Source: Actinomycetota bacterium (lineage in GTDB: Bacteria; Actinomycetota; Actinomycetes; Actinomycetales; Dermatophilaceae). Taken from it: DNA of 64,000 nucleotides. The notes under the pieces are model-generated. The model saw nothing but the letters and a program-made list of their open reading frames with translations. It had not been told where the DNA came from and did not search any database. The position numbers and the translations under genes are program-made. Shown here piece by piece: positions 1 through 64,000 of the stretch (positions are counted from its first letter, which is position 1; every line of letters starts with the position of its first letter). The DNA lies in the NCBI GenBank assembly GCA_020161845.1, contig JAIUNK010000005.1, positions 62,001-126,000 on the forward strand, written 5' to 3'.

Positions 1-1
1 T

Positions 2-52
2 GTCCCGACCGAGCCGCTCGACCCCGGCCCCGCCGACGAAGGAGTCCTCTGA
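2..52 (+). CDS. C-terminal tail of an upstream gene (partial, tentative)
   Basis: An open frame runs from the left edge to a TGA at 50-52 and would end in ...DPGPADEGVL. Its stop overlaps the iolD start as TGATG, which is typical of translational coupling inside an operon. The fragment is 16 residues and too short to identify. An inositol-catabolism gene such as iolB or iolC would be the natural guess from the neighbour, but nothing in the sequence proves it. Confidence 0.35.
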   Translation, partial: VPTEPLDPGPADEGVL

Positions 53-1983
53 TGTCGCCCGCCACCGTCCGCCTCACCGTCAGCCAAGCCGTGGTGCGAT
101 TCCTCGCCAACCAATGGACCGAGCGGGACGGGGTGGAGCAGCGGCTGTTCGCGGGGGTCTACGGGATCTTCGGGCACGGAAACGTGTGCGGGGTCGGGCA
201 GGCGTTGCTGCAGGCCCAGTTGGCCGCCGGCGCGCCGGACGACGGGTCGACGCAGGCGGACCTGCCCTATTACCTCATCCGCAACGAGCAGGCCGGGGTC
301 CATGCGGCCGCGGCCTGGGCCAAGACCACGCAGCGGCTGCAGACGATTGCGATCACCACCTCGATCGGCCCGGGCGCGACCAATATGGTCACCGGCGCGG
401 CGCTGGCCACCACCAACCGCCTGCCGGTGCTGCTGCTGCCCAGTGACACCTTCGCGACGCGCTACCCGGACCCGGTGCTGCAGCAGTTGGAGCAGCCCTA
501 CGCGTACGACGTGACGGTCAACGACGCCTTCCGGCCGGTCTCGCGCTTCTTCGACCGGGTCAGCCGTCCCGAGCAGCTCATCCCGGCCCTGCTCGGGGCC
601 TGCCGCGTGCTCACCGATCCGGTAGAGACGGGTGCGGCCACGGTGTCCCTGCCGCAGGACGTGCAGGCCGAGGCGTTCGACTTCCCGGTGGAGTTCTTCC
701 GCAAGCGGGTCTGGCACGTGGGCCGGCCGGTGCCCGAGCCGGCGGCGCTGGCGCGTGCGGTCGAGGCGATCCGGTCGGCACGCCGGCCGCTCGTCGTCGC
801 GGGCGGTGGCGTGATCTACTCCGGGGCGGCCGAGGCGCTGCGCGCGTTCGCGACGGCCACCGGGATTCCGGTCGCCGACACCCAGGCCGGCAAGGGCGCG
901 ATCAACTGGGACCACGAGTGCGCCGTCGGCGGGGTCGGTTCCACGGGAAACAACGCCGCCAACACCCTGGCCCGGCAGGCCGATCTGGTCATCGGGATCG
1001 GCACCCGTTATAGCGACTTCACCACCGCCAGCCACACCGTCTTCGCCGACCCCGACGTACGCTTCGTCAACCTCAACGTGGGCAGCTTCGATGCGGCCAA
1101 GCACTCGGCGCAGATGCTGCTCGCCGACGCGCGCGAGGGTTTGCAGGCGCTGCAGCGGGAGCTGCGCGGGTGGCGCGCGGATGCTGCCTGGAGCAAGCAG
1201 GGGCAGGAGCTGTACGCCGCGTGGCAGCAGGTCGTCGACGAGTGCTACCACCGCGACCAGACCCCGCTGCCGGCTCAGACCGAGGTCTTCGGCGCGCTGA
1301 ACGAGCTGATGGGCGAGCGCGACGTGGTCATCAACGCGGCCGGCTCGATGCCCGGTGACCTGCAGACCCTGTGGCGGGCACGCACCCCGGAGCAGTACCA
1401 CCTCGAATACGCCTACTCCTGCATGGGCTATGAGATCCCCGCCGCGATCGGCGTACGGATGGCTCTCGATGAGGCCGGGCACACCGACCGCAACGTCGTC
1501 GCGATCGTCGGGGACGGCACCTATCAGATGCTGCCCGCCGAGATCGCCACCATGGTGCAGGAGGGCCTGAAGATCATCGTGGTGCTGCTGCAGAACCACG
1601 GGTTCGCCTCCATCGGCGCGCTCTCGGAGAGCCGGGGCAGTCAGCGGTTCGGCACCCGCTATCGGCGGCGCAACGCCGCCTCGGGCCGCCTGGACGGCGA
1701 GGAGGTGCCGTTCGACCTGGCCAAGAATGCTGAGAGCTGGGGCGCGCGGGTGCTGCGCTGCGACGGGATGGCCGCCTTCCGGGAGAACTTCGCACAGGCC
1801 GCGGCGGCGGGCCCGGATTCGGGGCCGGTCGTGCTCTACATCGAGACCGACCTGTTCGGCCCCAATCCGCCCGGCTGCGCCTGGTGGGACGTGCCGGTCG
1901 CGCAGGTCAGCGAGGTCGAGTCGACGGCGGCGGCGTACGCGGAGTACGTCGCCCAGAAGGCCGCCCAGCGCCACTACCTCTGA
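52..1983 (+). CDS. iolD: 3D-(3,5/4)-trihydroxycyclohexane-1,2-dione hydrolase IolD
   Basis: This is a cytoplasmic thiamine-diphosphate enzyme of 643 residues, the usual IolD length. IolD opens the ring of trihydroxycyclohexanedione in myo-inositol catabolism. The N-terminal ThDP-binding domain carries the catalytic glutamate at E79 in LIRNEQAG. A central domain follows, and the C-terminal domain has the GDGTYQM ThDP/Mg signature near residue 486 with the paired Asn in LLQNHG. The distinctive start LTVSQAVVRFLANQW is IolD-like and separates it from acetolactate synthase. GAAGGAG lies 8 bases before the ATG. No other iol gene is visible to the right, so the operon must lie to the left. Confidence 0.93.
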   Translation: MSPATVRLTVSQAVVRFLANQWTERDGVEQRLFAGVYGIFGHGNVCGVGQALLQAQLAAGAPDDGSTQADLPYYLIRNEQAGVHAAAAWAKTTQRLQTIAITTSIGPGATNMVTGAALATTNRLPVLLLPSDTFATRYPDPVLQQLEQPYAYDVTVNDAFRPVSRFFDRVSRPEQLIPALLGACRVLTDPVETGAATVSLPQDVQAEAFDFPVEFFRKRVWHVGRPVPEPAALARAVEAIRSARRPLVVAGGGVIYSGAAEALRAFATATGIPVADTQAGKGAINWDHECAVGGVGSTGNNAANTLARQADLVIGIGTRYSDFTTASHTVFADPDVRFVNLNVGSFDAAKHSAQMLLADAREGLQALQRELRGWRADAAWSKQGQELYAAWQQVVDECYHRDQTPLPAQTEVFGALNELMGERDVVINAAGSMPGDLQTLWRARTPEQYHLEYAYSCMGYEIPAAIGVRMALDEAGHTDRNVVAIVGDGTYQMLPAEIATMVQEGLKIIVVLLQNHGFASIGALSESRGSQRFGTRYRRRNAASGRLDGEEVPFDLAKNAESWGARVLRCDGMAAFRENFAQAAAAGPDSGPVVLYIETDLFGPNPPGCAWWDVPVAQVSEVESTAAAYAEYVAQKAAQRHYL

Positions 1984-1989
1984 GCGCCG

Positions 1990-3444
1990 CTATCTCTGCG
2001 CGCCACGGTCGCGAAGGCCCGAATCGGGGCGGCGGCGCAGGTCCAGGACCGCCACCAGCAGGGCGGCCAGCGTGGCGAGCGCGATCGCCGCGAAGCCGGC
2101 GTCGAAGCCCGCCAGGACGCCGACCCCGGCGGCCACCGCGAAGTACACCCCGGTGATGGTGGCCGTCCCGATGGCCGTGCCGATCCGCTCGACCGTGTAC
2201 TTCGCCCCGGCCGCGCTCCCCGCCCGATGCGTGGGCACGTCGAGCAACGTGAGCATCTGATTCGGCGGATTCGCCGCGCCCATCCCGAAACCGTTGAGCA
2301 GCAACGGAACCGCCAGCCACCAGAAGCTCACCCCGGCCTCGATGAGGTGCGCGACCGCGATGCTGGCCACGGTCCCGGCGACCAGTAGCACCAGGCCCAG
2401 CACGATCACCGACCGACCGCGGGCGATGACGTGCCGACCCGCCCACGCCGACCCCACCGCGGCGGCTAGCGCGTTCGGCAGCCCGACCAGTCCGGTCTGC
2501 AGCGCCGTGGCGTTCAGATGGGTCTGCAGATAGAGCGCCAACACCACGAAGGTCGTGGTCTGCCCGAGCAACAGGAAGCCGGACATCACCGTGCCGTATG
2601 CGAACGACCCCGTGGCGAACAGAGCCGGGTCGACCATCGGGTCCCGGCCCCGGGCGGCGTACCGGCGTTCCCACCCCAACCACGCGCGCGCCAGCACCGG
2701 AGCTGCCGCCAGCAGCAGCCAGGCCGGCCAGGACCGCAGCACGAACGGCACCATCACCGCCAGCACCGCCGCGACCAGCAGCACCGACCCGACCGGATCC
2801 AGGTCGATTCGCGAACCGGGCCGCAATCGAGCGGATCGCTCCAGCGGCAGCCAGGCCACCGCGAGGGCCATCGCGACCAGGCCGATGGGCAGGTAAATCA
2901 GGAAGGCCCCCCGCCAGCCCGTGCCGGGGCCGAGCCAGGCGATGATCCCGCCGGCCAGCAGCGGACCCACCGCGACCGCCACGCTGATCACCATGCCGAA
3001 CGCGGCGAAGGCCTTCGCCCGGCCGGGGCCGTCGAAGTGTTCCTGGATCATCCCCGGGATCTGCGGGTTGAACAGGCCCGCGCCGAGGCCTTGGGCGACC
3101 CGGGCGAGGTTGAGCAGCATCGGGGTGGTCGCGACCCCGCACGCCAGCGAGCCGAGCAGGAAGACGACGAGGCCGGCGAGGAACACCGGTCCGCGGCCCA
3201 GCACGTCGCCGGCGCGCCCGGCCGGGACCAGGCAGACCCCGAAGGCCAGCGCGTAGCCCGAGAGCACCCACTGCAGATCGGCCGTCCCGGCGTGCAACTG
3301 CTCCGCGATCGTCGGCAGCGTCACGTTCACCGCGGACACGGCCATCAGGGCCATGCCGAGCGGCAGGAGCAGCACGACCAGGATCCGCACTCGGTGATAG
3401 ACCCGGTCGCTGCCCTCGACGCGGATCTCGTGACGCTGCGGCAC
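1990..3444 (-). CDS. MFS drug/proton antiporter, DHA2 (EmrB/QacA) type
   Basis: This 484-residue integral membrane protein has about 14 hydrophobic helices, which fits the 14-helix DHA2 family. Those transporters export drugs, dyes or metabolites in exchange for protons. Family marks include the first-helix segment SAVNVTLPTIAEQL, the motif-A-like loop GRAGDVLGRGPVF after helix 2, and motif C-like glycines near GPLLAGGIIAWLGPG. The gene converges on iolD with only 6 bases between the stops. The start is the ATG at 3444; a longer frame to 3505 has no helix-forming sequence and was not used. The substrate cannot be read from the sequence. Confidence 0.85.
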   Translation of the reverse strand: MPQRHEIRVEGSDRVYHRVRILVVLLLPLGMALMAVSAVNVTLPTIAEQLHAGTADLQWVLSGYALAFGVCLVPAGRAGDVLGRGPVFLAGLVVFLLGSLACGVATTPMLLNLARVAQGLGAGLFNPQIPGMIQEHFDGPGRAKAFAAFGMVISVAVAVGPLLAGGIIAWLGPGTGWRGAFLIYLPIGLVAMALAVAWLPLERSARLRPGSRIDLDPVGSVLLVAAVLAVMVPFVLRSWPAWLLLAAAPVLARAWLGWERRYAARGRDPMVDPALFATGSFAYGTVMSGFLLLGQTTTFVVLALYLQTHLNATALQTGLVGLPNALAAAVGSAWAGRHVIARGRSVIVLGLVLLVAGTVASIAVAHLIEAGVSFWWLAVPLLLNGFGMGAANPPNQMLTLLDVPTHRAGSAAGAKYTVERIGTAIGTATITGVYFAVAAGVGVLAGFDAGFAAIALATLAALLVAVLDLRRRPDSGLRDRGAQR

Positions 3445-3511
3445 CCCTCAGTTCTACCGGTCGGTCCCGAGTTACGGGGCGCGAAAGACGGTGTGGGGCT
3501 GGCACAGGGCG

Positions 3512-3539
3512 CGTACGCCGTGCGTCGTACGCCGTGCGT
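3512..3539. repeat. Tandem 14-bp duplication
   Basis: Two perfect adjacent copies of CGTACGCCGTGCGT lie at 3512-3525 and 3526-3539. They sit between the divergently transcribed MFS exporter and the molybdate operon. No function is evident; an operator is possible. Confidence 0.7.
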
Positions 3540-3668
3540 GAGGTCGTCCAGATTCAGCCCCTGGACGTCGGCCTATCCGGTGCTGGGCATCGCCCGGGCG
3601 GGGGCTCGACGCCGCGGATCAGTGCTGAATCGCCGCAGAACGACCGCACGCACGGATGTTAACGTGAC

Positions 3669-4091
3669 ATGGTGACGCAATTGCGGATATCTGAGGCGGC
3701 CCTCCTGATGGGGGTCAGCGACGACACCATGCGTCGGTGGGTCGACGCGGGCCGGCTGAGCGCGCAGCGCGACGATGCCGGTCGGCGGGTCGTCGACGGT
3801 GCGGAGCTGGCCCGGTTCGCGCAGGACCAGTACGCCGACCGCGACCCCGAGCGCTCCGCCGGACACGACCGCCGCCGCTCGGCCCGCAACCAGTTCACCG
3901 GCCTGGTGACCCGGATCGCCTCCGACCCGGTGATGAGCCAGGTCGAACTCCAATGCGGCCCCTATCGGGTCGTCGCGCTGATCTCCACCGAGGCCGTCCG
4001 CGACCTGGGCCTGGAGCCGGGGTCCCTGGCGACGGCGCTGGTCAAGGCCACCAATGTCAGCATCGAGACCCCGGGAGGCGTTCGTGGCTAG
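3669..4091 (+). CDS. HTH and molybdate-binding (TOBE/Mop) domain protein
   Basis: The 140-residue protein has an N-terminal winged-helix/MerR-excisionase type HTH (RISEAALLMGVSDDTMRRWVD, about residues 6-26). A C-terminal Mop/TOBE domain follows (about 72-134, from NQFTGLVTRIASDP to KATNVSIETP). TOBE domains bind oxyanions such as molybdate, so this is probably a cytoplasmic molybdate sensor. It is the first gene of a run with modA, modB and modC and overlaps modA by 8 bases, so it probably controls or reports on that operon. No ribosome site precedes the ATG. A TAACGT at 3660-3665 would suit a leaderless transcript, possibly from the GTG at 3672. Confidence 0.8.
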   Translation: MVTQLRISEAALLMGVSDDTMRRWVDAGRLSAQRDDAGRRVVDGAELARFAQDQYADRDPERSAGHDRRRSARNQFTGLVTRIASDPVMSQVELQCGPYRVVALISTEAVRDLGLEPGSLATALVKATNVSIETPGGVRG

Positions 4092-4881
4092 GCCGTCCAC
4101 CCGGCTGGCCCTCCTCGCCGTTCTCGGGGCCGGGCTCCTGGCCGGCTGCGCCCCGGCGGGCAGCGGCACCGGCGCCAGCCCAGGCGCTAGCAGCGGCACC
4201 GGCGCCGGCACCGGCGCGCGGCCGGACCCGGTCACGGTCTTCGCGGCGGCGTCGCTGAAAGACTCCTTCGGCCAGATCGCCAAGGATCACCCGGAGCTGA
4301 CCGTCCGATTCTCCTTCGACGGCTCCAACAGCCTGCTGGACCAGTTGGCCGGTGGGGCCAGGGCCGACGTCTTCGCCTCGGCCGACGCCACCACCATGGA
4401 CTCCGCCGTCGGCAAGGGCCTGATCGACGGATCGCCGCGGGTCTTCGCCAAGAACGTCCTGGTGCTCATCGTGCCGGCCGACAACCCCGGCCGGATCACC
4501 GGCCTGAACGACACGCTGACCGGAAAGCGGCTGGTCGTCTGCGCGGTCGGCGTACCCTGCGGCAATGCCACCACGACCCTGGCCAGCAGCCTCGGCGTCA
4601 CCCTGCGGCCCGTCTCGCAGGAGACCAAGGTGACCGACGTGCGGGGCAAGGTCGAATCGGGTGAGGCCGACGCCGGTCTGGTCTACGCGACCGACGCCAA
4701 GGCCGCCGGCGCCAAGGTGCAGACCATCGCGGTGCCGGGCGCCGAGAAGGTGGTCAACGAGTACCCGATCGCGATCGTGGCTGGCGCCCGGAACCGCGAC
4801 GGCGGCCAGGCGTTCATCGACGCGGTCCGATCCGAGAAGGGTCGGGCGGTGCTGACCGCCGCCGGCTTCCAGGCCCCGTGA
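4084..4881 (+). CDS. modA: Molybdate ABC transporter substrate-binding lipoprotein ModA
   Basis: This is the extracytoplasmic binding protein that captures molybdate or tungstate for the ModBC channel. The GTG at 4084 is preferred because GGGAGGCG lies just upstream and the resulting N-terminus is a short lipoprotein signal ending in the lipobox LLAGC. An in-frame ATG at 4054 would add ten charged residues before it. A Gly/Ser/Thr linker of about 30 residues precedes the mature domain. ModA marks are VFAAASLKDSF, FSFDGSNSLLDQL, ADVFASAD and the VYATDAKAAG segment. It overlaps the upstream HTH-TOBE gene and couples to modB by a GTGA overlap. Confidence 0.93.
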   Translation: MARPSTRLALLAVLGAGLLAGCAPAGSGTGASPGASSGTGAGTGARPDPVTVFAAASLKDSFGQIAKDHPELTVRFSFDGSNSLLDQLAGGARADVFASADATTMDSAVGKGLIDGSPRVFAKNVLVLIVPADNPGRITGLNDTLTGKRLVVCAVGVPCGNATTTLASSLGVTLRPVSQETKVTDVRGKVESGEADAGLVYATDAKAAGAKVQTIAVPGAEKVVNEYPIAIVAGARNRDGGQAFIDAVRSEKGRAVLTAAGFQAP

Positions 4882-5690
4882 CGCGACGCCGCGCCGAGGG
4901 ACCGGCGGTGCCGCGTTGGCTGTGGCTGCCGGGCGGGTTGGCCCTGGCGTTCGTCGCCGGACCGCTGCTCGGCATCGCCGTCCGCATCCCGTGGGCGGAC
5001 GTCCCCGCCCTGCTCACCGCGGAGAGCTCGATCGACGCGCTGCGCCTGAGCCTGCTCACCTGCCTGGCCGCCACGGCGCTGAGCCTGCTGCTGGGCCTGC
5101 CCCTGGCCGTGCTGCTTGCTCGAGCCAGCGGTCGCTGGGCCGGGGCCGCCCGCACGCTCGTCACGATCCCGTTGGTGCTGCCCCCCGTCGTGGCCGGGCT
5201 CGCCCTGCTCACGACGCTGGGTCGGCGCGGCGTGCTCGGCTCGTACCTGTCGGCATGGGGCATCGAGATCGGGTTCACGACGGTAGCCGTGGTCGTCGCG
5301 CAGACCTTCGTGGCGATGCCCTATCTGATCACCGCGGTCGACGGGGCGCTGCGCTCGACCGGTACGGCGTACGAGCAGGTCGCCGCCACCCTGGGCGCGA
5401 CCCCCACCCACGTCCTGCGCCGCGTCACGCTGCCGCTGATGCTCCCGGCGGTCGCCTCCGGCACCGCGCTCGCCTTCGCCCGGGCGCTCGGGGAGTTCGG
5501 GGCGACGCTGACCTTCGCCGGTTCGCTGCAAGGGGTGACCCGGACGCTCCCGCTGGAGATCTACCTGCAGCGGGAGAGCGACACCGACGCCGCACTCGCC
5601 CTCGCGCTGGTGCTGATCCTGCTCGCGGGCGCCACGGTCGGGGTGACCACGTGGGTGGCCCGGCGGACCACCGGCCGGGTGCGCTCGTGA
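4878..5690 (+). CDS. modB: Molybdate ABC transporter permease ModB
   Basis: The 270-residue inner-membrane permease has six or so helices and forms the channel of the molybdate importer. The EAA loop that contacts the ATPase is visible as YEQVAATLGATPTHVLRRVTLP, about residues 171-192, followed by the characteristic ALGEFGATLTFAGS. The start codon GTG at 4878 overlaps the modA stop, and its own stop overlaps modC in the same way, so modA, modB and modC should be translated in fixed ratio. Length is at the long end for ModB because of a short charged N-terminal leader. Confidence 0.93.
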   Translation: MTRRRAEGPAVPRWLWLPGGLALAFVAGPLLGIAVRIPWADVPALLTAESSIDALRLSLLTCLAATALSLLLGLPLAVLLARASGRWAGAARTLVTIPLVLPPVVAGLALLTTLGRRGVLGSYLSAWGIEIGFTTVAVVVAQTFVAMPYLITAVDGALRSTGTAYEQVAATLGATPTHVLRRVTLPLMLPAVASGTALAFARALGEFGATLTFAGSLQGVTRTLPLEIYLQRESDTDAALALALVLILLAGATVGVTTWVARRTTGRVRS

Positions 5691-6934
5691 CCAGCCGCCC
5701 GACCCGGCCCCGCGCCCCGGATTCGGCTGGCTCGGCTGGTCCGGCCGGCTCGGCTGGTCCGGCGCTGGCGGTCCACGCCGCCGTCGCCGGTCGCGGTCAG
5801 CAGTGGGATCTCGACGTGCCCAGCGGCACCGTGGTCGCGCTCGTCGGGCCCAACGGCAGCGGCAAGTCCTCGCTGCTGCGGTGCGTCACCGGTCAGCTGC
5901 GCCCGAGCGGCGGCACGGTGCAGATCGACGGGGGCACGATGAGCGGCCCGGGGCGATTCGTCCCGGTACATCGCCGCCGCCTCGCGGTCCTGGAGCAGCG
6001 GCCCCTGCTGTTGCCGCACCTGAGCGTGCGCGAGAACGTCGCGTTCGGATTGCGGGCCAGCGGGATGCGTCGCGGGCCGGCGCGAGCGCGTGCCGAGGCG
6101 GCGCTGTACGCCGTGAGCTGCGGCGATCTCGCCGACCGGCGTGCCTGGCAGCTCTCCGGCGGCCAGGCGCAACGGGTCGCCCTGGCCCGGGCCCTGGTCA
6201 CCGAACCGCGCCTGCTGCTGCTCGACGAACCGATGGCCGCCCTCGACGTGAGCGCCGCCCCCGCCGTGCGGTCGCTGCTGCGCGATGTGCTGGCCCCGGC
6301 CGACGGCCCCCGGCGTACCGCCCTGCTCGTCACCCACGACGTCATCGACGTGCTCGCGCTGGCCGACCACATCGCGCTGGTCCAGGACGGGCGCATCGCC
6401 GCGCAGGGGCCGGTCGAGGAGATGCTGGCGCGCCCGAGGACGCCGTTCCTGGCCGACCTGGTCGGGGTGAACCTGGTGTCCGGTACGGCGTGCGGGCCGG
6501 ACACCCTGCAGGTCGGCGCGAGCATCGGCATCGGCGAGAGCCCCGACGTCAGCGCGAGCCCCGGCATCAGCGCGAGCACCGGCATCAGCACCAGCACCGC
6601 CGTCGGCGCGGGCACCGGCGCGGCACGTCTGGTGGGGGTCGCGGCCGACCGTCCCTTGGTCGCGGGCCGGCATGCGCTGGCCGCCTTCCCGCCCGCCGCG
6701 GTCTCGGTGCACCTGGTCGACCCCGGCGGCAGCCCCCGCAACCACCTCGCCGGCGTGGTCGCCACCGTTGAGCCGCGCGGGACGCTGGTCCGGGTGACGG
6801 CCCGGCTGGCCGGGACCGACGTGGGCGTCGGCGCCGACGTCACCGCCGCGGCGGCGGTCGAACTGGACCTGCGGCCGGGCCTCGCCGTACGGCTCGTCGT
6901 CAAGGCCACCCAGGTGACGCTGTACGAGCGCTGA
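5687..6934 (+). CDS. modC: Molybdate ABC transporter ATP-binding protein ModC
   Basis: The 415-residue ATPase drives molybdate import. Walker A is GPNGSGKSS, the signature is LSGGQAQRVALARAL, Walker B is LLLLDEPMAALD and the switch His is in VTHDV. A Mop/TOBE domain ends the protein (from HLAGVVATVEPRGTL to KATQVTLYER). Two features are unusual: a Gly/Ser/Ala/Pro repeat in the first 30 residues, and a roughly 35-residue Ser/Ala/Gly/Thr linker (around 6521-6625) between the ATPase and TOBE domains. Both are coded by short DNA repeats. The GTG at 5687 overlaps the modB stop. Confidence 0.92.
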   Translation: MTSRPTRPRAPDSAGSAGPAGSAGPALAVHAAVAGRGQQWDLDVPSGTVVALVGPNGSGKSSLLRCVTGQLRPSGGTVQIDGGTMSGPGRFVPVHRRRLAVLEQRPLLLPHLSVRENVAFGLRASGMRRGPARARAEAALYAVSCGDLADRRAWQLSGGQAQRVALARALVTEPRLLLLDEPMAALDVSAAPAVRSLLRDVLAPADGPRRTALLVTHDVIDVLALADHIALVQDGRIAAQGPVEEMLARPRTPFLADLVGVNLVSGTACGPDTLQVGASIGIGESPDVSASPGISASTGISTSTAVGAGTGAARLVGVAADRPLVAGRHALAAFPPAAVSVHLVDPGGSPRNHLAGVVATVEPRGTLVRVTARLAGTDVGVGADVTAAAAVELDLRPGLAVRLVVKATQVTLYER

Positions 6935-6992
6935 GGACGGGCCGGCGGTGGGCCGGGGCGTCGGCCGCAGCCGTGGCGGTGCCGGTGGTTGC

Positions 6993-8276
6993 TCAGTTAA
7001 TCGGCGAGGCCTGCAGCTTCGCGGTGGCCGCGTGGCTGGCGCCGCCGGCGTCGGTCCAGCTCACCCTTACCTCATCGCCGACCGCATGGGCGACGATCGC
7101 CGCCTGCAGGGCCGCGCCGTCGGCGACCGGCGTGCCGTCCACCGCGGTGATGGTCGAGCCCTCGGTGATCCCCGCCGCCGCGGCGGCGCTGGAGTCGGTG
7201 ACCGCCTGGACCACCGCGCCGGACGCTCCGGACGCGCCCGAGGTGCCGTCGCCCTGCGGGGCCGAGTCCGGGTCGCGGCCCGGCAGGTTCGAGGTGCCGG
7301 CCCGGTTCGAGGGCCCCACCTGCACCCCGAGCACGGCCTTCGGGCCGACCCGGACCGTACCGTTGGTCTTGCCCGCCTTGATCTGGTCGGCGATGCTGAC
7401 CGCCTGCTGGATCGGAACGGCGAAGCCCTCCGGCGCGCCGCCGGAGGAGGCGGCCGTGTTGATGCCCATCACCTCGCCCTGGGCGTCGAACAGCGGGCCG
7501 CCCGAATAGCCGGGGACGACCGCGGCATTGGTGCGGATCAGCCCGGTCAACGCATGCGCGGGGCTGGTCTCGTCGGCCGATACCCGGATGTCGTCGTCGA
7601 GCTGCTGAACCGTCCCGGTGACCTGGTAGAGCTTGTCCCGGCCACCGCCATTGCCCACCGCCGTGACGGCCTGGCCGATCGTGACGTCGTCCCGATCGAT
7701 CGTCACCGGGGTCAGATCCTGGGCGTCGCTGAGCCGCAGCAGGGCCACGTCATGGGTCTGATCGGCGCCGACGACCGTGGCCCGGTAGGCCTTCCCGGTG
7801 TCCGCCACCGTGACTTTGAGCGCCGAGGTGCCGCGCACCACGTGGTAGTTCGTCAGCGCGTAACCGTCCGCCGACAGAACCATCCCGGTCCCCGCGGAGG
7901 TGCCGCCGTCGCTGCTGCCGAGGCCCGGAACGGTGCCGTCGATCAGGAGCACGCCCGGTGCCGAGTTGACCGCGGTGCCCGACGTGGAGCCCCGGCCCTG
8001 ACCATAGGGTCGGCCCTGGCGCCCGCCGTACGGCGTGGTCTGGCTGCCGTCCGAAGGGGCGGCCGACCCGTCCAGCCCCGAGCCGGAGCCGCCCGACCCG
8101 CTGCGGTCCGGCAGCGCCTCGGCGTCCGTGCGTGCTGCGGGCAGCGTCGCGGTGACCGTGGCGGGGTGGACGGTGTGGCCGACGTAGGCGAACGCGGCGA
8201 CGGGCGGTACGGCGAGCGCGACCGCGGCCGCAGCGACCACGGCGGGGCGACGGGCGGGCGATCCCGAGACTGACAT
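6993..8276 (-). CDS. Secreted or membrane-anchored HtrA-type serine protease with PDZ domain
   Basis: The 427-residue protein has an N-terminal signal anchor (about residues 10-32), a Gly/Ser/Pro-rich linker, a trypsin-like domain and a C-terminal PDZ domain (GSTITAVDGTPVADG). The catalytic triad is visible: His in TNYHVVRG (near 143), Asp in THDVALLRL (near 175) and Ser in GYSGGPLF (near 257). Most relatives read GNSGGP; here Asn is Tyr. HtrA/DegP proteases degrade misfolded envelope proteins. The ATG at 8276 has a strong AGGAGGTC site, so a longer frame to 8453 is rejected. It lies 64 bases downstream of rpiB on the same strand. Confidence 0.88.
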   Translation of the reverse strand: MSVSGSPARRPAVVAAAAVALAVPPVAAFAYVGHTVHPATVTATLPAARTDAEALPDRSGSGGSGSGLDGSAAPSDGSQTTPYGGRQGRPYGQGRGSTSGTAVNSAPGVLLIDGTVPGLGSSDGGTSAGTGMVLSADGYALTNYHVVRGTSALKVTVADTGKAYRATVVGADQTHDVALLRLSDAQDLTPVTIDRDDVTIGQAVTAVGNGGGRDKLYQVTGTVQQLDDDIRVSADETSPAHALTGLIRTNAAVVPGYSGGPLFDAQGEVMGINTAASSGGAPEGFAVPIQQAVSIADQIKAGKTNGTVRVGPKAVLGVQVGPSNRAGTSNLPGRDPDSAPQGDGTSGASGASGAVVQAVTDSSAAAAAGITEGSTITAVDGTPVADGAALQAAIVAHAVGDEVRVSWTDAGGASHAATAKLQASPIN

Positions 8277-8340
8277 GCTTGACCTCCTGGGCGACTGGTT
8301 CCAGGAAACCTCGCCGCGATGTGCGGTTGCTTCGCCGTTC

Positions 8341-8814
8341 CTATGACTTTGCTGGATGCGACGCGGCCGGACCGGCCGGCTCGGTGACGTCCTCGATCTT
8401 GGCGATTCGACCGGCGTGCCGGCCGCCCTCGAAGGTGGCGGTGAGGAACTCATCGACGATCATCGCGGCGTATTCCGGCGCCACGATCCGCCCACCCATG
8501 GCGAGCATGTTGGCGTCATTGTGCTGCCGGGACAGCCGCGCCGAGTAGGGCTCCGACACGATCGCGCACCGGATGCCGGCGACCTTGTTGGCCGCGATGC
8601 CGATGCCGATGCCCGTGCCGCACATCACGATGCCCCGGTCCACCTCGCCCGCGACGACGGCGTGGGCGACGCGATGACCGTAGTCGGGGTAGTCCGCCCG
8701 GTCCGGGGTATGCGTGCCGAAATCGACGACCTCGTGGCCGAGTTCCTCGACGTGGGCCATGACGGCCACCTTCAGTGCATAGGCGCCGTGGTCGTTGCCG
8801 AGTCCGATCCTCAT
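8341..8814 (-). CDS. rpiB: Ribose-5-phosphate isomerase B
   Basis: RpiB interconverts ribose 5-phosphate and ribulose 5-phosphate in the pentose phosphate pathway. The 157-residue cytoplasmic protein has all family marks: GNDHGAYALK at the N-terminus, the catalytic Cys65 in VMCGTGIGIGI, and the phosphate-binding HNDANMLAMGGR. The C-terminal EGGRHAGRIAKI is also typical of actinobacterial RpiB. No ribosome site precedes the ATG. TACGCT at 8821-8826 (minus strand) ends 6 bases before it, so the transcript may be leaderless. RpiB sometimes acts on other aldose phosphates, which cannot be excluded. Confidence 0.94.
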   Translation of the reverse strand: MRIGLGNDHGAYALKVAVMAHVEELGHEVVDFGTHTPDRADYPDYGHRVAHAVVAGEVDRGIVMCGTGIGIGIAANKVAGIRCAIVSEPYSARLSRQHNDANMLAMGGRIVAPEYAAMIVDEFLTATFEGGRHAGRIAKIEDVTEPAGPAASHPAKS

Positions 8815-8863
8815 GGGCCCAGCGTACGAGGGGGTCGGTCATCGCGTCCGCGCGGACCTTGCC

Positions 8864-8882
8864 CCAGGGCGTTAACGCCTGG
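8864..8882. promoter_or_regulatory. Candidate operator: palindrome GGCGTTAACGCC
   Basis: A perfect 12-bp palindrome (8868-8879) is extended by further near-symmetry on each side. It lies in the 80-bp gap between the divergent rpiB and the small CDS at 8895. The position suits a repressor site or a short hairpin in the 5' leader of the small gene. Confidence 0.45.
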
Positions 8883-8894
8883 AATCCTGGGCGG

Positions 8895-9137
8895 GTGAAG
8901 GTGCCGCAGCTGCCGGTGGCGGGCGCCCTGATCGCGGACGAGGAACGCGCGGGGCGCTACCTGCGCGTGTCCAGCCACCCGGAGTTCGACCGGGTCGTGC
9001 TCTCGGTGTGGCAGCACGACCAGTGCCTGGCCACCGTGCGCTTGGATCGGCAGTCCGTGAGCGACCTCATCTGCGGGCTGGCGCGCGCGCTGGTGGCGCG
9101 GCCCGCCGACGCGGTACGCCGCCGCGTGGCCGGCTGA
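8895..9137 (+). CDS. Conserved-looking hypothetical protein, 80 residues
   Basis: I do not recognise this small soluble protein. From the GTG at 8895 it reads as a compact alpha/beta domain: a beta-rich first half (YLRVSSHPEFDRVVLSVW, then QCLATVRLDRQSV) and a helical end (SDLICGLARALVARP). The C-terminal RRRVAG is basic. Codon use is like the neighbours. It is divergent from rpiB and followed after 85 bases by a TetR gene. Small proteins of this kind with a central W and a Val-rich strand are common in actinobacteria, but no function can be assigned. Confidence 0.55.
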   Translation: MKVPQLPVAGALIADEERAGRYLRVSSHPEFDRVVLSVWQHDQCLATVRLDRQSVSDLICGLARALVARPADAVRRRVAG

Positions 9138-9186
9138 GGCGGTTCGCCGGCCCACGGCGTACGCCGTTTTGGCCGCCCCCACGCAC

Positions 9187-9215
9187 TTGGCAGTGACCGA
9201 TCAGTTCCCTAGGGT
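9187..9215 (+). promoter_or_regulatory. Promoter of the TetR gene at 9223, probably leaderless
   Basis: TTGGCA (9187-9192) and TAGGGT (9210-9215) are separated by exactly 17 bases, a near-consensus housekeeping promoter. The ATG at 9223 starts 7 bases after the -10 box, where transcription should begin, so the message is predicted to have no leader. Confidence 0.6.
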
Positions 9216-9222
9216 GGCGGCC

Positions 9223-9759
9223 ATGCCGAGCCGCTCCAGCTCCGTCGACCGCCGCGCGGCGGCCGTTCGTGCCGGCGTCGGCGCGTTCGCCGACCTGGGC
9301 CTGACCAGCGCCGCCGTACGGCGGGCCGCCGAAGCCGTCGGCGTCTCCTCGGCGTACCTGTTCCGCCTGTTCGGCAGCCAGCGCGACTTCTTCCTCGCCT
9401 GCCTCGACCACGTCGAGGAGGAGCTGCTGACCACGCTCACCAGCGCGGCCGACTCGGCGGCCGACCCGTTCGCGCCGCTCAGCGCGGCGTTCCGGGAATT
9501 CCTGGGCGACGGCCGGGTCACCGGATTGTGGTTGCAGGCCTGCGCCGTGGCCCGTGACGACGCGGAGATCGCCCGGCGCTGTCGGCGCCTGCTCGCCGCC
9601 GGGCTGCGCGCCGCGGCCGCGACGACCGGAGCGTCGACGGATTGGCTCAGCGGATTCCTCGCCCGAGGCACGCTGATGATGACCCTGCAGGCGGTGGCGG
9701 CCCCGCACGACGAATCCCTGGACGGCGGCGTCGGCGCGGTGCTGGCGGAGTTCGGATGA
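9223..9759 (+). CDS. TetR/AcrR family transcriptional regulator
   Basis: The 178-residue DNA-binding protein has an N-terminal TetR HTH (about residues 8-50): FADLGLTSAAVRRAAEAVGV followed by SSAYLFRLFGSQRDFF, the usual Y-x-x-F recognition region. A helical ligand-binding domain of unknown specificity follows. The ATG at 9223 is chosen over an in-frame start at 9169 because a good promoter ends just before it. Its stop overlaps by ATGA with a tiny reading frame that runs into the SGNH hydrolase gene. The regulator may control that hydrolase or itself. Confidence 0.85.
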   Translation: MPSRSSSVDRRAAAVRAGVGAFADLGLTSAAVRRAAEAVGVSSAYLFRLFGSQRDFFLACLDHVEEELLTTLTSAADSAADPFAPLSAAFREFLGDGRVTGLWLQACAVARDDAEIARRCRRLLAAGLRAAAATTGASTDWLSGFLARGTLMMTLQAVAAPHDESLDGGVGAVLAEFG

Positions 9760-9849
9760 GCCCATGGCTGATGCCGCTGGTGGCCTGGCAAGGGCTGACC
9801 GGATGAGGCTGTGGCTGATGCCGGTGGTGGCGTGGCAGGGGCTGCGGGT
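9756..9849 (+). repeat. Tandem 47-bp duplication of a gene start
   Basis: Copy 1 (9756-9802) and copy 2 (9803-9849) are adjacent imperfect repeats with the same reading frame. Copy 2 is the real start of the SGNH hydrolase, beginning MRLWLMPVVAWQGL. Copy 1 codes MSPWLMPLVAWQGLTG and stops at 9804-9806. Copy 1 starts with ATGA overlapping the TetR stop, and its own stop overlaps the next ATG as ATGA again. Copy 1 is therefore either a relic of a duplication or a coupling mini-cistron. Confidence 0.8.
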
Positions 9850-10666
9850 CCGACGCACCACGATCGTGCTCCCCGAGGCCCGCGGCCCGCGGTCCGGGCG
9901 AGTGCTGCCCCCCTCACACCCCCGCCCCGGCCAACCGCCTGGCGCAGCCTCCTCATACCACGGTATGGAGTGGGTTGCGGTGAACGGTCCTGGTCGGGAC
10001 GCACCCGGGCCCGAGGGTGAGCCCCGGCCGCTGCGGCTGCTCGTGGTCGGGGAATCGACGGCCGCGGGGGTCGGCGTGACGAGCCACGACCAGGGCCTGG
10101 CCGGGCAACTCGCTACCCTGCTCGCCGACCAGCATCAGCGGGCCGTGGACTGGGCAGTCGTCGGCCAGACCGGCGCGACGCTGCGCCGGATCAGACACCG
10201 CCTGCTACCGCTGGTGCCCCAGGTGCCTGGGGACTACGACCTGGTCGTCCTGCTGGCCGGCGTGAACGACGTGTTGGGCGGTACGGCGCCGCAGTCCTGG
10301 GCCGCCGACCTGTCCGCGGTGCTCGACGGCCTCGGCACGCGGCTCGCCCCAGAGGGCCGGCTGGTGGTCGCCGGTGTGCCGCCGTTCATCCACTTCCCAT
10401 CGCTGCCGAACCTGCTGGCGGCGTACCTGGACACCCGCGGCCGCCGACTCGACGTCGCGACCCGCGCGGTGCTGGCCGGGTATGTCGAGCAGCCGGCGCC
10501 ACCCGGCGAAGACCGGTACAGCTTTGCCTCCGCTCGAGATCTGATGCCCACCGGAGGCTCGCCGGCGCCCGGCTGGTTCGCTGCGGACGGCTTTCACCCG
10601 GGGCCGGTGGGGTACGCCGAGTGGGCGCGCGGCCTCGCCGCAGCGGGGTCAGGTCCGCTGTGGTGA
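9803..10666 (+). CDS. SGNH/GDSL-family hydrolase
   Basis: This is a predicted esterase or lipase of 287 residues. The nucleophile block reads VVGESTAAGVGV (GES in place of GDS), block III is AGVNDVLGG with the oxyanion Asn, and the catalytic Asp-His pair is in ADGFHPGP near the C-terminus. The N-terminus (MRLWLMPVVAWQGLRVRR) is weakly hydrophobic but is not a clear export signal. The ATG at 9803 overlaps the stop of the duplicated mini-frame. The substrate is unknown; actinobacterial relatives are annotated only as SGNH hydrolases. Confidence 0.85.
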   Translation: MRLWLMPVVAWQGLRVRRTTIVLPEARGPRSGRVLPPSHPRPGQPPGAASSYHGMEWVAVNGPGRDAPGPEGEPRPLRLLVVGESTAAGVGVTSHDQGLAGQLATLLADQHQRAVDWAVVGQTGATLRRIRHRLLPLVPQVPGDYDLVVLLAGVNDVLGGTAPQSWAADLSAVLDGLGTRLAPEGRLVVAGVPPFIHFPSLPNLLAAYLDTRGRRLDVATRAVLAGYVEQPAPPGEDRYSFASARDLMPTGGSPAPGWFAADGFHPGPVGYAEWARGLAAAGSGPLW

Positions 10667-10675
10667 CGGCGCGAG

Positions 10676-10742
10676 GATGCAGGCGTCGATGCAGGGTTGT
10701 GGTCGTGATAGCAGCCCCAACCCTGCATCGACACCTGCATTC
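10676..10742. terminator. Long imperfect inverted repeat between convergent genes
   Basis: Arms at 10676-10699 and 10718-10742 pair over about 24 bases with few mismatches (GATGCAGG and CGATGCAGGGTTG blocks) around an 18-base loop. It sits between two convergent hydrolase genes, so a bidirectional terminator is likely. There is no T run. The internal GATGCAGG direct repeat makes a dispersed palindromic repeat another possibility. Confidence 0.6.
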
Positions 10743-10813
10743 ATGGTGAGCCCGCCACGTGGCGCGGGCGCGGATCGTGCGCGAGGCATCCCCGGCCGAC
10801 GCTCGGGTCGGTG

Positions 10814-11779
10814 TCAGCGCAGCGCCGCCGTGATGACGTCGGCCATCCGGGCGTGCCCGGCCGCGTTCAGGTGATCGCCGTCGTCGGCGAGCAGGTCGGT
10901 GATGTCTTGGCTGCCGTCTGCGCCGCGGAACGCCGGCCGGACCTCGACGTACGTCCCCGCGCGCCCCCGCGTGACCTCCTCGATCAGGGCATTGGCCCGC
11001 ACCGTCAGGGAGTCGCTGCCGGACACCCACGCCGCGCCCTCCGCGCGCCCCACCGCACCGTCGGTGAACACATTCCAGTAGCCGGTCACCACCAGCCGCG
11101 CCCCCGGCTTCAACGCCGAGAGCACCGTCGCCTCGATCCGGTCGAGGTCGCCGCGAACGGTGGCCAACTCCGCGGCGTAACACCCGAGCAGAGCCTCGCC
11201 CGCACACGCCGGATCGGTCAGGAAACCGGTGTCGAGATCGTTGGCCCCGATCGTCAGGATCACGAGGTCGGCGCGCGCGAGGTGGCGCTTCAGGCCGCCG
11301 TCGTCGAGCTGCCGTAGGAGGTCCCCGGTCGTGTACCCCGACACCGCATGGTTGTAGATCACCGCACCGTCGCCACCGGCGGCGGCGAAGCGGTGGCCGA
11401 CCTCGTCGACGTACGTCGTGCAGCCCGAACAGTTGGCGCCCGCCGGCACCGAGTCCCCGAGCCCGACGATCACCTTTGCGGCGTCGGCCCGCCCGCCGGG
11501 GGCGGCGGGGATGGTCCGAACGGCCGGACCGTCGGCGCCGCGGGTGTTCGACGGGTTGCGTCGGCCGCGGTTGCGGCCGGGGGCACGGGTACGCCGAGTG
11601 CCGCTGGTCACCGTGTCGCCCGGGGCCGGGTACCGGGTCGTCGCCGGCGCACCGGCCGCGGCATCCAGCGCGACCTGCTCCAGCGAACTGCGATAGAACA
11701 GCCCGCCCGCGACGAGCAGCAGCACCAGCCCCAGCGCCAGCCCCCAGCGCCAGCCCCGCCCGATCCGGATGCGCCGCAT
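10814..11779 (-). CDS. Membrane-anchored SGNH/GDSL hydrolase
   Basis: The 321-residue protein has a basic N-terminus and one hydrophobic helix (about residues 13-28), then a Pro/Arg/Thr-rich spacer, then an extracellular SGNH domain from about residue 100. Catalytic blocks are IVGLGDSVPAG (nucleophile Ser), the Gly in AVSGYTTGD, TIGANDLDTG (oxyanion Asn) and DGDHLNAAGH (Asp-His). CSGC and two further Cys pairs (PACAG, LLGCYA) suggest disulfides outside the cell. It converges on the other SGNH gene but is not closely similar to it. An esterase acting on the envelope or on exported substrates is likely. Confidence 0.85.
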   Translation of the reverse strand: MRRIRIGRGWRWGLALGLVLLLVAGGLFYRSSLEQVALDAAAGAPATTRYPAPGDTVTSGTRRTRAPGRNRGRRNPSNTRGADGPAVRTIPAAPGGRADAAKVIVGLGDSVPAGANCSGCTTYVDEVGHRFAAAGGDGAVIYNHAVSGYTTGDLLRQLDDGGLKRHLARADLVILTIGANDLDTGFLTDPACAGEALLGCYAAELATVRGDLDRIEATVLSALKPGARLVVTGYWNVFTDGAVGRAEGAAWVSGSDSLTVRANALIEEVTRGRAGTYVEVRPAFRGADGSQDITDLLADDGDHLNAAGHARMADVITAALR

Positions 11780-11799
11780 CGCCGCGCCCTGCTACCGGC

Positions 11800-12159
11800 T
11801 CACGCGCCGGCCAGGAATGGCGCGACGCGTTCGGTGGGGCGGCCGATGATGGCTCGGTCGGCCCGCACCAGCACGGGCCGCTCCAGCAGCGCCGGGTGGG
11901 CCGTCAGCACGTCGGCGACCTGCTCTGCCGTCTGCACGTCGGCGTCGCTCAGCCCCGCCTCGCGAAACGCCGGGTCTCGGCGCACCAGCGCGCTGGGCGG
12001 ATCCTCCAGCTTCGCCAGCAGGTCGAGCAGTTCGGCGCGGGTCGGGGCGGTCTTCAGGTACTCCACCACCTGCACGGCGACCCCGGCCTCCTGCACGGCG
12101 GCCAGCGCCGCGCGGGACTTGCTGCAGCGGGGGTTGTGGAACAGTCGCAGGGTGCTCAT
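11800..12159 (-). CDS. arsC: Arsenate reductase, ArsC/Spx family
   Basis: The 119-residue thioredoxin-fold protein matches glutaredoxin-linked ArsC, which reduces arsenate to arsenite. The catalytic Cys12 lies in HNPRCSKSR, exactly as in E. coli ArsC. The supporting arginines are in ALVRRDPAFR and the RPVLVR...IGRP stretch. Downstream family members such as Spx or YffB keep the Cys but lack this arginine set. No arsR, arsB or other arsenic gene is near, so this may be a housekeeping copy or may act on another oxyanion. The ATG at 12159 is used; the longer frame to 14187 is an artefact. Confidence 0.85.
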   Translation of the reverse strand: MSTLRLFHNPRCSKSRAALAAVQEAGVAVQVVEYLKTAPTRAELLDLLAKLEDPPSALVRRDPAFREAGLSDADVQTAEQVADVLTAHPALLERPVLVRADRAIIGRPTERVAPFLAGA

Positions 12160-12198
12160 GCGCTCATGGTGCCAAACGCGCGGGCCTAGAGTGCTGGG

Positions 12199-13149
12199 GT
12201 GGCCAAAGCTGGGGTGCGGGCGCAGGAGGCGGCCCGCTGGGCTCCGGTCCTGGTCCTTGTCGCCGCCGTGTTGTGGGGCACGCTCGGCATCTTCGGCAAG
12301 CAGGCCCAGGCCGAGGGGGCCAGCCCGCTGGAGGTGGGCTTCTGGCGGGCCATGTTCGGTTCGGTCCTGTTCGGCGCCCACGCCGTCCTCACCCGGGCCG
12401 TCCTGCCGCGCGGCCGGGATCTGCTGGTCACCGCAGCCTTCGGCTTGGTCGGCGTCAGCATCTTCTACGGCAGCTACCAGGTGGCCGTCCGCGACGGCGG
12501 GGCCAGCCTGGCCGCGGTCCTGCTCTACACCGCCCCCGCGTTCGTGGCCGTCCTCGGCTGGCTCGTGCTGCGCGAGCGCCTCGGCGCGCGCGAGATCGCC
12601 GGGGTCGCCGCCTCGATCGGCGGGATCGTGCTGATCAGCCTCGGCGGCGGGCAGGGCGTCCACGTGACGGTGCCCGCCGTGCTCGCGGGGATCACCGCCG
12701 GGCTGACCTACGCCCTCTATTACCTCTACGGCCGCCGCTTCTTCGCGCGGTACGCCCCGGCCGCCCTGTTCGCGGTGATGATGCCGGTCGGCGCCCTGGG
12801 GCTGCTGCCGTTCGCGCAGGTCCGCGGCCACTCCGCCGGGGGCTGGCTGAACCTCGCCGCCATCGGAGTGCTCTGCACGTACGCCGCATATGCCTGCCAT
12901 TCCGCCGGGCTGCGGCACCTGCCCGCGACCCGGGCCAGCGTCATCGCCTCGATCGAGCCGGTCGTCGCGGCGGGGCTCGCGGCGGTGATCTTCGGCGAAC
13001 GCCTGGCCCCCGCCGCGCTGGTGGGCGCGGCGGCGGTCGTCGGGGCCGCGCTGCTGCTGAGCACCGCCCCGACGACTCCCGCCGAACCGCCGGCTCCCGC
13101 CGAACCGCCCGGTCAGGCGCCCACGGGGGATCGCAGCAACGGCCGGTAA
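12199..13149 (+). CDS. DMT-superfamily (EamA/RhaT) transporter
   Basis: The 316-residue membrane protein has ten predicted helices in two EamA repeats. The first (from [19 protein letters not shown]) ends near [11 protein letters not shown] and the second ends at the helix [20 protein letters not shown]. The hallmark P/E loops are [18 protein letters not shown] and [18 protein letters not shown]. Such carriers export amino acids, metabolites or nucleotide-sugars; the substrate is unknown. The C-tail has a Pro/Glu/Ala repeat ([11 protein letters not shown]). The GTG at 12199 follows TAGAGT by 6 bases, which suits a leaderless message. Its last 37 bases overlap the convergent glycosyltransferase gene. 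Confidence 0.85.
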
Positions 13150-14219
13150 ACCCGCTCGACCACGGTCCCGACAACACCTTCGATGACGACCTTGTCGCGG
13201 ATCTGCCGGGCCTGCCGGGCCAGCGGGGTGAAGTCCGTGTCGGCAAGCACGGCGGGCAGGTCGGCCAGCGAGCCGAGCACGACGCCGACCCCCTCGGACC
13301 GGACCCAGCGGGCCAGCGCGTCGTGTTCCATCGTGAGGATCGGCAGGCCGCACCCGACGTACTCGAACGCCTTGTTCGGCAGCACCGTGGCCAGGTGCGC
13401 GTCGTTGAGGGTGTCGTTGAAGCCGGCCCAGCCCACATCGAAGCGCGGCAGGGTGCGCAGCAGCTGGTGGCTCGGCAGGGTCGGGTGCAGGGTGATCGTC
13501 GGGCAGGCCCGGGCCAGCTCCAGGTATTCCACCGACGGCTCGCGGCCCGGGAAGACGTGCAACTCGGCCCCGGTCAACGCGATGGCCGCGAAGATCTCGC
13601 GCAGGTCGTAATGCCCGTGTGCCACCGACAGCGTGCCCTGGTAGACCACCCGCAGCGGCCGGCCCCGCAGCGGCTCCGGCTCCGGCAGCTCGGCCAGCGG
13701 CGGCAGGTCCCGCTCCAGGGCCAGGTTCGGCAGCACCGTGTGGATCGCGGGGAGCCGGTAGCGGGCCGCGATCTCCTCCAGGAGTCGGTCCGAGACCGTC
13801 ACCAGGGCGTCGCTGTCCTCGACGGCCGCCCGCTCGACGGCGATCGGGTCGGGCGGGTCGGGGAAGCCGTCCTCGTACGGCGTCTTGCGCAGCGACTGGA
13901 AGTCGTGCACGTCGTGGATGATCGGGATGCGCCCGCCGGCGACCCGCTGGCAGGCGACCGTGAGCACGTCCGGCAGATTGTGGTTGTGCAGCAGGTCCGG
14001 CGCGAAGTCGTCGATGGCCGCGGCCAGGGCGTCGTCGGGGTCGGTGGGCAGCCGGTACCAGGCGTCGAAGAGCTCGTCGCCCCCGCCGTACAGCCCCGAC
14101 AGGGTCTTGCCCTGGTAGGCAAACGCCAGCTGCAGGTCCGGGATGGCCTGGCGCAGCCCCACGGCGTACTTCAGCGTCTTGATGCACGGCTGCCGCTGGA
14201 CGAACAGGACCCGGGTCAC
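13113..14219 (-). CDS. Glycosyltransferase, GT4-like (GT-B fold)
   Basis: The 368-residue cytoplasmic enzyme has a GT-B arrangement. The N-terminal domain contains the acceptor-side [12 protein letters not shown] and [12 protein letters not shown]. The C-terminal domain begins at [20 protein letters not shown] and carries the donor-binding [19 protein letters not shown], which holds the conserved GT4 Glu and the P-x-x-x-F-E-Y-x-x-x-G-x-P pattern. It is coupled by a GTGA overlap to the acetyltransferase upstream. The pair may decorate a cell-surface glycan or a secreted glycoside. The donor and acceptor sugars are not known. Confidence 0.82.
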
Positions 14220-14719
14220 CGGCCGACCTCCGGACCCGCCGACTCGCCGGGGGCCTTGTCGGGGAAGCGGTACTTGATGATCTTCGCCGGGCTGCCGACG
14301 GCCACGGCGTACGGCGGCACGTCCTTGGCCACCACCGACCCGGCGCCGACGATCGCGCCGGCCCCGATGGTCACGCCCGGCAGGATGATGCAGCCCATCC
14401 CGATCCAGGCGTCCCGGCCGATCCGCACCGGCCGCGATTCCCAGCCCTGCTCCACGATCGGCCGGTTCGGGTCGTCGGTGTTGTGGTTCGCCGTGTGGAT
14501 GAGGGTGCGCGGGCCGATGTTGGCGTCGTCCTCGAAGACGAGCCCGCCATAACCGTTGATCCAGCACCCGGCGTTGAACTTCACCCGAGCGCCGAGCTCG
14601 ATGTTCCACCCGTTCAACCAGGTGATCTCGTCGACGTAGAAGCAGTCCGCACCGACCACCTTGGCGTCGTTCGGCCGGAACGGAATGACCCGTTTCGAGC
14701 TGTCCGTGATCATCGTCAT
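14216..14719 (-). CDS. Hexapeptide-repeat acyltransferase (LbH/MAT type)
   Basis: The 167-residue enzyme has a left-handed beta-helix built from hexapeptide turns, for example [17 protein letters not shown] and [20 protein letters not shown]. The catalytic His lies in [11 protein letters not shown], and the C-terminal [11 protein letters not shown] is the usual acetyl-CoA-binding end of maltose/virginiamycin-type O-acetyltransferases. The ATG at 14719 is chosen because GGGAGGACG precedes it; starts at 14740 and 14881 are possible. It overlaps the glycosyltransferase, so the two probably act on the same sugar. Confidence 0.82.
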
Positions 14720-14864
14720 GGTGGGGACGTCCTCCCGCATCGGGTGCCGTCGGCGGTACGCCGCGACGGGTTGTCCTCTCATCGTGCCAAGTGAGCGGCC
14801 CTTCGGGTGCCCAAATTGGACGATCGTCTTGTCGGGATCGGCCAGCGGGGCTCGCTTCGGACAA

Positions 14865-14894
14865 CGCCGGGCGCCCGGCATCTGGCGCCCGGCG
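14865..14894 (-). terminator. Hairpin terminator after the membrane/multicopper gene
   Basis: An 11-bp perfect stem (CGCCGGGCGCC with GGCGCCCGGCG) and an 8-base loop lie 3 bases beyond the stop of the minus-strand multicopper gene. No T run follows, as is common in GC-rich actinobacteria. Confidence 0.6.
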
Positions 14895-14897
14895 CCC

Positions 14898-17678
14898 TCA
14901 GCCGGTGACCGTCAGCAGGCCGTGGGCGCCGCGCTCGGCGTCCACCATCAGGTGGGAGACGAACGGATAGGTCCCGGCCTCGACCGCCACCATCTCGACG
15001 AAGCCGCCCTGGGCCGGGTGCAGACCCAGCACCTGGGCGCCGCCGCCGGCCCCGCCCGCGGAAGGGCCACCGGGGCTCACCCCGCGGCGCACCTGGTAGG
15101 CGCCCTCGAAGTACAGAGTGTCGAACTGCCCCCCGACCACGTGGAAGCTGCTCGGCCGGTTCGGCCCGGCGGCCAGCACCCAGAACCGCACCCGCTCGCC
15201 CACCCGGGCGGTGAGCGGGCGGGCGTCGTACTGGTTGGCGATCCCGTTGAACACCACGGCGCTCGGCTGCTCCGCGGTCACCGCGGCCATGTTCACCTCG
15301 GCCGCCGAGGTCCCGTCGCCGTCGACGTACGCCTCGGACTGCACCAGGACGTAGCTGCGCTCCACGGCGGGCAGCCCGTCGGGCTCGATGACGACGGCCC
15401 CGTGCATCCCCGCGGCGATGTGCGCGGACATCGGCATGGTCGAGCAGTGGTACATCCAGATGCCGGCCCGCTTGGCCGTGAACCGATAGACCAGCGACTC
15501 CCCGGGCGGGATCGTCCGCATCGGCCCGTCCGGGGCGACGTCGCCGGCGTGGAAGTCGATCGAGTGCCCGATGGAACCGTTGTTGACCAGCGTGATCTCG
15601 AAGACGTCGCCGATCCGGCCGTGCAGGGTGGGTCCGGGGACGGCGCCGTTGTAGGTCCACCGCTTCTGCCGCACCCCCGGCGCGATCTCCAGCTCGACCT
15701 CCTCGACGCGCAGCGTCATCCGGTGGGTGCGCTCGCTCGACAGCGCCGGCAGCTCCGCCGGCACCGCGCGGAAGTCGTCCGGGAACGTGCCGCCGAGCCG
15801 TACGCCGGGAGCGGCCACGGCCGACCCCTGGCCCGCGGCCGCGCCCGCGGCTGTGCCCCCGGCGCCGGCCGTGCCCATCCCATGCCCGCCGTGTCCGCCG
15901 GCCGCGAGATCGGGCAGGCCGCCCTTGACCCGGACCTGGATCACCATGCCCATCTGCCGGTGGCCGATGATGCTGCACCAGCCCTCGACGTCCGCGCCGA
16001 TCACGCCGACGTCCACGGTCTGGCTCGCGCCGGGATCGAGCCGGGCGCTGCGGGCGCCGGTGGCGAAGACGAGGTCGTGCGGCTGGCTGGGGTCGGCATT
16101 GACGAACTCGACCCGCAACCGGTCCCCGCGGGGCACCTCGATCGTGTCCGGGACGAACCGCATGCCCTTGGCCTCGACGCGCACGGTGGTGGTGCGGCCG
16201 CTGTCGACGACGGGCCCGTCGGCGGCCAGGCTCCCGGGCGCGCGCAGGCCGCCGGTCGCCCCGCCCGCGGACCCGGCCAGTCCGGCGGCGGCCGGGTCGA
16301 CGATGACGCCCACGGCGACGGCGAGCGCCAACGCGGACAGCGCCGCGACGAGTTGCCCCGAGGAGAACACGCTCGGCTGGCGGGGCAGGGCCAGGGTGGG
16401 CCGGACCGGGCCGCTCCCCGAAGTCCCGTCGGCCGGCAGTGCCGCGCCGGGCGCGGTGGCCTCGCGCGCGATCGCGGCCTTCGTGCGCAGGGCGGCCCGG
16501 ATGGCCCGGTACGTCGCGGGCAGGAACCAGCCGAGCGCTACGAGCACGAGCACCGAGCACGTGACGCGGACCCAGCTGGGCACCGGCAGCAGGCACACGA
16601 CCAGGGCGGCGTTGGCCAGCAGGACCCGCGCCGCGCCGTACCGGTCGAACTCCTGCTGCGCCGCCCGCACCGCACGCGCGCCGCCGCCGAGGACCACGGG
16701 CACGAGGTGGGCGAGTGCCCCGGAGAGGAGCTGCACCGCGAAGCCGGCGACGAGCGCCGGGGTGATCAGCCCGTAGGACTGCGGCACCCGCGCCCAGTCC
16801 GCCGCGGTCGCCAGGTCGACGCCGACGAGCACAAGAGTGACGGCGAACCACGCCAGTCCGGCCGTCGCCGACCACGTCGCGAACGACTTCGGCGGGGCCT
16901 GCCGGGCCGGGGCGAGCAGCGCCCGAGCGGTCCAGACCCACCCGCCCAGATAGCCGACCAGCCCCGCCAGGGCGACCCCGCGCCACCCCGCCAGCGCGCC
17001 GACCACCAGCACCGTCAGGGCGAGGACGAGCGCGGGCAGCGCCTGGCGCGCCCACCGCTCCGCGCGCGCGTCGATCCGGGTGCGCAGCATCGTCGGCCAC
17101 AGCGTGAGCAGGGTCCCGGCGACGGTCAGCCCGACCCAGCCGAGCGCCATCGTCATGGTGTGCGCCATCAGCAGGCGGCCCCGCGTCTGCGCGTCCACCC
17201 CGTGCGCGAGCCACGCCCCGAACGTCGCCCCGATCGGCAGTGCGGCCGCCGCTGCGAGGTAGTAGCGCACGGTCACCCGGAACCGCCCCGGCAGGGCCGC
17301 CCGCAGCCGCCGGGCCAGCGCCCACGCGTGCCAGCCGACAGCCGTCGCGAGCCCGACCGCGCCGGCGATGACGAGCCCCCACCAGCCGGTTGGGACGCCC
17401 ACGATCACCGCCGCAGCACCGAGGATGAGCAGCCCGAGGCGACGCGACTGGGTCCGTCTCTCGTCGAGGTGCGCCGGCGTCTTGAGCAGTGCCTGGGTGA
17501 AGTGGGTGCTCCAGACGACGATGGCGTGCGTCAGCGCCCCGAGCACGACCAGGTGCACCATCAGCCAGCGCGCCTCGGGGAGATAACGGTGCACCAGCGC
17601 CACCATCCCGGCGAGGGCGAGCCAGAGCAGCACCGGATAATCCCGCAGGGGCCAGGCGCGTGAGTCGGGACGGGTCAT
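14898..17678 (-). CDS. Polytopic membrane protein fused to cupredoxin/NirK-like multicopper domains
   Basis: This 926-residue fusion has three parts. Residues about 15-410 are a hydrophobic domain with ten or more helices. About 500-610 is a plastocyanin-like domain with Cys, His and Met ligands ([13 protein letters not shown]). About 640-926 holds two cupredoxin domains laid out like copper nitrite reductase. Copper ligands are visible: HSIDFHAGD (type 1 and type 2 His plus the Asp that matches NirK Asp98), [18 protein letters not shown] (type 2 His, type 1 Cys, His, Met) and SSFHVVGG (type 2 His). The residue matching the second catalytic His of NirK (His255) appears to be Arg in [12 protein letters not shown], so nitrite reduction is uncertain. 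The start overlaps the NnrS-like gene by ATGA. Confidence 0.85.
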
Positions 17679-18868
17679 CGGGCGGCGCCTTCGGGGTCGG
17701 GTTGCGGTCGGGTGCGCCGTTCCGGAGCCGTACGCCGTTCCGGAGCCGTACGCCGTGACCGCGCCGCCAGCGTCACCAGCACCGGGGGCAGCATGAGCAG
17801 GGCGAGGACCGTGCCGACGGAGCCGACCTGCCAGGGCGTCGGGCGAGCCGCCAGGTCTCCGGCGACCCGGACGGCGAGCCCGGCGTGCAGCACGGCGAGC
17901 GGCACCCACATCGCCCGGTGGTAGGGCAGCGGCCGTCGTGCGATGGCCGGCAGGATCACCGGGGCGTGGGCCAGCACCATCGACATCGCGAAGCCGAGGA
18001 AGGTGGCGTGCACCGCGACGTCGTACGACGCCTGGTCGTCGGCCCGACCGCCCAGCAGCCAGACCGCCCCGGCGAGGCCGAGCCAGAAGTACCCCAGCAG
18101 CATCGCCGCGGCACTGAACCGGGGCAGCCCGCTGGACCGGATGGTGCGGCGGGCCACGTCGTACCGCGCCAGCCAGGCCACCAGCGCGATCAGCACCGCA
18201 CCGAACGCCCGAGCGCCCGGGTCCGGGGCCAGCAGCCCGACCCCCGCGGCGACGACGAGCGCGACGCTCAGGGCGAGGACGACGTTCTCCCCGCCGGACG
18301 GCAGCGCGAGCCGGGCCAGGTCGACCCGCTCCGCGGCGATGGTGGTGACGATGAAGGCCACCAGCCAGGCGACCAGGGCCGGGACGTCCAGGCGCAGCCA
18401 CAGCAGGGCGGCGACCAGCGCCGACAGGGCGCCCAGCGACTCGACGGCCACGGAGGTGTCGCCGCGGCGGCGGTACAGGGCGACGTACAGCGCCAACAGC
18501 AGCGCCGCGCCGTCGGCGAGCAGCACCGCCCCGAGGGCCGCGGGCAGGCCCGCGGCGAGCACCAGCCCGCCGGCGCCCAGGCAGGCCGGCGCGGCGTAGC
18601 CCCACGCGGAGCGCAGCGCGACCGCGCGTTCCAGGGCGATGAGGGTGCCCAGGAAGCCGAGCACCATGAGCATTCCGTGCCGGGCGGGCAGATGCGCGCC
18701 CGCATCGCCCGCCACCGGCGCCCAGACGCCGACGAGCAGCAGCGCGGCGTTCAGGCCGGCGAGCAGGGCCAGGCCCGGCACCAGCAGGAACGCGGTCCGA
18801 ACCGGAGCCGACGCCCGGCCTTGCCCCGACGGCCGGCCCGGGCCCGGCGTACTCTCGCCGACCGCCAC
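17675..18868 (-). CDS. NnrS-like polytopic membrane protein
   Basis: The 397-residue protein is almost entirely hydrophobic, with about twelve helices. The segment HLPARHGMLMVLGFLGTLIALERA near the N-terminus resembles the His-containing second helix of NnrS proteins, which are haem/copper membrane proteins linked to nitric-oxide stress. Further His residues lie in YDVAVHATFLGFAMSMVLAHAPVILPAI and PLPYHRAMW, suitable as metal or haem ligands within the membrane. The C-tail is Arg/Pro-rich with a TAPERR repeat. The GTG at 18868 lies just after the hemerythrin stop, and the stop overlaps the multicopper gene, so the three are cotranscribed. The assignment is by pattern only. Confidence 0.65.
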   Translation of the reverse strand: MAVGESTPGPGRPSGQGRASAPVRTAFLLVPGLALLAGLNAALLLVGVWAPVAGDAGAHLPARHGMLMVLGFLGTLIALERAVALRSAWGYAAPACLGAGGLVLAAGLPAALGAVLLADGAALLLALYVALYRRRGDTSVAVESLGALSALVAALLWLRLDVPALVAWLVAFIVTTIAAERVDLARLALPSGGENVVLALSVALVVAAGVGLLAPDPGARAFGAVLIALVAWLARYDVARRTIRSSGLPRFSAAAMLLGYFWLGLAGAVWLLGGRADDQASYDVAVHATFLGFAMSMVLAHAPVILPAIARRPLPYHRAMWVPLAVLHAGLAVRVAGDLAARPTPWQVGSVGTVLALLMLPPVLVTLAARSRRTAPERRTAPERRTRPQPDPEGAAR

Positions 18869-18869
18869 G

Positions 18870-19304
18870 TCAGGCCGCCGGCGGCGTCAGCTCGTGGACG
18901 CGCTCCCAGGCGCCATCGGCGAGTTCGATCGCGGAGGCGGGGAACAGGCCGTTCTCCTCGCGGTCGAAGTGGTCGCGCAGGAGCGTCTCGAAGCCCGCGA
19001 AGGTCGCGGGATCGGTGCGTACGGCAGCAAGCAGGTCGTCGATGCGGCGGTGTTCGTCGATGAGCCGGTCGATGGTCGCGGCGAATTCGTCGAGCTCGCC
19101 GAGCACCGTGAAGAGCCCGGCCTCCTCGGCCTGGGCGTGCGGGGTGAGCAGCGCGTCGAGATGGTCGGCGGCGTCGCGGATCGCGGCGGCGTCGCCACCG
19201 GCGCAGGCGCGCCGCAGCGTCCCGGTCCGGTTGACCATCTCGACGTGCTCGGTCATGAACCGTCCGACGCACTCGACGGCCTCACACCCGCAATAGGAGC
19301 ACAC
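18870..19304 (-). CDS. Hemerythrin (HHE) domain protein with N-terminal CxxCxC
   Basis: The 144-residue four-helix protein has the paired His/Glu pattern of hemerythrin-like diiron sites: TEHVEMV, LTPHAQAEEAGLF, DEHRRIDDLL and LRDHFDREENGLF. It starts with MCSYCGCEA, a Cys cluster often found before such domains in actinobacteria. Relatives include RIC/YtfE proteins that repair Fe-S clusters after nitrosative damage, which fits the multicopper and NnrS-like neighbours. It lies 3 bases from the DUF2249 gene and 1 base from the NnrS-like gene. Gas sensing or NO binding is an inference. Confidence 0.82.
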   Translation of the reverse strand: MCSYCGCEAVECVGRFMTEHVEMVNRTGTLRRACAGGDAAAIRDAADHLDALLTPHAQAEEAGLFTVLGELDEFAATIDRLIDEHRRIDDLLAAVRTDPATFAGFETLLRDHFDREENGLFPASAIELADGAWERVHELTPPAA

Positions 19305-19307
19305 GAC

Positions 19308-19607
19308 TCAGGACACCCGCTCCAACAGGATCTTCCAGGCGTCGGGGCCTTGCTGGACGTACCGGTGCCGCACCGCCTCGCCCTCGCGTTCGGCGATCTG
19401 CGCGAGCAGCGGCAGGGGGTCGTGCGGGGCCACCAGAATCATCGCCGCACCCGGGCGGACCTGCGCGAGCGCGCCGAGGATGGCGCCGTGCCGGATCGCG
19501 TGCGGGATCTGGCGGGCGTCGAGCTCCGGGACCCCGTGGTCGTGCCCGCAGTCGCAGCCGCCGGACGGCTGCACCTCGGTCAGGGGTATGGCCTGCTGTT
19601 CGGTCAT
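19308..19607 (-). CDS. DUF2249 domain protein (first copy)
   Basis: The 99-residue protein has the DUF2249 (TusA-like fold) signature: VPELDARQIPHAIRHGAIL, VAPHDPLPLLAQI and YVQQGPDAWKILLERVS. A short Cys/His-rich lead (GGCDCGHDHG) could bind metal. DUF2249 genes often accompany hemerythrins and denitrification proteins, and here it heads the minus-strand operon running through the hemerythrin, NnrS-like and multicopper genes. A near-duplicate lies at 20463-20759 on the far side of the regulator. The biochemical role is unknown. Confidence 0.85.
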   Translation of the reverse strand: MTEQQAIPLTEVQPSGGCDCGHDHGVPELDARQIPHAIRHGAILGALAQVRPGAAMILVAPHDPLPLLAQIAEREGEAVRHRYVQQGPDAWKILLERVS

Positions 19608-19647
19608 CGGGCTGGTCCTCCGGTCACGTAGTTAGTACACTCGATAT
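19608..19647. promoter_or_regulatory. Compact divergent control region
   Basis: Only 40 bases separate the divergent DUF2249-led operon and the Fe-S type regulator. Promoters and the regulator's operator for both directions must overlap here or extend into the coding ends. The AT-rich core TAGTTAGTACACTCGATATG stands out in GC-rich surroundings and is the likely binding site. Confidence 0.5.
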
Positions 19648-20433
19648 GTGGAAATTATGCCCGGGTACGGGCCGGCGTCAACTCCCGACGTCGCGGGCAT
19701 CGGCGCGGCCCGGATGCGGGTCCTGCGCGCCCTGCAGGGCGCCGCCGACCAGGGCGAAGCCACCACCGTGGGGAGTCTCGCCGCGCTGCTGGACGCCCAT
19801 CCGAACGGGGTGCGGCGCCACCTCGCCGACCTGGTGCAGCAGGGGCTCGCCGCCACCGTGGGCGCGGCCAGCGAAGGGCGCGGCCGACCGTCGGTGGCCT
19901 ACCAGGCGACCGCGCTCGGCCGATCCGCCGTGGCCGCGGCCGGGGCGCCGATCTCCGCCGAATACCTCGGGATGGCTGCGGCCTTCGCCCGCCATCTCAC
20001 CGCCCGATCCGCCACCCCGGCGAGCGAGGCGCGCGAGATCGGTCGACACTGGGGCACCACCCTCGCCGAGGGCCCGCCGGCTCCCGCCTCGGATGCGGCC
20101 GCCTCGGGTGCGGCCGCCTCGGATGCGGCCGCCTCAGGTGCGGCCGGCGGTACGCCGAGTGCCGCGGACCCTCCGCGACGTCGGGTGCTGAGGCTTCTTG
20201 AGGGACTGGGGTTCTCGCCGCTGCACCGCCCGGACGGCAGCGTCGCGCTGCGGACCTGCCCGCTGTTGGACGCGGCCCGGGCGAACCCAGAGGTCCTGTG
20301 CGAGGTGCACCTGGGGATGGTGCAGGGCGCCTCCGCGGCCTTCGGCGGCCCCGGCGACGGCGGCGAGCTGCTGCCGTTCGCGGAGCCGGGGGCGTGCGTG
20401 CTGCGGCTCCCGGACGTCCGCGCGGCGGGCTGA
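19648..20433 (+). CDS. Winged-helix regulator with C-terminal cysteines (SufR/ArsR-like)
   Basis: The protein of about 261 residues has an N-terminal winged HTH (residues about 18-75: RVLRALQGAADQGEATTVGS, then HPNGVRRHLADLVQQGLAA and the wing GRGRPSVAYQ). Its C-terminal half matches regulators that hold an Fe-S cluster: CPLLDAARANPEVLCEVHLGM and a final Cys in GACVLRL. A cluster there could sense NO or oxygen, which suits the adjacent operon. A low-complexity Ala/Ser/Asp stretch (20091-20150) separates the halves. The start is the GTG at 19648; the ATG at 19657 is an alternative. It probably controls the divergent operon. Confidence 0.75.
   Translation: MEIMPGYGPASTPDVAGIGAARMRVLRALQGAADQGEATTVGSLAALLDAHPNGVRRHLADLVQQGLAATVGAASEGRGRPSVAYQATALGRSAVAAAGAPISAEYLGMAAAFARHLTARSATPASEAREIGRHWGTTLAEGPPAPASDAAASGAAASDAAASGAAGGTPSAADPPRRRVLRLLEGLGFSPLHRPDGSVALRTCPLLDAARANPEVLCEVHLGMVQGASAAFGGPGDGGELLPFAEPGACVLRLPDVRAAG
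20091..20150. repeat. 15-bp in-frame tandem repeat inside the regulator gene
   Basis: Units of 15 bases (GGATGCGGCCGCCTC and a one-base variant) occur three times, with a degraded fourth. They code alternating DAAAS and GAAAS pentapeptides, which form a flexible linker. Copy number may vary by slippage. Confidence 0.7.
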
Positions 20434-20462
20434 TCGGCTCGCCTGGTCGTGGGGCGACCGGC

Positions 20463-20759
20463 TCAGGCGACGCGCTCGAGCAGCACCTTCCACACGTCGG
20501 GGCCACGCTGGACGTAGGAATAGCGGACTCGGTCGCCCTCGCGCTCGTCGATCTGGGCCAGCAGGGGGAACGGGTCGTGCGGGGCGGCCACGATGAGCGC
20601 GTCACCCGGCTGCACATCGCCGAGGGCACCGAGGATCGCGCCGTGCCGCACGGTGGCGGGGATCAGTCGGGCATCGACCTCGGGGATCTCGTCGTCGTGC
20701 TGCCTGTCGCTAGCACCCGGTGCGGGAGCTGCGTCGGGCGCGCCTGCCTCGTCGTTCAT
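20463..20759 (-). CDS. DUF2249 domain protein (second copy)
   Basis: The 98-residue protein is a close paralogue of the 19308-19607 product. IPEVDARLIPATVRHGAILG, VAAPHDPFPLLAQIDEREGD and YVQRGPDVWKVLLERVA differ at only a few positions from the first copy. It lacks the CDCGHDHG lead and has an acidic, Ala/Pro-rich N-terminus instead. The ATG at 20759 follows GGAAGGACC closely, so it is preferred over 20780. It converges on the regulator gene with a 29-base gap and appears to be transcribed alone. The role is unknown. Confidence 0.83.
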   Translation of the reverse strand: MNDEAGAPDAAPAPGASDRQHDDEIPEVDARLIPATVRHGAILGALGDVQPGDALIVAAPHDPFPLLAQIDEREGDRVRYSYVQRGPDVWKVLLERVA

Positions 20760-20799
20760 CGTGGTCCTTCCGGAGGTCATTGCTTGCCTCTGTGCTGAT

Positions 20800-20831
20800 C
20801 CTCATCGACCGTAAGGTCGCGCACGATGAGG
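20800..20831. terminator. Stem-loop between S66 peptidase and DUF2249 genes
   Basis: CCTCATC pairs with GATGAGG, and an inner GACC-GTAA-GGTC tetraloop hairpin stacks inside with a 6-base bulge. It lies 70 bases beyond the S66 peptidase stop and 40 bases before the DUF2249 start on the same strand. It could end the first transcript or regulate the second. Confidence 0.45.
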
Positions 20832-20901
20832 GTCAAACCCGTGCCACTTCTCGGCGCGCCGCGACGTCTGCCCCTGGTGCCGGCGGCGGTGTAGGCGCTC
20901 A

Positions 20902-21693
20902 TTACGCCAGCGTCTGGGTGATCCGGGAGCGCGCCGGGGAGTGCTCCACCCGGGCGAGCGCCCCGTTCACGAGCGGCAGGTACGGCGCCCAATGGCCGCA
21001 CTCCACGTCGGCGACGATGGGCACGTCGAGGCGGCCCAGGGCGTCGATGACCGCCTCGTGCTGGGTCAGCGTCGGGCTCGGCTCCGCGTAGGTCCGCCCG
21101 ACGAGCACGGCCGCAGCCCCGTCGAAGAAGCCAGCCAGGCGCAGGCCGTGCAGGTTCCGGCAGATCGTCGCGGCGTCGTCGCCGGCCGCCTCGACGTAGA
21201 CGATGAGCCCGTCGCCAAGCGCGGCGAGCGGCCGGGTGTCGAGGTAGCGCGTGCCGGCGGGGATCCGGTACGGCGTGTCCATGAGGTTCTGCCCGTGGAT
21301 GGTGGCCCACCCGGTCGTCAGCGTCAGCGGGGCGATGAGCGTCGCGATGTCGGAGAACCCCACGAACCAGGTCGGTTCGGCCCGCGCGATCGCCGGCCAG
21401 TCGAGGAGGTCGACCAGGTCGATGGCGGTCTCCCCACCCCAGGGCGGCACGACGGCGCGGATCATGGGGTCGAGCAGCATGCCTTGGAGTTCGGCGGCCC
21501 GCTCGGCCGCCGGCGCGCTGATGTGCCGGGCGCCGTCCATGCACGCGCCGACGACCACCCTCAGGCCGGCCCGGCGCACCGCCGCGACCGCCTCGTCCAG
21601 GCGGGCCTGCAGCGGACCGGACGCGCCCGAGGACGGGCTGGTCACGCCGACGACGTCGCCCGGGCGCAGCGGCGCTGGGAACTTCAGGTCCAT
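20902..21693 (-). CDS. S66-family serine peptidase (LD-carboxypeptidase/MccF-like)
   Basis: The 263-residue protein has the S66 layout. An N-terminal strand (RPGDVVGVTSPSSG) is followed by the nucleophile Ser in VGFSDIATLIAPL, the Glu in VYVEAAGDD and the His in VECGHWAPYLPL. Family members trim tetrapeptides from recycled murein (LdcA) or cleave acylated peptide antibiotics (MccF). No signal peptide is visible, so it should act in the cytoplasm. It is shorter than LdcA (about 300 residues). It lies 16 bases after the nucleotide-sugar dehydrogenase gene on the same strand, so the two are probably cotranscribed. Confidence 0.85.
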   Translation of the reverse strand: MDLKFPAPLRPGDVVGVTSPSSGASGPLQARLDEAVAAVRRAGLRVVVGACMDGARHISAPAAERAAELQGMLLDPMIRAVVPPWGGETAIDLVDLLDWPAIARAEPTWFVGFSDIATLIAPLTLTTGWATIHGQNLMDTPYRIPAGTRYLDTRPLAALGDGLIVYVEAAGDDAATICRNLHGLRLAGFFDGAAAVLVGRTYAEPSPTLTQHEAVIDALGRLDVPIVADVECGHWAPYLPLVNGALARVEHSPARSRITQTLA

Positions 21694-21709
21694 GCAAGCG
21701 ATCCGAAGT

Positions 21710-22876
21710 TCAGTCGGATCCGAACAGGTCGCGGGTGTAGACCTTGGCGGCCACGTCGGCCAGCTCGGGGGAGTGCCGGTTGGCGATGATGACATCGGCC
21801 CGGGCCTTGAAGTCGGCCAGGTCCGCCACCACCTCGGAGTGGAAGAACTCGGCGTCGTCGTACGCCGGTTCATACACGATCACCGGGATGCCCTTGGCCT
21901 TGATCCGCTTCATGATCCCCTGGATCGAGGAGGACCGGAAGTTGTCCGACCCGGCCTTCATCGTCAGCCGGTAGACCCCGACCACCGCGGGGTTCTTGGC
22001 GAGGATGTCGGTGGCGATGAAGTCCTTGCGGGTGGTGTTCGAGTCGACAATCGCTCGGATCAGGGCCTGCGGCACCTGCTCATAGTTGGCCAGCAACTGC
22101 TTGGTGTCCTTGGGCAGGCAATATCCGCCGTAGCCGAAACTGGGGTTGTTGTAATGCCCGCCGATCCGGGGGTCCAGCCCGACACCCTCGATGATCTGGC
22201 GAGTGTCGAGACCGCGCGTCGCGGCGTAGGTGTCCAATTCGTTGAAATAGCTCACCCGCATCGCCAGATAGGTGTTGGCGAACAACTTGATGGCCTCGGC
22301 CTCTGTGGATCCGGTCAGCAGCACCGGCGTGTCGGGGTCGAGTGAACCCTCCCGGAACAGCGCGGCGAGTTTCTCGGCCTCCGGCCCGGTTCCGCCGACG
22401 ACGATCCGGCTCGGGTGCAGGTTGTCAAACAGTGCCCGGCCCTCGCGCAGGAACTCCGGGCTGAACATGATCCGCAGCCCGGGGAATCGCTCGCGGGCCC
22501 CGCGTGTGAAGCCCACCGGAATCGTCGACTTGACGACCGCGACCACCCGCGAGTCGACACGTTCGAGCTCGGCGAGCACGGCATCGACGCTGCTGGTGTC
22601 GAAGAAGTTTCGCTCTTCGTCGTAATTGGTGGGGGTCGCGATGATCGCGTAGTCCGCCCCCGCGAACGCCTCCCTCGGGTCGGTCGTGGCCCGCAGGTCC
22701 AGGTCCCGGTTGCTGAGGTAGTCCTCGAGTTCGGCGTCGACGATCGGGGCCTTGCGGTCGTTGACCAGCTCGACGCGGTGCGGGTCGATGTCCAGAGCCA
22801 CCACCTGATGGCGTTGGGCGAGGATGACGGCATTGGCTAGGCCGACATAACCGAGCCCGGCGACAGCGATCTTCAT
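21710..22876 (-). CDS. ugd: UDP-glucose 6-dehydrogenase
   Basis: The 388-residue enzyme oxidises UDP-glucose to UDP-glucuronate with two NAD; the length equals that of E. coli Ugd. The dinucleotide fold is [16 protein letters not shown], the catalytic Cys is near residue 251 in [14 protein letters not shown], and the substrate-binding [11 protein letters not shown] and [19 protein letters not shown] are intact. The product feeds capsule or glycan synthesis. A start at 22876 is used because the glycine-rich fold begins there. TAGGCT ends 7 bases before it, so the message may be leaderless; the frame to 22924 is not needed. Confidence 0.92.
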
Positions 22877-23388
22877 GCGGTCCAGCCTAAGTCCGCTCGC
22901 CATGCCGGCCGGATCGGGGCTCATGGACGGTCGTCCGGTCGGCGCAGAACTCGGCGTGAACCGGATCGGTGAGCGTGTCGATCGCCCCGTACGGCGCCCG
23001 TGGTGACCGTTCGTCGGTTCCCGCCGGATATGACGGATCCCCTGGTCACGGTGATGATGCGGTCACCCTAGACACAGAACGTTCGGTCGGAAATACTTGG
23101 TGGTCGCCGGGCCTGTGTGAGCCAGACAACACTGAACGAGTCTCTCGTCTGGTTGCGCATGCTCGGCGGCAAGGGTCGCGACAGACATCGACGTCACACA
23201 CGACGCCCGGGGTCGATCACGCCCGCAGACGAATAGCCGTGACGGTCCTCCGGAGGATGGCGTCGACAGGCCGCGACCCGACCTGTGCCGCCCCCGGACC
23301 CGACCGGCAGGCTCCTCGTCTCAACGTCACCGACGCCTCAGGCGACCTCGACCGGAGGGCCCGCCGGCTTGGGAAGGAACTGCACGTC
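22877..23388. other. 512-bp gap between ugd and the acetate-transport operon
   Basis: No gene is supported here. It must hold the divergent promoters of ugd and the DUF485-actP operon. Visible structure includes the operator-like site at 23074-23094, a CCAGAC/GTCTGG stem-loop around 23121-23153, and the palindrome TCCTCCGGAGGA near 23248. A long leader for the DUF485 transcript is possible. Confidence 0.6.
23074..23094 (+). promoter_or_regulatory. Candidate TetR operator (site E), upstream of DUF485-actP
   Basis: ACAGAACG-TTCGGT-CGGAAAT matches the site before the thiolase gene (46255-46275, read on the minus strand) at 18 of 21 positions. It reads on the same strand as the genes it precedes. 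A TAGACA overlaps its first bases and could be a -10 box. It lies 294 bases before the DUF485 start. Confidence 0.5.
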
Positions 23389-23706
23389 ATGCCTCAAGAG
23401 CACGATCTAGAACACGGCCGCTATTACCGAGGGATGGTCGACGCCCGAAGGAAACTCGTTTGGCCACTGGTCATCAGCACCGTGGTCTTCTTCTTCCTGC
23501 AGCAGGTGCTGACCAATTTCACCTCCGCGCTGGACGGGATCCCCTTCACTGGGATGAGCGCGGCCTACCTCTACGCCTTCGCTCAGTTCTTCTTCGCCGT
23601 CATCCTGACGTCGATCTACCGCAGCCGGATGCGTCGGTTCGAGCGTGAGCTCGAGCCCTACAAGCCGACCCATGCCCTCGCTGTCGATGGTGGTGGCCAC
23701 CTGTGA
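23389..23706 (+). CDS. DUF485 (YjcH-type) small membrane protein
   Basis: The 105-residue protein has two hydrophobic helices (about 25-45, VWPLVISTVVFFFLQQVL, and 60-82, AYLYAFAQFFFAVILTSIY), an acidic/His-rich N-terminus and a basic loop after helix 2 (RSRMRRFERELEPY). DUF485 proteins are nearly always paired with ActP-type acetate symporters, and here the stop overlaps the actP GTG start. GGGAAGGA lies 9 bases before the ATG. It probably stabilises or assists the symporter. Confidence 0.88.
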   Translation: MPQEHDLEHGRYYRGMVDARRKLVWPLVISTVVFFFLQQVLTNFTSALDGIPFTGMSAAYLYAFAQFFFAVILTSIYRSRMRRFERELEPYKPTHALAVDGGGHL

Positions 23707-25271
23707 GCAGCCAAGCCGCAGTCCTCTTCGTCGTCCTCGTCGGGATCACTCTCGGCATCACCTATTGGGCGGGTAAGCGCAACAAGAGTGTCGAGTCCCA
23801 CCTGGTCGCCAAGGGCGCCATCTCGGGGCGGGCCAACGGTGTCGCCATTGCCGGTGACTTCATCTCGGCGGCGACCTTCCTCGGCACCACCGGCGCCATC
23901 GCCCTGCAGGGTTTCAACGGCTTCTACCTGGCCGTGTATATCCCGATCTCCTATCTGTTGTGCATGCTGCTCGTCGCCGAGCCGCTGCGTAACCTCGGCA
24001 AGTTCACCCTCGGTGACGTGCTCGCGACTCGGTTCCCGCAGAACAGCGTCCGGGCCGTGATTGCCGTGGCATCGATCGTCGTGTCGCTGCTCTACATCGT
24101 CGCCCAGTTCGTCGGTGCCGCCCTGCTCATCCAGTTGCTGTTCAAGATCGAATACTGGGTGGCCGCCGTGGCCATCGGCCTGCTGACGCTCGTCTACACG
24201 CTGTTCGGTGGCATGATCGCCACGACCTACATCCAGATCGTCAAGACCGGGATCTTGCTCTTCTGTGGCGCGCTGCTGCTCGTCCTGGTGCTGAGCAAGT
24301 TCGGCTGGAACCCGATGATGGTGTTCCAGGAGGCCGCCGCGACCAGCCAGAACAAGGCCATCCTGCCCATCCGGGCCGGGACGTGGCCCCAGCTGGAGCA
24401 GTTCTCGATGATCTTCGGCGTGACGCTGGGTGTCCTCGGTCTGCCGCACGTCATGATCCGGTTCCTCACCGTCAAGGACGGGGCGGCCGCCCGCACCTCG
24501 GCGGTCTCCGCGATCTGGATCTTCGCGGTCTTCCTGATCACCCTTCCCGTCATCTCCTACGGCGCGATGCTGCTGGTGGGGCAGGCCAAGATCAAGCAGA
24601 CCGCCGGTGGCGGCAACATGGCGATGCCGCTGCTGGCCAGCAACCTGGGCGGGGACCTGCTGCTGTCCTTCGTCTCGGCCGTGGCCTTCGCGACGATCCT
24701 GGCGGCGCTGTCCGGGCTGGTCATCGCCACCACCGGGTCGGTGTCCCACGACCTCTACAGCAAGCTGCTCATGAAGGGCAACGTCGAGCACCACGCGCAG
24801 CTGCGCATCGCCCGGTTGGCCACGGTGATCAGCGTGCTGATCCCGGCCTTCATCGCGTTGGCCGCCCAGAAGCAGAACGTGGCCTTCCTGGCGACCCTCG
24901 CGATTGCGGTGGCGGCCAGCAGCAACCTGCCGGCCATCCTCTTCACGATCTACTGGCGCCGCGCCACCGCCACCGGCATCGCGGTGGGCATGGTCGTCGG
25001 TCTGGTGACCGCTGTGGGCATCATTCTGATCAGCCCGGCCTTCCAGTCCCCGGAGACCGCGTTGATCAAGCTCAGCAGCCCGGGCATCTTCTCCATCCCG
25101 GTCGGCTTCCTGGTCATGTGGCTGGTCTCGTTGGCCACGCAGCCCAAGGGTGAGGCCCGGGCAGTCGCGGACGAGAACTACCATCGGGTGCACACCCAGG
25201 CCGTGACCGGCTACGACCCGCGGGTCCTGCGGGCCGCCGCCACTGCCGAGGCAGGGACGTCCGCCAGCTGA
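23703..25271 (+). CDS. actP: Cation/acetate symporter ActP (SSS family)
   Basis: The 522-residue sodium:solute symporter has about 13 helices and probably imports acetate or other short monocarboxylates. Family marks are the N-terminal AGKRNKSVESHLVAKGAISG, the GDFISAATFLGTTGAIALQG motif of acetate symporters, and the inter-helix GGMIATTYIQIVKTGILL. The GTG at 23703 overlaps the DUF485 stop. Acetate uptake fits a strain that turns acetyl-CoA into polyhydroxybutyrate. Glycolate or propionate are alternative substrates. Confidence 0.9.
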   Translation: MSSQAAVLFVVLVGITLGITYWAGKRNKSVESHLVAKGAISGRANGVAIAGDFISAATFLGTTGAIALQGFNGFYLAVYIPISYLLCMLLVAEPLRNLGKFTLGDVLATRFPQNSVRAVIAVASIVVSLLYIVAQFVGAALLIQLLFKIEYWVAAVAIGLLTLVYTLFGGMIATTYIQIVKTGILLFCGALLLVLVLSKFGWNPMMVFQEAAATSQNKAILPIRAGTWPQLEQFSMIFGVTLGVLGLPHVMIRFLTVKDGAAARTSAVSAIWIFAVFLITLPVISYGAMLLVGQAKIKQTAGGGNMAMPLLASNLGGDLLLSFVSAVAFATILAALSGLVIATTGSVSHDLYSKLLMKGNVEHHAQLRIARLATVISVLIPAFIALAAQKQNVAFLATLAIAVAASSNLPAILFTIYWRRATATGIAVGMVVGLVTAVGIILISPAFQSPETALIKLSSPGIFSIPVGFLVMWLVSLATQPKGEARAVADENYHRVHTQAVTGYDPRVLRAAATAEAGTSAS

Positions 25272-25280
25272 TCCGCTCCG

Positions 25281-25320
25281 CGTCAGTGCGCGTCAGTGCG
25301 CATTAGTGCGCATCAATCGC
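25281..25320. repeat. Four 10-bp tandem repeats
   Basis: CGTCAGTGCG, CGTCAGTGCG, CATTAGTGCG and CATCAATCGC follow one another exactly in register, from intact to decayed. They begin 9 bases after the actP stop and abut a perfect hairpin. The 10-bp period places each unit on the same face of the helix. Confidence 0.75.
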
Positions 25321-25353
25321 CGGGCCGGCCGACCATCGTCGGCCGGCCCGGCG
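25318..25353 (+). terminator. Hairpin terminator after actP
   Basis: A perfect 15-bp stem (CGCCGGGCCGGCCGA with TCGGCCGGCCCGGCG) with a 6-base loop lies 46 bases beyond actP and 19 bases before the next start. The close spacing means it could instead attenuate the following MFS gene. Confidence 0.7.
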
Positions 25354-25372
25354 CCTGTTGGGGAAGGACCCC

Positions 25373-26713
25373 ATGTCGACCTCCGGTGATCCCCGTGCCG
25401 CCGAAGCCCGCACCCCCGTCGCGGCCCGCCTGACGCAGGGCCGGATGCACTACGGGTGGGTGGTCGCCGGCCTCGGCATGGCCACCACGTTCGCCTCCCT
25501 GGGCATCGCCCGCTTCTCCCTGGGGATGCTGCTGCCGTCGATGCGGACCGATCTCAACCTGTCCTACACCGACATGGGCTTCATCAGCACCGGCAACTTC
25601 GTCGGTTATCTGGTGGCCGCCCTGGTGTGCGGCCGGATTGTCGCCGTGTTTGGGGCCCGTAAGGTGATCGTCGCCGGCCTGCTGATGATCGCGGCCAGCC
25701 TTTTCCTGGTGGCCTCCGCCGGAGCAGTGGCGCTCATCTGGCCGGCGTACGTCGTCACCGGACTGGGCTCCGGTACGGCGTACGTGGCCGCCTCCGGACT
25801 CATCCCGCACTGGTTCTCCCGCCGGCTGCGGGGCCGTGCCGCCGGCATCCTCGTCATCGGCAGCGGGCCTGCCATCGTCATGAGCGGGCTGCTGATCCCC
25901 CCGGTCATCGATCGGTGGGGACCGCCGGGCTGGCGGGTCGGGTGGGTCCTGCTCGGTGTCATCGTGGTGGCTGTGGCGCTCGTCGTCGGACTGTGGGTCC
26001 GCAATCACCCCGCCGATCTCGGGCTCGATGTGCACACCCACAGCGCGGATGTTGCCCCGTCCGGCGCGACATCCCTCGGCCCCGCTGTGGCTGCCGGCCG
26101 CGCCGCCGCCAGCGGCACCGCTCCGGTGGACCCGCCGGCCCCCCGAGCGGTGCGGGCCATGCTCCACCTCGGGGCGATCTACTTCCTGTTCGGCTGCACC
26201 TACGTCGTCTACATCACCTTCATCGTGACCGCCCTCGTGCAGGAGCACGGGTTCAGCCAGCGCCAGGCGGGCTTCTTCTGGGTCATCGTCGGGGCGTGCA
26301 GCATGCTGTCCGGGCCGCCCTTCGGGGCCCTGTCCGACCGGGTCGGTCGCGGGGTGGCCATGGCGGCCGTCTTCGCGCTCCACGGCACCTCGTACGTCGC
26401 CATCAGCCAGTCCCTGCCGCTGTGGGGGATCTACGCGTCGGTGGTGCTGTTCGGGGTGGCCGCTTTCGCCATCCCAGGCATCATGGTCGCCGCGGTCGGC
26501 GACTACCTGCCGCCCACCCGCGCCGCTAGCGTGTTCGGCACCCTGACCGTCGCCTTCGGCATCGGCCAGGCCGTCGGTCCGGTCGTGGCCGGCGCCATCG
26601 CCGAGCGCACCGGTGGATTCTCGGCGGCGTTCGTGCTGGCGGCGATCCTCGCCGCCGTCGGCTGCGCGCTGTCGCTGGCCCTGCGCCCGCCGGCCGCCCC
26701 GGCGTCGGCCTGA
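25373..26713 (+). CDS. MFS transporter, 12 helices
   Basis: The 446-residue membrane protein has two six-helix halves separated by an Ala/Ser/Pro-rich loop (near residues 215-255). The first helix GWVVAGLGMATTFASLGIARFSLGMLLPSM is like YbfB/OxlT-type carriers. A motif-A-like segment, FGALSDRVGRGVAMA, lies in the second half. These carriers often move carboxylates. The ATG at 25373 has GGGGAAGGA 4 bases upstream. It follows the actP terminator and converges on phaB. The substrate is unknown; a carboxylate would suit the context. Confidence 0.83.
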   Translation: MSTSGDPRAAEARTPVAARLTQGRMHYGWVVAGLGMATTFASLGIARFSLGMLLPSMRTDLNLSYTDMGFISTGNFVGYLVAALVCGRIVAVFGARKVIVAGLLMIAASLFLVASAGAVALIWPAYVVTGLGSGTAYVAASGLIPHWFSRRLRGRAAGILVIGSGPAIVMSGLLIPPVIDRWGPPGWRVGWVLLGVIVVAVALVVGLWVRNHPADLGLDVHTHSADVAPSGATSLGPAVAAGRAAASGTAPVDPPAPRAVRAMLHLGAIYFLFGCTYVVYITFIVTALVQEHGFSQRQAGFFWVIVGACSMLSGPPFGALSDRVGRGVAMAAVFALHGTSYVAISQSLPLWGIYASVVLFGVAAFAIPGIMVAAVGDYLPPTRAASVFGTLTVAFGIGQAVGPVVAGAIAERTGGFSAAFVLAAILAAVGCALSLALRPPAAPASA

Positions 26714-26771
26714 GCCCTGTCCACGGAACCCGCGACCACGCCGGATCACCGCCACGGGCGGTCATGACAAC

Positions 26772-26810
26772 GGCCGGGCACCGCGCGCTGGAGTGCGCGG
26801 GTGCCCGGCC
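26772..26810. terminator. Bidirectional hairpin between MFS gene and phaB
   Basis: GGCCGGGCAC-CGCGC pairs with GCGCG-GTGCCCGGCC (one bulged G) around a short loop, giving a 15-bp stem. It lies in the 121-base gap between convergent genes and should end both transcripts. Confidence 0.75.
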
Positions 26811-26834
26811 GGTACGTCGTACGCGGTGATCAGG

Positions 26835-27587
26835 TCACATCATGAGCAGGCCACCGGCGACCGGCAGCAGCGCGCCGGTGACATAGCCGGCCTCGTCGGA
26901 GGCGAGGTACTTGACCGCCTCGGCGATGTCCTCACCCTGGCCCATCTTCTTCATGGGCACCATGTCGATGACGGCCTGCAGGATCTCAGCCGGCAGGCTG
27001 CCCGACATCTCGGTCTCGATCGCGCCCGGGATGACGCAGTTGACCGTGACGCCCTTCTGAGCGGTCTCCAGGGCCAGCGTCTTGGTCAGGCCGAACAGGC
27101 CGGCCTTGCTCGCCGAGTAGTTCGACTGCCCGATGCGGCCGGTCTCGCCGACGAACGAGCTGATGTTGATGATGCGGCCGAAGCCGTGCTCGATCATCTT
27201 CGGCAGCGCGGCCTTGGCCATGAAGAACGGACCGTACAGGTTGGTCTTCATCACCTGGTCGAAGTCGAGCAGCTGCATCTTCAGGGCCGACCGGTCGCGC
27301 ACGATACCGGCGTTGTTGACCAGGATGTCGAGCCGACCGTAGTCCCGGATCACGCTGTTCACGATGGACTCGCAGTCGGCCGGGTTGGCCACGTTCGCCT
27401 GGCGGACGTCGATCTCCAGGCCCTCGCCGGACTTGGCCTCAGCGGCGAAGGCGTCGGCCGCACTGCGGTGGCTGTTGCACACGGCGACCACCTTGTAGCC
27501 GGCGCGGGCCAGCACGAGGGTGATGGAGGAACCGATCCCCCGCGTGCCGCCGGTTACCAGAGCCACCCGGGCTTCGTTGTTACTCAT
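26835..27587 (-). CDS. phaB: Acetoacetyl-CoA reductase PhaB
   Basis: The 250-residue short-chain dehydrogenase reduces acetoacetyl-CoA to (R)-3-hydroxybutyryl-CoA with NADPH, the second step of polyhydroxybutyrate synthesis. The cofactor motif is TGGTRGIG, the structural NNAG lies in LDILVNNAGIVRD, Ser is in INISSFVGETGRIGQSNYSASKAG, and Tyr/Lys form YSASK. The GETGRIGQSNYSASKAG context is typical of PhaB and separates it from FabG. It ends the phaA-phaC-phaB series, 87 bases after phaC. GGAGAACC precedes the ATG. Confidence 0.9.
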   Translation of the reverse strand: MSNNEARVALVTGGTRGIGSSITLVLARAGYKVVAVCNSHRSAADAFAAEAKSGEGLEIDVRQANVANPADCESIVNSVIRDYGRLDILVNNAGIVRDRSALKMQLLDFDQVMKTNLYGPFFMAKAALPKMIEHGFGRIINISSFVGETGRIGQSNYSASKAGLFGLTKTLALETAQKGVTVNCVIPGAIETEMSGSLPAEILQAVIDMVPMKKMGQGEDIAEAVKYLASDEAGYVTGALLPVAGGLLMM

Positions 27588-27674
27588 CGCTTCGGTTCTC
27601 CATTTCTGAATGTGTCACGGACGTTGTCGTGCGGGCATGGTGTGGACATAGAGCGGGCATGGTGCGTTGGCTGG

Positions 27675-29558
27675 TCAGGTATGGATGTAGGACCCCGGGG
27701 CCGGCTCGATCACCGGGTACTTGCGGGAGCCGAGGGTGCGCGGGGCCCGTTTGCTGGGTCCCGAGCGCGGGGTCAGCCACTCCACCCAGTCCACCCACCA
27801 GGACCCGTCCTGGCGCTGCGCGCCCTTGAGCCAGTCCTCGTGGCTCGCGGGGTTTTCGGGATTGGTGAAGTAGTACATGCCCTTGTGTTTGGGGGTGGCC
27901 ACCAGGGTTTGCACGTGGCCGCTGGAGCACAGCACGAACCGGCAGTCCCCGGCGACCATGTGCGTCGTGTGATAGCAGCCGGACCACGGGGTGATGTGGT
28001 CCGTCAGGCCGGCCACCACGTAGGTGTCGGTGCCGATCCGGCCGATGTCGATCGGGGTGTCGAGGATGTTCACGGCCCCCGGCTTGGCCAGCTGGTTCTC
28101 GGTCACGATGTCGAGGAGCTGGTGGTGCAGCGCCGCGGGCAACCGGGTGGTGTCGGCATTCCAGGCGAGGATGTCGAAACTGGGCGGGTCGTTGCCCATC
28201 AGGTAGTTGTTGACCCAGTAGTTCCAGACGAGCTCGTTGGGCCGCAGCCACGCGAACACCTGCGCCATGCGCCAGCCGTCCAGGTAGCCCTTCTGGCTGG
28301 ATTGCATCTTGGCCACCTTGACCGTCTGCGGCGAGGCGAACAAGAGGATCTCGGCGTCGACGCGGCTGTCGAGCAGGGTGACCAGCATGGTCGTGGAGTT
28401 GATCTTCTTCTCGCCGCGGCTGGCCAGCAGCGCGGTGAGAATCGAGACCATCATCCCGCCCGCGCAGCCGCCCATGATGTTGACATCGGGCGATCGGGAC
28501 ACCGAGCGCGTCACGTCGATGGCGCGCAGGGCGGCTTCGGCGTAGGTGTCGAAGTTCCAGTCCCGCTCCTTGGCCGTCGGATTGCGCCAGCTCACGCCGT
28601 ACAGCTGGATTCCGTGCTTGATCAGGTATTCGTACATGCTGCGCCCGGGCGCGAGGTCCAGCGCGTAGTACTTGTTCACCTGAGGCGGGATCACCAGCAG
28701 CGGCCGCGCGCCGACTTGCGCCGTCTGCGGCTGGTAATGGATCACCTCCATGATGTCGTCGCGATAGATGACGGAACCGGGCGTGACCGCGAGGTTTTCG
28801 CCGACCTTGTAGGGCTTGCGGTTCACCTGGGACGGCATGCCGTGGTTCGTGCGCATGTCGTGGATGAGGTTCCCCAGCCCGCGGGCGAGGGACTCACCGC
28901 GGGTCTCCTTGGCCTTGCGCAGCGCCGCCGGATTGAGCACCAGGTTGTTGGTCGGCGCCAACCCCTCGCGGATCAGGTGGACGACGAACTCCACCCGCTC
29001 GACGTCCTTCTCGGGCAGCCCGAGGCTCTCGACGAAATTGTCGATCTCACCGCCGGCAAACAGGTAGAGCTGCATGACCGCCTTGAGCAGCCGGGTGTCC
29101 TCCCAGGCCATGTCCCGGAATCGCTTGTCGCTGCGGTCCGGGGCGATCGCCGACCGGCCGGTCCCGATGCGGAACAGGCTGGCGGCGGTGCGCGGTGCCG
29201 CCGAGATCACCGCCCTCGGATTGGTGAGCGTCTTCTTGCCCAGCGTCAGGAGACCGTCCAGGGCGTCCTTCGGTCCGAACCCCACGAACGGGCTCGGGCC
29301 GACAACGGCCCCGGCGCCGCCGGCCAGCAGCGCGGCCTCCTGCGCGAACTCGGGGTGCTCCTCGTCCTGCTCGTCGTCCGGCTCGCTGGGCGAGGCCGTC
29401 GCCGAGGGGGGCAGGATCGCCGATGGCTCCTCCGACGCAGGGCCCTCCGGCGCAGGGTCCTGCGCCGGAGGCGCCGGCACGTGGGTGGGCACCGTCTCGG
29501 GGTCAGAGCGCAGCTCCTCGCCCGGCGTGACGGAGCCCGACCCACGTGTCGAGGACAT
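27675..29558 (-). CDS. phaC: Polyhydroxyalkanoate synthase PhaC with N-terminal extension
   Basis: The 627-residue enzyme polymerises (R)-hydroxyacyl-CoA on the granule surface. The alpha/beta-hydrolase core carries the lipase-like box GGCAGG with the catalytic Cys near residue 365, Asp near 519 in GLTDHITPW and His near 544 in SSGHVQTLV. The PhaC N-domain (RFRDMAWEDTRLLKAVMQLY) starts near residue 140. The first 80 or so residues are Pro/Glu/Ala/Ser-rich and look disordered, an unusual addition. The ATG at 29558 overlaps the thiolase stop, which sets the start. The length suggests a class I enzyme working without PhaE or PhaR. Confidence 0.92.
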   Translation of the reverse strand: MSSTRGSGSVTPGEELRSDPETVPTHVPAPPAQDPAPEGPASEEPSAILPPSATASPSEPDDEQDEEHPEFAQEAALLAGGAGAVVGPSPFVGFGPKDALDGLLTLGKKTLTNPRAVISAAPRTAASLFRIGTGRSAIAPDRSDKRFRDMAWEDTRLLKAVMQLYLFAGGEIDNFVESLGLPEKDVERVEFVVHLIREGLAPTNNLVLNPAALRKAKETRGESLARGLGNLIHDMRTNHGMPSQVNRKPYKVGENLAVTPGSVIYRDDIMEVIHYQPQTAQVGARPLLVIPPQVNKYYALDLAPGRSMYEYLIKHGIQLYGVSWRNPTAKERDWNFDTYAEAALRAIDVTRSVSRSPDVNIMGGCAGGMMVSILTALLASRGEKKINSTTMLVTLLDSRVDAEILLFASPQTVKVAKMQSSQKGYLDGWRMAQVFAWLRPNELVWNYWVNNYLMGNDPPSFDILAWNADTTRLPAALHHQLLDIVTENQLAKPGAVNILDTPIDIGRIGTDTYVVAGLTDHITPWSGCYHTTHMVAGDCRFVLCSSGHVQTLVATPKHKGMYYFTNPENPASHEDWLKGAQRQDGSWWVDWVEWLTPRSGPSKRAPRTLGSRKYPVIEPAPGSYIHT

Positions 29559-30724
29559 CAGGACAGCCGCTCCACCACGATGGCCATGCCCTGCCCGCCG
29601 CCGACGCACATCGTCTCGACGCCGATCGTCTTGTCCTTGGCCTTCAGCCCGTTGAGCAGGGTGGCCAGGATGCGCACGCCGGTCATGCCGAAGGGGTGAC
29701 CCAGGGCGATCGCGCCACCGTGCGGGTTGAGCTTGTCGCCGAACGGGTCGACGCCGATGCCGGTCGCCGACGGGATCACCTGCGCGGCGAAGGCCTCGTT
29801 GATCTCCAGGATGTCGATGTCGTTGGCGGTCAGACCGGCGCGGGACAGCGCCTGCTTGGTCGAGTCGATCGGGCCCAGGCCCATCAGCTCGGGGGTCAGC
29901 GCGCTGACGCCCGTCGACAGGATCTTCGCGATGGGGGTCAGGCCCAGCTCGCGGGCCCTGGTGTCCGACATGATGATCGTGGCTGCGGCACCGTCGTTGA
30001 GCGGGCAGGCGTTGCCGGCGGTGATCCGGCCGGTCTTGCTGAACACCGGGCGCAGACCGCCGAGCGACTCCATCGTGGTGCCCTCACGGGGACCCTCGTC
30101 CTTGGTGAACATCTCGCCGCTGGCGAGCTGCACGGGGATGATCTCGTTCTCGAAGAAGCCGGACTTCTGGGCGGCCACGGCCCGCTCCTGGCTCAGCACC
30201 GCGAAGCGGTCCATGTCTTCGCGGGTGATGCCCTCCTGGTCGGCCACCTTCTCCGCGGTGAGGCCCATCGGCATGTAGGCCTGCGGCAGGCCCTCGGCGT
30301 TGCCCTTGTCGAACCGGTGGTTGATCGTCTCCGGCTGGTCGGCGTAGACGCCGAGCGGCGACCGGGTGACCATCTCGATGCCGACGGCGGCGAACGCGTC
30401 GCCCTCGCCGGCCTTGATGGCGTGGAAGGCCATCCGCACGGCCTGCAGCGAGGAGGAGCAGTAGCGGTTGACCGTGCATCCGGGGGCGTTGACCCGGGCC
30501 AGCATCGAGACGATGCGGCCGAGGTTGTGGCCCTGCTCCCCACCGGGGAGGGCGCAGCCCGCGATGACGTCCTCGAGCTCGGTGCGGTCGAACGCCGGGA
30601 TCTGCTCCAGGACCTTGTCCAGGATGTATGCGCCCAGGTTGTCCGGGCGCTCGTTGACGAGGGCGCCCTTCCCGGCGCGTCCGATCGGCGATCGGCCAAT
30701 GGCTACGATGACTGCTTCAGGCAT
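29558..30724 (-). CDS. phaA: Acetyl-CoA acetyltransferase (thiolase), PhaA role
   Basis: The 388-residue thiolase would condense two acetyl-CoA to acetoacetyl-CoA. The nucleophile Cys89 is in NRYCSSSLQAV, the His pair in INEAFAAQ and NPHGGAIALGHPFGMTG, and the second Cys in CVGGGQGMAIV. It is translationally coupled to phaC by ATGA, which supports the PhaA role. The sequence also resembles FadA/FadI-type thiolases (degradative, longer chains), so its direction is inferred from context. The ATG at 30724 is used; a hairpin lies upstream, so it probably has its own promoter. Confidence 0.85.
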   Translation of the reverse strand: MPEAVIVAIGRSPIGRAGKGALVNERPDNLGAYILDKVLEQIPAFDRTELEDVIAGCALPGGEQGHNLGRIVSMLARVNAPGCTVNRYCSSSLQAVRMAFHAIKAGEGDAFAAVGIEMVTRSPLGVYADQPETINHRFDKGNAEGLPQAYMPMGLTAEKVADQEGITREDMDRFAVLSQERAVAAQKSGFFENEIIPVQLASGEMFTKDEGPREGTTMESLGGLRPVFSKTGRITAGNACPLNDGAAATIIMSDTRARELGLTPIAKILSTGVSALTPELMGLGPIDSTKQALSRAGLTANDIDILEINEAFAAQVIPSATGIGVDPFGDKLNPHGGAIALGHPFGMTGVRILATLLNGLKAKDKTIGVETMCVGGGQGMAIVVERLS

Positions 30725-30828
30725 GGTCACTACTCCCACTCTGTCGGGCGTTCTTGGTCACTGAAGATGCGTAGGTGTGGCGGATGGTACCGGCACGGCG
30801 TACGGCGTTGCCTGCCGTCACCCGGACT

Positions 30829-30851
30829 TCGCGGGGGACCCGCCCCCGCGA
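30829..30851 (-). terminator. Hairpin between acyl-CoA synthetase and phaA
   Basis: CGCGGGGG pairs perfectly with CCCCCGCG across a 5-base loop, plus one flanking A-T pair. It starts 8 bases after the synthetase stop, in the 135-base gap before phaA. It separates the synthetase pair from the pha operon. Confidence 0.65.
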
Positions 30852-30859
30852 GGACCGGG

Positions 30860-32491
30860 TCACTTCGTAGCGGCCTGGCCGCCGGTGCTGGCGACCGCCA
30901 GACCACCCTGGGCCAATTGGTCGCGGAGCAGCTTCTTGTCGTACTTGCCCACTCCGGTGCGGGGCACGTTCTCGATGAACGTCCACAGGTCGGGAAGCCA
31001 CCACTTGGCCACCTTCCCGGTGAGGAAGGTGCGCAGCTCGTCCGGGGTGACCGTCGAGCCCTCGCGCAGCACCACACACGCTAGCGGCCGCTCACCCCAG
31101 CGGGTGTCCGGGGAGGCGATGACGGCCACCTCCTTGACGTCGGGGTGCTGGGTCAGCGCCGATTCCAGCTCCAGGGACGAGATCCACTCGCCACCGGACT
31201 TCACCACGTCCTTGGCGCGGTCGGTGATGCGCAGGTAGCCCCGCTCGTCGATGGTGCCGACGTCGCCGGTGCGCAGCCAACCGTCGTGGAACTTGTCCTC
31301 GGCGGGATCCAGGTAATAGCTCGTGGTGACCCAGGGGCCACGGACCTCGATCTCGCCGACGGACTCGCCGTCCCGGGGGACCGGCACACCGTCGGTGTCG
31401 ACGATCCGCACCTCGACGCCGGCGAGCACCTGTCCGGCCGTCGCCTGGTAGTCGAGCGCCTCATCCGGCGTCGCGTCGCGCGGCGGGAAGGCCAACGAGG
31501 CGATGGGGTGGGTCTCGGTCAGACCCCAGCCGGCCGCGAAGGTCGCACCGTAGCGCTTCTGGTAGGCCTCGATCAGGCTGCGTGGCGAGGCGGACCCGCC
31601 GCACAGGATCATGCGCAGTGAGCCGAGGTCGTAGTTGCCCTCGGGCAGGTGCAGCACATCCCACCAGACGGTCGGCACGGCGCCGGCCACGGTGATCTTC
31701 TCGTCGGTGATGACTCGGGCGATGCGCGGGGCGTGCGCGTAGACACCCGGCAGGTAGAGGTCGGCGCCCACCATCCAGCAGATGTAGGGCAGACCCCAGG
31801 CGTTGCCGTGGAACATCGGCACGATCGGCAGCACGCGGTCCTGGTAGTTCATCTTCAGCGATTCACCCGAGGCCATGCCGAGGGTGAAGATGAACGTCGA
31901 GCGGTGGCTGTAGACCACGCCCTTGGGTCGGCCGGTGGTGCCGCTGGTGTAGCACATCGCGGCGGCGGACCTTTCGTCCAGGTCGGGCCAGGCGAAGTCC
32001 TCGGACTCGTCGGCGATGAAGTCCTCGTATTCGACGTAGTCGACGCCCAGCACCGATCGGTCGCCCTCACCGAAGACGACAATCTTCTCCAGCGTGGGGC
32101 AGTTCGGCAGCGCCGGGGCGATGTTGGCGGCCAGGGCCGCGTCGAGCAGGAGGACCTTGTCCTGGGCGTGGTTGACGATGTATTCGATATCGGGCGCGGC
32201 CAGGCGGATGTTCACCGTGTGCAGGACCGCCCCGGAGCAGGGCACCGCGAAGTAGGCCTCCTGGTGCTCCTGGTTGTTCCAGGCGAAGGTGGCGACCCGG
32301 TCGTCCGGGCCCACCCCCGCCTTGGCCAGCGCGTTCGCCAACTTGCCGACGCGCTTGGCCAGGTCCGCGAAGGTGATCTCCTGCTGACCGTTCTCGGTCA
32401 GGGTGATGATTCGGCTGCCCGGGTAGGTGTCCCGGCCGTGCTCGAAGATGTGCCGGAGGGTGAGCGGAAAGTCCGGCATCGTGCTCAACAT
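30860..32491 (-). CDS. AMP-forming fatty acyl-CoA synthetase
   Basis: The 543-residue enzyme activates a carboxylic acid with ATP and CoA. The P-loop is MCYTSGTTGRPKGVVYSHR, the adenine-binding motif is AGWGLTETHPIAS, the hinge region is DGWLRTGDVGTIDERGYL, and the catalytic Lys lies in RTGVGKYDKKLL. The sequence is closest in style to medium/long-chain acyl-CoA ligases (FadD/AlkK type), not phenylacetate-CoA ligase. It starts 1 base after the next synthetase stops, so both are in one operon. GGGAG precedes the ATG at 32491. The chain length of the substrate is unknown. Confidence 0.88.
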   Translation of the reverse strand: MLSTMPDFPLTLRHIFEHGRDTYPGSRIITLTENGQQEITFADLAKRVGKLANALAKAGVGPDDRVATFAWNNQEHQEAYFAVPCSGAVLHTVNIRLAAPDIEYIVNHAQDKVLLLDAALAANIAPALPNCPTLEKIVVFGEGDRSVLGVDYVEYEDFIADESEDFAWPDLDERSAAAMCYTSGTTGRPKGVVYSHRSTFIFTLGMASGESLKMNYQDRVLPIVPMFHGNAWGLPYICWMVGADLYLPGVYAHAPRIARVITDEKITVAGAVPTVWWDVLHLPEGNYDLGSLRMILCGGSASPRSLIEAYQKRYGATFAAGWGLTETHPIASLAFPPRDATPDEALDYQATAGQVLAGVEVRIVDTDGVPVPRDGESVGEIEVRGPWVTTSYYLDPAEDKFHDGWLRTGDVGTIDERGYLRITDRAKDVVKSGGEWISSLELESALTQHPDVKEVAVIASPDTRWGERPLACVVLREGSTVTPDELRTFLTGKVAKWWLPDLWTFIENVPRTGVGKYDKKLLRDQLAQGGLAVASTGGQAATK

Positions 32492-32492
32492 G

Positions 32493-34007
32493 TCAACTCC
32501 CTGCGACTGAGGACTGTTGGTTCGCCCAGTGCGGGTCGCGGAGGTCGCGCTTGAGGATCTTGCCCGCGGCAGACTTCGGGAGCGGCTTGTTCCACACCTC
32601 GATCTGCTTGGGCACCTTGTAGCCCGCAATCTGTGACTTGCAGTGGGCGATGAGTTCTTCAGGCGTGACCTCCGCGGTGGCGACCACCACGGCGTACACC
32701 GCCTCGCCCCACTTGCTGTCGGGGACGCCGAAGGCCGCGACCTCATCGACCGCGGGGTGCGAGGAGAGGGCGACCTCCACCTCGACGGAATAGACGTTCT
32801 CGCCCCCGGTGACGATCATGTCCTTGGCTCGGTCCACCAGGAAGACGTGGTTGGCGGCGTCGACATAGCCGAGGTCGCCGGTGCGATACCAACCGCCCTC
32901 GACGAGCACCGCGGCGGTCTCTTCCGGCTTGTTCCAGTAGCCCTTCATGGTGCTCGGGGTGCGGGTCCACAGCTCGCCGACCGTGCCGGTGGGGGCCTCC
33001 TCGCCCGTCGACATGTCGACGATGCGCACCTCGACCCCGATGGACGGCTGGCCGCAGGACTTCACCAGCGGCGTGTCGATGATCCGCTCCTCGTGCTTGA
33101 GGAACAGGGTGCACGGGGTGGTCTCGGTGGTGCCGTAGACGTGCAGCAACTCGGCGTCCGGGAAGGCATTGCGGGTGGCGCGCAGGGTCTCCACCGAGAT
33201 GGGGGAGGCGCCGTGGCTGAGATAGCGCAGCGAGGAGACGTCGCGCGGGTTGGATCGCTGGGACTTGGCCGCCGCCGAGAGCATGGTCGGCACCATCAGC
33301 GTGTGCGTGATCTGTTGGCTCTCGATCAGGTCACAGGCCTTCTCGGGGTCGAACTGCGGCAGGATGACGTGCGAGCCACCGGCCCACACGATCGCCATGA
33401 TCGCCAGCGTCCCGCCGGTGTGGAACATCGGCGAGCAGACCAGCCACTTCGAGTCCGCGTCATAGGGCCAGGTGGCCAGGAAGTGCATCGTGCTGGCCAA
33501 CAGGCTGCGGTGGGTGTGCATCGCGCCCTTGCCCACGCCGGTCGTGCCGGAGGTGTAGAAGAGCACCGCGAGGTCGTCCTCGTGGACCCCCTCGCCGAGC
33601 GTGATCTCGGCGCCACCTTCGACGAAGTCGTCGTACTCCTTGGGCATCCGGATGACGTGCTCGACGCCCTCTGGCGTGGGGAAGTCGCCGTCCATGAAGA
33701 GGACCCGGACGCCGGCGTCCTCCAGCACGGACACCATCTCGGGGCCGGCCAGTCGCCAGTTCACCGGCACGAAGACGAATCCGCTGGCCGGGACGGTGAA
33801 GTAGAGCTCGAAGTAGCGCTCCGAGTTGGGGCCGACCATGCCGACCCGGTCGCCGGGCTGCAGGCCGAGGGCGCGCAGCGCGCCGCCGAGCTTGCGGCAG
33901 CGGCGAGCGAACTGCTCGTAGGTCTGGACGCGTCCCTCACAGTAGGTGGCGGGGGCGTTGGGGTTGGTGCGGAGGGCTCGCTCCAACGGTGTAGCGAAGG
34001 TGTACAT
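32493..34007 (-). CDS. AMP-dependent acyl-CoA synthetase/ligase
   Basis: The 504-residue adenylating enzyme has the P-loop LFYTSGTTGVGKGAMHTHR, the aromatic and adenine contact HVYGTTETTPCTL, the hinge GGWYRTGDLGYVDAANHVFL and the C-terminal Lys in KSAAGKILKRDL. It is less than half identical by eye to its downstream partner, so the pair is not a recent duplication. GGAGGCG lies 8 bases before the ATG at 34007; a longer frame to 34211 has no domain support. Site A lies 235 bases upstream. The two ligases may supply CoA esters to the neighbouring oxygenase or to PHA synthesis. Confidence 0.88.
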   Translation of the reverse strand: MYTFATPLERALRTNPNAPATYCEGRVQTYEQFARRCRKLGGALRALGLQPGDRVGMVGPNSERYFELYFTVPASGFVFVPVNWRLAGPEMVSVLEDAGVRVLFMDGDFPTPEGVEHVIRMPKEYDDFVEGGAEITLGEGVHEDDLAVLFYTSGTTGVGKGAMHTHRSLLASTMHFLATWPYDADSKWLVCSPMFHTGGTLAIMAIVWAGGSHVILPQFDPEKACDLIESQQITHTLMVPTMLSAAAKSQRSNPRDVSSLRYLSHGASPISVETLRATRNAFPDAELLHVYGTTETTPCTLFLKHEERIIDTPLVKSCGQPSIGVEVRIVDMSTGEEAPTGTVGELWTRTPSTMKGYWNKPEETAAVLVEGGWYRTGDLGYVDAANHVFLVDRAKDMIVTGGENVYSVEVEVALSSHPAVDEVAAFGVPDSKWGEAVYAVVVATAEVTPEELIAHCKSQIAGYKVPKQIEVWNKPLPKSAAGKILKRDLRDPHWANQQSSVAGS

Positions 34008-34394
34008 CTTTGGACGCCTCCGGGGTCGGGTTCGGTCACGGATTGCGGACGGAAGAGGTGCAGGGCGGGCGTGCCGCCGGCCCCGCGCCTGGACGAGGCC
34101 GGCCTCGAACAACGGTGACCCCTTGCGGGAGGTCGGCGGACCGCGAACGACAGCGCCAGGTGGGAGCCAAGCTAGCGATGACACGGCACGGGCGTCAACC
34201 GTTCGTCTCATAGCCGCTGAAGAGGCAACTAGCCCTCTCGCAATACCGATCGTTCGTTCGGTATCCTAGTCGTGAGGCGTCACATGAGGGGGCCCGTTCG
34301 GGGGGCGCGCATCCGCACCGAGCGTGCGATCCTGAAGCAGACGCCACGCGCGCGCCGCGCACTGCTTTCCGCGCATTGCTTGCAAGGAGGAAGC
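34008..34394. other. 387-bp divergent control region
   Basis: No gene is supported in this stretch. It holds operator-like site A (34242-34262) with an adjacent -10-like TAGGAT on the minus strand, and must drive both the synthetase operon (left) and the PhaZ-like hydrolase (right). Confidence 0.6.
34242..34262 (-). promoter_or_regulatory. Candidate TetR operator (site A)
   Basis: On the minus strand it reads ACCGAACG-AACGAT-CGGTATT. TAGGAT (34263-34268) directly precedes it and could be the -10 box of the acyl-CoA synthetase operon. The flanks also form a dyad, ATACCGA and TCGGTAT, which suits a dimeric repressor. It lies between divergent genes and could serve both. Confidence 0.6.
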
Positions 34395-35264
34395 ATGTCC
34401 GATGTCTCCGACCTTCTGGCCGGTATCAATACCGCTGAGGTGACCCACGAGCAGATTCGTCTGCGCGGCCTCGACATCCACGTCCAGCTGCAGGGCGAGG
34501 GTCCCCCGCTGCTGCTCTACTCGGGCATCTTCGGCGAGGTCGATCTGTGGGAGCCGGTGCTGCCCTATCTCACCGGCTTCCGCACCATCGCCTTCGACCC
34601 GCCCGGCATCGGCAAGTCGCAGCTGCCCAAGTTGCCGATGAACATGTTCTCGCTCGCCGAACTCGGCACCCAGGTGCTCGACGTCTTCGGCATCAAGAAG
34701 GCGCACGTCCTGGGCGGGTCCTTCGGCGGTGCCGTCGCGCAGCAGATGGCGCTGATGCACCCGAACCACGTCGACCGGCTCGTGCTGGTCTCCACGTCCT
34801 TCGGTGGCTTCGCGTTGCCCGGCAGCATGCGCGCCTTCTACCACTTCAGCAACCCCAACAGCTACCGGCCGGATCGGTCCGACAAGGTCGCGGGCCCGAT
34901 GTTCGGCGGCCGGTTGCGGGAAGAGCCGCACCTGATGTCCGGCATGCATGTGAGCCGCCCGGCGAGCCTGCGGCACTTCCTCTACCGAGGCAGCGCGCTG
35001 TGGGCCTGGACGTCCCTGCCGTGGATGTGGGCCATCCGCCAACAGACCCTCATCGTCTGCGGCGACGACGACCCGGTGACGCGGCTGGCGAACCACAAGA
35101 TCATGGCCGCGATGATCCCGCACGCCCAGCTGCACGTCGTACCCGGCGGCGGGCACCTGATGCTGTTCGACAGCGCGGAGCGGGTCGGGCCGGTCATCGC
35201 CCGCTTCCTGCGCGAGGGGCACCCCAAGGAGGACCGCAACCGGGAGCGTTCCGGCAAGCAGTGA
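34395..35264 (+). CDS. Alpha/beta hydrolase, PhaZ (intracellular PHA depolymerase)-like
   Basis: The 289-residue soluble hydrolase has the nucleophile elbow GGSFGGAVAQQ, an acid in VCGDDDPVTRL and His in VPGGGHLML. The early IRLRGLDIHVQ and DPPGIGKSQLPKLPMNMFSLAELG resemble the intracellular depolymerase PhaZ of pseudomonads, and pha genes lie nearby. Hydrolysis of stored polyester or of CoA/ester intermediates is likely; other esterase roles remain possible. AAGGAGGAAGC precedes the ATG at 34395, a near-perfect ribosome site. It is divergent from the synthetase operon across site A. Confidence 0.8.
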   Translation: MSDVSDLLAGINTAEVTHEQIRLRGLDIHVQLQGEGPPLLLYSGIFGEVDLWEPVLPYLTGFRTIAFDPPGIGKSQLPKLPMNMFSLAELGTQVLDVFGIKKAHVLGGSFGGAVAQQMALMHPNHVDRLVLVSTSFGGFALPGSMRAFYHFSNPNSYRPDRSDKVAGPMFGGRLREEPHLMSGMHVSRPASLRHFLYRGSALWAWTSLPWMWAIRQQTLIVCGDDDPVTRLANHKIMAAMIPHAQLHVVPGGGHLMLFDSAERVGPVIARFLREGHPKEDRNRERSGKQ

Positions 35265-35277
35265 TCCCCGCCAGCAG

Positions 35278-35320
35278 ACGCGAAGGGGGCCGCCGATCGG
35301 ATCGGCGGCCCCCTTCGCGT
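35278..35320. terminator. Perfect 20-bp hairpin between convergent genes
   Basis: ACGCGAAGGGGGCCGCCGAT pairs fully with its complement at 35301-35320 across a 3-base loop (CGG). It starts 13 bases after the hydrolase stop and ends 22 bases before the ferredoxin stop, so it should serve both strands. Confidence 0.85.
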
Positions 35321-35342
35321 GTGGTGATTCTCGGGCCCTCCG

Positions 35343-35621
35343 TCACGGGGTGCCGAACTCGATCTCCAGGTCGCCCGATTCGATCGTGGCCTTGCACATC
35401 AGCCCGTAGCCGGCAGCGCGGTCCTCCGGCTCCAACGCGAACGACATGACGAAGCCCTGGTCGTAGTCTCCGGCCCGGACCTTCATCCGGCACTCGCCGC
35501 AGGCGCCGGACCGGCAGTTGTGCGGCGGGGCGAACCCGGCGTGCTCCAACGCCTCCAGGACGCTCTGGCCCGCCTCATAGGGGACCACTCGTCCGGACGG
35601 GTAGAGCACGATACGGGCCAC
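35343..35621 (-). CDS. 2Fe-2S ferredoxin (plant type)
   Basis: The protein of about 92 residues has the plant-type 2Fe-2S cluster motif: NCRSGACGECRMKV and a fourth Cys in GLMCKATIE. It is an electron carrier and has no reductase domain. It follows the diiron protein gene directly; the GTG at 35621 lies 16 bases inside that gene's end, with AGGCGAG upstream. The most likely job is to feed electrons to the diiron site. A reductase partner is not adjacent; PaaE or another reductase could serve. Confidence 0.82.
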   Translation of the reverse strand: MARIVLYPSGRVVPYEAGQSVLEALEHAGFAPPHNCRSGACGECRMKVRAGDYDQGFVMSFALEPEDRAAGYGLMCKATIESGDLEIEFGTP

Positions 35622-35634
35622 GCCGGCGCTCGCC

Positions 35635-36660
35635 TCAGAACACCGGGACGATATCGCTGATGTCGACATCGGTGACCTCTTGACCGGAGATGTCGACCTC
35701 GGGGATCGCGGGGAACGGAATGTCGTAGCGGTCCAGCACGCTCTTGAGATTGAGCATGGCCCGACGCCAGTTGCGCTTCTTGGCCTCGTACTCCGGCACC
35801 CCGAATCCGGCCTTGCGGCAGATCTCCTCGGCCTCGCGCTGGTTGCGGATGAAGTCCTCGGGCAGGTCCCAGAAGTCGGCCGGGGGCTCGAACAGCACGC
35901 ACGACAGGAACAGGTAACCGGCCCGGATCTGCTTGGTGATCAGGGCGTGGTCCTCCTTGGCGAGCTTGGGGTAGTCGCGCTCCATGAGGGTCAGGCAGAT
36001 GCCCATGTGCCGGCCCTCGTCGCGGCCGATCTTGCGGAACGCGTCCTGGAAGACCGGCTCGGTGCAGGCCGTGGCCAGCTGGTGGAAGATCGTCGCCGCG
36101 GCGATCTCACCCATCAGGAAGGAGCTGAACAACACCGCGAGGTTGTATTGCGGCAGGGCGACCTGGAAGCCCTCCCAGTAGCGGCCACCGTTGTAGAACA
36201 GCCAGCGGACGTTCTTCTGCAGGCGCTTGCCCAGCTCCGTGCGCGGCTCGTAGGTGAGCGGGTCGTTGTGGCCCAGCATGGCCTCGATCGAGCGGCGGCA
36301 CATCTGTTCGTGGATGCCCTCGTCGCGGGTGATGCTCATGAAGCACCGCCGGACCACGTCTTCCTCATGGTCGCTGTAGGCCTTGATGAGGGCCGATGCG
36401 AAGACCGGCGGGGCGGAGGCGTCGAAAACGGACAGCAGGGTCCACCAGTAGCCGATCGCCTCGCGCTCTTCCCAGCTGTAGTGCTCGGGCTTGAAGTCGC
36501 GCCAGGGCAGTTGCGCGGGATCCCACAGTTCCTTCTGCGCCGCCTGGTAGATCTCCTCCATCTTCATCGTGCCGGTGGGCCAGCTCAGCGGGTAGATATT
36601 GGGCTGGGCGGTCTCCGGCGGGAACTCCTGCAGATGCGCGATCTTCTCGTGTCGAGACAA
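35635..36660 (-). CDS. R2-like ferritin-fold diiron protein, putative oxygenase
   Basis: The 341-residue protein is mostly helical and has a carboxylate-bridged diiron pattern. Asp80 (SVFDASAP) is the likely first ligand, then E114-x-x-H117 (RDEGIHEQ), E185 (LMGEIAAAT) and E215-x-x-H218 (RDEGRHMG). The order and spacing resemble ribonucleotide-reductase R2 and related oxidases. It lacks the other marks of class I R2 and has no NrdA partner. Its neighbour is a ferredoxin, and candidate operator site B is 107 bases upstream. A hydroxylase, desaturase or epoxidase acting on an acyl-CoA or aromatic substrate is plausible. I do not recognise the exact family. Confidence 0.7.
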   Translation of the reverse strand: MSRHEKIAHLQEFPPETAQPNIYPLSWPTGTMKMEEIYQAAQKELWDPAQLPWRDFKPEHYSWEEREAIGYWWTLLSVFDASAPPVFASALIKAYSDHEEDVVRRCFMSITRDEGIHEQMCRRSIEAMLGHNDPLTYEPRTELGKRLQKNVRWLFYNGGRYWEGFQVALPQYNLAVLFSSFLMGEIAAATIFHQLATACTEPVFQDAFRKIGRDEGRHMGICLTLMERDYPKLAKEDHALITKQIRAGYLFLSCVLFEPPADFWDLPEDFIRNQREAEEICRKAGFGVPEYEAKKRNWRRAMLNLKSVLDRYDIPFPAIPEVDISGQEVTDVDISDIVPVF

Positions 36661-36767
36661 GGTGATCTCCTGTTCCGTAGGCGCGGGATGCGAGACCGCG
36701 ACCTGGCCTGGATGCGGGACGGCTGGGGTGGCTGCCGTGCGGACCCCGCGCGGCTCACGTCCACTCT

Positions 36768-36788
36768 ATTACTGAATCAACGTTCGGT
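36768..36788 (-). promoter_or_regulatory. Candidate TetR operator (site B), upstream of the diiron gene
   Basis: On the minus strand it reads ACCGAACG-TTGATT-CAGTAAT, with TTA on its left flank. It lies in the 175-base gap between paaR and the diiron gene, 107 bases before the latter. No clear -10 abuts it, unlike sites A, C and D. Confidence 0.55.
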
Positions 36789-36835
36789 TAAGAGGCTGGG
36801 GAAGTCCAGTTGTGCCGGGTCCGGTGCCGGCGCGC

Positions 36836-37552
36836 CTATTCGCCGACGGCGCTCCCGCGGCGCGAGGCGCCGGCGGGCGAGGCGCCGGCGGGCGAGGCGC
36901 CGGCGGGCGAGGCCTCGCCGGGTTGCACGAGCGCGCGGCCGCCGGCCGCTGAGGCGATGCCGGCGAAGGCGATCGTCTTGATGTTGGCGGCCAGATCCTC
37001 GACGCGGTCGCCGCGGCGGGGCTTGTACCACTCCACGACCGAGTTGACCATGCCGAACACCAATCGCGCGGTCACGGCCGGGTCGATGTCGTCGCGCAGA
37101 TAGCCCTCGTCGCGGGCCTGGGCCACCAGGACGGTGACATGCCGATCGAACTCGCGGCGCCGGGTCAGCGCCTGCCGCTCGGCGCGGGTGTTGCCGCGGA
37201 TCCGCAGCAACAGCGTGACGAACGGCAGTTCGTGCACCAGCAGCAGGCTCGCCCGATAGACCAGCTCCTCGAGCCGGTGGAAGGCCGACCCGGGCACCTC
37301 GTCCACCTCGTGCAGCAGCGCGAAGAGGGCATCGAGGGCCCGGTCGGTGGCCAGCGTGAGCAGCTGTTCTTTGCTCTCCACGTGGTGGTAGATGGCCGAC
37401 TTGCTGATGCCCAGCTCGTGCGAGAGGTCCTCCATGGCGGTGCCGTCGTACCCGCGCTCGTTGAAGACCCGCACCGCCCCTTGGAGCACCGATTCCAGGT
37501 CGTGCCCCGGTCGCCCTCGGCGGGTCCGGGCAGGTGCGGTTTGGGTGACCAT
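36836..37552 (-). CDS. paaR: TetR-family regulator, probably PaaR
   Basis: The 238-residue repressor has a TetR HTH at about residues 18-62 (VFNERGYDGTAMEDLSHELG, then ISKSAIYHHVESKEQLL). The helical core that follows (RASLLLVHELPFVTLLLRIRG) resembles actinobacterial PaaR, which is inactivated by phenylacetyl-CoA. It lies next to paaE on the same strand, and PaaR-like sites precede the neighbouring operons. The C-tail has PAGAS pentapeptides coded by 15-bp repeats. The ATG at 37552 lacks a ribosome site, and TAAATA lies 9 bases before it, so the message may be leaderless. Confidence 0.8.
   Translation of the reverse strand: MVTQTAPARTRRGRPGHDLESVLQGAVRVFNERGYDGTAMEDLSHELGISKSAIYHHVESKEQLLTLATDRALDALFALLHEVDEVPGSAFHRLEELVYRASLLLVHELPFVTLLLRIRGNTRAERQALTRRREFDRHVTVLVAQARDEGYLRDDIDPAVTARLVFGMVNSVVEWYKPRRGDRVEDLAANIKTIAFAGIASAAGGRALVQPGEASPAGASPAGASPAGASRRGSAVGE
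36862..36921. repeat. 15-bp in-frame tandem repeat in the paaR tail
   Basis: Three perfect copies of GCGAGGCGCCGGCGG (36862-36906) and one altered copy (36907-36921) code the pentapeptide series at the C-terminus. Slippage could change tail length between strains. Confidence 0.8.
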
Positions 37553-37587
37553 ATCGTCAGTATTTATCCCACCTGCCGGGGATGCGC

Positions 37588-37618
37588 CATGCGGTGCGGG
37601 TGTGACCCGCACCGCATG
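37588..37618. terminator. Perfect 14-bp hairpin between paaE and paaR
   Basis: CATGCGGTGCGGGT pairs fully with ACCCGCACCGCATG over a 3-base loop. It is the third hairpin downstream of paaE and lies 36 bases before the paaR start, so it may insulate paaR from read-through. Confidence 0.7.
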
Positions 37619-37624
37619 CGTGAT

Positions 37625-37647
37625 GAGCTGGGGGTTCACCCCAGCTC
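37625..37647 (-). terminator. Second hairpin downstream of paaE
   Basis: GAGCTGGGG pairs with CCCCAGCTC across 5 bases, immediately next to the 37588-37618 hairpin. Confidence 0.6.
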
Positions 37648-37650
37648 GCC

Positions 37651-37682
37651 CGCGATCCGAACGGAGTGTCGACCGGATCGCG
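37651..37682 (-). terminator. First hairpin downstream of paaE
   Basis: CGCGATCCG pairs with CGGATCGCG across 14 bases, beginning 6 bases after the paaE stop. It is one of three stacked stem-loops in this 136-base gap. Confidence 0.6.
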
Positions 37683-37688
37683 GCACGA

Positions 37689-38879
37689 TCAGGCGTCGAA
37701 GTTGACGACGACCTTGTCGGTGGTGGGATGCGCCTGGCAGGTCAGGATGTAGCCCTTGGCGATCTCGTCCGCCTCGAGCGCGTAGTTCTCGTCCATGTCC
37801 ACCTCGCCGGAGACGAGCTTGGCCCGACAGGTGCCGCACACTCCGCCGGCGCAGGCGAACGGCACGTCCGGACGGCTGCGCAGCGCCGCGTTGAGCACCG
37901 ACTCCCGGGCGGCCTTGGGGCTGGCCACCTCGCCCTCAAGCCCGTCCAGGGTGAACGTGATCTCGAAGTTCTCCCCGGTGGGGTCGACCACGACGGGGCG
38001 GCCGGTGTTTCCGGCGCTGGCCTCACCCGGCTTGCCGGTGCTGAACAGCTCGTAGCGCACCTTGTCCGCTGCCACGCCCAGCTCGCCGAGCCGGTCGCGA
38101 ATGAGCTGGACCAGGTCATAAGGGCCGCACAGGAACCACTCGTCGACGACCTCGGGCCGGAACACCGTGCCGAACATCGTGTCGATCTTGTCGGCGTCCA
38201 GGCGCCCGGTGTGGGCCGGGCTGAGCCGCTGCTCGCGGGAGAGCAGGTGGTGCACCGCCAGCCGGGCCGGGTAGCGGTCCTTGAGGTCGGCGATGTCGTC
38301 GACGAACATCACGTCGAGGGCCACCCGGTTGGAGTAAACCAGGTTCACGTAGGCCTGCGGGTTGTCCGCCAGCAGTTGCTTGACGATGGACATGATCGGG
38401 GTGATCCCCGAGCCGGCCGCGAAGGCGACGTAGCGGGCCAGGCCCGTCCCCGCCTCCTTGGAGATCTGCTCGGGGTCGTTCAGCGCCGTCATCCGGTGCT
38501 TGGAAATGAAGGCACCGCTCGGGCTCATCACGTCGATCACGGTGCCCGGCTTGAGGTTGTCGTTCGCCCAGTTGGAGAACAGACCGCCGAGGTCCCGCTT
38601 GATGGCGATCTTGATCTCCCCCGGCGTCGGGGTCGCGCACAGCGAGTAGCTACGGCGTACCTCCTTGCCGTCGAGCTCCGTGCGCAGCGCGACGTACTGG
38701 CCACTCACGTAGTCGAAGTCGCCCGAGAGCTCGGCGGGCACCGCGAAGGTGACCTCGATCGCCTTATCGGTCAGATGGCGAACGCCGGAGACGGTCAGGG
38801 GGTGGAAACGAGCCCGGCGCGAGGAGGCGCCCTCGTCGGCCTCGGGGCTGGTCTGCGGGGATGTGTCGACGTCGGTCAT
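37689..38879 (-). CDS. paaE: Phenylacetyl-CoA epoxidase reductase PaaE
   Basis: The 396-residue NADPH reductase passes electrons to the PaaABC epoxidase. The N-terminal FAD domain carries RRSYSLCATP and the pyridine-nucleotide domain GSGITPIMSIVKQLL and FLCGPYDLVQ. A C-terminal plant-type 2Fe-2S domain has CAGGVCGTCRAKL and a fourth Cys in YILTCQAHP. The ATG at 38879 overlaps the paaD stop. The acidic/Ser-rich first 30 residues are not part of the fold. It ends the paaABCDE operon and is followed by three hairpins. Confidence 0.93.
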   Translation of the reverse strand: MTDVDTSPQTSPEADEGASSRRARFHPLTVSGVRHLTDKAIEVTFAVPAELSGDFDYVSGQYVALRTELDGKEVRRSYSLCATPTPGEIKIAIKRDLGGLFSNWANDNLKPGTVIDVMSPSGAFISKHRMTALNDPEQISKEAGTGLARYVAFAAGSGITPIMSIVKQLLADNPQAYVNLVYSNRVALDVMFVDDIADLKDRYPARLAVHHLLSREQRLSPAHTGRLDADKIDTMFGTVFRPEVVDEWFLCGPYDLVQLIRDRLGELGVAADKVRYELFSTGKPGEASAGNTGRPVVVDPTGENFEITFTLDGLEGEVASPKAARESVLNAALRSRPDVPFACAGGVCGTCRAKLVSGEVDMDENYALEADEIAKGYILTCQAHPTTDKVVVNFDA

Positions 38880-39421
38880 CAGTGCACCTTGAAGTAGTCG
38901 AAGGGCTCCAGGCAGTCCTGGCACACATACATGGCCTTGCACGCGGTCGACCCGAAGCGGGCCATCTCGCGGGTGTTCAGGGAATGGCAGCGGGGGCACT
39001 TCACGGCCAGGGACAGCCGTGCCGAGGTGCGGTTATGGCCTACGGCGGCCCGACCCGTCGGCGGCGCGATGCCGTAGTCGGCGAGCTTGGCCTTGCCGAC
39101 CTCGGTCATCCAGTCGGTGGTCCACGCGGGGGAAAGCACGAGCCGCACCTCGACCTGCGGATAACCGGCCTCGGTGAGGACCGCCGCCACGTCGTCGCGC
39201 AACACCCCCATCGCCGGGCAGCCGGAGTACGTCGGGGTCAGCTCGACGACGGCGTGGCCCTCGTCGGTGACCGTCGCGGACCGCAGGATGCCCAGATCCT
39301 CGATGGTCACGACGGGCACCTCGGGGTCGACGACGGTCGCGGCCAGGTCCCAGACCCGGGCGGCGGCCGGGTCGGCGGGCCGCAGTGCGGCGCCGTCGAC
39401 CGGACCCGCCGGGGCCTGCAT
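38879..39421 (-). CDS. paaD: Phenylacetyl-CoA epoxidase assembly protein PaaD
   Basis: The 180-residue MIP18/DUF59 protein is thought to help insert iron into the epoxidase. The DUF59 core is VVDPEVPVVTIEDLGILRS and TPTYSGCPAMGVLRDDV. A C-terminal zinc-ribbon type segment (CPRCHSLNTREMARFGSTAC, then CQDCLEPFDYFK) is typical of PaaD. It is joined to paaC and paaE by ATGA overlaps on both sides. Confidence 0.92.
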   Translation of the reverse strand: MQAPAGPVDGAALRPADPAAARVWDLAATVVDPEVPVVTIEDLGILRSATVTDEGHAVVELTPTYSGCPAMGVLRDDVAAVLTEAGYPQVEVRLVLSPAWTTDWMTEVGKAKLADYGIAPPTGRAAVGHNRTSARLSLAVKCPRCHSLNTREMARFGSTACKAMYVCQDCLEPFDYFKVH

Positions 39422-40248
39422 CACCACTCCGCCCCGGGGAACTTCCTGGCCAGGCTCTGCATTTCGGCCAGGATGTAGCCCAAGGTCTCGCGATGCTGAC
39501 CGCGCCGCCCGCCGGTGCGCGCCGTCTTGGACGTCGGCACCGCCAGGCTCGACTCCGTGATCGCCTGGCGCAGTCCGGCGTCGACGCGGGAGCGCAGGGT
39601 GGAGGGCCGCACGGCCACGCCCTCGAGCCGGTCGATCAGCTCGTCGTCCTCGAACAGCTCGTCGAGGTAGGGCCAGACGGCGTCCAGACCGGCCTGCATG
39701 CGCCGGTGCGACTCGTCGGTGCCGATGCCCAGCCGCAACGCCCACTGCCAGGCGTGGTCGACGTGATATTCGACCTCCTTGACCGCCTTCGCGGCAATGG
39801 CGGCGAGCGTCTCGTCGCTGGACTTGGCCAGCTCGGTGTAGAGGCACTCGGCATAGATGCTGAACAGCAGCTGGCGGGCGATGGTCTGCCCGAAGTCACC
39901 GTTCTCGACCTGCACCAGGTGGCAGCAGGTGAACTCGTGCTCGTCGCGGAAGTAGGCCAGGTCGTCCTCGCTCTTGCCCCAGGCCGTCCCGGCGTAGGTG
40001 TATAGCGTCCGGGCGTGTCCGAGCAGGTCCAGGGCGATATTGCCCAGGGCGATGTCCTCTTCCATCTCCGGCGCCCGGGAGATCCACCAGCCGAGCTGCT
40101 GGGACAGGATCAGCGAGTCGTCGGCGAGCCGCACGGCGTAGCGAGCGACATCTTCGGATGCCTGCAGGCCCGCGGCCTGGATGTCCTCGGCGGTGAGCGC
40201 CTTGCCGGAGCTGATCCTGGTGGCGCTGTCGAAGCCTCCGATGCTCAC
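39421..40248 (-). CDS. paaC: Phenylacetyl-CoA epoxidase structural subunit PaaC
   Basis: The 275-residue ferritin-fold subunit pairs with PaaA in the epoxidase complex but has no functional metal site. Typical segments are LADDSLILSQQLGWWISRAP, IALGNIALDLLGHARTLY and YHVDHAWQWALRLGIGTDES. It starts in an ATGA overlap with paaB and ends in one with paaD. The segment EVEYHVDHAWQW is a strong family mark. Confidence 0.93.
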   Translation of the reverse strand: MSIGGFDSATRISSGKALTAEDIQAAGLQASEDVARYAVRLADDSLILSQQLGWWISRAPEMEEDIALGNIALDLLGHARTLYTYAGTAWGKSEDDLAYFRDEHEFTCCHLVQVENGDFGQTIARQLLFSIYAECLYTELAKSSDETLAAIAAKAVKEVEYHVDHAWQWALRLGIGTDESHRRMQAGLDAVWPYLDELFEDDELIDRLEGVAVRPSTLRSRVDAGLRQAITESSLAVPTSKTARTGGRRGQHRETLGYILAEMQSLARKFPGAEW

Positions 40249-40589
40249 AGGTGAGGCACCCCCTCACTCTGTGTGTAGTAGGTCGCGTGGCGGTAGTACT
40301 TGCCCTGCGGCGACTCGAAGAACGCGCCCTTGGCGTCAGGGTCGGAGGTGGTGATGGCCTCGGCCGGCACCACCCAGACGGAGACGCCCTCGTTGCGGCG
40401 CGTGTAGAGGTCCCTGGCGTTGCGGACCGCCATCGCGGCGTCGGGGGCGTGGATCGACCCGGCGTGCACATGGGCCAATCCGCGCGAGGCCCGGACGAAG
40501 ACTTCCCACAGCGGCCACAGCGGCTTCGAACCACCCTGCTGGGCGTCCTGCGGCTGGCCCGCGTCAGGGCCGGCGGTGTTCTCGCTCAT
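40245..40589 (-). CDS. paaB: Phenylacetyl-CoA epoxidase subunit PaaB
   Basis: The 114-residue small subunit bridges the PaaAC dimers. The family segments PLWEVFVRASRGLAHVHAGS, HAPDAAMAVRNARDLYTRR and SVWVVPAEAITTSDP are clear. The first 20 residues are a Gln/Gly/Asp-rich lead. It begins 30 bases after paaA and overlaps paaC by ATGA. PaaB is needed for activity of the complex. Confidence 0.94.
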   Translation of the reverse strand: MSENTAGPDAGQPQDAQQGGSKPLWPLWEVFVRASRGLAHVHAGSIHAPDAAMAVRNARDLYTRRNEGVSVWVVPAEAITTSDPDAKGAFFESPQGKYYRHATYYTQSEGVPHL

Positions 40590-40619
40590 GTCGTCTCTTC
40601 TCCCTGAGTTCCGGCTGGA

Positions 40620-41639
40620 TCAGACGTGCTTGACGGCGGCGGAGGTCCGGTCGGTCACCTTCTGCTCGTACGCCGCAGCGGCCTCGCGGACCCAGGCCCC
40701 GTCCTCGTGGGCCTTGATCCGGTGCCGCATCCGCTGGTCGTTGCAGGGACCGTTGCCCGCGACGACGGCCTTGAACTCCGCCCAGTCGAGGTCGCCGTAG
40801 TCGTAATGCCCGCGCTCCTCGTTCCACTTCAGGTCGGGGTCGGGCAGGGTCAGCCCGAGCGCCTGCGCCTGCGGGACGATCATGTCGACGAACCGCTGGC
40901 GCAGCTCGTCGTTGGAGAACCGCTTGATCTTCCAGTCCATCGACTGCTGGCTGTGCGGGCTGTCCGCATCCGGGGGCCCGAACATCTGCAGGGCCGGGCC
41001 GTAGAAGCGGTCCACCGCTTCCTGGGCCATCTGCTTCTGCTCCGGGGTGCCGTGCGAGAGCGAGTAGAGGATCTCCCAGCCCTGCCGCTGGTGGAAGCTC
41101 TCCTCCTTGCAGACCCGCACCATCGCGCGTCCGTACGGGCCGTAGCTGCAGCGGCACAGCGGCACCTGGTTGCAGATGGCCGCGCCGTCGACCAGCCAGC
41201 CGATCGCGCCGACGTCGGCCCACGAGACGGCCGGGTAGTTGAAGATCGAGGAGTACTTCGCCTTGCCGGTCAGCAGCTGCTCGTTGAGTTCGTCGCGGTG
41301 CGTGCCGAGGGTCTCGGCCGCGGAGTACAGGTAGAGCCCGTGCCCGGCCTCGTCCTGCACCTTGGCGATGAGGATCGACTTGCGCTTGAGCGAGGGCGCC
41401 CGGCTGATCCAGTTGCCCTCGGGCTGCATGCCGATGATCTCGGAGTGGGCGTGCTGGCTGATCTGCCGGGTGAGCGTCTTGCGGTAGGCGGCCGGCATCC
41501 AGTCGCGCGGCTCGATCCGCGAGTCGTCGCTGATCAGCTGGTCGAAGTGCGCCTGCTCGGCGCTGGTGTCGGCGGCGTCGGCTCCGGTCCCGTCGGGGAG
41601 GTCCGGGACCGCGCGCAGCGGGGTGGGGTTCTGGGTCAT
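40620..41639 (-). CDS. paaA: Phenylacetyl-CoA epoxidase catalytic subunit PaaA
   Basis: The 339-residue diiron subunit epoxidises the ring of phenylacetyl-CoA, the first committed step. Ligands lie in [13 protein letters not shown] (E-x-x-H) and [15 protein letters not shown] (second E-x-x-H). [20 protein letters not shown] and [15 protein letters not shown] are signature segments. The ATG at 41639 has AAAGGTGA upstream; a longer frame to 41693 is not needed. Site C lies 57 bases upstream with a -10-like TATTAT, so repression by PaaR is expected. It heads paaABCDE. Confidence 0.95.
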
Positions 41640-41696
41640 GGCGTCACCTTTCGGGTCACGGGCCAGGCGCCTGGTCGCGCCCATCTGATCCACTCA

Positions 41697-41722
41697 ATTA
41701 CCGAACGTTTGGTCTGATAATA
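41697..41722 (-). promoter_or_regulatory. paaA promoter with PaaR-like operator (site C)
   Basis: On the minus strand TATTAT (41717-41722) is followed after 3 bases by ACCAAACG-TT-CGGTAAT (41697-41713). The inner 14 bases are an almost perfect dyad (ACCGAACGTTTGGT on the plus strand). It has a 2-base spacer where sites A, B, D and E have 6. A repressor here would cover the transcription start. Confidence 0.65.
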
Positions 41723-41728
41723 CGGTGT

Positions 41729-41754
41729 GCCGGGGCCTCCGCAGAAGCCCCGGC
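41729..41754 (-). terminator. Hairpin after paaZ
   Basis: GCCGGGGC pairs with GCCCCGGC across a 10-base loop, 27 bases beyond the paaZ stop and just upstream of the paaA promoter. It should end the paaJ-paaH-paaZ transcript. Confidence 0.65.
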
Positions 41755-41781
41755 CCGGCCGCTTGGCGATGTCTCTCGACG

Positions 41782-43896
41782 TTAGCCGGAGTAGTCCTTG
41801 TCGACGAGCGTGAGCAGGTCGTAGCGCGCCACCATCTCGTCGTTCTGGTTCATCACCAGGACGTCCCAGGCGACCTCGCCATAGTCGTCGGTCACGCGCG
41901 GGGTGATCCGCTTGGCCGTCAGCTCCACGCGGATCGAGTCGTCGATGCCGACTGGGGCCATGAACCTCAGGTTGTCCAGGCCGAAGTTGGCCAGGACGGG
42001 ACCGCGGCCAGGGGCCACGAACAGACCGGCCGCCCAGCTGATGATGAGGTAGCCGTGCGCGACGATGCCCGGGAAGAACGGGTTGGCCTCGGCGGCCTCC
42101 GCGTCGGTGTGGGCGTAGAACTTGTCGCCGGTCTCGTTGGCGAAGTCGGTGATGTCCTGCAGGGTGACCTTGCGCAGGTCGGAGACGTAGGAGTCGCCGA
42201 TCTTCAGCTCGGCCAGATCCATCAGGAAGGGGTGCTTGAGCGAGGGGTCGCCGCCGTAGTTGGCGCTGCCGGCGATGACTCGATCGGCGCCGACCTGCCA
42301 GATCCCGGTGATCGCGGTGAGCATGTTCGGCGAACCCTGCACCGCGGTGCGCTGCATGTGGTGCTTGATGGCGCGCACGCCACCGAGCTCCTCGCCGCCA
42401 CCGGCCCGCCCGGGACCACCGTGGATCAGGTGCGGCATCGGCGATCCGTGCCCGGTGGAGGTCTTGGCGTCCTCGCGGTTGAGGACGAGCACCCGGCCAT
42501 GGTGGGCGGCAATGCCCGTCGTCAGCCGTTGGACCGTTGCCGGGTCGTTGGAGCACACCGTCGCCGCCAGCGAACCGCTGCCCTTGGCGGCCAGGCGCAC
42601 CGCGTCATCGAGATCGGTGTAGCCGATCACCGAGGTCACGGGGCCGAACGCCTCGATCGTGTGCACCGCGTCCGAGTCGGGGTCATCCCAGGTCAGGATC
42701 ACCGGTGACATGAACGCGCCCGCGTCGACCACGGCCTCGCCGTCGGCGGTGCGCACCGCTGGGGCCTGCAGCGAGCCGTTGATCGTGCCGCCCCCGTCGA
42801 CGAGACGCTGCACGGCCTCCTTGACATCGCGCAGCTGGTCCAGGGACGCCAGCGCGCCCATCGTGACGCCCTCCACCCGTGGGTCGCCGACGACGACGCG
42901 CTCGGTGATCCGGGCGGTCACCGCGTCGACGACCGCCTGCACCAGGTTCTGCGGGACGATCGCCCGCCGGATCGCGGTGCACTTCTGGCCGGCCTTGGTG
43001 GTCACCTCAGCCACCACGGACTTGACGTAGGCGTCGAACTCCGGGGTCTCGGGCGTGGCATCCGGGCCGAGGATCGCGCAGTTGAGGGAGTCCGCCTCGG
43101 CCATGAAGCGCACCCCGCCCTCGATCACGTTGACGTGCTTGCGCAGCGAGTTGGCGGTGCTCGCCGAGCCCGTGAAGGCCACCGAGTCGCGATAGTCGAG
43201 ATGGTCGAGCAGGTCGCGCGCGGAACCGGAGATGAGCTGCAGCGAGCCCTCCGGAAGGAGACCGGACTCGATCATCATCCGGACGCAGGCCTCGGTGAGA
43301 TAGCCGGTCGGGGTGGCCGGCTTCACGATCGTCGGCACACCGGCCACGAACGCCGGGGCGAACTTCTCCAGCATCCCCCAGACGGGGAAGTTGAAGGCGT
43401 TGATCTGCACGGCGACGCCCGCGAGCGGGGTGTAGATGTGCGTGCCGAGGAAGCTGCCGTCCTTGGACAACGGCTCCAGCGGTCCGTCGAAGACGACATT
43501 GGAGTTGGGCAGCTCGCGGCGGCCCTTGGACGACATCGTGTAGAGGACCCCGATGCCGCCGTCGATGTCGATGAAGTTGTCGACCTTCGTCGCGCCGGTG
43601 CGCAGCGATACGGCGTACAGCTCCTTCTTGCGCCCGCCGAGGTAGATGGCGAGCTCCTTCATCACCAGCGCCCGCTCATGGATCGTCATGGTGGCCAAGT
43701 TGCGCTGGCCGACGGTGCGTCCGTAGTCGATCACGGCGCCGATGTCCAAGCCGTCGGTGCTGACCCGGAACAGGGTCTCGCCGGTGCTGGCGTCGAAGAC
43801 GTCGGCGGCCTTGCCGACCTGCTCGGGAGTCCACCACGAGCCCATCACGTAGCTGGGGACGAGCTGGGTCGTCGCGCGTTCTGCGGTAGCGGTCAT
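41782..43896 (-). CDS. paaZ: PaaZ: oxepin-CoA hydrolase and aldehyde dehydrogenase
   Basis: The 704-residue fusion opens the oxepin-CoA ring and oxidises the resulting semialdehyde. The N-terminal aldehyde dehydrogenase domain (about 1-530) has the catalytic Cys near residue 306 in [16 protein letters not shown]. The C-terminal MaoC-like hydratase domain (about 555-704) has the Asp/His pair in [20 protein letters not shown] followed by [12 protein letters not shown]. Both halves appear intact. The ATG at 43896 is used. It follows paaH by 31 bases and ends the operon. Confidence 0.94.
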
Positions 43897-43927
43897 GCCC
43901 GTACCTTTCTGGTCAGTGCGGAAGTGG

Positions 43928-44782
43928 TCACCAGTCGTAGAAGCCCTTGCCGGTCTTGCGCCCGAGCTCCCCGGCCGCGACCTTGTCGCGCAGGATCTGC
44001 GGCGGGGCGAAGCGCTCACCCAGCGTCGAGGCGAGGTATTCGGCGATGCCCAGGCGCACGTCCAGACCCACGATGTCGGTGGTCTTCAGCGGCCCGGAGG
44101 GGTGCTTGTAGCCCAGCTCCATGGCCAGGTCGATGTCCTTGGCGTCGGCGACGCCCTCCTCCACCATCCGCATCGCCTCCAGGGCCAGGAAGACCCCGAG
44201 CCGCGAGGAGGCGAACCCCGGGGAGTTCTTGACGGTGATGGGCGTCTTGCCGATGGCCTCGACCCAGCCCTGCGCGGCGGTGACCAGGTCGGGCGTGGTG
44301 GCGGCGCCGACCACGATCTCGACGAGGGTCGAGGCGGGCACCGGGTTGAAGAAGTGCAGCCCGATGAAGTGCTCCGGGCGCTGCAGGGTGGCCGCCAGGT
44401 CGTCCAGCGACAGGGAGGAGGTGTTCGAGGCGAGGTAGGCGCGCTCGCCCAGGACCGATTCCACCAGCTGCAGCGCGGTGGTCTTGAGTTCCAGGTCCTC
44501 CGGGACGGCCTCGACCACGAGGTCGCAGTCGGCGAAGTCGGCGCTGTCCGCGGAGACGGTGGTGCGTTCCAGGGCGACGTCGAAGTTGTCCAGCGAACCG
44601 CGCTCCACGGAGCGCAACAGCGCCTTCTCCAGGCTCTGCTCCGCGGAGGTGGCCGTGGCCGAGTCGCGCTCGACGACGACGACCTCGCAGCCGGAGGTGA
44701 GGAAGGCGTGCGCGATGCCGATGCCCATGCGGCCGCCGCCGAGGACGCCGACGCGGGCGGGAAGCTGCGCGTGACCCGTCAT
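43928..44782 (-). CDS. paaH: 3-hydroxyacyl-CoA dehydrogenase, PaaH-like
   Basis: The 284-residue enzyme oxidises a 3-hydroxyacyl-CoA with NAD. The dinucleotide fold is VGVLGGGRMGIGIAHAFL, the catalytic His is in IGLHFFNPVP, and the SNTSSLSLDDLA and GKTPITVKNSPGFASSR segments are typical of 3-hydroxybutyryl-CoA dehydrogenases. In this operon it probably acts on 3-hydroxyadipyl-CoA (PaaH), but a 3-hydroxybutyryl-CoA role is also possible. AAGGAG lies 13 bases before the ATG at 44782. It is a short single-domain form without a hydratase fusion. Confidence 0.85.
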   Translation of the reverse strand: MTGHAQLPARVGVLGGGRMGIGIAHAFLTSGCEVVVVERDSATATSAEQSLEKALLRSVERGSLDNFDVALERTTVSADSADFADCDLVVEAVPEDLELKTTALQLVESVLGERAYLASNTSSLSLDDLAATLQRPEHFIGLHFFNPVPASTLVEIVVGAATTPDLVTAAQGWVEAIGKTPITVKNSPGFASSRLGVFLALEAMRMVEEGVADAKDIDLAMELGYKHPSGPLKTTDIVGLDVRLGIAEYLASTLGERFAPPQILRDKVAAGELGRKTGKGFYDW

Positions 44783-44900
44783 GATCAGCCGTTCTCCTTG
44801 TTGTTGGTATCGCGGGTGCAGGTTGGATCGGGTGGTGCGGGTGGATCCGGCGGTGGCGCGGGCCGAGCTGGGGCGGCCCACGCCGTACGCCGTACGCGGT

Positions 44901-46112
44901 TCAGACCCGCTCGACGAGCAGGGCCACGCCCTGACCGACCCCGACGCACATCGTGGCCAGTCCGCGGCGGGCGCCTTCGCGCTCCATTCGACCGAGCAGT
45001 GTCACGGTGATCCGCGAGCCGGACGACCCCAGCGGGTGGCCCTGCGAGATCGCGCCGCCGTCCCGGTTGACGATCTCCGGATCGATCCCCAGTCTGCGCA
45101 TGCAGGCCAGCGACTGGGTCGCGAAGGCCTCGTTGAGTTCGACGGCGCCGATGTCGTCCAGGGACCAGCCCGCCCCCGCCAGCGCCTTCTGGGTGGCCGG
45201 CACCGGGCCGATGCCCATGATCTCGGGGGCGCAACCGGCGGCGGCGCCGCCCGCGATCCGCGCCCGGGGGGTGAGCCCGAGGCGCTCGCAGGCCGCGTCC
45301 GAGGCGACCACGATCGCCGATGCACCGTCGTTGAGCGAGGAGGAGTTGCCCGCCGTGACGACACCACCGGGCTTGACGACGGGTCGCAGCCCGGCCAGGA
45401 CCTCCATGGTCGTGCCGGCCCGGGGACCCTCGTCCTTGGCCACCACGACGTCGCCCTTCTTGCCGGGCACGGTGATGGGGATGATCTCGGCGTCGAGGCG
45501 GCCGGCCTCCATCGCGGCCAGCGACCGCTCGTGGGAGCGCACCGCGAACGCGTCGGCGTCCTCGCGAGTGATGCCGTCGACCGTCGCGACCTCCTCGGCC
45601 GTCTCGGGCATCGAGAAGGTCATCTTGCCGTCCCGGGCCAGGTCGCCCTTGGCGAAGCGCTTGTTGACGAAGCGCCAGCCGATCGAGGTGTCGAACATCT
45701 CGCCGGGCTTGGCGAACGCCTTGTCCGGCTTGGCCAGCACCCACGGGGCCCGGGACATCGACTCGGTGCCGCCGGCCACGACGACATCGGCCGCGCCGGC
45801 CTTGATCATGTAGGAGGCCATCAGGATCGCCGACATGCCGGAGGCACACAGTCGGTTCACCGTGATCCCGGGGACGCTGTCGCCGAATCCGGCCAACAGC
45901 CACGCCATCCGGGCGACATTGCGGTTCTCCTCGCCGGCGCCGTTGGCGTTGCCGAGAATCACCTCCGCGACCAACTCGGGGTCCACGCCGGCGCGCTGAA
46001 CCGCCTCGCGCACGACCGCAGCGGCCAGGTCATCGGGACGGACCGGGGACAGGCCGCCACCGTAACGGCCTACGGGGGTCCGCACGCCACCAACGAGCAT
46101 TGCTTCGACCAT
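44901..46112 (-). CDS. paaJ: Acyl-CoA thiolase, PaaJ-like
   Basis: The 403-residue thiolase should cleave 3-oxoadipyl-CoA to succinyl-CoA and acetyl-CoA. Catalytic residues are Cys89 in NRLCASGM, His in ELNEAFATQSL and GHPLGSSG, and the second Cys in CVGVGQGVALL. The family Asn-Pro-x-Gly-Gly segment is altered to NRDGGAISQGHPLG. It heads the paaJ-paaH-paaZ operon; paaH starts after 118 bases. Site D is 142 bases upstream. An acetyl-CoA acetyltransferase role cannot be excluded. GAGGAAGAGG precedes the ATG. Confidence 0.85.
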   Translation of the reverse strand: MVEAMLVGGVRTPVGRYGGGLSPVRPDDLAAAVVREAVQRAGVDPELVAEVILGNANGAGEENRNVARMAWLLAGFGDSVPGITVNRLCASGMSAILMASYMIKAGAADVVVAGGTESMSRAPWVLAKPDKAFAKPGEMFDTSIGWRFVNKRFAKGDLARDGKMTFSMPETAEEVATVDGITREDADAFAVRSHERSLAAMEAGRLDAEIIPITVPGKKGDVVVAKDEGPRAGTTMEVLAGLRPVVKPGGVVTAGNSSSLNDGASAIVVASDAACERLGLTPRARIAGGAAAGCAPEIMGIGPVPATQKALAGAGWSLDDIGAVELNEAFATQSLACMRRLGIDPEIVNRDGGAISQGHPLGSSGSRITVTLLGRMEREGARRGLATMCVGVGQGVALLVERV

Positions 46113-46254
46113 GGATCGAGCCTCTTCCTCGTCATCAGGGGGACATCATCAGGGGACAGGAGTCCGGTGCCGGCCTGCCGCGGGGTTGGGCGGCGAGCGC
46201 TTGGCTGCTCCCGCGCCTGGTCACCCCCGGCGGTCGCCGGCGGACGGCGCACGC

Positions 46255-46275
46255 ATTACCGACCGAACGTTCAGC
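46255..46275 (-). promoter_or_regulatory. Candidate TetR operator (site D), upstream of paaJ
   Basis: On the minus strand it reads GCTGAACG-TTCGGT-CGGTAAT, preceded by TAGTAT (46278-46283). It is the closest relative of site E. The plus strand also contains ACCGAACGTTCAGC, a shorter PaaR-like dyad, at 46262-46275. Confidence 0.6.
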
Positions 46276-46384
46276 TAATACTACACAAGTGGCCCGATTT
46301 GGCGACCCCTGGGAGCGGGCGGATCGGGGCCGTTCACCACGGGTGGCCCGGCTCGGTCGTCGCTACCTCGCCCGAGCCGGTCCA

Positions 46385-46439
46385 TGCCGGGTCCCTGCCG
46401 GGCCTATGCCGGGTTCGTGCCGGGTTCGTGCCGGGGCCC
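46385..46439. repeat. Five 11-bp tandem repeats upstream of deoD
   Basis: TGCCGGGTCCC, TGCCGGGCCTA, TGCCGGGTTCG, TGCCGGGTTCG and TGCCGGGGCCC are in exact register. The helical-period spacing would put each unit on about the same DNA face. They end 102 bases before deoD. Confidence 0.7.
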
Positions 46440-46541
46440 GTAGGCTGCGACGGACACCCGCGTCCGCGCGTTAGCCCCACCGCCGAGGACGCCCGCCGGA
46501 GCCCGACCGCCGGAGCCCGTCCGAACGAGAGAGGACCTTTC

Positions 46542-47252
46542 ATGGCCACCCCGCACATTGCCGCCGAGCCCGGCGACTTCGCTCCCGCGGTCCTGATGCC
46601 AGGCGACCCCAAGCGCGCCCAGCGCATCGCCGAGCAGCTCATGCCCGACGCTCGGCTCGTCACCGATGTGCGCGGGATGCTCGGCTACACCGGCACGGTC
46701 GACGGCAAACCGTTGTCGGTGATGGGTTCGGGGATGGGCATGCCGTCCGCGACGATCTACGCGACGGAGCTGGTCAAGTTCTACGGGGTCGAGCGCATCG
46801 TGCGGGTGGGTACGACCGGAGGTATCGCGCGCACGGTCGGCGTGGGCGACGTCATCGTCGCGACCGGAGCGCACACCGATTCCTCGATCAACCAGCATCG
46901 GCTGCCCGGGCTGAACTTCTCCGCCGTGGCCAGCTACGAGCTGGTAGCCGCCGCGATGCGCGCGGCCGAGGGGATGTCCGGCGTGCATGTCGGATCCGTG
47001 GTGAGCAAGGACCATTTCTATTTCGCGAGCCCGTTTGCGGACCTGGAGCTCTACGGGCAGTACGGGATCCTGGGCGTGGAGATGGAGGCCGCCGGCCTGT
47101 TCGGGGTGGCCGCGGAGTTCGGCGCGCAGGCGGTGGCGATCCTGACCGTGAGCGACCATCTGCTCGACGGCAGCTCGGACATGAGCGCGGCCGAGCGGGA
47201 GACGCGCTTCGAGGGCGCGCTCCGGCTGGCGGTGGCCGCGGCGCACTGCTGA
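46542..47252 (+). CDS. deoD: Purine nucleoside phosphorylase DeoD
   Basis: The 236-residue enzyme splits purine nucleosides with phosphate, for purine salvage. It starts MATPHIAAEPGDFAPAVL like E. coli DeoD and keeps His5, the phosphate Arg in DVRGMLGYTG and RIVRVGTTGG, the ribose-binding GVEMEAAGLF (about 179-187) and Asp205 in TVSDHLLDG, which protonates the base. It should form the hexameric high-molecular-mass class. GAGAGGACC precedes the ATG. It appears to be a single-gene unit. Confidence 0.94.
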   Translation: MATPHIAAEPGDFAPAVLMPGDPKRAQRIAEQLMPDARLVTDVRGMLGYTGTVDGKPLSVMGSGMGMPSATIYATELVKFYGVERIVRVGTTGGIARTVGVGDVIVATGAHTDSSINQHRLPGLNFSAVASYELVAAAMRAAEGMSGVHVGSVVSKDHFYFASPFADLELYGQYGILGVEMEAAGLFGVAAEFGAQAVAILTVSDHLLDGSSDMSAAERETRFEGALRLAVAAAHC

Positions 47253-47334
47253 GCGCATTTGCTGAGCAGACGGCGCAGGACCTGGCTGAGGACCTGGCCG
47301 GCGGTGCCGGCGCAGGGCGCGGGAATGCCGTTGG

Positions 47335-48282
47335 TCAGGGCGTCGCGGGGATCAGCTCGGCGAGGGTGACGAAGCCGTAGCCGCGGGCCCGCAGGCCCTC
47401 GATGATCTGGGGGAGCGCCGCCGCATCGAGGGTCGAGCGGTCCTGGGGATGCGAGCCCACGTGCATCAGCACGATGCCGCCGGGGCGGGCCTGGTCGAGC
47501 ACCCGCGTCGCCACCGATGCCGCCGAACGTCCACCGGAGGTGCCCTGCCAGCCGAGCGTGTCGGTCGTCCATCGGAACGGCACGTAGCAGCGGTCGTTGA
47601 CGAGCCTGATCGTGCGGGCGTCGACCGCACCGCTCGGGAATCGGAAGTACGGCCGGGGATCCTGGCCACTGGCCGTCACGATCGCCGCGCGGGCGTCGTC
47701 GAGCTGAGCCCGCACCTGGGCATCCGACAGCGTGGGGAACTCGGGATGGCTCATCGAGTGATTCCCGATGGGGTAGGTCGCCGCGACCTGCCGCGCCAGG
47801 GCCGGATAGCTCTGGGCCCATCGGCCGGTGAAGAAGAAGGTCGCCGGCGTGCCGGTGCCGGCCAGGGTGCGCAGGATCGAGTCCACCCCATCGGCGTTGG
47901 CGCCGGCGTCGAAGGTCAGCGCGATCACCTTGCGCGACGAGACGACCGTCACGTCCTGCCCGCGCAGCGCCGTGGGGATGGAGCACGCGCCATCCGGAGC
48001 CGGGGCCGGCGCTCCCGGCGTCCCGGCCGCGGTGTCCCGCCGTGGCCCGGTCGTGCCGTCCGCCCCGCTCGATGCGGTGCTGACCTGAGGAGACGTCGTG
48101 GTCACCGCGTCGGGCGGTGGCGTCCCGGGTGTCTGCAGCGACGGCGTTCCGGATGCTTGCGCCTGCGATGACGGCGACGCGGCGCCCGACGAGCACCCGG
48201 CGGTCGCGCCGACTGCGGCGACCGCGGCGATCAGTGTGGCTACCAGGGCGGAGCGGGCCCAATCCCCCCGAATGCGGACCAT
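47335..48282 (-). CDS. NodB-type polysaccharide deacetylase lipoprotein
   Basis: The 315-residue exported protein starts with a lipoprotein signal (lipobox ATAGCS, about residue 29) and a Ser/Thr/Pro/Gln-rich linker to about residue 100. The NodB domain has the catalytic Asp pair in ALTFDAGANADG, the metal His pair in GNHSMSHPEF, RFPSG, and the final His motif in IVLMHVG. It removes N-acetyl groups from a glycan such as murein. The second Asp of the usual TFDDG is replaced in TFDAGANADG, as in some YlxY-like members. The ATG at 48282 sets the start. The second deacetylase is 1.2 kb away. Confidence 0.87.
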   Translation of the reverse strand: MVRIRGDWARSALVATLIAAVAAVGATAGCSSGAASPSSQAQASGTPSLQTPGTPPPDAVTTTSPQVSTASSGADGTTGPRRDTAAGTPGAPAPAPDGACSIPTALRGQDVTVVSSRKVIALTFDAGANADGVDSILRTLAGTGTPATFFFTGRWAQSYPALARQVAATYPIGNHSMSHPEFPTLSDAQVRAQLDDARAAIVTASGQDPRPYFRFPSGAVDARTIRLVNDRCYVPFRWTTDTLGWQGTSGGRSAASVATRVLDQARPGGIVLMHVGSHPQDRSTLDAAALPQIIEGLRARGYGFVTLAELIPATP

Positions 48283-48381
48283 GCTTCCATCGTCTCTTGA
48301 TCGCCTTCCGGGCGGTAGGCCCCGAATCGTGATCTGATGCCCCGCGAGGCGCTTGCGCGATCCCGACCCTTGGAGAACCTG

Positions 48382-48864
48382 ATGACACTCCCTAGCATCC
48401 CCGCCCCGAAGCGCTGCGTCCCGACGGGGCGCCGTACCGGCTTGGCCGTCGTCGCGGTTGCCGCCGGCCTCGCGTTGAGCGCCTGCAGTTCCGGCTCGGC
48501 GAGCAATACGGCCAGCTCCGTCGCCAACAGCGCCGGTGCCGCCGCCAGCTCGGCGGCGTCCGCCGCCGCGACCAACGCGAGCTCCGCGGCGACCGGCGCC
48601 TCGTCCGCCGCCTCGAGCGCGCTCGCCGGCTCGACGGCCCAGGACGGCGCGAAGGTCAACGCGAACACGGCCTCCGCGGCCGAGATTGCGGCCGCGCTGG
48701 ACAAGGCCGGCGTGGCCAACGCGCAACGCTGGGCGCGGGAGATCGAGGAGTACCGCCCGTACACGGCCGCCGACATGCCCGACAAGCTCGGCAAGGAACT
48801 GGGCAAGTACGGCATCGACCGGGGCACCCTCGACAAGATCCTGGCCACGCTCAAGGCGTCCTGA
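48382..48864 (+). CDS. Lipoprotein with ComEA-like helix-hairpin-helix end
   Basis: The 160-residue protein has a lipoprotein signal (lipobox LSACSS, about residue 33) and then about 50 residues of Ala/Ser/Thr low complexity. A C-terminal domain of about 70 residues starts KVNANTASAAEIAAALDKAG, which resembles the HhH lead NINTASAEEL of ComEA DNA-uptake proteins. It continues to KLGKELGKYGIDRGTLDKIL. GGAG lies 8 bases before the ATG at 48382, so the upstream ATG at 48337 is not used. It is followed directly by a membrane protein gene. DNA or glycan binding at the cell surface is possible; the role is unproven. Confidence 0.7.
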   Translation: MTLPSIPAPKRCVPTGRRTGLAVVAVAAGLALSACSSGSASNTASSVANSAGAAASSAASAAATNASSAATGASSAASSALAGSTAQDGAKVNANTASAAEIAAALDKAGVANAQRWAREIEEYRPYTAADMPDKLGKELGKYGIDRGTLDKILATLKAS

Positions 48865-48865
48865 G

Positions 48866-49390
48866 GTGGCCGACCCGGCCGACCCCGCCGACCCCGCCGA
48901 CCCGGCCGACCCGGGCACCTCCGACGCGGCCCTGGTCCGGCGGCTGCGGCGGGCCATCGTGCTGATGGCGGTGCTGATCCTGCTCGGCCTGCTGGCTGAG
49001 CTCACCATGCTGCGGCACTGGAAGGGCCCCCTGCAGCTGGTGCCATGGGGTGTCGCGATGGCGCTGCTGGCCGCCGCGGGTCTGCTGTGGCGCGACGCCA
49101 CCTCAAGGACGCCGGTGCTCATCGCCCGCACGCTCGCCGCGGCCAGCGCCGCCGCATCGCTGCTGGGGGTGTGGGAGCACGTGGCCGGCAACCTGGAGAC
49201 CGCGCCGCTGTCGGTGGCCTGGGCCAGCCGCTGGGACGCGTTGTCGCCGACCGAGCAGCTATGGCAGGCGGCCACCGGTGGGGCGGGGATCGCGCCGCCG
49301 TTGGTCCCGGGCTTCCTGGCGCTGGTCGGCGTCCTGCTCTGCTGCGCGACGATCGGGCCGCCTCGACGCTCCGGCAGCACCGCGCACTGA
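48866..49390 (+). CDS. Small polytopic membrane protein, unknown function
   Basis: The 174-residue protein begins with a repeated ADP tripeptide (residues 2-16) coded by 9-bp repeats and has about four helices (near 30-50, 57-75, 85-100 and 145-165). A non-hydrophobic loop (LSVAWASRWDALSPTEQLWQ) sits before the last helix. The GTG at 48866 is 1 base after the lipoprotein stop, so the two are coupled. I do not recognise the family. Confidence 0.6.
   Translation: MADPADPADPADPADPGTSDAALVRRLRRAIVLMAVLILLGLLAELTMLRHWKGPLQLVPWGVAMALLAAAGLLWRDATSRTPVLIARTLAAASAAASLLGVWEHVAGNLETAPLSVAWASRWDALSPTEQLWQAATGGAGIAPPLVPGFLALVGVLLCCATIGPPRRSGSTAH
48872..48916. repeat. 9-bp repeat coding an ADP tripeptide run
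   Basis: Five near-identical 9-mers (GACCCGGCC and GACCCCGCC, then GACCCGGGC) start 4 bases after the start codon. They set the length of the acidic N-tail and could vary by slippage. Confidence 0.75.
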
Positions 49391-49497
49391 GGTTTTGCGC
49401 GTGTCGACCTCCCGGTCCCGGTCCCCGTGCCGACAATGTCCACAAGGGGACCGGGTCGTGGGGCCCTGGCATGCCGGGTCAGCGCCGGGAGGAGCAG

Positions 49498-50820
49498 ATG
49501 CCGCAGCTATCGCGCCGAGGCCTGCTGCGCGTCGGCGCCCTCGGCGCCGGGCTGGCCGCCGTGTCCGCCATGTCCGGATGCGCTACGCCGCTGGCAGGCG
49601 GAGTGCCCATCGACGTCCGGGATCCAGGCTCGCCGGCCACGTCTCGCGACGGCGCATCGCCACCCTCGAGTGCCGCTCCTGAGCCGATCGGCGATGGCTC
49701 GACCGCCCGCACCGGACCGCAGCCGCACCAGCCGACCCCGGCCCGCCTCGACATCGGCACCGTCCCGCCGCAGTTCGTCGTCGTCTCCTGGGACGGAGCC
49801 GCGGAGCTGCCGTCCGGGCTGCTGTCCAGGTTCCGGCGGGTCGCCCAAGAGGTGGGCGGCGCGATGACCCTGTTCCTGTCGGGGATCTATGTCATTCCGG
49901 AGGCCCACCAGAAGGCCTACCGGCCGCCCCGACGGCCGGCGGGGACATCGGACATCTCGTTCCTGACCGAGGCCAGCGTCCGACGGACCATCGTCGGCAT
50001 CGGCGAGGCGTGGCGCGAGGGCCACGAGATCGGCACCCACTTCAACGGGCACTTCTGTGGACCGCGCGGAGTCGCAGCCTTCAGCGAGGCCGATTGGCGC
50101 GCGGAGATCGACGAGGCCTACCGGTTGGTGTCGACCTGGCGCAGCATCACCGGCATGACCGATCTGCCGGCGCTGCCGTTCGACTACCGGGCCGAACTGG
50201 TCGGGTCCCGGACCCCCTGCCTGGAAGGTCGGCGGCGGCTGCTGCCGGTGGCCAAGGAAATGGGTTGGCGCTACGACTCCAGCGGCACCCGCCGCCAGAC
50301 CTGGCCGGATCGAGACGAGCACGGCCTGTGGGACGTGTCGATGGCGACGATCCCGCTGGGCCACCGCGAGGTGCTCAGCATGGACTACAACTTCATGGTT
50401 CAGTTCTGCAAGGGCAATCCGTCGGCGGGCACCGCCGCAGAGCGCGCCACCTGGCGCGCCAGGACCCGGGACGCGCTGCTGGCCGGGTTCGACCGGGCGT
50501 ACGCCGGCAATCGCGCCCCGCTCATTCTCGGCAACCATTTCGAGCAGTGGAACGGCGGGATCTACATGGATGCCGTCGAGGACGCGATCCGGGAGATGGC
50601 CGCCAAGCCGGGCGTGCGATTCGTCTCGTTCCGGCAGCTCATCGACTGGCTGGAGGCGCAGGATTCGGCCACGCTGGCGGCGCTGCAGCGGCTGGACGTG
50701 GGTCGGGCGCCCCGGGGTGGCTGGGCCGGCCTCGGTGCCGGTCCGGGCGCCGGATCCGCCACCGCACCCTCCGATCAGGCCGGACGCAGCGCCTCGAAGA
50801 GCACCACCACCTCGTCGTAG
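49498..50820 (+). CDS. Exported polysaccharide deacetylase-like protein (Tat lipoprotein)
   Basis: The 440-residue protein has a Tat-type signal (LSRRGLLRVGALG) ending in a lipobox-like SAMSGC, then a Pro/Ser/Gly linker to about residue 85. The catalytic domain resembles NodB: VVVSWDGAAELP (metal or catalytic Asp), IGTHFNGHFCG (metal His pair) and PLILGNHFEQWNGG (final His). It is longer than classical NodB enzymes and has extra aromatic-rich segments. GGGAGGAG lies 5 bases before the ATG at 49498. The last 46 bases overlap the convergent GNAT gene. Confidence 0.78.
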   Translation: MPQLSRRGLLRVGALGAGLAAVSAMSGCATPLAGGVPIDVRDPGSPATSRDGASPPSSAAPEPIGDGSTARTGPQPHQPTPARLDIGTVPPQFVVVSWDGAAELPSGLLSRFRRVAQEVGGAMTLFLSGIYVIPEAHQKAYRPPRRPAGTSDISFLTEASVRRTIVGIGEAWREGHEIGTHFNGHFCGPRGVAAFSEADWRAEIDEAYRLVSTWRSITGMTDLPALPFDYRAELVGSRTPCLEGRRRLLPVAKEMGWRYDSSGTRRQTWPDRDEHGLWDVSMATIPLGHREVLSMDYNFMVQFCKGNPSAGTAAERATWRARTRDALLAGFDRAYAGNRAPLILGNHFEQWNGGIYMDAVEDAIREMAAKPGVRFVSFRQLIDWLEAQDSATLAALQRLDVGRAPRGGWAGLGAGPGAGSATAPSDQAGRSASKSTTTSS

Positions 50821-51362
50821 TAATCCCGGCTGATCCCGACCCGGCGCATCCCGATCCGCTCCGCGACCCGTTGCGAGGGCAGGTTCTCCGGATCGGTCAC
50901 GGCGACGACGCGGTCCAACCCGTGGGTCAGGCCGTGCGCGAGGACCGCGCGGGAGGCCTCGGCGATGTAGCCGCGCCCCGTGTGCGACGGGTGCGCTCGC
51001 CAGCCGATCTCGATGTCCCAGGTCTCGCTCGGCCCCGGCAGGATCGCCGGAGGTCGAAGGGCCGGTGACGTCGCGGTGGCCGCGCCCTGGCTGCCGGATG
51101 GTGGGATCGGCTTGAGCATCACCAGGCCCACAACCTGCCCGGCGTCGGGGCCGTCGCGCAGTTCGATGGCCGGGATGCCGAGCAATCCGTCGTCGTAGCC
51201 GGCGAACCGGGTCAACGCCGCCCGGGCGTCATCCTCGGTCGCGCAGACCGCACTCGGGATGAACCGGGCGATCCCAGGATGCCGGTGGATGCCCAGCACC
51301 GCGGGCAGGTCGACCTCGGTGAAGGGCCGCAGCCGCAGCCGGTCGGTGGTCAGCGTGATCAC
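50775..51362 (-). CDS. GNAT N-acetyltransferase, RimJ/RimL type
   Basis: The 195-residue enzyme starts TLTTDRLRLRPFTEVDLPAV, the common entry of RimJ/RimL-like acetyltransferases. The acetyl-CoA loop is GWRAHPSHTGRGYIAEASRA and the closing region is PENLPSQRVAERIGMRRVG. A Ser/Ala/Pro-rich insert (residues about 95-120) breaks the core. The GTG at 51362 is chosen because upstream sequence (to 51572) has no domain match. It follows another GNAT gene after 11 bases. The acceptor is unknown. Confidence 0.82.
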   Translation of the reverse strand: MITLTTDRLRLRPFTEVDLPAVLGIHRHPGIARFIPSAVCATEDDARAALTRFAGYDDGLLGIPAIELRDGPDAGQVVGLVMLKPIPPSGSQGAATATSPALRPPAILPGPSETWDIEIGWRAHPSHTGRGYIAEASRAVLAHGLTHGLDRVVAVTDPENLPSQRVAERIGMRRVGISRDYYDEVVVLFEALRPA

Positions 51363-51373
51363 GGTCTGGCAGC

Positions 51374-52219
51374 CTACGGGCCGTCCGGGCGGTGCCACTC
51401 GTACGGCGTGGTCGTGCCGACTTTCACCAAGCCCGAGCGCTCCAGGATCGGCCGCGAGTATTCCGTGGAGTCGCTGGTCATCAGGGTCTTGCCGCGGGCC
51501 AGGGCCGAGCGGGCCCGGGCCGCGGTCAGCGCCCGGTAAACACCGCGGCCGCGCCACGATGCGCGGGTGCACCCACCCCAGATCCCGGCGAACTGCGTGC
51601 CGGGCTCGGGTTCGAGACGGCCGGCACAGACGATCTGGTCACCGTATTCCGCGATCCACAGCTCCAGGTCGTCGCGCCCCGTGGCCATCCGCTGCAGCAG
51701 GCTCTCCGCCGCCCCGGGGTAGGAGCGCCCGAACACCTCGTCCTGCATCGCCGTCATCCGGCGTACGTCGTCTGCCGCGGTGATCGTGCGCAGGGTGACG
51801 CCGTCGGGCAGCGGCACGTCGACCGCGAGCAGGGCCGCCTCGCCGACCATGATCGACTCGGGTTCGGCGGGGGTGAAGTCGGCGGCCAGCAGCGCCTCAT
51901 GGAGCCCGGGCGCGTGGTCGTGCGCCCGGGTCTTCCACTCCACCTCGGAGATATGCGGGTCGGCCGCGAAGTGGGCGCGGACGCGGTCGACCAGCTCGCG
52001 CACGGCCGAGGCAGGCAACGGCGCGCCGGTCTCGTCGATCAGGCTGCGGTAGGTGACGAAGCCACGGCCCGCGGCGTACTCGGCCGCAACCACCGGGCCG
52101 ATGAACTCCCAGCGCAGCGCTCCGGACAGGCTGGTCGGGTCGCGGAGCTGCTCGTCGTAGGCCCGCAGGTAGGTCGCAGCCAGGTCTGCGTCCGGATCGG
52201 CGTCGGGGGGTGGCTGCAT
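51374..52219 (-). CDS. GNAT family N-acetyltransferase (two-part)
   Basis: The 281-residue protein has an N-terminal region of about 125 residues without a clear motif and a C-terminal GNAT domain (from GVTLRTITAADDVRRMTAMQ). The acetyl-CoA region is GGCTRASWRGRGVYRALTAA and the end SDSTEYSRPILERSGLVKVG is typical. It is 11 bases upstream of the other GNAT gene on the same strand, so they are cotranscribed. Small-molecule or antibiotic acetylation is possible. Confidence 0.8.
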   Translation of the reverse strand: MQPPPDADPDADLAATYLRAYDEQLRDPTSLSGALRWEFIGPVVAAEYAAGRGFVTYRSLIDETGAPLPASAVRELVDRVRAHFAADPHISEVEWKTRAHDHAPGLHEALLAADFTPAEPESIMVGEAALLAVDVPLPDGVTLRTITAADDVRRMTAMQDEVFGRSYPGAAESLLQRMATGRDDLELWIAEYGDQIVCAGRLEPEPGTQFAGIWGGCTRASWRGRGVYRALTAARARSALARGKTLMTSDSTEYSRPILERSGLVKVGTTTPYEWHRPDGP

Positions 52220-52290
52220 GGCGGCGAGTATGACGGCGGAACCGCAACGGCCTCAAGACATTTCCATCGGTCTCGGCCAGGATGGCGGGC

Positions 52291-52761
52291 ATGGAATCCC
52301 TCAGGCATCGCGAGTCGATCGAGATCAACGCCCCGCCGGAGACCGTGTATGACCTGGTCACGGACGTTTCCCGGACCGGTCAGTGGAGTCCGGTGTGCAA
52401 GGAGAGCTGGTACAAGGACGGCGGCGGGCCCCGGGTCGGCGCCGTGATCGTCGGCAAGAACGTGACGCCGCAACGGGAGTGGCAGACCGAGTCGGAGGTG
52501 GTGGCCGCCGACCGGCCGCGCGCCTTCGCCTGGGTGGTCAACGGGAACGTGGCGCGGTGGGGTTATGAGTTGGAGCCGCTCGACGACGGGGCGCGGACCC
52601 GGCTGACGGAGAGCTGGGAGGTGCTCCCGAGCGGCGTGGAGTTCTTCTCGCACAAGTACGGCGACGACGCGGGCGCCCAACTGGACGAACGGCGCCGGGC
52701 CGCCCTGGAGGGCATCCCGGCAACCCTCGCGGCGATCAAAAGGGTCGTGGAGGCGGAATGA
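52291..52761 (+). CDS. SRPBCC (START-like) family protein
   Basis: The 156-residue lipid- or ligand-binding protein has the SRPBCC helix-grip start SIEINAPPETVYDLVTDVSR and a core with WSPVCKESWYKDGGGPRVG and TRLTESWEVLP. A C-terminal long helix (LDERRRAALEGIPATLAAIK) closes the pocket. Relatives bind or modify hydrophobic small molecules; no catalytic residues stand out. The ATG at 52291 has AGGA 8 bases upstream. It converges on the malic enzyme gene across a 40-bp palindrome. Confidence 0.8.
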   Translation: MESLRHRESIEINAPPETVYDLVTDVSRTGQWSPVCKESWYKDGGGPRVGAVIVGKNVTPQREWQTESEVVAADRPRAFAWVVNGNVARWGYELEPLDDGARTRLTESWEVLPSGVEFFSHKYGDDAGAQLDERRRAALEGIPATLAAIKRVVEAE

Positions 52762-52764
52762 GTC

Positions 52765-52804
52765 GTGTCGAGTTCCCCACCGAACTCGGTGGGGAACTCG
52801 ACAC
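52765..52804. repeat. Perfect 40-bp palindrome, copy 1
   Basis: GTGTCGAGTTCCCCACCGA and its exact complement flank a 2-base AC centre. It lies between convergent genes, where it would act as a terminator for both. A near copy exists at 59831-59870, which shows that it is a dispersed element. Confidence 0.8.
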
Positions 52805-52809
52805 GGTCC

Positions 52810-54216
52810 TCAGGCGCCGCGGCAAACGCCGTCGGCCCGGGCCGCCGCCTCGACCGCGGCCGCCACGGCGGGGGCCACCCGGTGGTCGAACGCGATCGGC
52901 ACGATGTAGCGGGGGTGCAGTTCGTCGCCGACGACCTCCGCGATGGCGCGGGCCGCGGCGAGCTTCATGTTCTCGGTGATCTTCGTGGCGCCGGCGTCGA
53001 GAGCGCCGCGGAAGATGCCGGGGAACGCCAGCACGTTGTTGATCTGATTCGGGAAATCGCTACGGCCTGTAGCGATCACGGCGGCGATGTCCTGGATCAA
53101 CTCCGGCCGGATCTCCGGGTCGGGGTTGGCCATCGCGAACACCAGCGGGTCCTTGGTCATCGACAACACATCGTCGACCGTGAGCAGATCCGGCCCGGAC
53201 AGCCCGACGAAGACGTCCGCCCCGCGGATCACGTCAGTGATCGTGCCGGCCAGGCGCTCGGGATTGGTGTTCTCCGCGAACCACTGCTTGCTCGCGTTCA
53301 GGTCCTCGCGACCGGTGTGCACGGCGCCCTGCCGGTCGACGCCGATGATGTTGTCCACCCCGGCGGCCATCAGCATCTTGCTGACCGCCACCCCGGCGGC
53401 GCCCACACCGGCGACCACGATCTTGAGGTTGCCGTGCTTCTTGCCGACGATCTTGAGCGCGTTCTCCAAGCCGGCCACGGTCACGATCGCCGTGCCGTGC
53501 TGGTCGTCATGAAACACCGGGATGTCCAGGGCCTCGACCAGCCGCGCCTCGATGTCGAACGCCCCCGGGGCGGCGATGTCCTCCAGGTTGATCCCGCCGA
53601 ACGTCGGCGCCAACGCGCGAACGATCTCGACGATGCGATCGGGGTCCTTGGTGTCCAGGCAGATCGGGAAGGCGTCCACCCCGCCGAAGCGCTTGAACAG
53701 CTGCGCCTTGCCCTCCATCACCGGCATCGCGGCGTACGGTCCGATGTCGCCCAGCCCGAGCACCGCGGTGCCGTCCGACACCACCGCGACGGTGTTCTTG
53801 CGGATCGTATAGCGGTGCGAGAGCTCGCGATCCGCCGCGATCGCCGAGCAGACCCGCGCGACGCCGGGGGAGTAGGCCATCGCCAGGTCGTCCATGCCCC
53901 GGATCTCCACCGAGGAGTCCACGGTGATCTTGCCGGCGTCGTGCAGGGCGAAGGTCCGGTCCTCGCAGTGCAGCAGCTCGACACCCTCGACCCGTTCCAC
54001 GGCCGCCCGGATCCGGTCCTGGTGGGCCACGTCGGCGCAGTAGACGATCACGTCTTCGGTGAGATACGCCGTCTTGAGTTCGAAGCCCTCGAGGGCGTTG
54101 ATGTTGCCGCCCGCCTCGCCGATGGCGACCGCCAGGGCGCCGAGTGTGCCGGGTCGATCGGCCAGCCGGACGCGCAGGCGCAGGGAATAGGCAGGAGAGG
54201 GCGACTTCGGTGACAT
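52810..54216 (-). CDS. NAD(P)-malic enzyme with N-terminal ACT domain
   Basis: The 468-residue enzyme converts malate to pyruvate and CO2. Residues about 12-85 form an ACT-type ligand-binding domain (RVRLADRPGTLGALAVAIGE). The malic domain follows with YSPGVARVCSAIA, the catalytic Lys in GLGDIGPYAAMPVMEGKAQL, the metal Asp pair in PVFHDDQHGTAIV, and NAD-binding VVAGVGAAGVAVSK. The ACT fusion implies allosteric control by an amino acid or other small molecule. NADPH made here could feed PhaB. The ATG at 54216 is used; the GTG at 54234 is an alternative. Confidence 0.9.
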   Translation of the reverse strand: MSPKSPSPAYSLRLRVRLADRPGTLGALAVAIGEAGGNINALEGFELKTAYLTEDVIVYCADVAHQDRIRAAVERVEGVELLHCEDRTFALHDAGKITVDSSVEIRGMDDLAMAYSPGVARVCSAIAADRELSHRYTIRKNTVAVVSDGTAVLGLGDIGPYAAMPVMEGKAQLFKRFGGVDAFPICLDTKDPDRIVEIVRALAPTFGGINLEDIAAPGAFDIEARLVEALDIPVFHDDQHGTAIVTVAGLENALKIVGKKHGNLKIVVAGVGAAGVAVSKMLMAAGVDNIIGVDRQGAVHTGREDLNASKQWFAENTNPERLAGTITDVIRGADVFVGLSGPDLLTVDDVLSMTKDPLVFAMANPDPEIRPELIQDIAAVIATGRSDFPNQINNVLAFPGIFRGALDAGATKITENMKLAAARAIAEVVGDELHPRYIVPIAFDHRVAPAVAAAVEAAARADGVCRGA

Positions 54217-54353
54217 GACGCGAAAATATCCCACGTCGTGACGTGCTCGGGACGCGGTCCGGTCGTGGCACCGCGGGCCGTCGCCTCGTGCCGGGGGCGT
54301 CGCGTCGCGCTGAGGGCCGTGCTGACGCGGTGGTCGGCCGCTAGCGTGGCGCG

Positions 54354-55001
54354 ATGGAGATCGACCTGGTGGGCCGCGAGCCGCAGCTGACCGAGGCCTG
54401 GACCCGGGTCTGCGCGGACCTCGCGGGGGTCACCGTCACCGTGGCCGACATCACCGCACTGGACTGCGACGCCGTGCTCTCCCCGGCCAACTCGTTCGGC
54501 TTCATGGGCGGCGGCGTCGATCTGGCCTATGCCCAGGCGTTCGGCCCGCACCTGGAACCCCGGGTGCGAGCGTCGATCGCGGACCGCTGGGGCGGCGAAC
54601 TCCCGGTCGGCTGCGCCGAGATCGTCGCGACCGCCCCCAGCCCCGGCGCCGGGTCGATCCCCTGGCTGGTCGTCGCGCCGACCATGCGGGTGCCGCAGCG
54701 GATCGCGGGCACCGTCAACGCCTATCTCGCCGCCCGGGCGGCGCTGCGGCTCATCGCCTTCGGCTGCTTTCCCGGCGATGCCGCGACGTACCGCGAGTAC
54801 GCCGGGACGCCGATCCGCGACGCCGTACGACGCCTGGCCGTCCCCGGCCTGGGCACCGGCACCGGCGCGCTGCCTCCGCTGGTCTGCGCGCGGCAGGTAC
54901 GCGCGGCGATCGAGGAGATCCGGGACGACGCGGGCGCCGACGCCGCCCCGCGCGATATGGCCACGGCGCTGGCCCGACATCGCGAGCTTGCCGGCGGCTG
55001 A
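54354..55001 (+). CDS. Macro-domain protein (ADP-ribose binding)
   Basis: The 215-residue protein has macro-domain motifs: VTVADITALDCDAVLSPANS with the ADP-ribose-contacting Asn, the GFMGGGVDLAYAQAFG loop, and PGLGTGTGALPPLVCARQVR as the distal binding loop. Macro proteins remove or recognise ADP-ribose on proteins or metabolites. TAGCGT ends 6 bases before the ATG, so it may be leaderless. The partner ADP-ribosyltransferase, if any, is not adjacent. It converges on a broken transsulfuration gene after 17 bases. Confidence 0.82.
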   Translation: MEIDLVGREPQLTEAWTRVCADLAGVTVTVADITALDCDAVLSPANSFGFMGGGVDLAYAQAFGPHLEPRVRASIADRWGGELPVGCAEIVATAPSPGAGSIPWLVVAPTMRVPQRIAGTVNAYLAARAALRLIAFGCFPGDAATYREYAGTPIRDAVRRLAVPGLGTGTGALPPLVCARQVRAAIEEIRDDAGADAAPRDMATALARHRELAGG

Positions 55002-55018
55002 CGGCGGCCCGCTCGGTG

Positions 55019-56040
55019 TCAGCCGGTCAGGGCCCGCTCCAGGTCGGCCCGCAGGTCGTCGTACGACTCCAGGCCCACCGACAGCCGCAGCACGTCCGGG
55101 CCCGGTCGCGCATCGGCGGCGACCGGCCGGTGGGTCAGCGCGGCCGGGTGCTGGATCAGGGAATCGACGCCGCCGAGGGAGACCGCGTGCGTGATGAGGC
55201 GGACGCGGTCGACGACCGCCATGGCCCGGCGCATCCCCGCCTCGGGGCCGCCGGCGACCTGGACCGCGATCATCGCGCCCGGACCCCGCATCTGGCGCCC
55301 GACCAGTCCGAGCGGGTCGCCGTCGGGCAGCCCCGGATACTGCACCCGAGCGACGTTCGGCGCCTCGCTCGCCAGCCACGCGGCCAGGCGCTGCGCGGTC
55401 GCCTGCTGGGCGCCGACCCGCAGCGGGAGGGTCTGCAGGCCGCGGTGCAGGAGGTACGCCGCGAGCGGGTGCACGATCGCGCCCGTGACCGCCCGGACCC
55501 GGCGCAGCGCCGCCGCCCACGCCCCGTCGCAGGCCACCACGTCGCCGTGTCCGCCCAGATATTTCGTGCCGCTGTGCAGCACCAGGGCCGCGCCGTGGGC
55601 GGCGGGGTTCTGCAGGGCCGGCGTGGCGAACGTGTTGTCCGCCAGGACCGGCACCCCGCCCTCGGCCACCGGGCCGCCGGCGGCGGTCACCACCGCCGCG
55701 ATATCGACGAGTTGCAGGGTGGGGTTGCCGGGCGTCTCCAGGATGACCAGGCAGGTGTCGGGTCGGATGGCGTCGGCGACCCGCTCCGGTGTGCAGAACG
55801 TGGTCTCGGTGCCCAGCAGGCCGGTGGCCAGAACGTGGTCGGTCCCGCCGTACAGCGGCCGGATCCCGATGACGTGCGATCCCGACCCTGGGCGGCACCT
55901 TCTTGGCGGGCGGCGAGCACGGCGGCGGTGACGGCCGCCATCCCGGAGGAGAAGGCGACGGCCTGGGCGGTGCCCTCCAGCGCGGCCAGCGCGGTCTCGA
56001 ACCGCGCGACCGTCGGATTCCACAGCCGCTGGTAGATGAG
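55019..56040 (-). pseudogene. Cystathionine gamma-synthase-like PLP gene, frameshifted and 5' truncated
   Basis: The C-terminal part (frame ending 55019) is a clear transsulfuration PLP enzyme: IRPLYGGTDHVLATGLLG, VDIAAVVTAAG, VLADNTFATP, the PLP Lys in LHSGTKYLGGHGDV and LRLSVGLESYDDL. The N-terminal part (YQRLWNPTVARFETALAALE, SSGMAAVTAAVLAARQ) lies in another frame; the two meet near 55880-55900. About 40-50 residues normally before Y-x-R-x-x-N-P-T are missing, and a 14-bp tandem repeat sits at the break. A sequencing error could explain the frameshift but not the missing start. It lies near metA in an abbreviated methionine region. Confidence 0.75.
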
Positions 56041-56069
56041 CCCGCCGGATTGGCCAGATCGGTGTGGTT

Positions 56070-56105
56070 CGCCGGGTCGGCCTCGCCGGGTCGGCCTCGC
56101 GGGGT
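56070..56105. repeat. 14-bp tandem repeat at the broken gene end
   Basis: CGCCGGGTCGGCCT occurs twice in tandem (56070-56083, 56084-56097), followed by a decayed third unit. It fills the junction between the hydrolase stop and the truncated PLP gene, suggesting that a deletion happened here. Confidence 0.65.
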
Positions 56106-57052
56106 CAGCCGCCGGTGAGCCGCCCGCCGGTGATGACGCGGGCGGCATCCGCCAGGGTGCGGCGGGTCTCGGGCACCCAGAGGTCACCGACGTAGGCGTG
56201 GTGCGCGCCGGGGTAGACGGTCAGCCGCGTCGGTGTCCCGGCGGCCTGGGCCTTCGCCGCGAAGCGCTGCACGTCCGGCAGGAAGATGTCGTGATCCCCC
56301 TGGTAGAGATGCAGCGGCGGGAGGCCGCCGAGGTGATCCGACAACGGGCTCACCATCGGATCCGTGAGCTCCCGCGGACCGGCCCAGCACCGCGCCGCGG
56401 CGGCCAGGGTCACGCAGCGCAGGGTCACGTCGCGGGGCTCCAGGGCCTTGGCGGCCGGATTGGTCATGCTCGCCTCGACCCACGGGAAGAAGAGCACCAG
56501 CGCATCGGCCGCCGGACCGCCCCGATCCCGGCTCCGGATGGCATGCGCGAGCGCGAGCCCGCCACCGGCCGAGTTCCCCGCCACCACGACGCGGCTGCGC
56601 GGGTGAGAGAGGTTGCGCTCGCGGGGTGCGCTCGCGGCCCGGTGAACCCCGTCCATGACCTCGTCGAGCAGCGCCAGCGCCGCGTCCACCTGGTGCTCGG
56701 GGGCCAGGCCGTAGGCGGGGACGGTCAGATTCGCCCCGGTCGTCTCCGCCAACCAGGCCAGCGTCGCCCACTGTCGATCCGACATCGGGAACAGGTAACC
56801 ACCGCCGTGCAGATAGACCAGTTCCGCCCGGGGCCCGGCCGCCGACGCCTGGCGTGGCTCCAGGCGCAGCACGGGGCGCCCCCGCACGACGTACCGCTGC
56901 TGGCGATAGCGCCGCAACAGCCGCCGCGGCGGCGGGGCGCCGGCGCGCGCGGGATCGAGGGCCGCGAGCATCGCCGCCGGGTCGGGATCGTCCTGCGGAC
57001 GGTTGCGCAGGCGGGCCCACCCGCGAGCAGCGGTCAAGGCCAGCGACGTCAC
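56105..57052 (-). CDS. Alpha/beta hydrolase, HSL-family esterase
   Basis: The 315-residue esterase has the oxyanion motif YLHGGGYLF, the nucleophile elbow [12 protein letters not shown], the acid in GDHDIFLPD and His in GAHHAYVGD. These are marks of the hormone-sensitive-lipase-like family. The GTG at 57052 overlaps the metA stop by GTGA, which ties its expression to metA. A role in removing an acyl group from a homoserine derivative is possible but unproven. Its stop lies just left of the 14-bp repeats of the broken PLP gene. Confidence 0.85.
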
Positions 57053-57990
57053 TCCTCCACCGGCGCGGCGGGGGCGGGGATGGCGGACAGGTCGTACGGC
57101 GTGCGCTGGTAGACGTAGTAGTTCAGCCAATTGGAATAGAGCAGGAAGGCGTGCGACCGCCAGGTGACCAGGGGTTTTTGGGTCGGGTCGTCCCCGGGGT
57201 AGTAGTTCACCGGCACCGCGATGTCCAGCCCCCTGGCTACGTCCCGCTCGTATTCGGCGGCCAGGGTGCGCCGCTCGTATTCCGGGTGCCCGGTCACAAA
57301 CAGCTGCCGCTGATCCCGGCTGGTGGCCAGATAGACCCCGGCCCGGTCCGACTCCGCGATGAGCTCGAGCCCGTCCGCGGCCAGGATCGCCTCGCGGGCC
57401 ACGCCGGTGTGCCGTGAGTGCGGGGCCGGGAAAACCTCGTCGAACCCCCGCACGATGTGGGCGTGCCGCTGCAACACCCGGTGCTCGAAGACCCCGAACA
57501 TCTTTTCCGGCAGCTCGAACTTGGGCACCCCAAAGTGGTGATAGAGCCCGGCCTGGGCGCCCCAGCACGTGTGCAGCGTGGAAAAGACGTGCTCCCGGCT
57601 CCACTCCATGATCTGCACGAGCTCGTCCCAATAGTCGACGTCCTCAAACGCCATCAGCTCCACCGGGGCGCCGGTGATGATCAGGCCGTCGTACTTGTCG
57701 TCACGCACCTGATCGAAGGTCGTGTAAAACGCCGCCAGGTGCTCCCCGGGAGTGTGCGTCGCCTCGCGCGACCGCATGCGGACCAGCGTGAACTCCACCT
57801 GCAGCGGGGAATTCCCGAGCAAGCGCAGCACCTGCGTCTCGGTGTCCACCTTGGTGGGCATCAGGTTTACCATCGCGATCCGCAGCGGCCGAATGTCCTG
57901 GTGCACCGCGCGGTCCTCCGGCATGACGAAGACGTTTTCCGCATTGAGCGTGGCGCGGGCGGGCAGGTCGCGGGGAATCTTGACGGGCAC
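57049..57990 (-). CDS. metA: Homoserine O-acetyltransferase, MetA family
   Basis: The 313-residue enzyme activates homoserine for methionine synthesis. The catalytic Cys142 is in [13 protein letters not shown] and the His235/Glu237 pair in TGHPEYER. The selector residue 111 is Glu in [18 protein letters not shown]. coli MetA, which uses succinyl-CoA, has Gly there, and Glu111 marks acetyl-CoA users. So the product is probably O-acetylhomoserine. GGAGGAG lies 7 bases before the GTG at 57990, which fixes the start at [10 protein letters not shown]. It is coupled to the HSL esterase downstream. No SAM riboswitch was recognised upstream. Confidence 0.93.
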
Positions 57991-58232
57991 CGACGTACTC
58001 CTCCGGCAGGCGAGGCGAGGCTGGGCCCGGACGGTGCTGCCCGACCGGGCCTGGGAGACACGAGGGTAAGGCGCGCACGGGTTTGCGTGCGGGGCCGTTT
58101 CCGATCGTGGGCACGCGCTAGCATCGAAGACGTCTCCCTGGGCGTCCCCGCCTCCGATCTGCGGCGCGTCCGTCGGTGCTCGGGGCCACATGGACCTCAT
58201 GCCGTACACCGCCGTCCGAGCAGGGAGTACGC

Positions 58233-58529
58233 ATGGGAAAGCACTACAGCGAGGCCTCGCGTCGAACGCAGCGCGGGCTGCATCTCGGCGGTCTCGGGGT
58301 GGCGGTGCTCGCCCTGCTCGGCGGGGTGGTGGCCGGTGGCGGGGTGCCCTGGTTCGTCGTGGCCGTCGTGGCCCTGGTCGGGCTCGCTATCGCGCTCTGG
58401 AATCGGCGCCAGCCCGGCGACGCAGTGGCGCCGCCTGCTCTGCCGTTCGTCGCGTCGGCTTCGCCGGCGCCCCGTCCGCCCGCAGCGGTGCCGCCCGCCG
58501 AACCCGTCAAGCGCCCGGTGTCGTCCTAA
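58233..58529 (+). CDS. Small membrane protein, unknown function
   Basis: The 98-residue protein has a basic start ([15 protein letters not shown]), two hydrophobic segments (about 17-35 and 37-54, with a [11 protein letters not shown] turn) and a Pro/Ala-rich tail. GGGAG lies 6 bases before the ATG. The pattern, with a polar end after two helices, is common in actinobacterial small membrane proteins of no known role. It is divergent from metA and convergent with rlmC. Confidence 0.65.
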
Positions 58530-58560
58530 CCTCGGCCCGCCCGCGCGACGAGCGGTTTCA

Positions 58561-58583
58561 CCTGCTCATACCCTGGTATCAGG
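58561..58583. terminator. Short hairpin between convergent genes
   Basis: CCTG...ATACC pairs with GGTAT-CAGG with a 3-base bulge around a 2-base loop. It lies between the small membrane protein gene and rlmC and could end both transcripts. Confidence 0.4.
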
Positions 58584-58593
58584 AGGGGCGCGG

Positions 58594-59769
58594 TCAGCGG
58601 GTCAGCAGCACCAGCACCTCGGCGTGGTCGGTGTGCGGGAACATGTCGAACAGCCGCGCGCGGACCGGGCGCAGCGCCGGCATCCGGCGCAGATCCGCGG
58701 CCAGGGTCGCCGGATTGCAGCTGGAATACAGCACCGTCGACAGCGCTCCGGTGGCGGCGGCGTCCTGCAGTCCGCCCGCGAGCTCGGCGCCGATGCCCCG
58801 GCGTGGCGGGTTCACGATCACGGTGTCGGCCGCCACCTCGGCCAGGCGCTGCAGCGCGTACCCGGTGGCATCGCCGGCCTCGAAGGTGACGGCCAGGCCC
58901 GCCTCGGCCGCTGATCGGCGCGCCCCGGCCACCGCCGCCGTCGACACCTCGACCCCTCGCACCGGCACCTGCGCGCCCACCATCCGTGCGGCGTGCAACG
59001 CGAATCCCCCTACCCCGCAATAGAGGTCGAGGACGGATCGGGGTGCCGAGCCGGCGATCCAGGCCGCCGCCTCGCGGTAGAGCTCGCCCGCGACGGGGGT
59101 ATTGGTCTGCAGGAACGCCCCGGGGTGCACGTGCAGCGTCACATCGCCCACCCGCAGGGGCAGCGCCGACTCGGCGGTGATCACCAGCTCCACGTCGCCC
59201 TCCGGCACGGCCTTATGCTCGCTCAGGAGGTTGACGCTGACCACGCGCGGCGCTCGCAGCCCGGCGGCCTGCAGGCTCACGCGCAGCTCGTCCAGTCCGC
59301 GCCGGATCTTGCCGACCTGGCCCTCCGAGCGCAGCACGAACCGGATCATCGCCTCGGGGGCGGGATCGTTCGTCTCGACCAGGTGCAGCTGCTTGAGTTC
59401 GCCGGTGCGGCGTGGCACGTCGTACGGCCTCAGCCCCAGCCGCGCCACGAACTGCCCGAGCACGGGCAGCGCGGCTCGCGCGTACGGCCCGAGAATCCCG
59501 CAGCCGCGCAGGTCCACCCCGGTGCCGTCGGGTCGAAGGATGCCGAAGGTGGGCGCCTCGGGCGTCCCGCCCACCACCATCTTCGTCTTGGCGCGAAATT
59601 CCGACTCGGCCGACGGGCAGGGATCCTCCCACGTCAGGCCCTGCGCCCCGGGGAGATCGGCGAGGTGCGCGCGGACGGCGGCGTCCTTGGCGGCGAGCTG
59701 GTCGGCGTAGGGCGTCTCGATCCGCGCACACGACCGGCACGCGCCCGCCTCGAAGTACCCGCACCGCAC
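58594..59769 (-). CDS. rlmC: 23S rRNA (uracil-5-)-methyltransferase RlmC
   Basis: The 391-residue SAM enzyme methylates a uridine of 23S rRNA (U747 in E. coli numbering). The N-terminal cluster Cys residues are in MRCGYFEAGACRSCARIE, with a further one in GCGILGPYA. The catalytic core has LDLYCGVGGFALHAARM (SAM site), VIVNPPRRGIG, the nucleophile Cys in YSSCNPATLAADL and MFPHTDHAEVLVLL. The short N-terminus without a TRAM domain marks RumB/RlmC rather than RlmD. It is divergent from the response regulator gene. Confidence 0.9.
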   Translation of the reverse strand: MRCGYFEAGACRSCARIETPYADQLAAKDAAVRAHLADLPGAQGLTWEDPCPSAESEFRAKTKMVVGGTPEAPTFGILRPDGTGVDLRGCGILGPYARAALPVLGQFVARLGLRPYDVPRRTGELKQLHLVETNDPAPEAMIRFVLRSEGQVGKIRRGLDELRVSLQAAGLRAPRVVSVNLLSEHKAVPEGDVELVITAESALPLRVGDVTLHVHPGAFLQTNTPVAGELYREAAAWIAGSAPRSVLDLYCGVGGFALHAARMVGAQVPVRGVEVSTAAVAGARRSAAEAGLAVTFEAGDATGYALQRLAEVAADTVIVNPPRRGIGAELAGGLQDAAATGALSTVLYSSCNPATLAADLRRMPALRPVRARLFDMFPHTDHAEVLVLLTR

Positions 59770-59830
59770 GCCAACGATTGTCTCGCGGACGTCCGGGGTA
59801 CGGCGCGCGCGGGCCCAACCCAGAGGAGTC

Positions 59831-59870
59831 GTGTCGAGTTCCCCACCGAACTCGGGTGGGAACTCGGCAC
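59831..59870. repeat. Imperfect 40-bp palindrome, copy 2
   Basis: The left half, GTGTCGAGTTCCCCACCGA, is identical to copy 1; the right half differs at a few bases (TCGGGTGGGAACTCGGCAC). Unlike copy 1, it lies between divergent genes, so it is not simply a terminator. Confidence 0.75.
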
Positions 59871-59936
59871 AGCTTCGGCTCGGTCGACGCCTGCGAGGTA
59901 GCCTCGACGCAGGCCGCGCACCCCCGGAGGCGAGTC

Positions 59937-60644
59937 GTGACGACGTACGACGTGCTCTTCGTCGACGACGAGGACGACCTGGCGCGCAGCACCGTCGACT
60001 ATCTGACCGCCTTCGGGATCGCCGCGCACAGCGTCGGTACGGCGCAGGACGCGCTGGCCCTCCTGCGCGGCGGCGACCCGGTGCGCCTGCTCCTGCTGGA
60101 CGTCAACCTGCCGGGCATGAGCGGTTTCGACCTGTGCCGCCGGCTGCGCGCCGACCCCACGACGCAGGCCCTGCCGATCCTGTTCCTGTCGGCCCGGCGC
60201 AGCGACGACGACGAGATCCTCGCCCTCAGCCTGGGCGGCGACGATTACCTGCGTAAGCCGTTTTCGCTGTCGGTGCTGCTCGCCAAGGTGCGGCGCATCC
60301 TGACCCGGCTGGAGCGGGAGGGCGCCGGCGAGGGCCCGGTCCCGTACGACGACGGCCACCTGCGCTGGGACCCGAATGCCGACCGGTTCTGGGTCGATGG
60401 CTCCGAGCTGACCCTGCCGGCGATGGAACACCGGCTGCTGCGCTACTGCCTGGAGCACCGCGGCAAGGTCCTGACCAAGCGGGAACTCTTCGCCGGGGTC
60501 TGGGGGGACGCGATCACCGGCGAGGGGACGCTGACGGTGCACGTCCGGCGGTTGCGCACCCGCATCGAACCCGACCCGGACCAGCCGACCTACCTGCGCA
60601 CCGTGCGGGGTCGCGGTTACCTCTTCGAGGGACCGATCCCGTGA
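59937..60644 (+). CDS. OmpR/PhoB-family response regulator
   Basis: The 235-residue regulator has an N-terminal receiver domain (about 4-115) with the acidic pocket VDDED, phospho-acceptor Asp55 in LLLLDVNLPG, the Thr/Ser in FLSARRSDDDE and Lys in YLRKPF. A C-terminal winged helix (about 135-235) ends with TVHVRRLRTRIEPDPDQPT and the typical RTVRGRGYLFEG. GGAGGCGA lies 4 bases before the GTG at 59937. It overlaps the sensor kinase gene by GTGA, so they form a two-component pair. It probably controls the ABC transporter that follows. Confidence 0.92.
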   Translation: MTTYDVLFVDDEDDLARSTVDYLTAFGIAAHSVGTAQDALALLRGGDPVRLLLLDVNLPGMSGFDLCRRLRADPTTQALPILFLSARRSDDDEILALSLGGDDYLRKPFSLSVLLAKVRRILTRLEREGAGEGPVPYDDGHLRWDPNADRFWVDGSELTLPAMEHRLLRYCLEHRGKVLTKRELFAGVWGDAITGEGTLTVHVRRLRTRIEPDPDQPTYLRTVRGRGYLFEGPIP

Positions 60645-61927
60645 CCGCACCGCCGGGCCGCACCAGGCGGCTGCGGACCTGGCCGCTGCTGGTGAGCCTG
60701 TGGCTGGGCGCGGCGGTCGGGACCGCCGTCGTCGCCGGTACCGTTGCGAGCCCTCTGCCGACCGTGGACGTGGCGGCCGCGAACGACCTGGTCCGCACCG
60801 CCGAGCACACCTGGCCCGAGCTGGACCGGGCCGCCCTGGACCGGGCCGGGCCGGACTACACGGTGGTCGACGGGCAGGGACGGGTGCTGGCCTCCCGCGG
60901 CGCACCGGTGACGGACCAACTGGCTGCCGTCCGCGCCCGGGCCGCCGCGCTTGACGTGATGCGTGACGGCGCGGTCGTCGGCCGGGTGTTCGTGGCCGAT
61001 CCGACCGTTGCCGTGGTGAGCGTGCGGGCGGACCGGATCGCGCGTGTCGCGACCGGGACGATGGCCGCTCTCGCGGTGCTGGCCACGGCCTGGGTGTGGT
61101 GGCTGCGGCGCCGGGTCGTCACCCCCTTCGCGCGCTTGCAGGAGTTTGCAGCCGATGTCGCGGCGGGCCGGCTGGACGCGCCGCTGCAGATGGACCGGTC
61201 CCACCTGTTCGGGGCGTTCAGCGAGAGTTTCGATGTGTTGCGCTCCCAACTCACCCGGGCCCGCGAGGCCGAGCGCGCCGCCACCGACAGCAAACGCACC
61301 CTGGTCAGCCAGCTCGGCCACGACATCAGGACCCCGCTGGCCTCCATCGGCGCTACCGCGGAGCTGCTCGCCGTGGGGGAGGAGGATGCCGTACGTCGGG
61401 AGCGGCTGAGCGTCGTCCTGGCCAAGGTCGCCCAGATCGACGCCCTGGTGGAGGAGCTGTTCGAGGCCAACGCTGAGCAGTTGGAGGCCCTGCCGGTCGA
61501 GCCGGAGCCGCACCCCGCCGCCGCGCTTGCCGACCTGGTGCGCCGAGCCGATGTGACCGGAATCGTGGCGGCCGTCGAGCTCGCCGAGGCCCTCATCGAG
61601 CTGGACCCTCGGCGTACGCAGCAGGTCTTGGACAACATCCTGGGCAACGCGGCCAAATACGGCGCCCCGCCGGTCACTGTCACCGGCGGCCTCGCCGAAG
61701 CCCGGCTCTACGTGGTGACCATCCGCGACCATGGCCCAGGGGTGGCGACCGACGAGCTGGCCCGGCTCACCGCGCAACGCTTCCGCGGCGCCAAAGCCGC
61801 GGGCTCCCCGGGGTTCGGGCTCGGCCTATTCACCGCGAACTGGCTCATGGAGCGCATGGGTGGCGCGCTGACCTGCCACGTGCTCCCCGGCGGGTTCGCG
61901 GTGGTGCTGGAGTTCCGCTGTGCTTGA
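60641..61927 (+). CDS. Sensor histidine kinase
   Basis: The 428-residue kinase has a membrane helix near residues 16-35, an extracytoplasmic region to about 135, and a second helix (about 137-155, ATGTMAALAVLATAWVWW) leading into a HAMP-like linker. The phospho-acceptor His is near 226 in LGHDIRTPLASIGATAEL. The ATP domain has the N-box QVLDNILGNAAKYG, the G1 box IRDHGPGV and the G2 box GFGLGLFTANWL. Its stop is inside a 27-bp tandem duplication. The stimulus is unknown; with the downstream MacB-like pair, an envelope-stress or antibiotic signal is plausible. Confidence 0.9.
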   Translation: MTAPPGRTRRLRTWPLLVSLWLGAAVGTAVVAGTVASPLPTVDVAAANDLVRTAEHTWPELDRAALDRAGPDYTVVDGQGRVLASRGAPVTDQLAAVRARAAALDVMRDGAVVGRVFVADPTVAVVSVRADRIARVATGTMAALAVLATAWVWWLRRRVVTPFARLQEFAADVAAGRLDAPLQMDRSHLFGAFSESFDVLRSQLTRAREAERAATDSKRTLVSQLGHDIRTPLASIGATAELLAVGEEDAVRRERLSVVLAKVAQIDALVEELFEANAEQLEALPVEPEPHPAAALADLVRRADVTGIVAAVELAEALIELDPRRTQQVLDNILGNAAKYGAPPVTVTGGLAEARLYVVTIRDHGPGVATDELARLTAQRFRGAKAAGSPGFGLGLFTANWLMERMGGALTCHVLPGGFAVVLEFRCA

Positions 61928-61956
61928 CCGGTGCTGGCGTTCCGCTGTGCCTGACC
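61903..61956 (+). repeat. 27-bp tandem duplication spanning the kinase stop codon
   Basis: Two adjacent 27-bp units (61903-61929 and 61930-61956) match at 25 positions. The first carries the last codons of the kinase and the stop TGA. The second repeats them after the stop and has its own in-frame TGA, so the protein is unaffected. Confidence 0.85.
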
Positions 61957-61965
61957 GGTGCCGGC

Positions 61966-61995
61966 GAATTAGGCGAGCCGTAGGAATTCGGCAAG
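61966..61995. promoter_or_regulatory. Direct repeat upstream of the ABC operon
   Basis: GAATTAGGCGAG (61966-61977) and GAATTCGGCAAG (61984-61995) match at 10 of 12 positions with an 18-bp step, 34 bases before the ABC start. Direct repeats are the usual binding form for OmpR/PhoB regulators, so the adjacent response regulator may bind here. The step is not the usual 11 bases. Confidence 0.4.
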
Positions 61996-62029
61996 GACTT
62001 CGTAGCCGGGCCGTTCCTACCCTCGGAGC

Positions 62030-62875
62030 ATGACCACGATGACCTCGACTCCGGCCGGCCCCGCGAACGCCCCGAACCCCGCGGCCGTGGCCCGGCGCGC
62101 CGTCATCAGCACCGACCGCCTGACCAAGACGTTCTCCCACGCGGGGGTGCAGCAGCACGTGCTGCGCAACCTCGACCTGACCATCTATGCCGGCGACTTC
62201 ACGGTGATCATGGGCCCGTCCGGCGCCGGGAAGTCCACTCTGCTGTACGCCCTGTCCGGCATGGACACCCCGACCCTCGGCACGATCACCTTCGACGGTG
62301 AGGACATCTCGGGCTACTCCCCGGACAAGCTCGCCGTCTTCCGGCGCCGCCGCTGCGGGTTCGTGTTCCAACAGATCCATCTGCTCGATGCGCTGTCCCT
62401 GCTGGACAACGTCATGGCGGTCGGGCTGCTGACGGGACGCCGGGGGGACGTCCGTCGCCGCGCCGCCGACCTCTTCGAGCGGGTCGGCCTCGACGAGGCG
62501 ACCCGCCGCAAGTTCCCCGCGATGATCTCCGGGGGTGAGGCGCAGCGCGCCGCCGTGGTGCGCGCCATGATCAACGACCCGGCAGTCCTGTTCGCCGACG
62601 AGCCCACCGGACAGCTGAATTCGGAGTTCGGCCAGCGAGTTCTGGACCTGCTGAGCATGCTGCACGACGACGGCCAGACCGTCGTCATGGTCACCCACGA
62701 TCTGCGCTCGGCGCTGCGCGGCAACCGGATCCTCTACCTGCGCGACGGCGCCATCCACGGCGAGCTTGACCTGGGTGTCTACCGCCCGGAGCGGGTCACC
62801 GCCGCCCAAGAGCGGCACGTCCGGCACGTCCGGCACGACCAGCTCACGGGCTTCCTCGCCGAGATGGGCTGGTAA
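62030..62875 (+). CDS. ABC transporter ATP-binding protein (MacB/LolD type)
   Basis: The 281-residue ATPase has Walker A GPSGAGKSTLL, Q-loop FVFQQIHLLDALSLLDNV, signature ISGGEAQRAAVVRAM, Walker B VLFADEPTGQLNSE and the switch His in VTHDLR. The EPTGxLN style is that of the MacB/LolD/FtsE group, which drive conformational transport rather than import. The signature reads ISGGE instead of LSGGQ. It precedes a FtsX/MacB-type permease gene by 7 bases. A two-component pair lies immediately upstream, as with many bacitracin- or peptide-responsive exporters. Confidence 0.9.
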   Translation: MTTMTSTPAGPANAPNPAAVARRAVISTDRLTKTFSHAGVQQHVLRNLDLTIYAGDFTVIMGPSGAGKSTLLYALSGMDTPTLGTITFDGEDISGYSPDKLAVFRRRRCGFVFQQIHLLDALSLLDNVMAVGLLTGRRGDVRRRAADLFERVGLDEATRRKFPAMISGGEAQRAAVVRAMINDPAVLFADEPTGQLNSEFGQRVLDLLSMLHDDGQTVVMVTHDLRSALRGNRILYLRDGAIHGELDLGVYRPERVTAAQERHVRHVRHDQLTGFLAEMGW

Positions 62876-62882
62876 CCCGGCG

Positions 62883-64000
62883 ATGGGGACCGTCCTGCTG
62901 CTGGCACGGCGTACCGTCCGACGCCAGCGCCTCCAACTCGCCACCACCCTCCTGCTCGTCGCGCTCGCCGCCATGATGATCAACCTCGGCGTCATCGCGG
63001 CCACCGACTACCCGGCCGCCCAGCGGGGCGTCGCCGAGCGGCTGCACACCGCCGACCTGCAGGTGCACGGCGCCGACCGGGCGGCGATCGCCTCGGTGGC
63101 CGCGCATCTGCGCCACGACCCGCGGGTCCAACGCGTCGATGAGCGCGCCGACCGGGAGGCGTGGGGCAGCGTGACCTACAACGGCGGCACCACCCCGACG
63201 AACCTGGTGTTCTTCGTCCCGGATGAGCACACCGACCTCGGCCGTAGCGACATCGTCGAGTCGGCCCAGACCAGCTACGCCGACCCGGTCTGGCTGCCCT
63301 ATATCTACAAGGTCGGCGGTGGCTACCGGCTCGGCGACGCCTTCCCCGTGACGATCGGCCAGACCACCCGCACCTTCCGGGTCCAGGGCTTCTTCGAGAA
63401 CCCCTCCTTCGGGATGATGACGATGGGCTACTCGGGTCTGGGGGTGACCCAGGCCCAGCTGGACGCGCTCGGCACCGGTAGCGCCCCGGTGCCCCCGGGC
63501 ACCGTCCTGGAGGTGCGGACCGTCCCGGGCGAGCGGGCCGACGCCGTCGCCACTGCGGCGATGGACCAGGTCAAGGCCGAGTACGTCGCCAAGGGGCTGG
63601 AACCGCCGCAGATCTGGAGCGAGCCCTACGACCTGGTCGAGGTCGCCGCGATGACCGGCGCCCGCATTTACGCCGTCAGCCTCGTCGCCTTCGCGCTCCT
63701 GATCGCCCTGGTCGTCATGGTCGTCGTCCGGTTCGTCATCCGCACCGCCGTTCTGCAGGACATGACCGCGATCGGCACGCTGTCGGCCGGCGGCGTCACG
63801 GCCGCCCAGTCGCTGGCGGGGATCGCGCTGCCGATGGTCGCGACCGCCGCGGCCGGCTCGGCCGTCGGAGTGGCCACGTCGTACGGCGTCCTGCCCGGCC
63901 TGCGGGACTCCCTCATCGCCCAGACCGGCATCCGGTGGTCCCCCGGGGTGAGCCCGCTCGGTGCGGCGGCCGCGATCCTGCTCCTGGTCGTCGCCGCGGC
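62883..64000 (+). CDS. MacB/FtsX-type ABC transporter permease (partial, runs off the edge)
   Basis: The frame opened by the ATG at 62883 stays open to the edge (at least 372 residues). It begins MGTVLLLARRTVRRQRLQLA with a hydrophobic helix to about residue 40 (TTLLLVALAAMMINLGVIAA). A large extracytoplasmic domain follows, then FtsX-like helices near 263-285 (VSLVAFALLIALVVMVVVRF), 297-330 and beyond 360. AAIGTLSAGGVTAAQSL-like segments follow helix 2, as in FtsX domains. It pairs with the ATPase upstream. The right-hand end and remaining helices are outside the window. Confidence 0.85.
   Translation, partial: MGTVLLLARRTVRRQRLQLATTLLLVALAAMMINLGVIAATDYPAAQRGVAERLHTADLQVHGADRAAIASVAAHLRHDPRVQRVDERADREAWGSVTYNGGTTPTNLVFFVPDEHTDLGRSDIVESAQTSYADPVWLPYIYKVGGGYRLGDAFPVTIGQTTRTFRVQGFFENPSFGMMTMGYSGLGVTQAQLDALGTGSAPVPPGTVLEVRTVPGERADAVATAAMDQVKAEYVAKGLEPPQIWSEPYDLVEVAAMTGARIYAVSLVAFALLIALVVMVVVRFVIRTAVLQDMTAIGTLSAGGVTAAQSLAGIALPMVATAAAGSAVGVATSYGVLPGLRDSLIAQTGIRWSPGVSPLGAAAAILLLVVAA

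Follow-up and report, generated by a model that had tools for sequence, protein, structure and literature searches.

The locus described here lies in a window of 64,000 nucleotides (64 kb, the whole stretch of DNA analysed) from an actinomycete of the Dermatophilaceae, and it raises the question of whether a single operator family joins transport, acyl-CoA ligation, an unplaced oxygenase and phenylacetate breakdown in one regulon, and which protein would bind it. A preliminary description had noted a motif of 8 + 7 bases before five transcription units and proposed the TetR gene at 36836 as regulator. The features concerned are collected in Table 1.

Table 1. Operators and genes of the proposed phenylacetate regulon in the window (scores of operators are matrix scores)
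Feature	Position	Strand	Remarks
Operator A	23071..23094		before DUF485 and SSS symporter genes; score 20.9, fifth in window
DUF485 membrane protein	23257..23706	+	PF04341; ATG 23257 after GGAGG
Sodium/solute symporter (SSS)	23703..25271	+	PF00474
PHA synthase-like	27675..29609	-	class II best; TIGR01839 598.9 bits, cut-off 855
Thiolase	29558..30739	-	PF00108, PF02803
fadD-type acyl-CoA ligase 2 (ORF)	30860..32746	-	PF00501; NF004837 633 bits, above cut-off; start uncertain
fadD-type acyl-CoA ligase 1	32493..34007	-	PF00501; start with GGAGG
Operator B	34242..34265		score 24.3; between fadD/thiolase/phaC unit (-) and alpha/beta hydrolase (+)
Alpha/beta hydrolase	34395..35264	+	nearest PHA depolymerase; TIGR02240 152 bits, cut-off 250.6
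Stand-alone [2Fe-2S] ferredoxin	35343..35621	-	92 aa; GTG start; PF00111 53.9 bits
Ferritin-like diiron protein	35635..36660	-	TTG start; candidate phenylacetate-pathway oxygenase
Operator C	36768..36791		about 108 bp before diiron gene; score 24.3
TetR-family regulator, PaaR-type	36836..37552	-	238 aa; TetR_N and TetR_C_24
Operator F (new)	37541..37564		overlaps TetR start codon; score 14.3, sixth in window
paaE (ORF)	37689..38999	-	TIGR02160 474 bits, above cut-off; true start probably downstream
paaD	38879..39400	-	TIGR02159 above cut-off; start approximate
paaC	39421..40248	-	TIGR02158 above cut-off
paaB	40245..40589	-	TIGR02157 above cut-off
paaA	40620..41639	-	TIGR02156 498.8 bits
Operator D	41697..41720		before paaABCDE; score 29.3
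paaZ (ORF)	41782..44019	-	TIGR02278 1022 bits; true start inside
paaH-like 3-hydroxyacyl-CoA dehydrogenase	43928..44881	-	PaaH model under its cut-off
paaJ-like thiolase	44901..46112	-	TIGR02430 497.9 bits, under cut-off 597
Operator E	46255..46278		before paaJ-paaH-paaZ; score 29.4, top of window

The sites of the preliminary description stood, whereas the form of the motif, its orientation and the completeness of the list did not. A symmetric matrix model (symmetry was imposed during the de novo EM motif search), trained on the paaA promoters of relatives with the window's own genome excluded, gave the 24-bp operator consensus ATTACTGACCGATCGGTCAGTAAT and ranked exactly the five named sites first to fifth in 64 kb; no place in 40 local shuffles of the window reached 14.3, and the five are true copies of one operator. 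The EM log-likelihood was 153 on the real set and 37–39 on shuffles (half as many starts), but a control search on 12 of the 18 loci without the TetR gene returned another motif, probably derived from conserved coding starts, at 139.8, so close that likelihood by itself is weak proof and the shuffles are the sole usable null. Searched as ACCGAACG-N6-CGGTAAT with up to three mismatches, the earlier motif had six matches in the window against 0.95 expected (six were reached in 0 of 100 shuffles): those at 23074, 34242, 36768 and 46255, with 2, 1, 1 and 2 mismatches respectively, the 34242 site read a second time from the other strand (34245), and one unrelated match at 44991. The supposed spacer-2 variant at 41697–41713 has the minus-strand sequence ACCAAACG-TT-CGGTAAT and is the same operator in a different register. 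The two-part motif with its variable spacer was dropped in favour of a single, roughly palindromic 24-bp operator, ATTACNGACCGATCGGTCNGTAAT. Because the site is near-palindromic its orientation is meaningless, and the agreement of motif strand with gene direction falls away; site B, located between divergent units, can be read on the plus strand too. Site A has one mismatch to the 14-bp core and site C has one good half-site only. The sixth site, F, makes autoregulation of the TetR gene possible.

The TetR gene product matches PF00440 and PF17932, a TetR fold with an N-terminal HTH, and its gene adjoins paaE. Of the 58 family genomes sampled, 12 have a close relative, in every case within 20 kb of paaA, and in 11 of these 12 the operator at paaA scores about 20 or higher, the relatives' paaA sites being the training set of the matrix. 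The inverted repeat ACCGA/TCGGT is present at several paa promoters; as ACCGA-N4-TCGGT before paaA it occurs with at most one mismatch at 9 of the 12 loci that have the TetR gene and at none of the 18 that lack it, and with two mismatches at 12 of 12 against 3 of 18 (the 12 include our own locus, and at L074 the best place differs from the site found later). One relative (L052) also has sites before paaJ and paaZ, and others have them near paaR (21.3 in L050; 23.1 in L053, before a paaI-paaR pair; a weak 11.2 in L057). This co-occurrence of TetR, paaA and operator across the family supports a regulon under the TetR near 36836 well, the overall reading first proposed being supported in part.

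PaaR is an established type of regulator, and its operator has been described before. In Streptomyces pristinaespiralis, Corynebacterium glutamicum and Burkholderia cenocepacia a TetR repressor controls paa genes, as proposed here; in B. cenocepacia paaR lies downstream of paaABCDE, several separate paa promoters share an inverted repeat with halves ACCGA/TCGGT, and the operator is given as ACCGACCGGTCGGTT. The S. pristinaespiralis operator, listed as putative, is AACGA-N4-TCGGT, and the 14-bp operator of Thermus thermophilus PaaR (TTHA0973), AACnAACGTTnGTT, equals our core ACCGAACGTTCGGT at 10 of 12 fixed positions, the consensus of the window's relatives being longer at 24 bp. Published work names phenylacetyl-CoA as the PaaR effector. 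Since the sites match published PaaR operators and the TetR gene is linked to paaA, the mechanism appears to be the usual PaaR-type one, in which phenylacetyl-CoA probably lifts the repression. The window TetR is likened to characterised PaaR proteins by gene context and operator, and there was no PaaR model among the 15 NCBIfam matches. We consider it highly probable that a PaaR-type TetR repressor, with phenylacetyl-CoA as ligand, uses these sites as its operators; the 36836–37552 product is the most likely repressor. Binding as a single dimer or as two, this protein would occupy the promoters and block them; when phenylacetate enters the cell and phenylacetyl-CoA is formed, the repressor would be released.

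The TetR at 36836 had been regarded as the only candidate regulator, yet a gene for a 50% identical TetR lies on the same contig about 54 kb off (C49:44685–45311). That this second PaaR-like protein is the main binder, with the window TetR a later arrival or co-binder, seems to us unlikely. In the tree the paralog, and not the window TetR, clusters with the PaaR proteins of G002 and G054, both of the same genus (100/99), and it is likely their vertical ortholog. However, it is the window TetR that sits beside paaE, and its recognition-helix stretch KSAIYHH recurs as KSA(I/L)YHH in the 10 relatives outside the genus, all with sites of at least 20 at paaA; the paralog's KAGIYYHV is common to G002, with the weakest site at paaA (20.4), and to G054, where a TetR relative is present and the site absent. 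Moreover, the 16 kb around the paralog (L048) hold no place scoring over 5, and the adjoining gene encodes an amidohydrolase.

Accepting the window TetR as the probable repressor, we considered how far its sites extend. With up to two mismatches the 14-bp core occurs at just 15 places across all 82 contigs of the genome (4.39 Mb; control 1), and 4 of these fall in the 23-kb stretch that holds the named sites, site C at 36768 (three mismatches) not being counted. Eight of the 11 places outside the window score below 6 by the matrix and were discarded as chance, leaving C5 (14.9), C50 (23.6) and C64 (23.7), and a separate search added sites on C82, C32, C42 (16.2) and C80 (14.2). A paaI-like gene on a different contig has a site about 35 bp upstream; Usp, MFS and hydrolase genes, of no obvious phenylacetate role, are also preceded by sites. 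These unrelated genes, and the low symmetry of A and C, would fit a reading that confines function to the paa units (D, E and the paaI site) and takes A, B and C for copies that arose by chance or have decayed. The relatives' sites are symmetric at 5–10 of 12 bases (median 8; random 24-mers average 3.5), and the window's sites at 5 (A), 9 (B), 6 (C), 5 (D) and 6 (E), so the top scorers D and E are equally low. A, B and C rank third to fifth in 64 kb by an independent matrix and all lie upstream of genes, outside called genes, and a similar operator stands just upstream of diiron homologs at 4 of 16 loci elsewhere (L128 23.4, L129 19.5, L141 15.8 and, weakly, L140 11.0; 12 without). We regard a paa-only set as improbable, slightly more so than binding by the paralog. 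By eye, -10-like sequences precede B (TAGGAT), D (TATTAT) and E (TAGTAT), and of the hexamers earlier reported before A, C and D that at D holds while those at A and C are weak. No promoter emerged when 34000–46500 (sites B–E) was scanned with the sigma-70 consensus, and terminator-like matches were fewer than in shuffles (1 against 3.7). Those by-eye flanks aside, the rarity of the core and the way the operator at paaA tracks the TetR gene across genomes make a general promoter element or insertion-derived repeat very hard to credit.

With operators at all of these units, a single pathway can be sketched. DUF485 proteins are partners of SSS symporters, and this pair would supply uptake; the symporter fell under the cut-offs of both the ActP and MctC models, ActP by far, which speaks against the acetate uptake first assigned, and its operator suggests that the substrate is perhaps phenylacetate. 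Site B is carried by the two FadD-type ligases and the PHA-like module; the ligases, thiolase, PhaC-like protein and hydrolase would serve CoA activation and phenylalkanoate/PHA turnover. Canonical PaaK was not found in the genome (best TIGR02155 match 93.9 bits against 646.3, on another contig), and ligase 1 is a candidate substitute; same-genus G002 has a PaaK homolog adjoining its paa genes. Ring oxygenation would fall to PaaABCDE and the diiron-ferredoxin pair, and ring opening and beta-oxidation to PaaZ, PaaH and PaaJ, with the PaaI-like thioesterase and the repressor gene also in the regulon. The window's sites differ from the PaaR regulons of the actinobacteria named above and of B. cenocepacia in extending to the symporter, the ligases with the PHA-like module, and the diiron-ferredoxin pair; in family relatives, the 20-kb neighbourhood of paaR held no SSS, FadD or diiron gene.

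The diiron gene is not the orphan it had been called, as the ferredoxin gene comes right after it and its homologs adjoin a reductase gene, often amid paa genes; one such locus, L138, has PaaN, PaaG, PaaI, PaaJ, PaaK and PaaX above cut-off. Aligned with the L138 reductase over 105 positions, the ferredoxin shows 50% identity; it corresponds to the domain at the N-terminus of the partner reductase in other genomes. Residues D79, E113, H116, E184, E214 and H217 (numbered one lower than in the full protein) are invariant in 17 diiron sequences and, from their spacing, would be the diiron ligands. Like the PaaABCDE epoxidase, the homologs are ferritin-like, go with a Fer2/FAD reductase and share the pathway context; unlike it, the protein matches no Paa model (TIGR02156 and TIGR02158 at E 0.001) and belongs to one family, about 340 aa in length, whose genes neighbour that of a BenC/PaaE-like reductase. 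The best fold matches of the predicted model are ribonucleotide reductase R2 and R2-like oxidases (E about 1e-3, TM 0.3–0.6), with rmsd of 7–14 Å and 12–18% identity in the listed matches, so the resemblance is at fold-class level only; the partner reductase and catabolic context set the protein apart from R2. An encapsulin cargo ferritin was rejected, its matches being weak (20 bits, where the cut-offs are 90 and 125), and TetR proteins by distant diiron genes (L132, L140–L142) are not close kin of the window TetR. Among 82 genomes of one order, 31 have PaaN and 29 of these carry the diiron gene, against none of the 51 that lack PaaN, a statistic that takes no account of shared ancestry; all five PaaN genomes without PaaA carry the diiron gene. 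Across 16 genomes with the diiron gene, PaaA is above cut-off in 5, a fragment in one (G059), a weak match in one (G070) and missing from 9; these presence and absence counts include MAGs with no completeness given, which makes single absences weak. A MAG labelled Stygiobacter may be mis-binned, since its diiron locus closely resembles those of Magnetospirillum in both sequence and order. The gene was not found in the 58 sampled family genomes. We tentatively suggest that the diiron protein, paired with a [2Fe-2S] reductase or ferredoxin, could be a second, non-homologous phenylacetyl-CoA epoxidase or related ring oxygenase that replaces PaaABCDE in some lineages, here horizontally acquired, under PaaR, and beside FadD-type ligases replacing PaaK. 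A literature search, thin on subscription journals, found no description of a non-Paa phenylacetyl-CoA oxygenase.

The operator set names phenylacetate genes that can be tested in a genome where the pathway is scattered, its members probably being induced jointly for phenylacetate use, and it brought in a diiron gene left unplaced by annotation. If the proposed oxygenase role is true, PaaA/PaaC, put forward as a pathway marker in PMC13186573, would fail as the sole marker, and genomes now scored as without the phenylacetate pathway would possess it. The diiron enzyme would then offer one family, apparently simpler than the PaaABCE complex, for the study of CoA-ester ring epoxidation.

The operator family in the window is real and, on sequence grounds, is a predicted PaaR regulon of a known kind. 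The 8 + 7 motif that the preliminary description had placed at five sites was borne out: ACCGAACG-N6-CGGTAAT was matched with one or two mismatches at four of the five named places, the fifth (41697) reads ACCAAACG-TT-CGGTAAT, and the window holds six matches against 0.95 expected, a number that none of 100 shuffles reached. A 14-bp core with up to two mismatches occurs at 15 places in the 4.39-Mb genome, in which the window is C49:62001-126000; four of them (sites A, B, D and E) lie inside this one 23-kb stretch of the window, and the backward-read control gave one place; site C has three mismatches to this core. A 21-base pattern allowing up to three mismatches returned 11 distinct places genome-wide (12 rows), including A, B, C and E; this pattern misses site D, and its controls gave 0 and 1 places. 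Both operator and regulator are of a type already known. A putative PaaR site, AACGA-N4-TCGGT, is given for S. pristinaespiralis (PMC10933834), the letters of the B. cenocepacia operator are published together with phenylacetyl-CoA as the PaaR effector (PMC9493321), the T. thermophilus operator is AACnAACGTTnGTT (PMC6651687), and PMC13186573 describes PaaR as the dominant local regulator among Actinomycetes. The genome itself is probably actinobacterial, judging by a G+C content of 71% and the genes it carries. The makeup of the regulon here is a variant of the PaaR regulon.

Predicted operator sites, and genes discussed in the text (positions in the window unless a contig, C, or a fetched stretch around a locus, L, is named; G, sampled genome)
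Feature	Position	Strand	Matrix score	Context
Site A	23071-23094		20.9	DUF485-symporter unit
Site B	34242-34265		24.3	ligase-thiolase unit
Site C	36768-36791		24.3	diiron gene
Site D	41697-41720		29.3	paaABCDE
Site E	46255-46278		29.4	paaJ-like unit
Site F	37541-37564		14.3	over start codon of TetR gene
paaI-like site	C50:16200 (L114 1501-1524)		23.6	about 35 bp before PaaI-kind thioesterase gene
Outside site	C64:85711 (L121)		23.7	before alpha/beta-hydrolase-like gene
Outside site	C82:37760 (L123)		20.6	before Usp gene
Outside site	C32:49630 (L116)		16.4	before hydrolase gene
Outside site	C5:8105 (L115)		14.9	before MFS gene
Outside site	C42:2455 (L118)		16.2	at a gene
Outside site	C80:16308 (L122)		14.2	at a gene
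PHA-like module	27675-35264			around site B
Ferredoxin gene	35343-35621	-		directly behind diiron gene
Diiron gene	35635-36660	-		behind site C
TetR gene	36836-37552	-
Second TetR gene	C49:44685-45311 (L048:14667-15299)	+ (in L048)		adjoins amidohydrolase gene
Weak PaaA-like gene	L139:7572-8393	-		ferritin-like protein
Second diiron form	G097:C118			own PaaN copy 4-5 kb off
Second diiron form	G098:C47			own PaaN copy 4-5 kb off

The motif search in relatives was designed without the window's own genome and drew on 58 genomes of the same family. Close relatives of the window's TetR occur in 12 of these (44-54% identity, with E values no higher than 1.9e-46 and a next best of 6.9e-18) and paaA in 39, and all 12 have paaA inside the 20 kb fetched. 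Using a symmetric model on the 300 bases before paaA at the 12 loci with TetR, de novo search gave ATTACTGACCGATCGGTCAGTAAT with a log-likelihood of 153, where three shuffles reached 37-39; the 139.8 obtained at 12 control loci without TetR came from a different motif, probably that of conserved coding starts. Sites of about 20 or more lie within 300 bases before paaA in 10 of the 12 relatives, an eleventh in G023 (37.9) extends to the gene's aligned start, and G054 has none. These 11 sites are symmetric at 5-10 of 12 bases (median 8). With at most one mismatch, ACCGA-N4-TCGGT stands before paaA at 9 of 12 loci with TetR, own genome included, versus 0 of 18 without, and at two mismatches the counts are 12 of 12 versus 3 of 18. 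This test took in 30 of the 40 paaA loci; at L074, one of the nine, the best place differs from the site found later, and G051 joined the de novo search from its own stretch.

With the window's genome outside the training set, the five highest matrix scores in the 64 kb fell on sites E, D, C, B and A, followed by a new site, F, and then by a score of 9.2. Another 355 kb of the same genome held one place above 20 and one other above 14. The most telling site outside the window is that on contig C50, closely followed by a PaaI-kind thioesterase gene (TIGR02286, 84.5 bits, under the cut-off of 118.9); a paaI-like-paaR pair of a family relative, G048, likewise has a site before it. The remaining outside sites, before hydrolase-like, Usp and MFS genes and at two other genes, have no obvious tie to phenylacetate breakdown.

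The window's TetR carries TetR_N and TetR_C_24 domains and had been described as the only strong candidate regulator nearby, but it is not the sole candidate: a second TetR, PaaR-like and 50% identical, is encoded about 54 kb off. The amidohydrolase encoded beside this second TetR is over the cut-off for an 8-oxoguanine deaminase model. This second TetR is a real rival for control of the sites, as it is the one that clusters with PaaR of two same-genus genomes (100/99) in an 18-regulator tree, where the window's TetR falls elsewhere with weak support (84/85) and long branches are a caveat. The recognition stretch of the second TetR, KAGIYYHV, is however shared with G002, which has the weakest paaA site (20.4), and with G054, which has none, whereas the window's TetR has KSAIYHH and the kind KSA(I/L)YHH recurs in 10 other relatives, each of which has a paaA site scoring 20 or more. 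Because KSA(I/L)YHH goes with strong sites and KAGIYYHV with the weakest or none, the window's TetR is taken as the predicted cognate regulator.

Site D precedes paaABCDE, each over its NCBIfam cut-off, and site E precedes paaJ-like, paaH-like and paaZ genes. At site A, where actP and acetate uptake had been proposed, a symporter unit does stand (DUF485 plus SSS symporter), but the best models, ActP and MctC, are far under cut-off. Site B lies between a hydrolase gene, whose nearest model is PHA depolymerase, and a unit that encodes two FadD-type ligases, a thiolase and a PHA synthase resembling class II; every PHA model is under cut-off. Together these synthase, thiolase, ligase and depolymerase-like genes resemble a PHA module, which could link aromatic polyester turnover to phenylacetyl-CoA control. 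No PaaK match over cut-off was found in the own genome (best 93.9 bits versus 646); PaaK homologs 62-68% identical to that of stretch L142 lie beside paa in the same-genus G002 and in relatives G005, G048 and G041, and the match in a fifth, G023, is partial and sits at one end of its fetched stretch. By inference, one of the FadD-type ligases at site B stands in for PaaK, and the site B unit channels phenylalkanoates to phenylacetyl-CoA.

Site C lies upstream of a gene for a 341-aa ferritin-like diiron protein, previously regarded as an orphan oxygenase. A 92-aa [2Fe-2S] ferredoxin gene directly behind it argues otherwise, as do its homologs: at all 16 of their loci the diiron gene adjoins an ORF of 337-515 aa that bears the Fer2 motif of the reductase, and this ORF follows the diiron gene at 14 loci and is divergent from it at L140 and L141. 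The ferredoxin is the counterpart of this reductase's N-terminal domain and is the one part of the reductase present in the window, as a separate gene; the sole reductase ORF profiled, that of L138, is BenC/PaaE-like, under cut-off. A search of the other 58 sampled genomes of the family, at E 1e-20, found no relative of the diiron protein; the 16 homologs (63-73% identity) come from Pseudomonadota, Actinomycetota and a MAG labelled Stygiobacter. D79, E113, H116, E184, E214 and H217 (numbered one below the full protein) are kept in all 17 sequences with a spacing that suggests an R2-type diiron site, these being the putative ligands, and the closest fold match of the predicted model (pLDDT 81) is ribonucleotide reductase R2, at high rmsd. 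Four of the 16 loci (L128, L129, L141 and weakly L140) have a PaaR-like site in the 100 bp upstream of the diiron gene, and the other 12 have none in that interval.

Many diiron homologs reside among phenylacetate genes. In L138, from Alcaligenaceae CGII-47, the diiron-reductase pair adjoins paa genes, with PaaN, PaaG, PaaI, PaaJ (as 3-oxoadipyl-CoA thiolase), PaaK and PaaX over cut-off and PaaH slightly under (641 versus 669), and no PaaA match was found in that genome. Across the 16 diiron genomes PaaA is over cut-off in five, a fragment in one, a weak match alone in one and without a match in nine; PaaK passes in 13 and PaaN in 12. Of the ten in which a proper PaaA is missing, eight pass for both PaaK and PaaN, the exceptions being L140 and L141, where the diiron gene is followed by PaaH-like, hydratase, PaaG-like, TetR, PaaI-like and PaaJ-like genes (PaaH and PaaG models under cut-off where tested).

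Of 82 genomes belonging to the same order as Azospirillum sp. TSO22-1, 29 have the diiron gene, 29 have PaaA over cut-off and 31 have PaaN, and the diiron gene is present in 29 of 31 genomes with PaaN versus 0 of 51 without (Fisher p 4e-20, uncorrected for kinship), G098 having a 50%-identical form as its sole copy. PaaX and the reductase flank it in 8 of 8 loci examined (of 29). All five PaaN genomes without PaaA have the diiron gene, with PaaN 1.4-24 kb away, and three of them (those of L139, G094 and G104) encode next to it a ferritin-like protein that matches PaaA weakly (about 68 bits, under cut-off). In the 24 genomes with both oxygenases a PaaN lies 3.7-9.2 kb from paaA, and in two of these, G097 and G098, there is an extra PaaN-diiron pair of the 50%-identical form, perhaps a paralogous module for another aryl-CoA. 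In the two genomes where PaaN occurs but the diiron gene is absent, PaaA is present, and PaaN and paaA lie on different contigs. From these distances PaaN mostly goes with whichever oxygenase is there, a pattern that would be expected were the diiron pair able to perform PaaA's step. A literature search, with most subscription journals outside its scope, returned no description of a non-Paa phenylacetyl-CoA oxygenase, and one study reports that PaaA and PaaC accompany its PaaK in each of 825 proteomes, which had been filtered for co-localisation with PaaABCDE (PMC13186573). The presence of both oxygenases in 24 genomes and in the window counts against plain replacement, so the diiron protein may act on a related aryl-CoA. 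Within the regulon, it is the diiron pair that merits following up.
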